Shown here: piece by piece, positions 1 through 64,000 of the stretch
Numbering within the stretch: position 1 is the first letter of the stretch
Layout: every line of letters starts with the position of its first letter
Assembly (NCBI GenBank): GCA_025642065.1
Contig: JAODUP010000129.1
Span: forward strand, 796,822 to 860,821
Length of the DNA stretch: 64,000 bases
Direction of reading: 5' to 3'
Source: Paralvinella palmiformis
Taxonomy: Eukaryota; Annelida; Polychaeta; Terebellida; Alvinellidae
Notes under the pieces: model-generated
What the model was told of the DNA's origin: nothing
Databases searched by the model: none
Seen by the model: only the letters and a program-made list of their open reading frames with translations
Position numbers and translations under genes: made by a program

Positions 1-142
1 AGGCAACAAGGTAGCACGATCATTTGAACATTGCTTTCAGAATGAGATAAAAACAATTTCGAACTACTGTTTGATAATAATTGATACTTGACATCAATTA
101 CAGGATGAAATGATTATATTATGACTAGGTTTGTGCTTTCAG

Positions 143-374
143 ATTGTCACAGATTTGTTTGTAACGCTTTTGCCAGATGGTCTTCCCAACAGTCAATACA
201 ACATGGTTCTTGTGTTTGTTATGGGTGTTGGTAACAGTATCTTCAGTAATCTAGCAGTATCAGTTCCCGGTTGCGCGGAACTATCCTGGGAGCTTGTTCT
301 AGCAGACCTATCAGGAGACTACCGTTGTCCAACTGAGACCTTCCTGCTGGAAGCAGCTGGAACCTTTGTGTGCA
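143..374 (+). CDS. Exon 1: C-terminal part of an unidentified extracellular spacer domain
   Basis: Opens after ...gctttcag and ends at tgca|gtaagt, phase 0 in and phase 1 out. About 77 residues including PGCAELSWELVLADLSGDYRC and ending TFVC. I recognise no named domain. It directly precedes a GCC2_GCC3 module, as exons 23-25 do later, and both spacers end in a similar way (TFVC, KYTC), so they may be copies of one domain. The upstream exon and start codon lie outside the window; bases 1..142 are intron. Confidence 0.75.
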
Positions 375-3300
375 GTAAGTTGTCATTGATTTTCAAATGA
401 TTCTGTTTTAGAGTTGGGTGTGTGTATGTGTCTTCGTGTGTATGTGTGCATATGTGTGAGTGCCTATGTGTATGTGCTTGTGCATGCATGTGTATGTGCA
501 CACAATGTCTTGGCTTTTAATGCAAATAGGAGTTGAACAGCTAAATACTGCATAAGCTAGATTTGTATCCCAGGCCCACATTGTATATGATTACATTAAC
601 TATTTTGTTGACAAAGTTTTTAAATGATCAATTATAAAAAATGTTTTGTTTGAGCATACACACATACACACAAACAAAGCAGCGCCCATGTGCGTGCACA
701 CACACACACACATACACACACACATGAACAGTCACACACACGAACACACACACACATGAACATACACAAACACACACACACACATGAACACACACAAACA
801 CACACATATGAACACACACAAACACACACACATGAATACACACAAACACACACACATGAAAACACACAAACACACACATAGTTTGTATATAATTAGATCA
901 CACAAGTCATTGGGTTATTTTCTTGGCTCCGGTGTAACAGATGCCATACCGTGCCAACAACAAAAGAAATGGGCATGCGCAATCCAGGACCGCAGCCATC
1001 TTTAAAACATGGATTGGCCCAGAAGGTGCAAAAGGTCATTTACACTTTTCAGTGAATATTGATGATATTGTCGATCATACATATTATAGAACTATTCCAA
1101 TAGAACACGTGTGTTTCTACTCAAAAGATAAGGGCATCTCCATGACCTAACTGGTAGCACGGTTATCCACACTTATCTGTTGTAGATGAACCATTTAGCC
1201 AAAAACAATTTGTAATTGTTTGAAATTTACATTTCAGTCTAAGATACCTCTATTTGGATCATCAGGATGTGAAATATAAATTTATTAAAATCATTTTGGG
1301 GATTTTGACTTTGGAATAGGAAAGTTTCCTAAGGAAACTATTCAATACAATATTTATTTGTTCAGAATATGTAAATCAGAATGATTTGCATACTGATCAT
1401 TTTGATCCATGAGTATATTGCAAAAACAATTCACATTTAAGTTGTTTGTCACAATGCATGCCTTCATCTAAAGGTTTAAACAGGACATTCATATGTAATG
1501 ATAGAAGCCATTAGTTGGCAAATGGGGATGTGATCTAGATCAGGATTGGGGCGATTATAGGACCAAGGTAATTGATTATGATTACTTGAGAATATCATAA
1601 TTACGATTACATTTAAATTCTGAATGTAACCAAATATGATTACGTAGTCAAGTAATCATGATTACAATCATGAATACAACACAAACATGAATGTGATTCG
1701 TCATCAATATTTACTCAGGTACATGTATAATACTGATATAAACATGCTAGAATGTTTACATGTTGATTTGTAAGAACTGGACGCATTTTCTGGTATGTTC
1801 TTGAAATGAAAATCTACAAGAGACTTTGATGCCATTGTACGACGTTAATTTGTTTTGATATTTCTGAGATCAATATTCACCATAGAAGAAAGGAGCCAGT
1901 AATGCATTTGCCTTGTCTTGTCGAACTTTGGGGTAGAGACACCTGGCTGTCGCCTATTGGGCATTTGCCATGAATGCACAGGTATTTATAGAGATAACTG
2001 AGATTAGTGCAAACTGAGATTAGTGAAAATGATATCAATGGAATTGTTTGAATATTTATTTAGTAATGAAATGCATCACGTGTGGTGTGACTATAGCCAG
2101 GTTATGTCTATATAATTAATAGGATAATTAGAATATAGTCAAACCCCCAACTTCAACCCCCTCTGTAACTTGACCACCTCTGTAAATGGACCAATGTTTT
2201 AGTCTTAAATTATTGCTACTTTAAAAATTGTATTTTTATTCTATAACTGGGCCACCTCTCAACTCCATACTTTGACCTTTGATATCCATCTAATGACCAC
2301 ATTTGTCATCCTCCATGTCGATTGGCTGCTTGTCATCCGACTGCTGGCCAATCAGGGTCTTTTGAAGCTGTAGTTGAAACAACAGTGTCAGAAAGAAGCC
2401 ATGATTGCTGCCTGTGTGACGAGCTTCATGGGCTTAACCATGTTAAAACAACAGGAGTTAATCTGAAATGCCTGTTTATATGACTCATAATAGTGGCAAC
2501 ATGTTATATTCTTAAGCAGTGTTTCAACACATTTTCTTTTCATGTTCATAGAACCAATAAACTGACAAATCATCTTGTGTATAAGATTCAATGGGTAAAT
2601 CAGTTCTATTGTTATCTTTTGCCTTACATACAAAACCATTATCTCTGGTAAATAATCAAATTCCTTTAATCATGCAAATAATCGCTGATTACAATTACAA
2701 AGTAATTGATTATGATTACATTGCATCTGGAAATGGTGATTATAATTACTTGAAATCATGTAATCAATTACAATCAATTACGATTACTGATTATGATTAC
2801 CCCAACCCTGGTCTAGATATGGTGTCTAGTTTTGTTTTTTAGCAGTCTGTTTTTGACAAATCTCAGTAACACAATAATTACATCAGTTATAATATCTTTC
2901 GAGGCGAATAATTAGTTCATCAGATGTACATCTCCTTAGCAAAGCTGACAGTTAAGTTGACCACTGATCCCTAGGATCAACATTCTACTCAATGATTTAA
3001 CTATGACATCCAACAGATCTGATTAATCAGACGATAAAATCTTGTTAAAATAAACTGGACTTTGCCTTTTCAGTTTGGTTACCATGTGTACATTTACATG
3101 TATATGGAATCAGTGGAAATCTGCTATGGTTACTTCTATAAACTGCCATGGTCATGTATAAATATACTACTACTACTAACAATAGTACCACTGCTACTAG
3201 TGGGTGGAGGTTGAGGATCATCCCCTATGAATCCAGAATTGACTTCTTTGTATATTTTAAGTTTAACTGAACTGGTGATATTTAGAAAACTGAAATGTTT

Positions 3301-5085
3301 CAGGATATGGCATACCTATGTGCAAGATTTACAGGACAAAACTCTGTTACTTAAGTCTCAAGTGACAATTTTGGCTTTTATACAAGTGCACCCCTGAGTC
3401 ACCTTTGTGTGAGTGAGTGAGTGAGTGAGTGAGTGAGTGAGTGAGTGAGTGAGTGAGTGAGTGAGTGAGTGAGTGAGTGAGTGAGTGAGTGAGTGAGTGA
3501 GTGAGTGAGTGAGTGAGTGAGTGAGTGAGTGAGTGAGTGAGTGAGTGAGTGAGTGAGTGAGTGAGTGAGTGAGTGAGTGAGTGAGTGAGTGAGTGAGTGA
3601 GTGAGTGAGTGAGCGAGTGAGCGAGAGCATAGATGTGTGCACATTTATTCTGTGATTGATTTAGGGTACATAGATGATAGATGATACAATATGTACCCAA
3701 AGGCAACTTCTTTTTAAAATATGCAGTCTTGTTTGTATGCACACCATCAGTTGAGTTGTGGAAAATAATGTACACCTACCAACTTGAGCAATACAAATCC
3801 TTGCACTGTGTCTCTCTCTAGTAATCCTTCTTGTTTTGGGATAATTCCTTGCATAAAGTTGTTCAGAATTTATCATTTAGATTCGAGCAGAACATTTTTT
3901 TCCGCTCATCTAGCTGTTACAGAAAACACTCTTCTTGCAGCCGACCCAGCAAAATGAGGTATGCATCCGAGTCCATCATGGTTATAGCATATAGTTCCCG
4001 ATTAAATTGTACACTGCACCAATCTTCTTTCAGTTCCATGTCCACCAGCCACCAAATATGTATCAGGGTGTCAGATATGTCCACCTGGAACATACCAAGA
4101 CCAAGCTGGCCAGAAAGTGTGTTGGTCATGTCCTACTGGCACATGGTCAAAGGAGGGAGCAGCTTCTCTAAAAGATTGTCATTGTAAGTGTTCTTATTAT
4201 CAGTACTTTCCAAAATTGTCCAAGAAACAGAGTCAGGTTTTAGTATTCATAAGGTATATACAAATATTATGGAGAGAGTTTAAGAAATACATTTGTTTGC
4301 TTGCCTAAACTGAATAAAAAGACACTGAGCAGATTGAGGTATTATTATTAAGTGATGTTCATCAAAAGAAATTCACCATTTGAACCTCTCTGAACATCAG
4401 AAAATAAAGCCTAACTCAGTCAGTCCCCACCTGCTGCTGACTGAATTTCCATCAGATAAGTACCGACTCCACTCTGGCTAACAAACTAGTGTCCCACCTG
4501 CTGGAATATTGGATACATTTAACCACTTTGTCTATAGCCCACATGCAAGTTCTGTAACATTGGTACAGTATTGCAAAATATGTATATAGCTTAGTAATGA
4601 ACATCCTATACAATACGTTTAATTAAAATACCTAGTAGAAACAAGGAGTGTTGTTTTATATCAGTCACTGAGTGGATGATTAAGGAGCCTGGTATGTGCT
4701 TCACTATCGTATGCCGTTCTTGAATGGGGTGAATGATTCACCCACCCACCTATCTACCGACCATCCAGAGTTATCATCTCCCTTATAACTGCTTGTTGTC
4801 ATATTGTGACAGTATTGTGACATCTAAGTCTCTGGATGTGTTACAACTAGAGGCCCTGAACAACAATAAACAGAGTAAAAGTACTCATGAGATATACATT
4901 GGCATCCTCTGTATATGTCTTGCTCATTATTTATGTCTAATACTGAACTGTTGATGATGTATGGCTCTTGGTTCAATAACTGATTTCTGCTAAAAAAATC
5001 AATCAGTCTTTGAAGAATCAATGGAATGTGAAAACAAAATCTTTGAACAATCATCTTTTGCAACAATGGACTGTATCATTATATG

Positions 5086-5156
<71 letters not shown>

Positions 5157-8100
5157 GGTGAATTCAAATATTAATGATATACTGTTACACAGAAGCATAC
5201 AAAAAGTGATAGTAACTACTGAAAACCAATCAACAAAAATCAATTAACTTGTGGGTAGTGGTAGATTTTACTCTTGGGTTGCTACAGGCTTTCTGAACCC
5301 TTTTTTGGGGGTGCCTCCACGATCTAACTGGTACCCCATAGGTAGGGCGTTTGGCCACAAATCTAAGTTCAAATCTCAGTGTGGACATGTCTGAAGGGTG
5401 TTTCATCTTTTATTTCACTGAATTACCTTTGGACGATGTGTGGTACATTTAGCCTACCTTGTTAACAAAAGTGCCAGAAAACATCACACATAAACATTTA
5501 AAGCCTGTTTTTAACTCTACCTGTCACTTTTCAATTTTGGTTTGGTCAGTTGTACTTCAATCTCTAGGCATCTTGTTGACTGCTAATTATTAAGGGCAAG
5601 TAAGTGTTCCTATAGTGCCGTAATAATATAATAATAATATGTGACATTTATATAGTGCCCTGTTCAGCTAGATAGCTGCTCTAAGGTGCTTTACAGTATT
5701 ATTATCCTGGCTCAGACCTGTTCCAATCCAACACACATCTCAACTCCTAAGGAAGCATACAATGCATGCTGCCATTATAGGCACAAAGCATTACTCTAAC
5801 TCATTGCCATCACATCTTGTCAGGTACTCATTTTGATGGATGGGTGAACCAGTTGCGGCTCCCGGAGACTCGAACCCACATCCAATTTGGCTATGAGTCC
5901 TATGGTCTTACTAACTGCGCTATTACAGCTGCAGTAGTAAGCAATACTAAGTCCAATGTGCTGCAGTTTCCAGTTCAAGTCAAATGACCTCTGTTTATCA
6001 TATAGTTGGCCTTCAGCTACATGCCCATGGTACACATGTATTAAATGTTGCACTTATTATTAATATTTCATTATTTCAAGCTTGAAAACATTTGAAAAGA
6101 TTACATCAATGAGGAACAAGATCCTCCTCTGTAACTTATTACAATGCAAAGACAATTCACATGAATTTTGGCTGTTGTCAGGGGTTATCAACTACTGAGG
6201 GGTATTTAGTTTAATCAGAGACAAATGGAGACTCCTCTTAGAATATTTGAAAATAAGTTCAAATGGTGAGTTTTTTCGTTTTGTAGATGAAGCCATGCAG
6301 TGCTGGGACACCAGTAACTTGTATGTGTCACATATCATGAAGATTTATTTCCAAATCTTTCATTATTTCTTTTATAACCAATGTTATTTTTCTCTCTTCG
6401 TTATAGCCATTTGTACTCCTGGTTATATATCACCAACACATTTAGCTCCTTGTACACCATGTCTAGTTGGTACGTATAGCATAAATGAGACCACCTGTGT
6501 CAAGTGCCCAGAAATGCACACAACAAAGTCGCATGCTACTCAAGATAGTAATGGGTGTGTAGGTAAGTAAATCCATTGTTTGCTTTCTGATACAAGTAAC
6601 ATATATCGGTGTTGATTTACTTCTCTTTTCAGTTTTCTCAGCAAATAACATATATTGTGCAGTTAACAGTGCAAACCTGTTACATTCTTAATGCCTGTTA
6701 ATGGTGTTATATATACCATTACTATATACTTTCACCATTGCATAATGTGCCATTATTAAAATGAACACCATGTTAGATTTTCAGCCCTATTTTATATGCC
6801 TCGTATAATAACAAAAGTAAACCACGATTTTCATTCTTTTAGAAAGAGTCGAGTAGTGGTGAGTACATGATGATGAGCTCACTTTTAATACATTTTGTCT
6901 ATTCTGTTTCTAGCCCTTTGTACCCCTGGCTATTTCTCGGGCACTGGCTATGCACCATGTGATCCATGCCCCAATGGCTTCTACAGCAATAAATATGGCA
7001 TGAGAGCATGTGAGCCATGCCCACCAAATCAAATCACTCTTAATCCTGGCGCAAACAGTCACAGTCTGTGTAGTACACGTAAGTAGCATCCAGAGTTAGC
7101 CATGAACATGTTCTGCCATTTAAATTGTTCTTTTAGAAGTAGAAATGCCACCCATAACATTTGTTGACACTTACCTTCACTGTTGCGTTGCTGCAGTGTG
7201 TGTACCCGTGGCTGTGAACTAAATAGTGAACGTCATGCTGGAGGTTTACGTGCTTCTCGTATGTGATTTCAGTATAAACAGTCATCAACATTATTTGGGA
7301 AATAAATTGTTATTGTATTGATTTGCAGCTGACTGTCGTATCTGTATGAATGCAGTTGGATGTACCGTTAGCAACAACTATCTGTTGTGTTTTTGTAAGC
7401 CAGGTAACCTGTTTAGTTTTCCAAACTCTTTAGCACAAATTTCTTCAGCCTCCACACATACACTATGATTGAGGTTAATATCCTTTATCGCATATTACTA
7501 TTTTTCACAGTGTTATTTTATTAACATCAAAGAGTAAAATGTACAATAATATTTGCCAGGATATACTGGAGACCTTTGTGAATCGGCAATTGACAACTGT
7601 GCATCATCGCCCTGTTATAACAATGCCGAATGTATTGATCTTGGAAGCACATTTGAATGCTATTGTCGCGATGGTGAGCTTCTTTGTCAACATCAGCCAT
7701 ATAAATGGCAGATCATCACAAATTAACCATTGTCATGAAATTTAAGCCAACTGAATATCAAATCTTCCCTATGTCCCTATACCCCATGTTGTCTCTTCCT
7801 CAGGATATAGTGGTGCCCGATGTGAACATGATCCAGATGATTGTATTAATCATAACTGCCTTAATGGTGGACAGTGCCATGATCTCAGCAATGGATTTGA
7901 ATGCCTATGTCCATCAGAACAAAACTACTTAAAACCCAGGCATGACAATTAATTGCCAATAAGTCTGTTATTGTTGACCCATTTGCTGTTTTAAACTGGT
8001 TATAATTCTGTTCTGTTCTGTACATTATAATGGTGACCTATGTAACAAGTCATTGTAAATAATCAATTATTAGTGTTTCATTTGACAAATCTGAGAACAG

Positions 8101-11100
8101 ATCATGTCTAAATTATGTAAATATCATAATTACATTTTAATATTGGCTTATTTTACTTAGATGTGAAATTGCCAGGAAAATATGTGATTTGAATCCATGT
8201 AAAAACAAAGGTGTTTGTCTGGAACAGACTGCATCACGTCGGGTCTGCCTGTGTCCTGATGGATTCTATGGCAAAGACTGCCAGCTCAGACTAGGTGAAT
8301 GTCACAAGTCAGTGTGTGTGTGTGTGTGTGTGATATTTTAAATTACAATTTAAACATTATGATGTAGACATTTCTTGTTTGACTGTTTGATTCTGTTACC
8401 ATGACATATTTATACCATGTACAATAATGACAGCAGCAAGTAATTTTTCATTTAGATGCATGTTTGTCACGTCCCTGTTACAATGGCGGAACATGTCATG
8501 ATAAGGCAGTTGGCTACAGCTGTTCCTGTCCACCTGGTTTTATTGGCTTTAACTGTGAGATTAGGGTGGACACTTGCCAAAATGTTGATTGTGGACCGAA
8601 TGGACGGTGTATCGATCAATACTATAGTAACACACATTACTGTTTATGTTCAGAAGGATATGAAGGTATGGCTTATTACTGTGATTTAAAAATGAAATTA
8701 ACACACATGCAGTTTTATAATAAAATGAATAAAATTTCCTTTTATTTGCTGTATTATGTTGCTGTACAACCCGTTATCTTCGCATGATTTAATTCTACCT
8801 TTTAACTGGGCTCAGACCTATTTGGAGGGATATGAGAAAGAATCATGATCCAGTAAATGAGGAAGTCATGAAATCATTAGCAAGACCTGTGGGATGGATT
8901 AGGGCGGTGCCACCTGGCAATAATTTCAGTCCTTCAGTTCTTCAAAATAGTTATACAGCTTCACACAACCCATTCCTCTGATTATGATATACCCTCTCAG
9001 TCCCTCCTATACAGAAATTCTGAAATCACTGGAGACTCATTATGAAGCCACCACCAAGTATCATCAAAGAAGATCGACTAATAAGTGGCTTTCCTCAGTT
9101 GTTCTGCATACATCACCTGGATACATAAAACTGCACTAACTTATGCCTGACCATAGTCCATATCCATGCTCAAACTGGTGGAAGTGGTTTCCAAGAGACT
9201 CGTCCACATGATTTTATGGTCGTTCCTAGGTTATCTGAGGATTACACATATCTTAGTTGTTAATATGACATGACATGGTCAGATCTCCATACACCCCTAT
9301 CCATGATTTGGGGGCCTTTGAAGTGACTCACTGCATTACTATACACCGAACCAGTATGTTTATTATGTGAAAAACTTTTTATGGCAACTTTTGTGCACAG
9401 AGTTCGGTAAATGGACCAATAGTATGTATACTTGTCTTTTATTAATACTGACGTTTATCTCAAAGTTAAAATAACATTATTGTCAACTGTGAGGTAAATT
9501 TATTGTAACACAAATCAGGGTTCAAATTTAGTACCGTTAAATGTTAAACCTATTACCAAGAAATGGAGTTTAACACTGCATTTACCTGAAGCTTTTTAGT
9601 GCACACCAAATACTATTGTACAGATGCAACAGTGGAATATACTCAATGGTAACATAGATAAGTATTTTTGATGTCACTTTTAGAGTGTTTAGCATGCTCA
9701 GAAAGTCTTTGATGTCCCACCATAATTTATATTACATTGCCATTTAGCATCATAAGCCATTGACAAAGTTGTTTAGAGCTAAAAGGTTAAGCTATAACAA
9801 GAAGTCTGGTTTCTTGAGTCTCACTGATTGGTTCGTTTGTTTAACCTTGACACTGGCCACACCTGGAACGTATGGATAAGGGGTGACTCATCAGAGAAAC
9901 ATCTCACCTACACAGTATGAGTTGGATTTTAACCCACATCTAAGAGGTTTTATGCACAATGCTATAGCCACTGAGCTAACAGAGAGCCCTGATGAGTCTT
10001 AGATTGTCAGCTGCATAATGACATCCTCATCAGAGTTCATGGAAATAAATATTTACAAATTTAGCAAGGGTGCATTAATTAAAATACCTCATCTTGAAAT
10101 ACATTGATTTTATGTGATGTACCATGTTCATTACAGAAAGCTGTATTGTTTATGAAGATGTAGCTAAATGCTTCAAAGATTACCAATAAAACATTTCAAC
10201 CATTCACCATTTCAGACTAACTTGCAATAAAACCTTTTTGGGGGGAGGGCTTCTTTTTAACACTGATTTGAACAGTTTATAAAGAAGGTAAAATGTTCTG
10301 TTTTTAATACGTGTATAAATATAAAAAGCTTATTTCAAGGCATGCGTATACATAACAAATATATATAATTAAGGCAGATGGCAATCCCCCAGTAAGTCAT
10401 TATAATGTTGGTTAAAAGTAAATGACCCGTTTTTGCTGATTTTAAACCTGTATCATGCACTCTGTAAATCTTTGATGTTTTTCCCCGGCTAGCATCCATG
10501 GGCACTTGCAGGCCAATAGATCAGTGCGCAAATAGAACCTGTGTTCATGGCACCTGTCTGCCAATGACTGACAGTTTCATCTGTGCATGTGACACTGGAT
10601 ATGGTGGAGTTGAATGTGATATCAATATTGATGAATGCACATCCAACCCATGTCAGAATGGAGGCACCTGTTTCGATGGTGTGAACGGCTTCACCTGTTT
10701 ATGTTCAGCAGGCTATACGGGTAAGCATTGTAATAGATTATTGGTAATATTAGCTTTCTTAACATTTAAAATCCATTTTTCTAGATCTTAAGAATAATCA
10801 TTCTATGTTATTTACTAATACGTTTAAAACTGTATTCGTCAAATAGGTAATATGTGTGAGATTGACATAAATGAGTGTTTGAACACTCCTTGTGCATGGG
10901 AAGCCACTTGCATCGATCTTGTGGATGACTACGCTTGCCTTTGTCATTCGGGATACACCGGAGAACGTTGCTTGGTGTGTAAACAATATTTTAGCTAAAA
11001 TATTCTCATAATCTCCACATCATAAGTACAAGAATATTGCAAAAAACATATCATATAAGCATTATTAGTTCCAGTTCGTCTGTTTTTAAACGAAGTTGTA

Positions 11101-12644
11101 ATCTAGTGACAAAAAATGCTTTCGATCAATGAAATGTTCATACAATATCCAATGGGTTTATACTCGGAAATACATTTATTCTTACGTGTTATTAATTCCA
11201 GGAAGATATTAATGAGTGCTCGATGGATCCATGTCACAATGGTGGCTCCTGTATCAATCAGATGGGTACATTCTTCTGCCAATGCACCGAAGGTTGGCAG
11301 GGAGAGAGATGCACCGAAATGAAGCTGAGCTGTCAGAGTTATCCGTGTCGGAATTCTGGCCTGTGTATTGATCTGCTAAATCACTTCTACTGCGTGTGAG
11401 TAATCATTGCCAGTACAATACAGTCATACTTTCAATGCACGTCCACAAAATTCATCAACAAATCATTGGATGCAGTGAAAACTTGGGAGGGATAAGCAAG
11501 ACTGAAAGGATGAGTTTTCAGATGGTGATGGAAAGAAACTATGCTATTTGCAGGGTTTCCATGGCTCCTGGAAAATAACAAATTAATTTTCCAAGTCCTG
11601 GAAACGTCATTAAATTTTACAAAATCAGGAACTGTTCTGGAAAAGAGTACCAGTATATAGTACATGGTCTTGATAGCCCATGTTAGTTAAAATTTATATA
11701 AAAGTGGGTGGATCAGACGGCTAGAAGTAGATGAGGAGGAGGCTGTACCATAAAATGTCAATAATTGATTATACAACGTCCTGGAAAATGGTAATTTTGC
11801 CCTGGAAAAGCCCAGGAAATGTTCTGGAAAATAATATTTACCTGGCTATGGGAACCATGTATTTGATGACTTAACATGTCCAGGGAGTGAGTTCCTAAGA
11901 GTAGGGACAGAAATTGAAAAAGCACGAGTGCCAGCATGAGTTTTTACCCAGGGAACAGACAATAAGTGGTACCATCGTTTTTTGATCCTTTATGCATATT
12001 CAGAAAATTGACCACTATAAACATTACTCGCATATTGTTTTCTGTATTGTCAGCCATTGTGTAGTGATTAAATAGCAATGCCACCAGAAACACATTTACT
12101 TGGGTAAAAAACCTCTTCATTCATGTGATATAATACAAGAGTGAAATTAATGAAGGAATACAGATGGTTCAGCTGTTTAATTTAATGGTCCTAATGACAC
12201 CAAATAGTGTATGGTTGAATAACTGGATAGACAATGTACTGGTTTTTATTTCATCATGCTACAAACGGCATACAAACTTATCAAGGGAGTGCATCTAGAT
12301 ATCGATGTGACCTCCCGTCCATTATAAAGTCATCCCCAAATCGCCAGTCATTCACACTGATATTATTCCAGGTACCTTATTTCACCTCAAGTTGTATGAT
12401 GATTGTGCTTTTAGCATAGCATCACCTACACCGTGGCATAGGTTGATGGAGGTGATGAGCAGAGCATAATTACACAGAGCTTCATCTATTGAAAACATTA
12501 ACCTCCTCGTACAACTATCTATTCAGAGTTACTTTTTAGAAGTAAATGATGTTGACTGTTTAACATATTTGAATTTTGCATAAATTGTATTTGGGATTTC
12601 CACTATAGAGTGCTTTCAAATTGATCTTGCTAGTAAGGGCACTA

Positions 12645-12676
<32 letters not shown>

Positions 12677-15600
12677 GGGCATTGCCCAAAATGCCTCGGA
12701 TAGATTTTTTTTAAAGTTTGATTTTCATAGATCTTGGCATTCATGTTGTTTGGAATAACTTGATAACAAAAGTATCAGTATTCGTTTCCACTGATGGCTA
12801 CTCAACTTGTTGAAACCACCCTGAGACAGATTCATTATGTAAATAAATATGGGCCAGTATTAAGTTAGTGATAAGAGCTTTTATTCCTTCAGCATTATTT
12901 TACTTCAGCCAACTACCTGAAGTCAAACTACCTGAAGTCAAACTACCTGCAATCAGTGTTTGATTAGATGCGTGTATGCGAACCACATGACAAACATTCA
13001 TTTTAATTACATCAGTTGTGAACAAGTATATTATTATTGTGAATTAGGTCATTCTTTTATTTCCACAAATTCAAGTATTTACAGTTTTTTACACACACAC
13101 ACATACACACGCGCGTGCGCACACACACACACATATATATATATATACATATATATATATACACCCTGCACTACCCCACACCACACACACCACACATAAC
13201 AAGACACCACAACACACTCACACACAAACAACATATTTATGTCTATCAATTATAAGTGCTCCTTAGATATATTTGATCTAGTTCGCTATCTGACAGAAAA
13301 AATGAATAGTTTATAGATGTAATCCAAGTTTATTACAGATTGTTTGATTTGTGTATTTTTAGCTGTTCTATAGGTTACGCAGGAACTAAATGTGACACTG
13401 TGATTGATTTCTGTGAAGCTGCCAGTCCTTGTAAGCATGGTGGCACTTGCATAGATCAACCTGACCAGAATACGTTTCTATGTAACTGTCCAAAAGGTAT
13501 GTTGACTATAATATACTGAACTATCTGCCAGTACGTAATTAAGAGTTCACTTAGAATCTGGCCAATGGACATTTCATTCTTCTTCTTAATGCATCACTTT
13601 AGGATTTTCTGGATTAAGCTGTGAAATCCAGCTGGATCCGTGTTCTGCGCTTACCTGTATGAATGGTGCTTCCTGCCTGACACATCTAGATGGATTCACC
13701 TGCCAGTGTCTGCCGGGTTTGTTCATTTTGCTATTAAGCCATTGTTCATCATCATGTGAAATAAAGCGCCTAATCATTTTTGGTTTGCACATGTCATAAA
13801 CATGCGTTAGTGGCAAAGGTTGAGCTTTACGTGTGTTATGGTTCTAGGATTTACAGGGACAGTTATGCGAGATAAACATCAATGAGTGCAAATCAGATCC
13901 ATGCCAAAAAGGATTTATGTGTATTGACCTGATTGATGGATACAACTGTCAGTGTCCACAAGGACGTGTTGGAGAGAAATGTGAAAAAGGTTAGCAGACT
14001 ACCTACTGAATACTTGAATATTGACACAATGAGTAAAGAATTAAAAAATATTACATCCGACTATTCTAATTGTTTTCTTGTGTGTGACCTTCACACCGAG
14101 ATTGTTTCAATATGGAAGACCCTTTAATGAAAACCATATAACATTGATCATAATAATTTTTTGTTTGTCCATACGGCTGTTCTTATTTAGTTATTTCTGT
14201 ATTATAGCAGTATGCTAGTTGGAAACCAGTTTAAGGAAAACCCTGTAAAATTTTAATGAGAGGCGGTGTTGATACAGTGTTATTGTTTGTTTTGTTGATA
14301 ATCAAATATAATATGATATCGTATAATATTTATATGTTCATGATGTTTTGTAAGCATTAACCCTGATGTTAATTCACTTCAGTGCCAAGCTATGACTATG
14401 ACTTACATTTCTATCTGCCCACTTCTCGTGCCAAGCTGAGATCTTTGTTGTTACTAGAAGCCAAAGTGCTGTCATGTAGTTTGTGGATACGACCAGAAAA
14501 ACCTGGGCGACTACTCACTGTATATGGAGTGTGGTAAAACAACTTTTTGTCTGCAACTGTATCCCATGTTTAATCATAATATGTCCTTGCTTACAATACC
14601 CACAGCTTCTGTTTAAAGGCCGTATTCTTTGTAGATGAAAAAAACCTGTATTGTTGGTTGACTTTCAATTCATTTTCAGTCTTATCAATGTGGCGATTCT
14701 TGTTTATTTTTGTATGATATAAATCAGCTGTTTGGGTAATCACTCATTTTAAAATAAAATTATTCATGATTAGTTCCAGTGATTGCACTGACTCCGTTCC
14801 CTATGAGTTGCTGTTCATTGACGTATCAGATAAGATTGTTCTTGGAATCCATGGATTAGGGCTAAAGAATATACATGCTCCATTCAGAATTGCTTCAGAA
14901 CCAATTTGGATTCATCTGGCTGTGTCACTGGATCTGGACATTGGCCTTCTGAGACTTTTTTACAATGGTCTCCATCAAGAATTCAATTTAGTGCCAAAGT
15001 TACAAGCAAGTTTGCCCAAATTGTATGTAATTTTTCTAAACAATAATACCACTTTTCCACAACAATGACTCTTTTTTTCCACACTCATTGAAATATAAAT
15101 ACAAAGAAAAGACAATATTTTAAGATATGGATTTTAGCTTCACATGAAACCAGTCATGGTTATGATAACCGCATGTTTTAGATTATTTTTAATGACATAC
15201 ATTTCACCAAAGTCTCCTTTTGTTCTTAATTACAGCATGTCCATCATACTAGGCATGTCTGCTGGTGGTGATTCAAGTTTTCTGGGTCAACTGAGTCAGC
15301 TGTTCTTTTGGAACAGGGATCTTTCATATGAAACGGATATAGAACCAGTTAATAAAGAAGTAGAACCTCCCTGTAAGCTGGTTAATATATTCGATCTGCT
15401 CCACGGTTGGTCTGATTTTATGATAATAAATGGAATGACCAGGATAGCTCCAGCTAGATGCCAGGATAAGTACAGGAGGTACAGACCCACAACAGGTTTG
15501 TTATCCTGATGAAGGTGATTCATTTGCAAGAGCAGCATTCAGAAATTATCGTGTTGCTTTTGAAATGTCCAACAGAAAGTCTTCATGTTTTGAATATCAA

Positions 15601-18600
15601 GTCATCTTATCATGTAAAAACACAATGTTTTATGAAGGAAGATCATAGAACACACGTTCAGTGTTGCTTCTAGGACACGTTTTTGCAGGATTCCCATGAT
15701 ATTCCCTGTGCCCCACATGGCACAGAATAAATCCCACGGAACAATATTGTACCTGTTGTGTGCCTTAACGGTCTCCCCATCACTATTATATTTTGTGTGG
15801 GTGGTTCATGGCAGTACTAAGTCCTGTGTAGAGGAATCAGCACTTGTTGCTTCTAGGATGCAATTTTGCCATGATTCCCCTGATATTTTAACCTATGGCA
15901 TAAAATTTAAAAAATCCCTGGGCACCACATGGCACAGAAAAAAATCTCATGACGCAATATTGTAAGTGTTGTGCGCATTAATGATCTCCCCATCACATTA
16001 GCTTTAATAATGCCATACCACTGGTATGACATTATCAGCAGAAAATGGGTCGTGCTAAACGCCAAATATTTATCATCCAATGGTTTCCTGATCTGAAATA
16101 ATGCCATAATTTACTGCTGTAGCCATTTCAAATGTCATATTTATAAATATTTACTGAATATAAGAACCATGATTGAAGGATGGGGGAGATTTTGGTGGGC
16201 TGGTGATCTTGGCTGGTAAACATCCATTTTGTATTATGATGATCACGTGACTCAAATACTCTCTCCTGATTGGCCAGTTATCTTTGTTTACACTAAATAA
16301 AAGCATGTGGTCTTGTTTATATGATGGATTTCTCTGTCGCTCTCCTGTATATTTGTTTGATCACTGTTTTCCATTTCATGTTAATATGATACAAATATGG
16401 ATTTCATATATCATATTAACTGTATCCATACTTTACTGAAGGAAATACATGCAGTTTTTGGTAACTTAATAATTGTGTTTCTACCTTGATCCTCTGTCCA
16501 TCCACTGCTGAGTGTGAGAGGCAGTTCTCCTCTATGAATAGTATTAATACTTTGTTGAGGAACTCCCTTGGCCAGGAAAATCTACACGATTTGATGCTTA
16601 TTGCATGTGATGGCCCACTACCCAAAGAATTTCTTCCAGGCCTATTCTTAATAAGTGGCTGGTATCTGGTAATGGTGTTTTTCACCTGAACGGGCACAAG
16701 AAAAGAATTATTCAATGTGTTGATGAAAATTGAAACATCAAAATGTTCTGTGGCTGACTTTGACTATGAGTTAGCTGTAAATATGTGGAAGGAGAAGAAA
16801 GCCCGTAGAATATATAAAAACGAGTCTCATCAATAACATTTTGAAGCATTCCTATAGTCTTGTTTTTTCATGTTACAGATATAAGTGATATGCATGCATT
16901 TAAGTATGCTTACACTGTAAAAGTATGTGTATAAATTCTTCAAATAGGATGCAAATGTCATCATTTTCAATTGAAATATTCTTGGGTGTATGTGTTTGTA
17001 CCACTAAATGGTTTTCATGCCATGTGCCCATGTTACATTAAAATCTCCCATAATTTAAAAACCTAAGGGGGAGCTCCCTGACATAAGCTAGATCCTAGAA
17101 GCAACACTGCATGTTGAAAAATTTGTTTTCAAAACTAAACATTAAAAAGGGGGTGCTTTTATGTCTTTGAAAAAGGTAGCTAAGATCTATTTATATATGA
17201 ATTAATTATAAACTATGTGGAAATGTTTGTTATCTGAGGTGAGGAACAGGAAACCTGGAAATACTGTACTTAACGCCAAAATTTTGGGATAATGATGTAT
17301 TTGTTTATATCTGAAATCCTTAAGAAGATTGAATTATAACTTTTGTTAGCCACTTAAATATTCTGTATTCATAAATCCTGCAGTATGGGAAAATTAAATG
17401 AATGTAGTCAACATTGACACTATTAGGAACTTGATAAAACAATAGGCAAATCACATGAAGTGCAATTGCTGAAAACTTACATTTATTAATTTAAAAAATA
17501 CATCTGAGGTAAACATTAGCTAGGAATCCAAATTATCCATTTATACTCTCATAAAATATTTCCTACCACTTGTATTTCACATATAATGTATTCCATGTGA
17601 TTGCTTAAGTGCAAAAATGTTAACTGTTAATAGTAATAGTTGCCTGACACAATTAGAGAGATAATTTTTTCAAATTAGTTAGCTTAAGATAATGATTGAT
17701 GTTTTACAGCCAAGTTAGCTTAAGAAACTAGGATAAATTGGTCTATACTTTGAAATTGACAGATCCCAAAGAAAATACTTGCAATATAAATAAAATGGCG
17801 GTGGTCATTTTTCAAGGTCTTCTTTCTCAATTAAATTAATTTAATTCATGTGAAACAGATGTTTATGTTAAAAACAATAAGTGGAGATTACTTGTATAAA
17901 TGGAAATATTTTAACTAAAACAGTTATGCAGCTGTATATTAATATAGATATATCTCATATGACTGGTAGTGATGGGAAAAATCTAAACGTAGACCTAGCT
18001 GTCATTGTTCATCTCGGATGTTATTGCTGCTGTTATTAAGTATGGATACATTTTGTATTGATGATCTACATGGAATAAAATCTATTTCTATCTAGTAATG
18101 ACTCTAATTTAATTATCTGATGAAAGTCAATTTAATTATAATCCTATGTATTTTAATTTTGTTTATTTCATTCATGCTGAGTGTTGTATAGGTAGGTCAT
18201 TTGATCCTGCTGATATGCACCTAAATATCAGCAGGAGAAAGTCAACTGTCTTAAATTAACTGTAGATGTAGTGTTGTCACCTTTCAGTTGATGATGAATA
18301 CTTGTGAAAGACAGGTTTCCTGGGGTTAATGTTAAAGCAACAACAGGAACAAAAAGAAGTCTGGCTAGCTAGTTCAGTGTAAATAAATGAGTGTCAGTGA
18401 TTAGACATTATCCAGAAGAGAAACATCTGTTATGAAATGTGTTACCCGGAGATGAAAAAGGTTACCTTGGGTTAAATGGCTAACCATTGATTACAATCAG
18501 TGCTGTAACCCAGGGGAATATATTTGTTAACTGCTTATTTAAGTATGGCCTAAATCATGCCCAGACAACCTGATGATATACTTTATCCCAAGTTAATGCA

Positions 18601-20066
18601 TTAGTTTTATATTCAACACAGTAAAGTTGAGTTGAAGAAAATTCTCTGCATTTTTAATAAGATCATTTTCCATTAAGTAATTAACTGCTTGATGTGTACA
18701 ATCATAGCTATAATTATTTAATTGTTTGTAGAAAAACATGGAAATGCTAAATTTATTACACTTTAGTGGTTTTTGTTCATATTTCTGTATTTATGCATTG
18801 ATTAAATGGTACACTTCAGCTCGGAATAAACGCTCGCTTCAACCAAAGTCTGATTACACCATTGAATACTGGACTAAGATACCAGGAATTCACTACACAG
18901 GCATCTCTGATGTAGAATATTTAACGCCGGATGAATGCATGCAGATGTGTCTACAAACAGATTATTGCAGAGCCATTGATTACACTTACTACAGGGACAC
19001 TGGACAGTGCGTTCTGTCTAATATTGTCAGAGATAAAGCACCAGACCTGTTTGTTTCAAATACACAATCAACATATTATGAACTTTTATTATACAAGGGT
19101 ATGTTCTTGTTGCGAGTGACGTAAATTTCCAATTTGCTCTTATTTGGTACCTGCATTTTTATGTATTTCCCAGTATTTTTGTTGATTTACTATAGTAATA
19201 ATACTAACCTTCTTAATTGCAGTAAAACATCGACCTCAGTTGCTGTTCTGTCCCGATGAACTGGTCGTCTATTCGGAAATTAGAGCCACTAAAGTGTTCT
19301 GGATAGAGCCAATGTTCACTAATTATGATCTCATCACCCACAACCACAGACCAGGTTATTAAACTTATAGTAATATATTTTTTATTACAATTTATTGGTT
19401 GCCAGCATGCTGCCGGCGTATAAACAAGTTATAAAACAAATTTCTCATTTGAACTACTATCGTAATCATAATATATTAAGTTGACTGATATAATTACAGA
19501 GATCAAAGATCCACGCTTAATAAACTGTGTTCGTTATAAGGTAATGTCATAATTTAATGGAGGGATTCTTTAGGTACACTGTTCTCTTGGGGTGAACATG
19601 TAGTGACATACATTGCCAGTAATAGGGAAGGTGCTTATGCGACGTGTCAGTTCAAAGTGTTCGTGCACTGTGAGTACTTGTTTGAATAATTGGATATCCA
19701 AGTAACTACCACTGTACACAGAACATTTTAAGGCAGACAATTAGTCAAATTATCATCATCAAAGATTCATAAAAATGAGATCAGTGGCAAGTTAGAGGCT
19801 GCGAGTTGGTAACTGCAATCTTCTTCCCTAGATTGGGTTTGTGATGTGACAAAAAGTATAACAAACGAAATGTGTGCTGTTAGAAAGGCAAGTCGTATAT
19901 GTCAGATGAAGTGTGCCTACACAGAACAGCCTTGTCCTGCGAGTCCATCTGTGAAATTTTGTACGCCGTGGGGATATGACGAACATGTATACCACATGGA
20001 GAAATTAGAAACAAGGTGTTCTGGTAAGTACAGCATTATCAGAGTGTGGTTAGAGGAAAAATGTAG

Positions 20067-20102
<36 letters not shown>

Positions 20103-21387
20103 CATTCACTCAGATAAGAAATTAAAACAATTTAAACATACCAACCACTGATAAATAACTATTTTATAATGCTAACTAAATTTTTTTCAAAGTTTCAATC
20201 TTACAGTTGAAAATAGTCACATGAAACTGCTTCCCGACTGAGTATTTATTTGTATTATGTGCATTACTACTTGATAAAAGTTGAAAATGAATGAATGAAT
20301 GAATTGATTGATTCATTCATTCATTCATTCATTGCCAACTTTATTTAATATCCCTGGGGTTTTATTTTCTTGACAGCTACATCTCAGATGTCTGTCAACA
20401 TAAGCATGAACATCGTCTATTTAACCAAAGCCCAGTCTACTACTATGAATGAAGTTCTCCATTCTAAGGTTACTGGAGCGCTGAAGCATTTGTTATGTGA
20501 TACAACAGTGAGGTGTTCAGCCTTACATGTGCTGATGCCATTATGTCTACCAAAGTCTGGCTGCTCTGTGACTGCTTCAGTTGCTGTAAACAGGTAGTGT
20601 TTTCTGCTTACTTTGGTGCTGATTCTTTTTGGCCTCGTATAATGAATCCAATAAATATTGGTAATTCTTATCCCTCTGATAATTTGTCAGAGAGTGACTG
20701 CTAGATTCATGACATTTCATCTGCATAATTATAATAATTAAGTCATAATTGGTTTTTGTTTGTTTTCAAATTGTGCATTTTTGATTTACACTCAGTAATA
20801 AGTTATGGAATCAGTTGTTATGGCTCTGTATGAGACTGCATCTTACACAAAGTTATTCCATGTTACATTTCAGATCCACTATACTGTATCGAAAATTTGA
20901 TATCCCAGTACAAGATCTCATAATTAAAGAGTTGGATGACCCTGCTAACTCATTGTTCGACTTTACAGTAAGTAGTTGAGATCAGATTATTAGTAATTTT
21001 AGGTGTTGATGAGTGCAGCAACATTTTTTCTAGTTTTGAGAACGTAGTTAGTAAATTAGTTTTAAGAAGTACCAATATTTAGAGCATATTTAGTTTATTG
21101 TATTATTTATTCACGGGTGTCCTGTTTATTTAAAATAATTCTATAATACATGTTTTAACATACATTTTTGTTCAGTAAACCTTTCTTGTTGGTTTTTATT
21201 TATAGTTGTTTAATAGTCTGTTTTCACAATCCCAGCCACTGCCTATCAGTGTGTGTGTGTGTGTGTGTGTGTGTGGTGATGGTTGGTCTGTGAGTTGATC
21301 AGTGTGGGTGAGTGAGTTGATCAGTGTAGGTGAGTGAGTTGATCAGTGTAGGTGAGTGAGTTGATCAGTGTGGGTGAGTGAGTTGAT

Positions 21388-21431
<44 letters not shown>

Positions 21432-22619
21432 TGGTTGGTCAGTGAGTTGATCAGTGTGGGTGAGTGAGTTGATCAGTCTGGGTGAGTGAGGGAGTGAGTT
21501 GGTCACTGTGAGTGAGTGAGTGAGGGAGTGATTTGGTCACTTTGGGTAGGTGGGTGAGTTGGTCAATGTGGGTGGCCAGTTTTGTTTCTGTATTATGGGA
21601 TATCTCCACGGAGATGGGTTCAACTCCCAGTTTAATTTCGACAGTGTTTCAGTGTCTCATCACTAACTTACCAGATCATTCAGCATCTTCAACCTACCAG
21701 TCCAAATAAAAGTGCACATAAAACCATCTAAATGTTAAAACTATAAATCTTGACACTTCTTTGTCCAGTATAATGACATTAATAGCATTATTCATTATTT
21801 CAGGATGATAAAATATCAATAGTAAATGGAATTCCAAGTAGTTACAAACTGGAAGTTAACAACTATTGTAGGAAAGGGTCTGTAAAGCTGTCCAGATCGA
21901 AGTACACCTGTGGTTAGTACTAATAGCATGATGATTTTTAACATATTCAGATAGCATTATTTTGGCACTAGCTGGTCAAAACATGTCCTCGTATTTCACT
22001 GATTTCCTCTTGTGGACAGATAATTATTAGAGAATTAATATAGTTTGTAATGAGTGGCTAAAACACTATTATTTACTCTCCCGTTCAGTGTCCTGTTGTG
22101 TTGGTACATTTCACAACATTGTCACAGACAAGTGTGAAGTGTGTTCTGAAGGAACATATCAGAATGTTGCTGGTCAGACTGGCTGTAAGTCCTGTCCTTC
22201 TGGTAAGACGACGTTTAATTCTGGGGCTACAAGCATTGAACTCTGTCAAGGTATTTCAGCATTTATATATTGATTAGTATGTGTACAGGTGATTTAAACT
22301 TGTTCGTCTCATAGTACAATTAGAATGAATGAAAAAATGTGGCATAATTTGGCAATTGTATATATGAATTTACTTCAGTATCTTATCAATTAAGGTAAAA
22401 TAAATATATATCAAATCCAGCATGATAGAATATTACTAGTTAACACATGTACACACACACTCTATCTCTCACTGTCTCTTTTTGTCTGTGTTTGTCTCTC
22501 ACTTTCTCTCTTTTTCTGTCTCTCTCTCTCTCACTGTCTCTCTTTCTCTGTGTCTGTTTCTCTCTCACTGTCTCTCTTTCTCCATGTCTGTCTGTCTGTC
22601 TGTCTCTCTTTCTTTGTGT

Positions 22620-22666
<47 letters not shown>

Positions 22667-25600
22667 ATAGTCTCTTTCTCTGTGTCTATCTCTCTCGTCT
22701 CTTTCTCTGTGTGAGAATGGAGGGTTTGCTTTTTCCTGTCAAAAACAGATTTAATTAATCAGTGTTAATCCCCTGTTTAACTAAAATTACAAGTTATGAA
22801 CCACTTAGTTAAAATGAAGACATGAAATTCTTTCACTTTGTGTTGTGTTTTAATTATGAATTCCACAATGTGAACATCGGACTGCTTTTAAAGGTTAGTT
22901 CACTTCTGTTTTCAGATATTTGTCCACCTGGAGAGTACTTCAATGTAGAGGATCATTCTTGTGAGCCATGTGCCACTGGTTATTACCAAGATCATCCTGG
23001 TCAGAACTGGTGTAAGATGTGTTCCGTTGATGAGACAACAGTGTTCAGGGGATCAAATGATTCCACAGATTGTTATGGTTAGTTGGTAGTTGTCTCCAAT
23101 CATTATTGGCAGTAGATTTTATGACACATAAAATGAATTTAAAAAAATCTGAAGAACATTTATATGCTCTTTAACAATGCGTTTCCAAATAAAACCTAAT
23201 TAAATAATGTTTCTGAAGTGAATATCTACAGTATATATTGAGATAGCAATAGTCTTGTTTCATCAATAAGTTCTTTCAAATATTGTTCCTTGAATGCTGT
23301 GTTGGAAAATTTTGAAGTTACCACATGATTTAATGTCATCTCATTCTTCTGGATATGAATATTGTTTCTTTATTTCAGAGCTATGTGATGCTGGATTTGA
23401 GTTGTTGCCAGATGGAAAATGTGAACCTTGCCCTCGTGGATACTTCCGGATTGCTAATTTATCTCCAAACTGTGTGCCTTGTACTACAGGATTAATAACA
23501 AATAATACGGGGGCAACAAGTGCAGATGAATGTACTATTAGTGAGTATTAGAAAAGCTGCCCTCTAAACTGGTGGCTGCCATAGTGTTTCCAATTAATCT
23601 TAGTTGAAATTTCAAAGTTGAATTGTAAAATGACAACTAAATGTGTACTCATAAGTGCATTATCTTTAACTGTAGTAATAACATGGACACTGATTGTCCT
23701 TAATGATTGAAAAGGGAAATTCCCTTAAAAGCCAATTCCGTGATTTTGTTACCATTTTCCAATAGATAGTCTTCACTGTCACAAGATTCTGTAGGTCAAT
23801 ATCCCCAAAATACTCCTATTAACCAATATTTGAGCATATATGTTATTTGGAATTGAGATGAAATGATATAGTTGCATATAAATAGCCAAATATTAGGAGA
23901 ACAAATGTGACACAAGATACAGAAAGACATGTGTGTATACATGGAGAGCTTCGTCATTGTTCAGAGAGTAAGGAATCTATAATTTAGTCCAGTGAGAGTA
24001 CATATTAAAGAAACTCGATTATTTTTTCAACAAAGTTGGCCACATTCATTGTTGTTAGTCACATATGGTATGTTGTGATTTTCAATGGGCCATCATCTTA
24101 CATATATACATACATCATATACATACATCATATACATATATACATACAATAAAGCTTTAGATAAAATATATAGTTCACAACAATACAAATACAATCACAG
24201 TAATTATAATAAATTACAATAATAAATTATTTAGCATTATTTAAAATAAAATATACTGATTATAGTAAATAAAGTTTTATAAAAATATATATCTGTAACA
24301 TTATTGTAAAAAGTATGATCCCCACTATTACTACTACTACTACCACCACAAAATGAATGAATCCAGTCTACCTGCGAAATGCAAACAATCACCCAGAGGC
24401 ATCTATCGGGAAATGCATGCAATTGTACACATCATTCGTGAGAAACTTAAAAAATTGTGTTTTAAAGGTTCCTACACTTCTCATTTTGTATACATTCCCT
24501 GTAAGCAAATGCCTTAATTACAGAAACTACCAGAGATACTATAGTGTATATACAAGTTTGCCCCCTTCATAGTCCATTCTTTGACTAAATGGCTTCTGTT
24601 AAGGACACCCAAGCTGGACTGTCCAATGGGTAGAGGCTAGACTAATATAGACTACCAGCAACGTAACCCTAAGAGAAGTGAGCTCCGGTGGCCTAGCGGT
24701 TAAGCACCGGCACTTGGTGCCAACGGTCGCAGGTTCGAACCCCGTAAGAGGTCGAAACTTTTCCAGAGATTAATTTCTCGGCTCACTACATCGTGGGTTG
24801 CTGACCACGTTAAATGGCACTGCCGTCTCCACTGAATTATTTAAAATAAAGGGGGACGTTAAAAACCCCCTGAGGACGTAAAACACTCTGGCAGTGACCA
24901 CCCTCAGGGTATTTCGGCTCCATATTTCCGTACTGCTCTCCTGTGAGTGGTGGGGGAGGAGGTTTCTCAACCACTCCAACATAGAGGCTGTGCTGATTAA
25001 GCGACAGCCTGGGGATTCTCCCCTAACAACAAAACCAAACCCTAAGAGAAACATTGAGTGCTGAAGTCAGAAGTATTGGGCTTCACTGCATATTCTAATA
25101 GATGATAATACCATGCATCAACAGCTAATATGAATACATTTCTGAACGATAGTGCTGTGATGGGTACTCATTAAATGATTTTAGTTACTACAAATTTAAA
25201 CATGAAAAACTAATCCTAACATTGATCCAATGATGCATATATTGTAAACATACTGTTGTTATTGCAAGAATAGGGAAATATATTGCCAGTTAACAGACAT
25301 AAAATAGTTACATATCTGGGAAGTACTTGAATGAAAAGAAGGACAACTAGAGGTTTTTATCTAATAATTTATTTTCCAAAAAAAAACTACAATCAATGCA
25401 TAAATATACCCAGGATAAAGATTTAAATATGTAGGTTTCCTCACTTGCTATAAGTTGATCATCAAGTCAGTTACTCCATAGTCTGAGGGCTGATGCTTTG
25501 GAATAATTTGTTCTATCTATTGTTATGTGTGTTTGTCTCCCTCAAAAGCAAACAAAATTTTACTCATTATTATGAATGTATAAAAAGGATCCCAGGAAAC

Positions 25601-28600
25601 CAAGGTAGTTTCCAGTCATGCAGCACAGTTTTGTTCAACAAAGGAAAGAGGATAATAAATAACAATACATTGATATGGACAAAAAGAATTATAAATGCTG
25701 TTAGTAAAGTCTTACTTATTTTTCCATATTTGATAAAACAACTTGCATATGGAATCTATCTGGCTTTATAATTCCAAGAAGTTTTGTTACAGACACAGTA
25801 GTTTATACATGAGGGTCCTACCTTGATACAAAGATTCTCAATTTTCTTCACAGGTTGCTTGGATGAAAACAATGAATGCTTAACTAAATATGTTGATCAG
25901 GGCTATTCAAGAAATAATTGTATGAAGGTGATAGCAGGCAGTTCTTTTTAACCCCCTCACCCACAATTTAATTTTTTCCTGGATTCACCACTGAAGTTTA
26001 AAAATTTTTTTACACCCTTTCACCCAAGATTTAAAATTTAGCTTGCACTAATATTCCCCATTAAATATGGCATCTGTATATGAAATGTTCCTGTTTTATC
26101 AAGTAGTCTCATTTTGTATGCCATGTACAAAATTAGTTATAATACATAGTTTTCAAATTAATACACTTTATTCAGGTTTACTAATGAATATCTTTTATTT
26201 GCATGATCTGTTAGCTTTCTAGAAGTAAACATCTGTGATAATATTCATCCTAGATTGTGTTTTAGCTAATAATTTGTTGTATGCCTACAAACCAAAGTAT
26301 AAGGATATATTGTCCCCTGGAGGAATTGTCTATTTGGCACTGGGGATTATAGTGACCCCCCCCCCCCCGATAAATTATGATAGTATGCAGCATCCAAGTG
26401 GACTATGTGGCCTAAAAAATCGGGTTAAAAGATTTGAATAGGCAAATTACTGTGGTCTTGATACTATTAGATTCAGACATATCTGGGGAATGTAATTCAT
26501 CTTGAGGGACACGAAATCATTTTACACCAGACTTCACTGTGGACAACAAACAATAATATTTTGTTCACATGATAATCATTGATAACGTATATGCAGTTAA
26601 TCCCACGATGTTAAATTCTTATGAAGTTACATCAAAATCTGCATTCATTACCTCCACCAGTGTATACTTAATTAAAGTAGTGTTTACAGTGGGAAGTCTC
26701 AAAGTATACCAAAATTATTTAATAGATTTTATCAATCCATGCCCTGGCCATGACATACCACAAACATTTATTGCACACACGTCAGATGTCACTAACGTTC
26801 ACGATGATATTGACAAAATTAAACAATTTTTTCCAGTGTTAAACTGCTACATTATCTGATGAGATTTATTTCTTTGTGATTCTACATAAAATATACACGG
26901 TGTTCAATTTCCTGACATCTACCCAATATGATACATAGATTTTCACAAAACCGACCAACAATAATTATAATTTTTCTAGTCTACCCACCTTCCATAATAT
27001 TTTCTTTTACTCAGACCCCATCACCCTAAGTATTATTAATAAACTTGCCACCCATGACCCCCATATAGTTATAACTGGAATAGCCCTCAGTAAAACAAGC
27101 TATAATTGAAGATATATATCATCCCAATTATTACTTGGCTTTCGAGTGATGTACACTTGAGTATCATCAGCATGACAATAATATTTAATATTATCTCATT
27201 TATTATTTTCCCCAGCTGGTTTAGTGTACTTTAAATAATTATTGGTCCTAAAAATTTGCGAAATGAATCCCTGTGGTATACCAAAGTGAAGATTCACATC
27301 TGATGATGTTCTCCCAGTGATTGCAACACTCTAACTCTCACTAAAATACCACCTTACCCAGTTCAGAATTTTCCTTCGCTGAAATGCATAAAATCCTTTC
27401 ATTTATCCCAGTGTTAAATGTCTCTTACATCAAAAGTAACAAATAAGTCGACCATGATTAATGCAACCATGGATCTTTCTTCAGGGGTCTCACTGTGCAC
27501 TTTCAAAAGAGTAGTTTCTGTTGAATTGCCTCAAAATAACCAGACTGGCAAGTGCCATGTATATCAATGTGTTAATATACACCTGGTACTATTTATTTAA
27601 TAAGTTTTGAGAAAAAGTGAAGGTTAGATATAGGGTGATATTTTTTAATATCTTAGTTCAACAAAAATCTACTGAGCTAGAGTTATGGTAGCTTATTTCA
27701 CACATGGTGATATTATTAACTTGACCTCTAACCTATTTATAAGATGGCAGAAGTTGACCACACACATTTATTCAAAAGCCAAATAGGAAGTGGATTTAAG
27801 ATACATGATTTGTTTGTAGGTTTATATCCGACTTGTACGCCCATTTGTGGGATTTGTGGCATATGTCTTTGGGTGTGACTAGAAGTCGAGTTCAATTGTT
27901 TAGCCTGAGAGCTGGACCTAAATAGCCTGTGTTTGGGGGTTGTTTCCCTGAGGAGTCAGCCATCTGTCACAGGTGTCAGCAGTCCTGAGGCTAAACAAAC
28001 AAACAAACAAACCAATTAATCAATCAATCAATCAATCAATCAATCAACCTAGACTTGAAAGTTGAAGATGCATGGACATAATCTATCCAATACTTTCCCA
28101 CTTGAAATAGCATGTACATTCCTGGAAATGTTACTAGTATTGATCACATTTAGTGCGAGAACTTCATAATGTAAACAATATCGAAATATAAGTACATTCA
28201 GCTACCGTTACTAATGGTGTCTTCATAGGAAATACTTAACATGATGCAGCAAGTTTCTTCAGTTAGTCATCTCTCTCTTTCTGATTGACTCCTATGTATG
28301 TGACTTTAATTATGATGATGTCTATTATTAATCAGCTGACTAATGAACTTCATCTTCTGATCAACTACATAGTAACATCTATATTTTTATTTAATTATTG
28401 TTTAACTCAATTATTCTATGTATGCTATTTTGATATATTGTATGACCTGTAATTTGTTTGATTAAATTTACATTAGTGCGGTTGTTGCCCTATCAGTTCT
28501 AGACTGATACATGTCACGACAACATGAAACCAGTCACGTTGAAACAAAACAGTTGCTTACTCAACTCATCAACAGATCAGGGGTTTTAAAAACCTATGAT

Positions 28601-29781
28601 TCTGGATCTTCAAATCAAGCACTCTGTATATTTAGCCCTAAATAACAACTAAAGTATCTTGATAAATGTTTATCAGAGTCTTAACTTAATATTTTGATGA
28701 TGTCCTTCTTCAAGGCTAAAATTAATCATAGCTGAAGAATGAGGACAATGTGTGCTGTCATATGTTGAATAAGATATTTATTTTTGTTACGCAGCCCCTT
28801 GCCAACCTGGTGAATACCATGATGTCGACACCAATCAGTGTATTACCTGTCCTCAGCACACATATCAACCTCAGAAATGGCAAACATATTGTATACCATG
28901 CGGTGATAGTTACAGAACCGATTATTCTGGAGCAGTCAACCGATCCGAATGTATATGTAAGTGAATTAACGCTTTTAATCTGCTTGGTCCAACATGCTCT
29001 TTTCAGTCCTGTCTGGATTGATTCTAGTAATTAAGTATATACTCTGTTTATGGAATAAACCCATTTATGGTCATCATAAAACGATTAATGAAGAAGGTAA
29101 ACATTCTTACCAAAAATTACTATAAATTGTAATAATGATGACAATGATAAGATTCAGACGATGATGATAACAATAATGATTAATACATCCCTCTGTTGAA
29201 TGGCTTAGTGTATAAAACTTGTTGTTGCAGTTTTTTGCCCAGATGGTCAGCAGGTCGTGCCACCTGGTGGTAAGCGGTGTGCACAATGTCCCCGTGGTAC
29301 ATATAAAGACAATAAGGAAAATTTATATGGTCCATGTATGCTTTGTCCTGAAGGAAGGACCACTTTACGAACCGGTTCCACAAGCAGAAATGCCTGTGCC
29401 ATAGGTGTGTATGACTAAGTTTGCCAAATTAATTCTAAGTTTGTTATACATAGTACCTATTGCTGCATTTTGTTAATCTAATTTGAATGTTTTTATTTTC
29501 TTTGTGTGTAATATCTAACAGTATATATTCATGAATGCACAATTTTACCCATTTATTCATCACCAATGCTTTAAAATATATTTTCTTGTTGATTAATTAA
29601 CATTTCAAAGATACACAACCTTTATTGGGGTACGCCAATTAGGGCTGTTGTGAAATCTCTGATATTTGATATCACCTTAGGTAATAAGCGTACTGTATGA
29701 AAATAAAATAGGTCATTGATGTGACTTGGGATTGAAGATTGAAACACTGCTCTCTCTCTCTCTCTCTGTACATATATATAT

Positions 29782-29854
<73 letters not shown>

Positions 29855-30563
29855 CCCATGTTATTTATCATTTTATGCCAAACTGGTTGTGTATTCACAT
29901 AAATACTTTCTAATATAAAAATATATATTACCTAAACCCATAACAAATTGACCTAGCTAAATCATAATACATTTTATATGCCTCGTTAATGAACTTCAGT
30001 AAAAAAAACGGTTATTAAGATTAAAATGATATAGCCTCTGTTGGTCCTGGACTGCTCCTTGCAAACTCTTTGATATGGATGACTGTATGCATTTTAGAAA
30101 AGCTAATTCAATCATTAATTTCCTAATCAGCTTATTGTCACAATGGAACCTACCTGGACAAGGAAAATAACGTGTGCTGGTTGTGTCCCAGAGGAAAATA
30201 TCAACCTGATCCTCTTCAAGAAACATGTCTACTTTGTCCACCAGGCATGACAACAGATGGTCTTGGTGCTGTAGATAACAGTGAATGTCAGTGTAAGTAT
30301 ACATAGGAACTATATTGTTGAGAGGAAATACCACCATACATCTATTTAGTTGCTAGAATAATATCTGACTGAATCTATTGTGGTTACGACTTAATCTGAT
30401 TCACCTTGATTTTATATACCGGTAGCAAGCAAGTATGTATAAAGATGGTAGGCATAAAAACAATTACATATACAAGAAGTTAGACAACTCCTCGGCACTA
30501 TACTTATTTTATTTGTAATTATTGTCTAATGTGTTATTTTATTTGTAAATATTGTATAATGTT

Positions 30564-30614
<51 letters not shown>

Positions 30615-33600
30615 TTATGTATGTATGTATGTATGTATTGTGTGTGTGTGTGTGTGTGTGTAACATACATGTTGCTGAATAATTATCTATCTATATATCT
30701 ATTTATTTTCCTGCAAAAGTTTTCTGTCAGGATGGCTACCATGTTGTATCCTCCAATGGCACTTGCGAGGAATGTCCACGTGGTACTTATAAGGACAATA
30801 AACTAAGTATATTTGGTCATTGTGTGCCATGTCGCAATGGAAAAACTACTTCACAGAGTGGATCTACAAGCAGATATGACTGTTCTATAGGTAGGTATTG
30901 TAACGGTTAGTATTAATGCCAAATAATTAATGCTACTTAATTGATAACAGTTGGCTAACAAGAGAAAGCTTTTATATCTTAATTGATACAAAAACAAGGA
31001 TTTTTCTTGTTTACAAGTTTAGGAGCTTTGACAGTTTTTATTTGTTTTGTTAACTGTATTTTATTATTCAGTTATTATAAGTGAAGGTAGTAACTGTTTA
31101 ATCTATATGAGATGGATATCCTGTGCTACAGACTATTGCTCCAATAACCGTAATATTTTAATGTTCCAAATTCCTTTTCTACCTTCTGCCTAATTAGCCT
31201 ATTGTCGGAAGGGTTCCTACTTGCACAAGGAAGCTAATATTTGTAACTTGTGTCCGAGGGGACAATATCAACCAGAACCTCTTCAGGAATCCTGTTTGCT
31301 TTGTCCAGAAAATACTACAACAAGTTATCGTGGTGCTACCAATGACAGTGAATGCCAGCGTAAGTATATCCAGAATCAGTCACTGTGATCATGTGTTCTT
31401 CTATTCACAAAGGATGTACACTGAATATTAAAATTGTTGTCTTGCTGTTGCTGTTACCATTGTGTTTATGATCTGATATGCTCTTTATTGAATGTTCATT
31501 TAACAGTTTTCTGTCCAGATGGCTACCAAGTTGTATTTAATACAAGTTGTCAGGTGTGTCCACGTGGTACATACAAAGATAACAGGGGAGGTGTATTTGG
31601 TACTTGTAAAGATTGTCCTGAAGGAAAGACCACCTTGTATGAAGGTTCTACCAGCAAACGTGAATGTTATAAAGGTATTTCTTATTATTTGTTGCAATAC
31701 ATACCTAAACAGATATGTACCATCATTTCTTAGCTTAGGTACCATCATTTCTTAGCTTAGGTACCATAATTTTGTAACTTAGGTACCATCATTTCTTAGC
31801 ATGAGTACCATCATTTCTTAGCACAAGTACCATCATTTTGTAGCATGAGTACCATTATTTTGTAGCTCGATAACCATCATTCCATAGCTTGAGTACCAGC
31901 ATTCACTATCTATTTGGATGGATAGACGAATGTTGCTTAATGACACATCGTCACAATTTAGGTTATTCAGTGTCCTAGAACATTTGGAAATAAAACTGTG
32001 TTAAAGATTCTTTATAAAAGCTTAATAAGCCAGATTACTGGCATCATTAAAAGTTATGTATAAGCCAAGAAATATTCTCCAGCAGTTCTTTCTGAGTCTC
32101 TGCTCGATGATAATGTACTCTCATGTGGTGATATTCTGAACAAAGAAGGAGGATGTGATCAACTGTCAGGTGTTCTTGGCAGGAGATATACTCTGGTGGA
32201 TCTTCTCCAGCCAAGAGGTATATTCCTAATGACGCCTTTCCCGACAGGACCACACTGAACATCCTAATGTAGGCTGCACTGCATGCAATTTAATTTCAGA
32301 TTGCAGTGACCAGAATTCTGACCACTGCTTTCTTACATATTGAATAAAATACCCAGCAGAATACTACATCCTTTTTTTGTTTTAAAGGTGGAATGTAGTT
32401 CTAAAATACTGATGACGCTGTCTAATTGGATAGCTCAATTCTTCTGTATAAATGTTTCACTTGGACAAACAGGTGGAACCACTCTTTCTGTTCTGCCTTT
32501 ATTCCTGTGCTCTGGATTTCATTTTTGGGATACCGGGTGGTGTCATGAACTCTGATAAAAAATTTGAAAAATTGTGATTGGTTGTCCAGTAGAGGAAGCC
32601 GTACCTTCTCCAGAAACATACATACTGAAAATCCTTATGTGATAGATAATACATTATGTACTAAGTATGATTTACATGAAATTAGTAGATTGTCGCAATA
32701 GGAACAGAGTTAAATTGTTTTAACAAGCATTCTTTTCGAGTCCAATCCAGTTCACAAACCCCTCAATGTACCATTAGTTGCCCAGAGATTTTTGTTCTGT
32801 GCCTGATGGAACCTGAAGTGTTTCTTGAATTGATTTGCACTGAAAGATTCCTTGATAATTAGTGCCAACTGTATGTTCTTATAATACTTTTTGAAGTTGA
32901 GATCTTCCTTTTTAGAAAGAGTTTTAGAAAATAATGGAATGATAGACTGAGATTCCTATCCTGCAAATTACTGCAGTTAATTAGCACAAAATATTGTGAA
33001 TGACAGTCTGTCAAATGCAGGAAATTGTATATAAAATATTTACAAAATAATTTAGTATTCTCGGCCATAGAGGTGGCAATGATAGCACAAGGGTTTACAG
33101 CATTACACTGCAAACCTCCAGATTGTGTGTTTGAAACCAACTCCTACCTGTGTTTATGAGATGTTTATCTACCGGTTATCCACCTGTTTCAGCTGAGGGT
33201 AAACAAACCACCTTATCCATTCACTTATTAAGGAGAACTATAAGCATGAATGAACTATTTGTGGGCCATATCCGATTTTCTTCCTATTTTTCATGCTTCA
33301 GCTGCTGCATGCAAACCAGGATGGTATTTGAAAATAAAAGAGAATATGTGTCAAATATGTGCCTTAGGTTACTTTCAATCGGATGATTATCAGACATCTT
33401 GTGATCCTTGTCCTCCTGGCAAGACAACAGCTAATCTTGGGGCTACAAGCTTTTCAGAATGCAAGTGTAAGTACAATCTTCATGACAACATTATCTATAA
33501 TTAACTGGGTGTTATTGTGTGTTTCAGACTTTTATTCCATGTATTTGTTTAATTTGGTGGCTGGAATTCTTTACAGATGTCAATGATTAAAGTCCGACTT

Positions 33601-36600
33601 GGCACTGCAACGAGTAATGTATTATGACAAGCCACATAAAATAAATAAATCTAGATCCAGACTTTGGCATGTTTTATCTCCCTTCTATTTGCTTCATTCT
33701 GGTTTTGTCATAACTTTTTTTTCCATTGCAGTTTATTGTCCAGATGGTGAACAGCTGGTGCCATCAGGTGATGACTGTGAGCTGTGTCCACGTGGTACAT
33801 ACAAAGACAATAACGAAGGAGCGCTTAACCCATGTAAAAATTGTCCTGAAGGAGTGACCACTTCACGGAATGGTTCTACCAGTATACAGAACTGTAATAT
33901 TGGTACGTTGGTTCTCATGATGTTCTCACACAAATTGCATTCATGACACTGGCTGAAATAGCTACCTTTATATCATAAAGTAGAGGTTTTCAAATCTGAC
34001 CCTACTATGAATTGACTGATAATGTGTTTATTCAGTGTCATTCTCTCATGCCATTATATAATGAGCTTAAAATAGTATGGCATTGAAAAGGAGAAAAAGA
34101 GAATGGAAGAAGCGTAGTGGTTGTACCAACGACCATATAAAATAAGATGGGACAGTGGGCGATAGCATTTGGTATTGTGTGAAATAAACAGTTAGCAGCG
34201 CCGCCTTGTGGAAAACATGGTACATTCTAATTTAAGGTCGAATGGACTATCACAAGAAAAGTCAGCATTAAGCAGACACTGGACAATCCAACTGGATCTG
34301 TTCATGGATAAAAGTTAAATAAATCGGGGAGAGGAGTAACAGTGGCATCTATAGTATAGAGAATGAGTTGGCTGGGACTATTAAATGAATTAGAAAGTTG
34401 GATTCGCCACTCATTTGGTGCAGTTGAAAAGTGTAATAATTGGTCCTTAGTCACTAGTGTCGAATTAGTTTTTGCATGATCTATTTTATGATGCGAGCTG
34501 CGTTAAGATGTGCTGTGATAGATATGTGTCTATATCAGTATATGACCATTGTTATTACTGATCATGTATTTCAGACACTGTGTTATGTTTCTTTCAAATA
34601 ATCCATGCCAAAAATATATTGGCCAATGAGCAAATATATTCCGGAAATAAAACGAGGCAGTGAGTTAAATCAGTGCACTTTATTAAGTGTAAATGTTATA
34701 ACATAACATGACTTGAATGTAATATAAAATGAATATAACACACATTATCATAAATAATATCCACAACAAGAAAGCTCTGAATGTAATCCTTAAATATTCT
34801 ATAAATGATGTGTTCTGCTTTATATGTATTTTGAATTTAAAAGTAATAATTACAAGCTTTTACAAGTGTACATAAAGACACAAGAAATAATAATTAATGA
34901 CACTGATCAATCAACAGTGCCTTAATTTCAAAAGTTTACAGTTCTTTTTACCCTTGCAACTATTGAATTCTCTACTATTCACACATAAAACATGATGTAG
35001 ACGGATATTAATATACCAGTGTACAACAAACTGTAATGTTTTACAAGAATAACATTCTAACTTTCCTTGTAGCATAAGTGTTACTAGTCTAGCTCTAACT
35101 TTACTCATGTGGAGGATCTTTTCAATATTATTACAGAATTCTGCTTCTATCAATGTACACACTTCCATTAAATCTAAACTGGGTAAAAGACCACCAGCGG
35201 GAAGATCTTGATACTGCTTAGCAGCAATAAACACATGGGTAGAGTTTGCTTTATTTAAAACACCAACTAAACCTGCAGCACATTTACTACACATAATCTT
35301 TGTAATTTTGTGAGAAATGTATCCCGCTATATAAATGATGATAATGTCTTCCTCTACTGTAAGCAGAGTTTGTTGGCTAAAAATAACTATGAGACATCTG
35401 ATGACATCAGGTATCTCGGAAGGAGAAGGAACTGGTGGGTGTAGAGGCTCATTTGTGTTGGACTGGAGCAATACATTTCAAATTAGATAGAAATGTAAAG
35501 ACATCCTGCTGACAGTTAGACAAAGCACTTGTATACAAAGTCTGATCTACCATGATCTGTCAGAAGGCAATATGGAATTGTGTGGCACCAGATTGGTCCC
35601 CGTGTCCACCTTTCACCCTCCCTGAAAACACTGGCAAATCCACATGTTTTTGCGTAAATTTGGCAGCCATTCTGATAGGTAACAGTGAATTGACACAGTA
35701 AAATGAAACAACATTGTTCTCTCTAACTTTCAAACATAACGTTTTAAGATTGTTGCATATATTTTTCAATAAATGTGGTGGATCATAGAAGACAATGACA
35801 CCATTATTGTTGTGCATAAAATATGGCTTGCTAGTTTTGAGAATAAGGCCACATTTACTTGCAATTTTAATACACTTCAAAAGAATATTTTTCAGCAAAT
35901 CAACACTTGGAGTACTGCTGGTTACAAAATAGCCAATTCGTTGCTTCCACTTACATGCTAAACCTCTTAACATAAACACGACGACTGGCTAAATATAAAA
36001 ATTTTCAAACATCTCCAAAATCTTCCACTTCATCATACTCAGGGTTACATGACACATTTTCTTTTATTGCCAGTTCATCAAACACAACACAGCCTAATTT
36101 TGACTGATCTGCCATTACATTAACTTTAATTTTGAAAGTATCCAACAAAGCTTTATTTGTGACACTTCTATGGAGTGTTTACACTGATGGTACCAGGAAG
36201 ACTTTGGCAAGGAGCTTTTATGTTTGTGGGCTGGAATGCAGGATAAATAATGCAACAGATTTATCCTGGACAGTCCACCTTCTTCCCTTTGAGAAGCGAT
36301 GTTGAGATGACACAAAATCAAGAACTGGACCAGACATATGTTTACCAAATTCCTTTACCAGCTAAGCTACAGATATGTCATCCATGGCTTTTACTTTGAG
36401 TTGTGTAGCCTTGAGCACATTTTAATTCAGCTTAATTGGTAATTTGTACTCGTAGTCTGGATGTACATGCTTTGAGTTTCTTTTTCCTGAGGGTTAGATC
36501 AGTAGATGGTGACCATATTGGACTAACTGTAAATAAAATGCATGTAATTTAATTATGATTAACCTCTGAGACTAGATCAAATAACATGGATTATTTATTC

Positions 36601-37506
36601 AGTTGACCAAACTTGCGATAATCATAATCATAGCCATTTCTTCATCATCAAGGGACTTATGATATAATTCATTAATTGTATTTCAATATTAATATAAAGT
36701 GATTTTAGAATTTTCCATAGAAATAGAATGATTATTGATTGTCAGCCAACAGGCAATAATATAGGTATTTTGAGTATTTCTCTCAGCTACTCTTTCTCAA
36801 TTATATTTGGAATGTTACCTACCTCATTTTTCTCACTTGTGAATTTGAAAAATTATAGGCCTAGACATTTTCCTTGACTGTTGTGGGAATGAAGGGCCAC
36901 ACAATAATTGCCCATCTTCAATCTTCTATTAATTTTCACACTCTTTGATAGAAACTGTCAAACTTGCTGGTAATCTCTCATACCATGTCTACCGCACCGC
37001 ATATTTATTACACGCCAAACAGTCCTCGTCCCATCTCCCCCATGCGATCTTTGGCTATTTTGTAGACATTTTCCTGTTATATAATGAATTGAATAAATAA
37101 ATAATACATATTAAATACTACATACACATACACACAATTGTGGATTTTCTACACAGTAGATATAAATACACTAAAGTGCACCTATACCACATAATGAATA
37201 CAAATAATGATAGATAATATTTAACAGTTTTTTCGTTTATAGAAAAAGCACTTTTTATATGAGATGAATTGCTGGTATGTTATTATCATATTTTACTTGC
37301 TATATATCTGTGTATTAGATCTGACAACTGGATACCATTAATTATTGATGATGATGAAATACGTCATGGGAATGATACCAACATTATATTATGTCATTTA
37401 ATATTTACTAAAAAATATCTGACAAAATATTAAAACGACTTACAGTAAATCACAACATAATTGTTTCTGTTATAATTTATTCGATTCTTTAAGGTGCACC
37501 TTAATG

Positions 37507-37543
<37 letters not shown>

Positions 37544-40500
37544 AGTATATTGTAAATCACACTGTATCAAGTGTCAGCTTTTCATTTTTATGATTAGATG
37601 TTATTTATAAGTCTTTTATTTATAGATGATTGATAATCTCATTTCAGCATAATGTTGTGTTCCACTGGTGAATATGTATGTATTAAAAGAATCCGCTGCA
37701 ATATGATCATATAATAAAATTATCAATTCCCTGTATTTTGTATTACCTCATTAGCTGCTTGTAAACCAGGCGAATTCTTAAATGAGAGCATCAATGCGTG
37801 TGAGAAATGTCCCAAAGGTACTTATCAACCAGACCGTCTTCAGATCTCTTGCATCTCTTGTCCTTCTGAAACAACAACAAATCCTGGAAGCAAAAATGCA
37901 TCCGACTGTCAGTGTAAGTATCCCGGCTTGCCAACCAGTAAACAAAGGCACTGTTGTATTTTCATTCAAATTTGATAGAATTGTCAGTATATGAAATGAC
38001 TAGAAGGAAATTCTGGCTGTATGTAGTTAATGCAATTGTTTATGGAATATCAGTAATAAAACGCTAACTATATAGTACGAGGCAATAATAAATGCTATGT
38101 GTTGATTTCATATTCTTAACAGTCTTCTGCGCAGATGGCTGGCAAGTTATAGGTGATAATCAGTGTGAACCTTGTCCCAAAGGCACATACAAGGACAGCA
38201 AAGAGGATGTGTTTAGTCTTTGTACACCTTGTCCTTTGGGATATACCACTGCTCAAATTGAATCTACCAGCAGATATGATTGTAAAATAGGTATTATTGT
38301 GATTTAGGTCTCTGATTAAACTACCTAGTCAGTATTGTAATTTGGAGGTGTATGTCCATGGATATGTGTGTGTGCATGCGTGTCCTTCGCGAATTATTAA
38401 TTAGTATTTTATATCATCAGCTGCCTGTGAGCCCGGCCATTACAGAGACACTAATAGCAACATCTGTAAACCATGTCCACTTGATACCTACCAACCTGAA
38501 AGACTTCAAACATCATGTATTGAGTGTCCTGACATTACTAAGACTAAATATATTGGCGCTGTGAATAAATCATCTTGTCGCTGCAAGTATCACCACCAAT
38601 GTGGTTTTTTTTAGGAACTAATCTTTTGGTATATGTCGCCTCTGCTCTCTAATATGTTTATGCGTATTAACAGTTTAATTCAATATTGGAAATTACTAAT
38701 CCAAATTAGCTTTTTTCTGCCCATTGTTTACAGTTTGTCCTGATGGTTATGAGATGTCCTCTGAAGAAAAATGTGAACCATGTCCAATTGGCACCTACAA
38801 ATTGAGAGAAATTTGTATACCTTGTCCTGAAGGATATACAACCTCTGGTAATGGTTCTGCCAGCAAGGATTACTGCAACATTGGTATGTTTCTTAATTGT
38901 GAATTGGCTATAACATGTCATTGATGAATATGTGAATGCTATTTGTAAAATGAAAACCTTCACTTGACTATTTCTTAATGTTAATTCCACCCCTATCATT
39001 AAGTGCCTATATATTGCCAATCAAAGTTTGGGTTAATTTTTTTATACATGATGACTCGTATAATGAATTATGCATTATTTATTTACGCAAAAATCCTATA
39101 TTTTATTACACCACCATTTGTGCTAATCGGTATGCTTTGTTTTAGGTGCTTTTTAAGAAATTCTCAGTATCCTGTTGGTTCACTTTGTTAATTTTATTGT
39201 GTCACTTTGAAACAAATTAATGAAACTGCCTTTTTGGCCTCGTGGGTAGAGCACAAGACTATTTACCTGTGGCTATGGTAAATTTGTGCGGGTTCATGCC
39301 TCAGCCGTGGCACTATAGTTGGAGGAGTTTTTCATCTAGCCAGGCAACTAGCAAGGTTTTCTCCACCGAACATGCCATCTATTCTAAATTTTACATTTAT
39401 TTGGAATTAGTCTCTGTGAGAAAGCTATAAATTACAGACCATATGCATCTCCCTCAATTGAGGTTACCAGCCACGTTAAAAACTGCCATTTTTGCCATTA
39501 TTATTATTATTATTAATGAAACTGTTAACCATAATGTTTGTTGTGACATAATTATGGGCATTAAATATAAAGCTAAAAGCTAGAATCCTTGTAGTGAGCT
39601 AAATGTCATGAAGCATTTTAGATTTAATAAAACAAATATCAACTTTAGAATCCACATTTTGCACTATAAATAGAGATAATTTGGGAAAGAAAAGTATACT
39701 GCATTGATGAAGCAAACCTTGCCACTAAGAACGGAAATGAACCTTCAATAACTTCGGATATCACAACTGTAGAGGTGATAATGGTGACATTCAGCTACTC
39801 CGTGTTATTTTTGCTCCAGTATTAAAATAATAGAATAACTGTAGCTCTATTTTGATAGAAATTAACATACAACTTGAAGGGAAGAAAGTGATTTTGATGT
39901 TGACTTTTAGAAAGCTTATTTAAAGGGATAGTCCGCCTTCATTTCAAATTTTCAGGACTAATACAACTATGCTCAGAAATATCATAAATAATGTCTAAAT
40001 AATCCAGTCCAAAGTGCTAATTAATTGACAGTCAGTGCAGCCATTTTGAAGCTAGACAGAGACCTGAAGCTCCTGAATTTGTTGACCTGAAGTCTGTAGA
40101 GCCCGTACAAAAGCATGTAAATAAGTGTGAGCAAACAATTATTCCAGAACATGATGCATTTATCTTGTTTTTAAAAAAAAAACATCATGAATGGCATACA
40201 ACCACATCAAGTTGAGCCAGACAAGAGGAAGATGATTCAAAATGGCTCAGAATTTAACACTCAAGAGAAACTATAATCTGTGTCAGTCTAGCGAGCGCCC
40301 ACGTGACATCAGAGAATTTCAGAGAATCTGGCTTCCATGCAGCTGTAATGGCAGCCCTCCAGTAATTTGGATTATTTCCCTGTGCTTAATAAACAAACAA
40401 GGGATAAATTTTTGAATTTGTTTAAAGTCAGAATAATTTTTAAAATGATTTTAAGTTACATATTTAATAAATAAAGTTCTGATGCAAAGGGTACTTTATC

Positions 40501-43500
40501 CTTTTTAAAAAATTTTTGGGCCCTTTTTTTCTTTTTTAAAGGGTTTAAAATTTCATTCCCTTTTTTTTCAAAAAATTATGATTAAATTTACATAATTAAA
40601 TTTTACACACTGGGAAACTAATATCCTTTGCATTTTAAATTCCTTTAAAACCAGGGTCACATATACAAAAAGATTATTTTCTGTTTTACAGTTTCCAAAA
40701 AACTATACCCAAATTGCATAGAAACAGGCCATTACAATGTTTAACAAAAACTTTGCCTTTCTCCAAAGTGCACATGTTCTGATGGGGCAGTGTTTAGAGT
40801 GTTCAACTGGGAAAAACCCTTCAGGTTCAATCTTAGCTTTTGCACCTAAAATTGCTATTGAAAACTTTTATTTTTAAGGACCAAACTCTTGGCTCATTAT
40901 ACATTAGGAAATTATCAATCCTGACGTCGGGGGAAAAATATTCAAAATTACTATGATTGATTTCTTTCTTTCGTTTCATGATCTATGATCATGATACAGG
41001 GGATAGCACATGAAAGTGCAAGCACTTATTTCCAGTATTGTCCCTTTTATAGGGTGGTTGTTTATAACTACTCCCCACCACTCACAGTAGTACAGTATGG
41101 AAAGATGGAGCTGGCATAGCCCAAAGGTGGCCACTGTCAGTGTATTTTGTCCTCAGGGCATCTTTTACTTCCCCCCCTCCCTTTTTTTAAATTAATTCAG
41201 TTGAGAAGGCAGCACCATTTAACGTAGCCACCCACCCACGATGTTGTGAACCAAGAAATGAATCCCCCTACTAAAGTTTCAACGTCTTGATGTTGGTGTT
41301 ATTTTGGACTTGGCTTGCAATGTGTTGTCATTTATTACCACTGTTACCCAGTTATTACCTATCAATTATCGTGCCTAGGAGAATGTCATCCATTCCTCTA
41401 TAACTTGGCTTCTGGACTATGGACGTTATGTAATTGATTCTGTACCTAATAAGTCTATCGTGTGTTTTAGGGTTGGTTTTAGGGTAATGGTTATCACATA
41501 CAAGACATCTAAAAAAAGTAGGGCTCCTACAATGAGTCCTAGGAATAATTGCAGACTGCTCATTATACCTATAATCCATAGAATCATTCAGAAATTATAC
41601 ATCCAACTGTGCTTAATAAACAAACAAGTACTGGAATTCTATTCCAGCAAATAGTAATGTCAGAATAACTAATTTTAAACTGATCTTGTTCAGATATTTC
41701 AATATAATAATGCTTTTATTCAAAGGATATTTCTTAATCTCTTTTTAAAAATATTTCTGGGTTTTCTCCTTTCCTTTTTTTATGGAAAGGTATTAACAAT
41801 TGCATCATAATACCCTTTTTGCTTCAAACAAATTATGATTAATTGTACAGTACATTAATCTATTATTCACACTGGGTAAGTCTAATCATGTTTCTAAAGC
41901 TATTTAATTCACTTTAAATCCACATCACTTTAGTATACATAATTAGATAGATATATTTAGTCTACAGTTTCCATATAACACACACATGCACCAACTTCGA
42001 ATAGAAACAGGCCATTGGACACGAATTCCGTTTGAACAAAGAACCTGCCGTGTAATACAGGTATCCAAAGTGAACACCATGTTCTACCATCATGTCCCAG
42101 ATCTCAGCACCTTAGACTAAGATTTCAACTGGAAAACTGTCAATCTGTCAGAACTGTTTCAGCACGATACATAACAATTAGCGGAATATTGAAGACTAAT
42201 ATTGAGTTTATATCGGACATAATAACATTATCTAACATTGTATCTCGATATCTCACCCGTGTATATATTTATGTCGATAAATTATCTAATCTAATCTACA
42301 CGAACGCACATCGCTAAACATGTATTTACAGGAATTGTGGACACTGAGTGACCAAGATTGTCTGGACTGTCTATCATTTGGCCTCGATGACAATAAAAAA
42401 ATAGATGATTCTCAGTCAATAATGAAGATAAGATATTAAATATGAGACAAAATTAAATTATTAAAAGACTGTACTAGTGTTAATATTTAATATTATGGCA
42501 TTATTGTGATATGTAATGATATTCTTCAATTGCTTTAAGCGTGACGAGTATGACTTTGTCATATTTAAATTAACTGTCACATTTAAAAGCTCTCGGTTGT
42601 TAATGATTTTGTTTGATAGTGCCTATAATGATGTGAAAGGATGATTTTATATACCAGATTTTAAAACCTTTTAACCAGATTTGGAAAAATTAGACCACGA
42701 ACACAACTTAATACTCCACACTTTTATTATGATTCTCTTCTCAGTATTGAGACGGACTCTATCTTATGTGCTGCTGTTATAAATTATATGTTCAAATAAA
42801 AACCTAATTGTGTGCTCTTATTGAAAGATACGTGCAGAAATCTGATCATCTGATAAAAAAGGGCCAAGGACCTGGTTATTTATACTTTCAAAATGTACAT
42901 TATCAACTTACAGATGTCAAACTTAAGTGAGCTTAAATGTTGTTGTTTCTTTGCAATGCTATGTTCGTGAAAAGTAATGAATAGAAGTGGTCCAATTGTG
43001 GGAATTTCCTGTAAATTAGATGCATCATTTCTTTTAAACTTAACCTGTTTAAGAAATCTTCATGAATCAGCCAACAGTATCCTGACTCCTCTTGTTTCTT
43101 GGATTTGATTACTGTCGCTAATGTATGGTATCTAGCAGTCTAAAAAAAGTATCATCACATTTAAACTGATGCTGCGTTTATGCTAATTCATGGATATATA
43201 AGCCATAATTTAGAGCTTTATTTGCCTACTGATAAAATCAGTATTCTGACAGCAATTATTGCTATGTATCTCCGTAGTGTATATTCCACGAAGTATGTTT
43301 ACAGTATGACTGCATGTTACCAACTCAATATTATTGCCCATCACATTTTGTTTCTTATTATTTTCAGTGTCTTGTTTCTCTAACTGGAGAAATGAATTTC
43401 TCTGATTATGGAAGCTACTGGTAGTTTCAAATGTGTATCATTTTTCTATCAATGAACCGTTGCTGGAAAATATCAGTGAACCTCATTCTGTGAATGATGA

Positions 43501-44055
43501 GGTTACTTATTGAAGTTTTGCTTTTAGTTGTGTGTCCTAGGGGGCAGTATCTAAACGAGACCCAGAATGTCTGTAAGCAATGTGACAGAGGAACCTACCA
43601 ACCAGAGATTGGCCAGATATCGTGTCATAGTTGTCCAGACCACACTACCACTAAGTACCGAGGATCTATAAGCATATCATACTGCCACTGTACGTATGAA
43701 AGGAATACTCTTATCTGGCACTGTCAGACTTTTTCTTCGTGATTCACTGAAAATTCCAGGTGATGGTGACCGCCGATCACTAAGTAGCTTTTGTTTCCTA
43801 CAGTTTTCTGTAAAGATGGATGGAGGATTGTGGGAAACAACCAGTGTGAACCCTGTCTTCCTGGCACATACAAAGACAATGAAGATGGTGCATTTGGCCA
43901 TTGTACACCTTGCCCTGTTGCATTTACTACTCCCAGTAGTGGGTCAACAAGCCGATATGATTGCAATATAGGTAAAATTATAATATCTGTGTTTCTAGTT
44001 GTGTGTGTGTGTGCATGTGTGTGTGTGTGCATGTGTTTACTTCTGTGTGTGTGCA

Positions 44056-44095
<40 letters not shown>

Positions 44096-47000
44096 CTCAG
44101 AATGTCTGGGACAGGTTTATTATTACTGGCTAGGTATCAGTCATTTAACTGGCTGAAGTTTTTTTTATATGTGTACCAGGATATATATTTCAATATTTTG
44201 GTGGCAGATTTCATATGTGAAAGTTTTATTTCTTGCATAATTAATTCTGTAATTTATGTGTAACCTAAACGCAAATAAATATGAATTTTGTATGTGCTCC
44301 ATTAAATACACTATATGTTGTATTCTGCTTCATCAGCTGCCTGTAAACCCGGCCGTTACAGAGACACTAATATCAACATCTGTAAACCATGTCCTCTTGA
44401 TACCTACCAACCTGAAAGTCTTCAGACATCATGTATTCCTTGTCCTGATATTACTAAGACTAAATATATTGGAGCTGTGAATGAATCATCTTGTCACTGC
44501 AAGTATCACCTATGTTGATTTATTTCTGATTTATCATTCGTAACATGTTTTATGAAGTATGTGTGCTAAAAGTCTAACTAAAGAGAGTATTGTTCCTCAT
44601 TAAATGGTTTATGATAAATTGATTTTGGAATCAGTTAATCAGATTTTTCCTTTTTTCACCCATTGTTTATAGTTTGTCCTGATGGTTATCAGATGTCCTC
44701 TGAACAAATATGTGAACCATGTCCACGTGGTACCTACAAAAAGAGAGAAACTTGTATACGTTGTCCTTATGGATTTACAACCTCTGGTGATGGTTCTACC
44801 GACCAACATGACTGCAACATTGGTATGATTTATATGATTTTGTGATAACTTGAAAAGTTTCACTTCAATATACTTTTTTTTAGAATGAAGTTCATTTCTT
44901 GTCACCATTCCTTCAAACATACAGTGACGCCTCCATGGTCTAACTGGTAGCACAGTTGGCATCAGATCTCAACCACCTGTCTGAGTTCAAACTCTAGAGT
45001 GGGCATGTCTGCAGGGTGTTTCATCTTTCATTTCACCTCATTATCTTTGCAGGTCACTCAGCCCATTTAGCCTAGCTTGTGCACACATAAAAACATCATC
45101 AAACATCAACACAAATGGGTATCCATCTCCTAACCTGCACACTCATACATACACACTCATACATACACACCTACACACCTACACACACACACACACACAC
45201 ACAGAGATACTCATGTATGCACATGCACACTCATTTATACCCTCTCTTTTGTAATATATTTTTTTAAATACATAATTATTGGTAATTTGTTTTACACACT
45301 GTGCATAATTCATATTAAAAGTATTGAATACAAGTCAGTTTATTAATAACCCAGCTTAGCTGGAGAGGAGAGACCTTCTTAAATTCTAAAGTCTCCTGAA
45401 ATCTCATGACAATGGATTTATTATATAATACCAATAGATATCTTGAATTAGACATGAAATGGACACCGCAGTAATGCAGTGTTTATAATCCTGCACTGTA
45501 AATTTCTGTGTTTGTGATATTTGTTTCCTCACACAGCAGCCCCCTAGATGATATGTCTCGGGTATGACCAGCACTGAAGCTAAACTACTCAACAGAACAA
45601 TAACAACAACAAAAGCATTAGACAAGAAATGGGTTATCTTTTTCAAAACTTTATTCCAATATACCATTACAAGATATCACAAAGACACAGAAATTAGTGT
45701 TTTGAGTGGAAAGTTATTTATTTTGTATTGTTTCTTATACACCCACAAACTTAACATTGAGAAAATGAATGCTTTTATTCACATTCAGTACAAATGCCAG
45801 AGATCCTTTAGTCTTTATAATCTTTAGACCCGAATATCTTTGGTTTGTCTTCTGTGCTCATATTTGGATATTGAAATTTTAGTATCTCTAACATTTTATA
45901 GATTTTTCTGTCTGTAGCCGTGTAGGTGATATTATATTTTAAATCACTTACAGGGTTTTTACGGACATATTATTTGTGGTATTATTATATTACATATTAT
46001 TTGCACAGCGCCTTTGAATGGCTCCTGCTAGTAAGGGTGCTTTATTAAATATACTTTATTATTATTATTATTTGCAAAAGGTTATTCCCTGAAAACCGTT
46101 TTTGAGATCTCCTAACAGCCCTGTAATCAACATGAAGGGAAGCAAGTGTAAAAGGAGAGACAGTTCAATTAAAAGACTGAGATTTTCAGCACTTCCTCGT
46201 TACTGGTTTTAGATTAGATGTTTAACATGTTAAAGGAGTTGATCTAGTCTTATTTGTTGGTTGTGTGCTAAACCTTTATTTAATGGACTTTATTTGGCAC
46301 GTTAGCCTCTGGATTTGTCAGAATGTTCAATCCCAAAATCAGGCCCCGGGATTTCTTTCCATTTCATTTATTTCTTAAATCTGGTTTTGTTTATTCAGTA
46401 GAGTTTACAGACACTGGTTTTCAATCAGCACAGTAAGCTAGTAAAATCACTGTGTGGAGATTATTTTTCCATTCTTAGCAAGGTCGCATAACACGAGATC
46501 CTATAAAGGATAAACTAATACAGAAGTACTCCTATCAGCTGTGAGTTAACTCTCCAGATGTGTCCTACCTAGTGACATAAAACATTAATGCCAGTCATTG
46601 TCTAATTGATATCTAAAGGCATTTATGGCAGAAATGTGCCCTTAGTGTATCCATTTACATTACTATGACAGAACACTGGTCACAGTAATATAACACTACA
46701 GCATCCATCCCAACCTAAAGCAAGAATGGGTCTATGGAGGTAATGTTAGTCAGTCGGGAACTCTGGTAAACATGTCTGGGTCCGCTGTTCTTAACTCTAG
46801 CCATAAACATCAACTTTACCGTGAACCGCAATTTTTGTGTTTACGTTAATCACCAGAGTTGCTTCCAGAGAATGCCTGTGTATGATTCCCATGATTTTGA
46901 CAAGATTGGCACCAAAATAAGAATCTCTGGAATGGGTCACAAACGCAGTGGCCACCTCACAGTTACTCGGCTGTGATGCACATGAAAGTTGTCTATTCTT

Positions 47001-49063
47001 GAGTTGCCCTACTCATTTCTATTTAATGTTTTGCCAGAATCTGAAGAATTCATGATTTTTATTAACGTGTAGTAAATAAAGATATTGATCTGAAATATAC
47101 AGAAATGTGTTTTCAAGTTACCCATGCAGATATATATATAAGATTTATTCGCCTCAGATATTCTAAATGGATTTATTTATTACAAATTTAAATTGGACAA
47201 ATATAAGCCATGAAGAGTGAACCAAAAGTATCCAAGATTCTAGTACGTTAGTGCACGACGGAAGCTATCAAAAGTGATTTACCATTCTGAGTAGTAATTG
47301 TGTGGAAAAACTACAAGTCTTTACCACAGATCAATTTCATTTACGTGTGTGGATCATCTTTTGCGTCACCTCACTATTTGTGGAGGGAGCGCCTCCGTGG
47401 TCTAGCTGGTAGCATGTTGGATCACAGATCACTTCCACCTAAGTTTGAATCTTGGAATGGGCATATCTGAAGGGTGTTTCATCTTTGACTTCGCTTCATT
47501 ACCTTTGGAGGTCTCTTGGCCCATTTAGCCTACCATGTGCCCAATAGTCGCCGTAAAAGTTCATTTCACTTGTACTCCCATGTTCTAACCCTGATCCTAT
47601 TTGCTAGTGATAGTCCTCCTGTGGCATGTTTCATCCTTAACAAACTACCATAAAGAAGGATATTTTATGTACTCGATTCTCTTGCACCAGTTCAATGGAC
47701 ACCATGCAGTTGATCCTGTAGTCAGTTGTTTAAAGTGCTGCATTATTTTTAGTATCATGTAGAAGTGGTCAATTCCGAAATGAGACAGAAAACGTCTGTG
47801 AACCATGTAAGCGAGGCACCTATCAACCGGAGCCCGACCAGACGACGTGTCATTCTTGTCCTTACCATACGACTACTGAACAGACTGGAGCTAGAAGCCT
47901 TTCCCAGTGTCAGTGTAAGTGTAGATGGGTAGCCATAAAATGAATATGTCGCATTGCCCATTGATTAACTCGTGAGATGGAAATTGTTTTGGTGAGTTGC
48001 AGCCTTTTTTTCGTTGCTAATCGGATTATTAATGGAAGCTGGCACACGGTGACATTAATTGAAACCCTTTTATTATTTAGTCTTCTGTTTCTCTGGATAT
48101 GAAGAAACAGCTCTGGGGAAATGTACACCATGTAGAATTGGCTACTACAGAAATGCTGATTTAGATCTAAATGGAGCTTGTGTGCTTTGTCCAGAAGAGT
48201 ATACTACAGTTGGCGAAAATTCCACTTCACTGGCTGATTGCAGAATTGGTAAGCTTTGACTTCAGGACAGTGAGAACATGAAGTGCCGTACGCTAGCCAT
48301 TTTGATCGTATGTTGTTTGTGCCATTACCGAGTGTCCATATTTCTTTTCTCTCCCATTCTTCCGATCTGGACGTGGTCATTAGTACTCGATGATAATTGC
48401 CCAGCCGTTAGAATATCAACATTAACAAGATTGCTAACATGTATATAAACGGAATTGCTAATATGAGAATAGAGACCAACTTGCCATGCCATTTATTGAG
48501 TCTGACTGATCCACAGTGTACAGAACATTTAACAATATTACTTGCAGCTAACTGTTCAGCTGGTTGGTACCGAAGTAGAAATAATAAATGCCATCCGTGT
48601 CCTAGTAATTCATATCAGCCTAAGAAATGGCAAAATCATTGCATACCATGTCCTAATGGCTTAGAGACGATTGGACCAGCCAAGAGAAAGCTGTCGGATT
48701 GTCAACGTAAGTCTCAATTAGTATGTAATGACATTTGTCACAATCTTTTAATGAAATTTCTCATTTGTGTTCATTCTGGTTTTCTCTCTGCCTTTACGTT
48801 GTAAACACCTGTACTGTCTATATTTATCACACACACACACATATATATATATATATTTTTGTTTTTTTGTTTTGTTCCAGTATTCTGTCCATCTGGATAT
48901 GAGGCAACCTCAGACACCAAGTGCAGGGTTTGTGGTTTTGGTTACTACAGAGATGCAGAGACTGATCCTTTTGGTTCATGTAAATCATGTCCGGAGAAGT
49001 ATATAACTGCCAGTGATCAGGCTACATCACTATCAGATTGTATTGTTGGTATGTCATAGCCTA

Positions 49064-49103
<40 letters not shown>

Positions 49104-49230
49104 GTCCTATGTATTATAATATATACGATGTATTTGATAAATGTTCAATGTGAATTTGCTGTTACTACATACTGCTTGTTATCAAATGTATTATATATGT
49201 TACATATGATGCAATATATGTTATTGTGTG

Positions 49231-49279
<49 letters not shown>

Positions 49280-52200
49280 CATTCAGATATCTATAATTCA
49301 ATCATTCTTCAGCTAACTGTTCAGCTGGCTGGTATAGAGGACCAGATAATGAATGTCATCAGTGTCCTGCTGGCAAATACCAGCCTAATAAGTGGCAGAC
49401 GAGTTGCATACCATGTCCTGGTAACATGACAACAGCTAAACCTGGACAGACAAAACAACTTTCTTGTAAATGTAAGTATATATTATCTTCTTATACGTAT
49501 GTGTTGCCAAGAGGTGTAAGCCAATTGAAAAATAAAATAACTTGATTTTAATTATGTATTATACGAGATGTATATAAACCGTATATGAAATAATTCAGTG
49601 CTTTTTGTTTACTTTTATTTGTTTATTTTTTAAGTGGATTAGTTACTCCAATGGAAACCAGTTTTCAACATGGTTATTAATATTTAACGTTTAATACTTG
49701 TCTACTAATAATTCCCTTTAAATGAAAGTGAGAATAAAATTACTTAATGCTCTCTAATATACAGCAGGTGTGTTAGTTTCATTAAAAGCCATTGCAACCA
49801 TGTTATAGTTCAGTTCTAGCTGCTTCTTGTTTTATCCTATCAAACTTCAATCAGAATATCTTTACCATACAATTTTCGGCTCTTATTTTTCAAAATTGAT
49901 ATCCTTTGGAACCCATAACATGCCTGCAGGGCGCCTCTGTGGTTTAACTGGTAGCGCATTGAACCATAGATCACTACCACCTAAGTTTGAATCTCAGCGT
50001 GAGCATATTTGAAGGGTGTTTCATCTTTGAATTGACTTCGCTTCAATACCTTTGTAGGTCACTCGGCCCATTTAGCCTATCATGGGCACAAAAGTGGCCA
50101 TAATACATCAATCATCATCATCATACCAATTGCATGCCTTTGTTTATAGTTTCTTGTCCAGCTGGCCATGAAGAAACATCAACAGGCCATTGCCATCCCT
50201 GTGGCATTGGCTACTACAGAGATAATGATAAAAATCCGTTTGGACCATGTACATTATGTCCAGAGAAATACATCACCAGCAGCGAGTATTCCATTTCAGA
50301 AGATGAATGCACCATAGGTAATTAGTAGCTTGGTTCAGAATGAGTCGCATATGCATGCATGATAAAATTAAATCACTTTATGCTGTTTATTTTAGAACTT
50401 AATTACTCAGAGTCTATTCTGAACTACATCCATTCCATATCAACAACGGTTTTGTTTGTCTTTTCAAGCCAATTGCTCAGCTGGCTGGTATAGAATGATC
50501 AACAACAAATGTTACATGTGTCCAGTTGGTTCATACCAACCAGAGAAATGGCAGACCGGGTGTATCCAGTGTCCTGATAATACAACTACTGACAAATCTG
50601 CTAGGACAACTAACACTTCATGTAGATGTATGTTGTTTTACGCACTTTTTTTAAATTTAATGGTTTTACTTCTTTAATTGCATATATATTGTTTGTTTTC
50701 ATGATGTTTCTGTCAAGTAAAGGATGCCCCATGTGTGGCTTTACCATTTGCAATTTGAAAATGTTTTAGATTGTAAAGCAGCTTAGGTGTAACCCTGTAT
50801 TTCTTGACTTAGATATGTTGTACTGATGTTGTTTTTAAACCTTACTGACTTAATCAGTTAACTTTTTTACAGCATATGTTACATTATTTCAGTTTACTGT
50901 CCTTCGGGATATGAAGTGGTTCCATATACAATGACGTGTAAGCCATGTAAACAAGGATACTTTAAAGACAACTTGATTGATGTTTTTGGTTTCTGTGTAA
51001 GTTGTCCAGATGGCAAGACTACACCTTCTAGCCAAAGCACCTCCATTGTACAGTGCACTATAGGTGGGTATTGTCTCCCTTCAATCACATTTTGTTTGCT
51101 ACCACAAACATAATTTGTACAAGTTCATTCATTTGAACATTCCAATGTTGGCTGTATCTACTTTTGTACTTGCATCCAAACAGTCACTTGCCAGACCTTA
51201 AATAACAGAAACTGACATTGAATGGGCTTGTTCGGTTGTTGAAAACAAATACAAAAATTAATTTGTTTTTAATAAAAGAAAATTTGAATAAATAATAAAT
51301 GAAACTGTTGCGTTACTTACAAAGTTCAGCTTAGGAGATTGAATTCTGCCGCTGGAACAGGAAAGATAGTGGGTCTTGTCAGTATAATGTGAGATAATAG
51401 ATGAGCTACATAGGATCAATACCTTATAGCAAACATTAATTTTTATCCTGACCAAAGCCCAGGATAATGACAATGTCAAATGACAGTCATACCTGAATCT
51501 TGTCATTCTTTATCTGTCATCAAGAAGATTTCCCTTAACATTTTATGACACACCATTTGAAAAAAACTAGCTGAAACACTCATTAAATTAACAATATGTT
51601 TAATGATTGATTCATGGAGATTGTTGAGGGCATCCAATGGCACAGTGGTTAGAACACTATACTGAAAACCTCCAGATTATGGGTGTGAATCGGGTGCATG
51701 GCTGTTTGTGGGATTTATTTCCCATAGGAGTCAGCCCTTGGCCATATGTCCCACACAAGATCAGAGCTGACTGTAAGTAACTTAATCCACCCACTCACTC
51801 ATGGATATTCATACTTTGCAAATTTATTCACTGTTCAGTCGGTAGTTTTCATTTAATTTATTTGTATCTAATTTTCGGACTGGGGATATAATCCGTTTGA
51901 TAAAACTGCCAGTTTGACACATGATTACTGGGTAAATCGCTAAAGAAAAGACTTAATTGCATATGTCCATGCAGATTTGTCGAAAGGATGAATGAATTTA
52001 TATCTGAGAGTTTCTTTCTTTTAAATGCTTCCCGATTTATTCAGATTAGAACCACTTTAATATGACAACTGAACATGTTTACTGCATGATCAATAAAAAC
52101 CCTATCAGTCATAAAGACAATCTGGAGTGTTTAAAATTGTAGATTTATGTATTATAATCATTAGCTTCAGTGATTATATTATTGACATGTTATATTGTTA

Positions 52201-54367
52201 AATCTGCATGTATACTTATTTTCCTCTCACAACACTGAACAGCAAATTTCGAGCAGTCATTGTTTTACTTGAAGAAACAAATGAGACAAAGTGGTTTATC
52301 ATTTATGCAATTTCCAGTCTTGGTTAACATTAAGGCAGTCAGTTAATGAATACCAAATATTTCTCTTGTATTTGTTAGCTGCATGTAAACCAGGCCAGTA
52401 CCGTGATATATCAAAGAATATGTGTAAGTCTTGCCCGGTAGGAAGCTATCAAATGCTGAAGTGGCAGAATGAGTGTGTATTTTGTGATAATGGCTACTCT
52501 ACACTACACGAGGGCTCTATCAGTACAGCTGATTGTTTGAGTGAGTCTCCATATTCTAATTGGTCATTTGTTAATTATGTTTCTTACACTGACTAAAACA
52601 TCATGTACCATTTTGTTAATTGGTTGACGCTGCTAAAGAAATTAGTTAATTCATTAACTTAGACAATGGTATCATATGACGCCAGTGTATTAGAACCTGT
52701 GAGAATTTTCTTTATACAGAAATATGTCCAGCTGGATCTGAAACCAATGGTACAAGTTGCATACCTTGTTCCTATGGTTATTACAAGGAGTTTTCAGGTG
52801 TTAATGAGTGCCATCAATGTAGTGATGACAGGCTCACGTTGTCAGTTGGTGCCAAACATTCATGGGAGTGTGCATATGGTTTGTTTTAATCTCAGTTTTC
52901 ACTGATATATACCATAATTTTTCAATATAGTGAGCATGGCCTAGTATTTAGAATATGATAAAGTTTTCTCTTTGTATCTTATCTTAAAATTGTTATTTAC
53001 AATTATTGTCATGTTAAGTGCCCTGTGAGCTTTGGAATTGTTCTGTAATAAACTAATTGTTCTACACATTTCTCTTCAGAAAACTGTAATGCAGGAAGTG
53101 AGTTCATTCCAGACACAGGCAAATGTCAAAGCTGTCAGCAGGGATTTTACAGGAATGGGACTTCTGGACCACTGTGTACACCATGCCCTGATAGATCCTT
53201 CACAACAAGTGGGACGGCAGCCAAAAATGTTAAACAATGTACAGTTAGTGAGTAAAAGCGTGTTTCAATCCTTGAAATTATTTTACTTCAAAATAATATT
53301 AGCCAGTTTTTATTTGATGAGAAAGTGAGGATTTTGTCATAAGTTCCTTCCTTGTTGTCTGATTATTATTATTGTTGTTGAATACTGATAATTGTTTATT
53401 AGTCTGATTATTTAATCACAAAGTGGTTTTGAAAAAAATAGAAAATTGCTCTCCTGAGTTCACTAAATAAATATTTTAAAGACTGATATATCCTGGCCAA
53501 TTATCAAAATAAAATACCTGATGAAGTACACAACTTTTATATAAATTACTATCAGTTTCTGTGCCCCTCAATTGAATTTATGTCCATTTTGGCATGTGGG
53601 TAGGATCATAGGAATATGGAATATTAAAAGACAAAGACTACTTATAGTTGTATGGCTGTTACTGTTACATACGGGTTGTTGTGTGGATCTATTTCATGAC
53701 TGGTCACACCAGAAGCACAGCTGTGGTGCACATTGATGTTTATTGGTAATTGATTGTAGCATGATGATGTCGTATAACGTATAATGAGTCATCTTGAGGC
53801 ATTCTCCCACAATGTCTGAATCCTAGGATCAATTCGTTACACAATGGATATTGTTAAATAATGAACATAATTGTTTGATGAATGTAATTTTATGATGTTT
53901 GTCTTTTGGTTTGTTATTGCTGATGAACATTTACTTAATAATTATATATCTTATGGCAGAATGGGTGTTGAATATTGCAATATTTGCAGTATTGTGTGTT
54001 TAATTTACTTGATAAAATGCCTATTTCAATTAGTTTCCAAAATGAACTGTTTCAGTATTTTGCACACCATTTATTTCACTACAAATGTCACAAATCTATT
54101 CTAGAAAGTTGTAAAGCCGGAACCTACTTAGGACCATACAATACATGTTCTAACTGTCCAAAAGGGGAACCTACCAACCAAAAAAATGGCAGACATCATG
54201 CATCGATTGTCCAGATGGCCAGAAAACATTGAATGAAAGATCTACCAACATAGTGGATTGTTACTGTGAGTGTTTTTAAAAATGGAGTTCAGCTACATAA
54301 AGACCTAGTATTGGTACATCACAGTTTAAATGGTTTATTGTGGTTATTCATATAATTTCATGTTGTG

Positions 54368-54438
<71 letters not shown>

Positions 54439-57400
54439 CACTGGTACAGATGATGATGAGTGCTACCTTGGGAAACACAACTGCTCTGAGAATGCTGCAT
54501 GTAAAAATACTGATGAAGGATTTGACTGTACATGTATTGAGTGGTTTGGAGGAGATGGCTACAACTGTACACGTGAGTCTATCATTATCCTTTCTGATAC
54601 ATTATACGTCACGGTAAATTCTTACTTCTTCTGAGGGCATTCCAATGGTGCAATATGATTGCTTATCCGTGCTCTTTATTTGGTCAGCTGACAACAAAAA
54701 AACCAGAGCACTCCAGTGGCACACAGGGTAGAGCATTGTCCCGCAAACCTCCAGTTTGTGGGTTCAAATCTGGCTAATATCTGTATTTGTGAGATTTGTT
54801 TTGCCTTGGCTAGATTTCCCAGGCGTGACCAGTGTCGAAGCTAACCAACTCAAATCAACTCTTACTTCTATCGTTTTCATTATTATAAGTAACAGTTGCA
54901 GAAGTAGAATATTGTACATTATGGTATTTTATTAGTGATGGAAGTAGTATTAGTATTAGTAGTAGTCGTAGTAGGTATAGTAGTAATAGTGGTAATGGTA
55001 ATGGTAGTACTATTTATTGTTTTCTTTTAGAGTGGGCTGTATTTTCAGTACCTGTTTGAAATTCATTTTTCAATCAATCTACTCCGTTTTCAAAACATCA
55101 CTCTAATTCACTTTATATAAAACATACGAAGCTCAAGACTTTTTCCAAAACAATCTCAAACATTTAAATAGTGAATATAGAAAGATCACAAGCAAAGATG
55201 GCATTTGAAATGAGTAAACGTTTTCTGTTTCTAGATGCGTGTGACTTGGGTTATTGTAGAAATGGTGGAACTTGTAAAATCAATGGCGTCACAAGGAAAC
55301 CATTTTGTTTCTGTCCAAAGTATTACGTTGGAGACCGTTGTGAAGTGAGGCATCCAGGTAAGACGAGACCCGATTGATTTTCACTATGTTGAATACTGTA
55401 ATATTTAATTTTCACTTTATTCCTTTTATATACCTGAATGGAAAAAGGTATTTAGTATTTTTTTGTTGTTGTCATTTTTCTCCTTGCAGGAGGTATTGAC
55501 AGAACTGCTCTGATAATTGGTTGTACCGTTGGTGGCACAATGTTTGTGATCCTTGTTGTCCTTGTTAGCCTTGGAGTGTCGATCGACCTGAGGTATGATC
55601 ATTCTTCTACTACTTTTTTGTCAAGATGTAAATAATTAAACATGTTATTTAATTAACTGAAATACAAAAATGCTCCATGAATCATTTACAGACAACAGAA
55701 GTTCACAAACATTTCATGGATAATCTGTGAACCAAAACAGTTCATGTCGTGTTCCTGTACTCTTCTAAATTTGCATTCTTGAACACTTGAAGAATATTCA
55801 AAGAACCTCAAAAGCCCAAAGAAGTTGCATGAACAATTCAAGAACCACAAAAGTTCACAAACACTTCATGAACTGTTCATTAATAGTAGTAACGTTGATG
55901 AACTGTTATAAAATATTTCAAGAATCACGAAATATTCATGAATATTTCAGTAAAAGTTTATGAACCATAATAATTAAAATAATACTGTATAAATAACTTT
56001 ATAACATCAAAGTGAACAATTTTTATACTCCCTTCTTTCAAAGATTAAAAAAACAAGGATACCAAAACAATTATTAGCCAAAAATGATGTAATTAAGCTG
56101 AAAAGTCTAACAACAAAAATTGTTATCCTATAAACCACCTTTATCCCTATGAAGGGGTCCATCCTTTACCATTTTACACAATTGTTAAGTTACAACCCCC
56201 CCCCCGACATGCACATACAGCCACACTTGTACATACAACCACTTACATATCAAGAGGATTGCAACAGTGACCTACATTCAGATCATAAAACTTTGTTTCC
56301 TTTTAGATAACTCATTCAGAGCTGGTAGAAACCTGACTCAACTCAGAATATTAAATAAAAACCTCAAAATCCAGTACCTTTTTTTGATTTGACCACCATC
56401 CATTTTGTCTACTCATTGCATACAGTCTTAAAATATAATGAATCAATAGTTGATAAATAGGGTGGATTTCAATTGTTGTGGAAATATGATGATGATGATT
56501 TACTGATTGCCAATACATAAAATCTCCATGGATTTGAGTTGTCGGCTAGTTGAGGGTGTAGTTGGTGCGATGTGCTTCTGATTTGTTTGTTGCACAAATT
56601 AACCAAAGAAAACAGTTGTTGTTACTTCCCCTTCTCCAAATAATAGGCAACTAAAATGTCTTCAGCTTTCTTTTTTATTAACTAGATAAGATAAAGATGT
56701 GCCAGTATTTTTGGGTGAATTGAACTGTTCTTTACTGTTTGAATATGTGGTATTTTGGATCCAGATATACCATGAATATTTATATGATGACAGAAAATAA
56801 CATAAAAGGAGGTATAAAGTATTACTATTAATAGGATTGGTTGTTGAAACTGGAGTGAATTCATTTGAAACATAATGAGAGAGAGAGAGAATAGATTTTA
56901 TTCACAAGAAATTATATAGAGCCATGTTTGATACAATGCAAACTGAATGTATAAACAAAATTAATTTAAAAAAAAATTATTAAAAATTTAATTAATTAAG
57001 ATTTAATTAATTAAAAATTAATTAATTAAAGAATTAATTAATTTAAAAATAATTAATTTCACTATGTAGACTGTCTGAAGTCAGAGCAGATGACAGACCT
57101 GGAGAGGAGACGACCCAAAATTGAATCCCAGTTAAAACAACCAGCTTGAAAAACCTTTTAACCCTATTTTTTAATAAATAGAATTAGGTTAAGGTTCATA
57201 ATAATTGCCTGGACAAAACAAGAGATCTTCGAAATGAGTGTTATCACACCTTACATTAATTGGATAGTGGGATAGCATTTCATCCTTAAGCAGTTTTTCA
57301 GCATAAATTGAGAAATTAATGCATTTTGAGCACAATAACTGCATAGTTAATGTGTGACTGGATAAGGGCAAAATAATTTGTTGGTTTTTATATTTGCCTT

Positions 57401-59350: not shown

Positions 59351-59741
59351 TTTCTTTGTTAAAGAATGAAAAAGCTGTATACTTTAATTGTTGTACTATG
59401 TTCTTGTAAATCTGTTGGCTGTTGTTCAGCTAAGAAGTAGACAATAATTTGATCTATGATTATGTTTATAATGTTTTTTCTTGGCAGGAGAATATCCTAT
59501 TTTGTTTTTCATAACTTAATTCAGTTGTTCATTAAGGCTATTATTTTGTTAATCCGTGAGAATAAAGTGTATTTTTCCATTTTGTTAAACTTGCCTTCGT
59601 TTGTTTTTAGAGATTTTGTGTTCTTTTTTTGTTGGCAGGAAAATATCCTATTTTGTTTTTCATAACTTAATTAAGTTGTTCATTAAAGCTATTATTTTGT
59701 TTATTTGTGAGAATAAAGTAATTTTTTTCATTTTGTTAATA
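59351..59741 (+). promoter_or_regulatory. 3' UTR with two polyadenylation signals in a tandem duplication
   Basis: AATAAA occurs at 59561..59566 and 59712..59717. Each lies in a copy of the same unit of about 110 bp (59479..59588 and 59631..59741), starting ttggcagga and containing atcctattttgtttttcata. The transcript probably ends shortly after one or both signals. Confidence 0.7.
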
Positions 59742-60329
59742 ATAATGATGGTGTTGCTGACAATGATCATATAGATTTAACAGAGTATTCTTACTACCAG
59801 GAGTCAGTCAGAAATGTTTTACAGTGTAATACAAAATGCAACCTTGAACTATTAGCTTTTTGCACCTTTCAAAAATATTTGATTCACTTATCTCCTCGAG
59901 CAGCTTACTCCACAATGTGTGACTGAGATACTAAATGTACAGTCCTTGAGGCAAAGGCACCTGCAGTAATGTCGGACTGGAAATATGGGCATGTCTCTCC
60001 AATTGAGAAGAACGCACACACACAATTAGCAGGGGAGCTGGATAAAATTTTGATATTAACAGTGTGTATCATCAGCATCCAATGTTTTTGTCACAATCTA
60101 AGCTGCACAATTTTTAATTAAAGTTATCCTCAGATATGGGCTACGATGTGAAATTACAGTAGGCCAAATTTAATAAGTACAAACAAAGGTATGGGCCACT
60201 GTAACAAGTATATTTTGTATAGAGAAAGAATTTAGATAAAGGTTATTTCTAGCCCTGAATAGTGATGCAACATATTCATATTAACATATTTATCAGAAAT
60301 ATTTCCAAAAATTATTGGCCGATCTATTA
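59742..60329 (+). other. Intergenic region
   Basis: AT-rich; no coding signal seen between the 3' UTR and the LINE. Confidence 0.5.
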
Positions 60330-60357
60330 GCATATTGCTTGGCATCCAACACCGACA

Positions 60358-61421
60358 TTGAGGGAAAAAGAAAGTGGAGGTCGATCGATAACTTTGCCAA
60401 TCAACGACATCCTACCAGACAACAGTGTTAAAAGCAAAGTCGGGAAGAAGATAATTAAAAGTGGAGAAAAAACAAATAAAAGCGGAGATAAAGGTGAGAA
60501 AATAGAAATTCAAAGTATAGAAAGCCCTCCCTGGGGACGACAGAGACAAGATGACCTGCCACGCATGCAAAGTGGACACAAATACTTATCAGAATGCGAG
60601 TTGTGCGATTTTTGGTATTGTGCTAAATGTCAGCACCTCAAAACTGATGCCATGAAACTTTTAACGCTATATGGGAACATCCACTGGTTTTGCTCATCTT
60701 GCGAGTAAAATGCAGTGGGTACGATAACCAGTACAGCTTAGGCAAGAAAACACCAGCCCAATTCCTAAGTGAGAGGATCATAACGGAGATCGATCAGGCC
60801 ATGACAACTCTGCATGAGAAAGTCAAAAAAGCAGAAACAGAAATAAAATCTGCCTATGCTGACATTGTGAAATAATTTGACACAAAGCTGCAGATCATAG
60901 AAGATTCTCGACCGCAAATTAGGAAACCAAGACCAGGTACCTATCCAGACCAAAATCTAAAAGAACTACAGGAACGACAAGAGCGATCAATAAATCTTAT
61001 TGTATATGTAATTCCGGAAAGTACGTCTGATGACAGAAGCAACAGAAGAATGCATGATCAGGTTCGTTTCCAAACCATATGTCAAGAAGGTATAGACTTG
61101 GAAACTGATGTGGACACGATTATATTAGGAGAAAAGAAAGAAGGTAGGAGCAGACCATTAAGGGTTACATTGGCAGACGAAGCCACCATGAGACGAGTTT
61201 TGCGACAGGTAAAAAAACTTAGCAAGAGCGGAGGACGTTTTGTTGCAGAATACGTTCATACGCAAAGATATGACTCCGCTAGAGAGGAAAGAGGGTTACG
61301 AAGTGAGGACAGAGCTGAAGTAGAGAGGAGTCCAAACAGAAAAAACGACGGAATCCGGTGGATAATCAGAAAGGGGAAAATAGTGGACGTCACTCCTCAG
61401 AGACATACAAATGAGTCGTAG
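60358..61421 (+). pseudogene. LINE ORF1-like gene (PHD-like finger, coiled coil, RNA-binding domain)
   Basis: First segment (to 60708): basic N-terminus, then CELCDFWYCAKCQHL and GNIHWFCSSC, a PHD-like zinc finger. A frameshift near 60705 and an in-frame TAA at 60873 separate it from a helical segment (TTLHEKVKKAETEIKSAY) and an L1 ORF1-type RRM region, ERSINLIVYVIPEST to GRSRPLRVTLADEATMRRVL and RWIIRKGKIVD. Such proteins coat LINE RNA. Confidence 0.8.
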
Positions 61422-61468
61422 GAGGCATAAGTAACAACCAAGTTCCCACGTGTATATATGTAAATAAG

Positions 61469-63782
61469 TTGAAATGTTTCTACACTAATACAGACACCTT
61501 GATGAACAAGCGCTTAGAACTCTCTGCACTAATTCATGAACACAACCCAGATATGATAAGAATAACCGAAATATTGACCCAAATACGAGACGTGGATCCT
61601 GAAACACAGGAATTCCACATAGATGGCTATGATCATCACACAAACCTAGAAGGAAGACACAAGAGGGGAGTAATCATGTATACTAAGTCCCACTTAAATG
61701 CAACCATCAGCCACATAGCAGGAGAAGAAAAGTTTGAAGAATCCCTATGGTGTGGGCTGAAACTGAAGGGAGCAGACAATCTGCTGATTGGTGTGGTTTA
61801 TAGATCAGCCAATTGCAACAGGGACAACCATGATCACTTTAGTGGCATTGTGCATTAACGATCTCAAGTAAATACAAGCCACATTCTGACAATGGGAGAT
61901 TTTAACTATGGTGAAATTAACTGGAATAATGGAACCTCACCTAATGCACTAACAAACCCAGCCACAACATTTGTGGAAACACTTCGGGACCTTTACCTTC
62001 ACCAGCATATCACAGAGCCAACACACTACAGAGCTGACCAGCGCCCAGATACACTTCACTTGGTAATCACAAACGAAGAAGGCATGGTTGACAACTTGGC
62101 CCTAAATAAACCTGTAGGAAAACCCCATAATTTATGTATCACTTTTGATTTTATGTGTTACACTGAGATGCCAGCCAAGAAAACACCGAAATTTCAATAC
62201 CTCAAGGGAGATTATGTCGCTATGAAGCAAGAGGCACAGTCAGTGTCTTGGAACCCGGAGGGCAAGTTAAGTATTAAAGAAAAGTGGCACCATTTCATGA
62301 ACAACATAAAGCATCTGATGGACAAACACATCCCCAAATCAAGATCACATGCAAAATGAGAGAAAACACCAATCCATATGACAGCAAAGGATAGGGAGAA
62401 GGTAAGATTGAAGAAAGCTGCTTTTTTTCACCTGGCGGTGCACCAGAAGTGGACAAGATTATAAACAATATACACTAAAGCGAGAAAATAGACAAAATGG
62501 GAGTGTCGTAAAGCGCAAAAGGAGTTCGAGAAGAAACTAGCAAAAGTGAGTAAGAAAAACCCCAAAGCCTTCTATAAATATGCACAATCTAAACTTAAAA
62601 CAAGAACAGACCCTGCACACTTAGCCCGAGAAGATGGTAGTCTCACTACAACAGACAAGCAGAAGGCGGATGTATTAAACAACCTTTTCTCTTCTGTATT
62701 CACAAGAGAAGATACAAACAATATGCTGGATACATTCACAAGCCGTACAGAAAGTGAATTGATGGATATAAAAATTACACCAGGAGATATAGCAAAAAGG
62801 CTATCAAAGATGAATCCAAACAAATCCCCAGGACCCGATGGAGCTGTACCCAGAATACTAAAGTAAAAGAACTACAAGAAATTATACCTGAACCACTTTA
62901 CCTGATCTTCAGACAGTCGTTTGACCTGGGGAAAATACCAGTTGGCTGGAAGATGGGGCTTGGCGTCCCCCATTTTCAAGAAAGGTAACAGACACCAGGC
63001 CAAACAATGCAGACCAGTAAGCCTAACATCAGTCAACTGTAAGACTCTAGAGTCGATCATCAGGGACCGTATGATGCATCATATGGTTGAAAACCAACTC
63101 CTCACAAAATGCCAACCTGGTTTCATCAAAGGTCGCTCTTGTGTCACTCAACCGTTGGCAGTCTTGGACAAATGGACAGAAGCACTGGACATGGGAAATA
63201 ATATGGATGCTGTGTATCTTGATTTTACAAAAGCATTCCACTCCGTTCCGCATCATTGATTCTTGATGAAAATCAAATGATATTTCATATCAGGTAAAAT
63301 ATGGAAATGGATAGAGGACTTTTTATTTCCGAGAAATCAGCAAGTAGTAGTCAATGGCATGACGTCACTGGTAGTGCTTGTTCTGAGTGGCATCCCTCAA
63401 GGTAGTGTTTTGGGGCCATTGCTATTTATCTATTTCATTAAAGACATGCCAGAGGTCTAACATATGGCAGCTGAGGTTTAATGTTAAAAAATGTAAATTT
63501 ATACATCTTGATAGCCGCAATAAACGCATAGAGTATCACATGTACAAAGAGGGAGCCCTGGTTAACTTACAGACCACAGAACTGGAAAAGGATATTGGTG
63601 TGTATGTTGACACCAAGTTAACATTCAGTATACATTGTGAAAAAAAGGGTATGGCTAACAAGCTATTAGGCCTGATCAGAATATCATATGCATACCTTGA
63701 TCATGCAACAGTGAAGACTTTGCACACCTTTCTAGTTAGGCCACAACTCGAATATGGAAACATGGCTGGTGCCCAGTATTAA
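61469..63782 (+). pseudogene. LINE ORF2-like gene: AP endonuclease and reverse transcriptase, FADD box deleted
   Basis: Endonuclease: CFYTNTDTLMNKRLELSAL, NPDMIRITE, LLIGVVYRSAN, LTMGDFNYGEINW; in-frame stops at 61856 and 62357. RT: MNPNKSPGPDGAVPRILK, SPIFKKGNRHQAKQCRPVSL, motif A DAVYLDFTKAFHSVPH, motif B SGIPQGSVLGPLLF, then a jump from KDMPE directly to WQLRFNVKKCKFIHL. The stretch that should hold FADD is absent. The C-terminus continues to YLDHATVKTLHTFLVRPQLE. Confidence 0.87.
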
Positions 63783-63818
63783 ATAGGTGACCCACAGACT
63801 GTGAATTGTGAATTGTGA

Positions 63819-64000
63819 AGATCAAAGGGACAAACAATTGAACCCCAAGGTGCACCAAGTAACCAAGTTAGGTCATCAAGAACACACACTTGTAAAGTTG
63901 TTCCAAATGGGACTGAAATCGTATCGTTTATGCTGAAACCAATTCTTCAGAAAATTACAATTTCACGAGGACAACTTTTTGATTAAAAAATTTTAATGAA
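63819..64000. other. Right edge, unassigned
   Basis: No supported feature. A weak minus-strand resemblance to an RT motif was not accepted. Confidence 0.4.

What the first reader, a model, noticed from the sequence alone, without database searches (positions are those of the whole stretch)
143..59350. Giant membrane receptor combining HYR, pentraxin, PAN, EGF and 34 ephrin-like modules with an NPxY tail
Seen: 60 exons in phase coding for at least 3,300 residues with 34 GCC2_GCC3 modules, 16 EGFs, pentraxin, PAN, HYR, one helix and an NPAY-bearing tail. Known: SVEP1/polydom shares several of these domains but is secreted and lacks such an array; CED-1/Draper/MEGF10-type engulfment receptors pair EGF-like ectodomains with NPxY tails. 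Inference: a lineage-specific recognition or engulfment receptor.
Basis: partly seen in the sequence, partly recalled or inferred. Interest (0 to 1): 0.82.

Follow-up and report, generated by a model that had tools for sequence, protein, structure and literature searches.

The report
Uninflatable-family protein with enlarged module array
This is a very large single-pass membrane protein of the family of the fruit-fly apical protein Uninflatable, in which a pair of small cysteine-rich modules next to the membrane appears to have been copied over and over into a 31-module array, the longest among the relatives compared here.

Summary
I model 59 plus-strand exons (143-59350): 3 + 31 Ephrin_rec_like (GCC2) modules, 16 EGFs, a pentraxin/LamG domain, PAN, HYR, one membrane helix and an NPAY tail. 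Corrections: two exons (near 13860 and 54165) break frame in this assembly, and the gene reaches about 28 kb upstream of the window (C-type lectin, LDLa, 2 CUB, 7 CCP, 2 EGF_CA, 2 HYR).

It is neither a CED-1/Draper type nor, most likely, an anchored SVEP1. It belongs to the Uninflatable (Uif) family: same domain order as full-length arthropod-type and mollusc proteins, and the arthropod-type ones hold peptides encoded by published fly uif sgRNAs. Small-array members end in four modules (m1-m2-B-A). Profiles made from those members read the window's array as m1, m2, B, then alternating A/B (25 of 25). So the array grew by duplicating the B-A exon pair. A PAN domain precedes it, as in one clam relative. 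The same genome holds a second Uif-like gene with 3+4 modules.

Best reading: an apical epithelial receptor on an elongated stalk. Engulfment is unsupported; function is inferred from the fly.

The parts
143..374 (+). exon, second part of the domain (called SEAL here, by position) that lies between CCP and GCC2 modules in relatives; not HYR
   Evidence: model; no HYR in Pfam; the gene continues upstream of the window. Assignment by position and eye, not by a profile
4034..7078 (+). 3 GCC2/Ephrin_rec_like exons (4034-4183, 6407-6562, 6914-7078)
7329..13989 (+). EGF-like repeats 1-14 in 11 exons
   Evidence: frame break in the last exon near 13860
14383..15495 (+). pentraxin/LamG_3 domain, exons 14383-14533, 14780-15022, 15236-15495
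   Evidence: Pfam LamG_3 1.4e-6; family profile i-E 1.5e-9 in ORF 15138-15506 and 0.0014 in ORF 14373-14534
18820..19098 (+). PAN domain exon, starting with the basic stretch RNKR
   Evidence: PAN_1 6.2e-10; Pfam finds PAN also in one clam relative, P0234
19223..19669 (+). third HYR domain, exons 19223-19354 and 19574-19669
   Evidence: family profile i-E 3.3e-6 and 2.6e-9; Pfam HYR 7.2e-9
19832..20023 (+). CCP-like cysteine-rich exon
   Evidence: position and a very weak profile match, score 1.1; no Pfam hit alone
20377..21912 (+). probable second SEAL domain, exons 20377-20593 and 21804-21912; an exon between them is missing from the model
   Evidence: weak family profile matches, scores 2.4 and 3.4, model
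22089..53247 (+). 30 intact GCC2 exons: m1, m2, B, then alternating A/B, then two atypical modules
54105..54265 (+). 31st array module (34th in all), exon of 161 nt with a frame break in a G run
54450..55357 (+). two membrane-proximal EGFs (54450-54572, 55235-55357)
   Evidence: Pfam EGF_3 1.2e-7 for the first, EGF 0.053 for the second; pattern
55490..55592 (+). transmembrane helix exon
   Evidence: mean hydropathy 2.55 over 21 residues
58945..59350 (+). cytoplasmic tail with NPAY, stop codon
   Evidence: one place in the genome

Best explanation
A spiralian, mollusc-like member of the Uninflatable family. From sequence: the gene encodes CLECT-LDLa-CUB2-CCP-EGF_CA2-CCP-HYR2-CCP-SEAL-GCC2x3-EGF14-PTX-PAN-HYR-CCP-SEAL-GCC2x31-EGF2-TM-tail, the order that I read in the full-length relatives P0178 and P0160, with PAN added and the membrane-proximal array enlarged (the SEAL and last CCP assignments are weak). 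The four modules m1-m2-B-A of small-array relatives became m1-m2-(BA)n by repeated duplication of a two-exon unit; this is easy because every module is one phase-1-1 exon. Inferred: it is displayed on the apical face of epithelia; the array is a disulphide-braced stalk that lifts the lectin/CUB/CCP/EGF head away from the membrane; the head binds matrix glycans and EGF-repeat receptors such as Notch in cis, tuning their access to ligand; and the NPxY tail recruits endocytic adaptors that carry the complex to endosomes.
For: Pfam content: P0178 has CLECT, LDLa, 3 CUB, 5 Sushi, 3 HYR, 2 F5/8C, LamG_3 and 7 Ephrin_rec_like; Lottia P0160 is alike with 17. Window gene upstream part: 7 Sushi, 2 CUB, 2 EGF_CA, 2 HYR, LDLa; C-type lectin halves by family profile, i-E 7.8e-5 and 2.3e-11. 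Arthropod-type proteins as Uif: fly uif sgRNA oligos printed in PMC12867482 encode FNIKHS, present in P0177, and YNETYM, present in the P0178 tail; the domain list in PMC3340373 fits. Array origin: A/B alternation in 25 of 25 modules with profiles from 8 small-array proteins; lag-2 identity 0.45 against 0.31 at lag 1. Controls: 15 unrelated GCC2 arrays alternate for 2-5 modules, 6 SVEP1/SCUBE-type proteins for 1. NPx[YF] in 9 of 30 relatives' tails and in the window, 1.4 expected for the 31. Module predicted at pLDDT 95 and nearest to thyroglobulin, Eph and 4-1BB modules, with weak Foldseek E-values (best 1.1e-3).
Against: No expression, localisation or binding data. No F5/8C domain and only 2 CUB modelled, against 2 and 3 in the fly. 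Pfam lists no lectin domain for the half given to it, and the exons between the two lectin halves were not modelled. Two frame breaks in the assembly. The domain tree does not separate SVEP1 from Uif: SVEP1_Patiria falls beside the C1712 gene (79.6/84) and SVEP1_Capitella in a weak group with annelid proteins (57.8/40). 21 of 30 relatives' tails lack NPx[YF], among them the 5 arthropod-type ones. The two youngest duplicate exon pairs together show no purifying signal (pS 0.117, pN 0.114). With the small-array profiles several other spiralian arrays alternate poorly: longest run 3 in 6 of 21. Loss of fly Uif gives only weakly penetrant lineage defects in the sensory organ (review PMC11240559).
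Confidence: 0.83

Rival explanations
1. A SVEP1/polydom relative that has independently gained a membrane anchor and an array.
For: Shared order HYR2-CCP-SEAL-GCC2-EGF-PTX (SVEP1 order partly recalled); SVEP1 rows fall among Uif rows in the tree; SVEP1-named P0185 and P0214 gather more bits on the window's stretch than on C1885 (611 and 620 against 330 and 425), though that stretch is six times longer; Capitella P0253 itself has a hydrophobic stretch near residue 1778.
Against: Proteins with the same head and tail occur in arthropod-type, annelid and mollusc sets; locus C1885 matches VWA-bearing Capitella P0253 best, 761 against 372 bits for the window gene; no VWA in the scanned upstream part.
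Confidence: 0.09
2. An engulfment or pathogen-recognition receptor of the CED-1/Draper/MEGF10 kind.
For: EGFs, lectin/PAN/pentraxin modules and an NPxY tail; fly Uif acts in glia (PMC12867482), where Draper also acts (recalled).
Against: No EMI domain listed; its relatives are Uif, known for apical membrane and Notch roles.
Confidence: 0.1
3. A decaying gene: the two frame breaks are real and the protein ends before the membrane.
For: Frame breaks near 13860 and 54165; pS about equal to pN in the two youngest exon pairs together; a second Uif-like gene exists at C1712.
Against: No stop in the 33 other module exons nor inside the other modelled pieces; of 12 module pairs, 8 older ones with a finite dS have dN/dS 0.11-0.41; the 54105 exon can be left out in frame, its neighbours being phase 1 (coordinates).
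Confidence: 0.12

Closest known systems
Drosophila Uninflatable (Uif) and arthropod-type relatives (P0176-P0181)
   Same: domain order, about 18 EGFs, 3 HYR, single TM, membrane-proximal GCC2 modules followed by 2 EGFs
   Different: array 31 instead of 4; PAN added; no F5/8C; third CUB not found; tail not conserved
Mollusc and annelid Uif-type proteins (Lottia P0160, Aplysia P0161, Ruditapes P0001, Ylistrum P0171, Capitella P0173)
   Same: same architecture and, in many, an A/B expansion
   Different: at most 24 modules counted in any of 32 relatives (several are partial, so counts are lower bounds) against 34 here
Mercenaria P0234
   Same: lectin-LDLa-CUB-CCP-HYR head, GCC2, TM, and two PAN domains just before its membrane-side GCC2 modules
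   Different: 6 GCC2 in all by Pfam, few EGFs, no LamG listed, longer tail
SVEP1/polydom
   Same: HYR, CCP, GCC2, EGF, pentraxin
   Different: VWA at the start, many C-terminal CCPs, secreted (recalled); here no VWA, a GCC2 array and a TM
SCUBE1-3
   Same: EGF plus 3 GCC2
   Different: another locus of this genome, C1738, matches SCUBE1-named P0251 best
CED-1/Draper/MEGF10
   Same: EGF-like ectodomain, NPxY tail (recalled)
   Different: EMI domain and atypical EGFs not seen here

Membership tests
Uninflatable | single-pass TM with short tail after 2 EGFs | tested here: met
Uninflatable | N-terminal C-type lectin, LDLa, CUBs | tested here: met
   lectin by family profile only; LDLa and 2 of 3 CUBs by Pfam
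Uninflatable | 8 CCP and 3 HYR | tested here: met
   7 Sushi + 2 HYR upstream, 1 HYR and a CCP-like exon in the window; Pfam counts 5 Sushi in P0178, so counts are approximate
Uninflatable | 18 EGFs followed by LamG/pentraxin | tested here: met
   2 EGF_CA upstream + 14 + 2 by pattern, LamG_3
Uninflatable | 2 F5/8C domains | tested here: not met
   none; also none in Lottia P0160, so this may be an arthropod feature
Uninflatable | m1-m2-B-A modules before the membrane (feature defined here, not in print) | tested here: met
   window modules 4, 5, 6, 7 score best as m1, m2, B, A (m5 by 52.8 against 51.2)
Uninflatable | apical location, Notch binding | not testable with these tools
   known for fly only
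Uninflatable | groups with Uif and apart from SVEP1 in a tree | tested here: inconclusive
   window with five bivalve sequences at 97.3/95, but SVEP1 rows are mixed in
SVEP1 | VWA domain | tested here: not met
   absent from the Pfam scan of the modelled upstream part
SVEP1 | secreted, C-terminal CCP array | tested here: not met
   TM and GCC2 array instead
CED-1/Draper/MEGF10 | EMI domain | tested here: not met
   not listed
CED-1/Draper/MEGF10 | NPxY in tail | tested here: met
   GKNPAYF

The most novel reading that the evidence does not exclude
The array is an adjustable stalk. Because every module is its own phase-1-1 exon, modules or B-A pairs can be left out by splicing without losing frame, so one gene could make receptors of many heights, while exon-sized gene conversion keeps some modules alike: exon pairs 38421/44337 and 38734/44673 are 91% and 86% identical, yet the intron between the two exons is only about 59% alike.
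Probability: 0.15. Interest if true: 0.78.

Novelty: new variant of a known kind. Interest (0 to 1): 0.52.

Why it matters
Uif is described in print as a conserved insect protein (abstract of PMC13178913), and the word ephrin, under which its GCC2 modules are filed, occurs in the main text of none of the three Uif papers checked. Here the family is traced into annelids, molluscs and other bilaterians, with a clear way of growth (duplication of an ancestral two-exon unit) and a wide range of array lengths. That makes a simple question testable: does the height of an apical receptor head above the membrane change what it can bind or which receptors it can inhibit?

Tried and rejected
Rejected: HYR in exon 143-374. 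Rejected: my first models, which held spurious small exons (13811-13812, 32083-32217, 35411-35434, 49765-49767) and lacked HYR and the second SEAL; corrected. The second protein search was flooded by EGF proteins; of its hits none entered the comparisons except as rows of the scan and, for P0034, as one query. Haemocyanin beta-sandwich as a mollusc marker found nothing and its control rang nowhere, so the phylum stays inferred. A search for a second allele over the last exons found none. Paper searches listed no paper on Uif outside insects by title or abstract start; these are listings only, of an open-licence library. Rows left out: SVEP1_Ptychodera and others too short for the tree (32 rows kept); relatives without a clear helix for the tail count.

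Full report
What is there. The window is the end of contig C332 (796822-860821) of a 594-Mb genome whose species is not given. A home-made gene finder (codon scores, splice scores, phase-aware path) and profile searches give 59 plus-strand exons from 143 to 59350, 3268 codons (count). The core is 33 intact GCC2/Ephrin_rec_like exons, phase 1-1, 150-174 nt, with AG acceptors and GT (31) or GC (2) donors and no stops; a loose cysteine pattern for the module hits 30 times on the plus strand, never on the minus strand and never in 30 resampled sequences. Pfam supports Ephrin_rec_like, EGF, LamG_3, PAN_1 and HYR. The Pentaxin model itself is under its cut-off, so 'pentraxin' rests on the LamG_3 hit and on the family profile. 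One helix and a tail with NPAY follow.

The gene does not begin at 143. Same-strand exons continue upstream: LDLa, two CUB, seven CCP, two EGF_CA and two HYR by Pfam, and two halves of a C-type lectin by a profile of 13 relatives, the first about 28 kb upstream. Pfam lists no lectin for the half given to it, and what lies between the halves was not modelled. Two exons break frame in this assembly: the EGF exon near 13848-13989 and the last array module, 161 nt long. No second full-length match to 53000-55700 was found in the assembly, so error and real damage cannot be told apart here.

What it is. Protein searches gave 33 hits and 123 hits, 120 listed; many are unrelated GCC2 arrays, some of them longer than this one (P0007 has over 50 modules). 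Several full-length animal hits share the order lectin-LDLa-CUB-CCP-EGF_CA-CCP-HYR-HYR-CCP-SEAL-GCC2x3-EGFs-LamG-HYR-CCP-SEAL-GCC2-EGF2-TM, which I read by eye in P0178 and P0160 and checked for content with Pfam. 'SEAL' is my label for a domain that I did not identify further; in the window it rests on weak profile scores and on position. They are Uninflatable: two fly uif guide sequences printed in PMC12867482 (passages) encode FNIKHS, found in P0177, and YNETYM, found in P0178, and the domain list in PMC3340373 (passages) fits P0178. In this genome a second locus, C1712, encodes a like protein with 3+4 modules, a helix and a short tail (model with some spurious exons, read by eye). Among the fetched loci C1885 matches VWA-bearing Capitella P0253 best and C1738 matches SCUBE1-named P0251 best; two other SVEP1-named proteins gather more bits on the window's longer stretch.

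How the array arose. Neighbouring modules are 31% alike, next-but-one neighbours 45%. Profiles built from the window's A and B modules read the membrane-proximal array as AABA in seven small-array proteins (three unnamed arthropod-type ones, scorpion, nematode, hemichordate, oyster); an eighth, the beetle Henosepilachna, reads BAABA; spiralians read as longer A/B strings. The less circular test uses profiles built only from the sequences of those eight proteins (their module limits had been set with the window-made generic profile): modules 4-6 of the window score best as m1, m2 and B, and modules 7-31 by A-minus-B score alternate in 25 of 25. Taking the best of all four profiles, 3 of these 25 (25, 26, 28) score best as m2. 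Fifteen unrelated GCC2 arrays alternate for 2-5 modules, six SVEP1/SCUBE-type proteins for 1, and 21 spiralian relatives for 3-17, 6 of them only 3. The plainest account is repeated copying of a two-exon B-A unit. Part of it is visible in DNA: four exons at 37755-38883 and four at 43528-44822 in the same order, three of the four pairs found as repeats. The PAN domain in front of the array has a counterpart in one clam relative, P0234, which has two PAN stretches just before its own membrane-side modules.

Selection. Of 12 module pairs, 10 gave a finite dS: eight older pairs have dN/dS 0.11-0.41, while the two youngest give 0.39 and 2.66 on few changes, pooled pS 0.117 and pN 0.114. In those young pairs exons are 91% and 86% identical while introns are 54-59%, which suggests exon-sized gene conversion; I did not test this further.

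How it may work. In the fly, Uif sits on the apical membrane of epithelia, is needed for tracheal inflation and glial growth, and when overexpressed can antagonise Notch in a way that depends on Notch's extracellular domain (passages); binding of Notch to Uif was reported to guide Sara endosomes, though loss of Uif has only weak effects on that lineage (passages in the review PMC11240559; the original papers were not read, and PMC2790384 is not held). By analogy the window protein is an apical receptor or co-receptor. One module is predicted as a compact fold (pLDDT 95) nearest to thyroglobulin, Eph and 4-1BB modules, so a row of 31 would make a stalk; stalk stiffness and height are inference. 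NPx[YF] occurs in 9 of 30 relatives' tails and in the window, 1.4 expected by shuffling, but in none of the five arthropod-type tails, so an endocytic role is plausible, not shown.

Limits. The tree (32 rows, several represented by one block only, the C1712 gene with 577 of 932 columns) groups the window with five bivalve proteins at 97.3/95 but mixes SVEP1 sequences among Uif ones, and its root is arbitrary. There is no expression evidence. SVEP1 domain order beyond the listed Pfam content, and the features of Draper-type receptors, are recalled.

Noticed in passing
38421-38883 and 44337-44822: Duplicate exon pairs far more alike than the introns beside them, with a shared rare GC donor after the A exon: possible exon-sized gene conversion.
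   Followed up: partly
G000:C1712 569941-605847 (L036, L019-L021): Second Uif-like gene in the same genome with 3+4 GCC2 modules, a helix and a short tail; several extra cysteine exons before its HYRs look unusual.
   Followed up: partly
P0234 (Mercenaria): Clam relative with a Uif-like head, two near-identical PAN domains and few EGFs: PAN and EGF content vary within the family.
   Followed up: partly
60331-63090 and C332 about 742-744 kb (L009, minus strand): Two copies of what looks by eye like the same non-LTR retroelement reading frame, one just downstream of the gene.
   Followed up: no
34914-35988, minus strand: Reading frames that look by eye like a P-element/THAP-type transposase inside an array intron.
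   Followed up: no
54700-54863: Dispersed repeat in an intron, matched at 71-88% on many other contigs.
   Followed up: no
18820-18840: Basic stretch RNKR at the start of the PAN exon; P0160, P0001 and P0234 have basic clusters in the SEAL domain. A fly uif 'presumed cleavage site' is mentioned in PMC12867482.
   Followed up: no
L009-L010, minus strand: Upstream neighbours look by eye like an LRR/Toll-type receptor and a serine hydroxymethyltransferase gene.
   Followed up: no
P0166 (Intoshia linei): An orthonectid (group recalled), a strongly reduced animal, keeps a partial protein of this kind with 23 modules counted.
   Followed up: no
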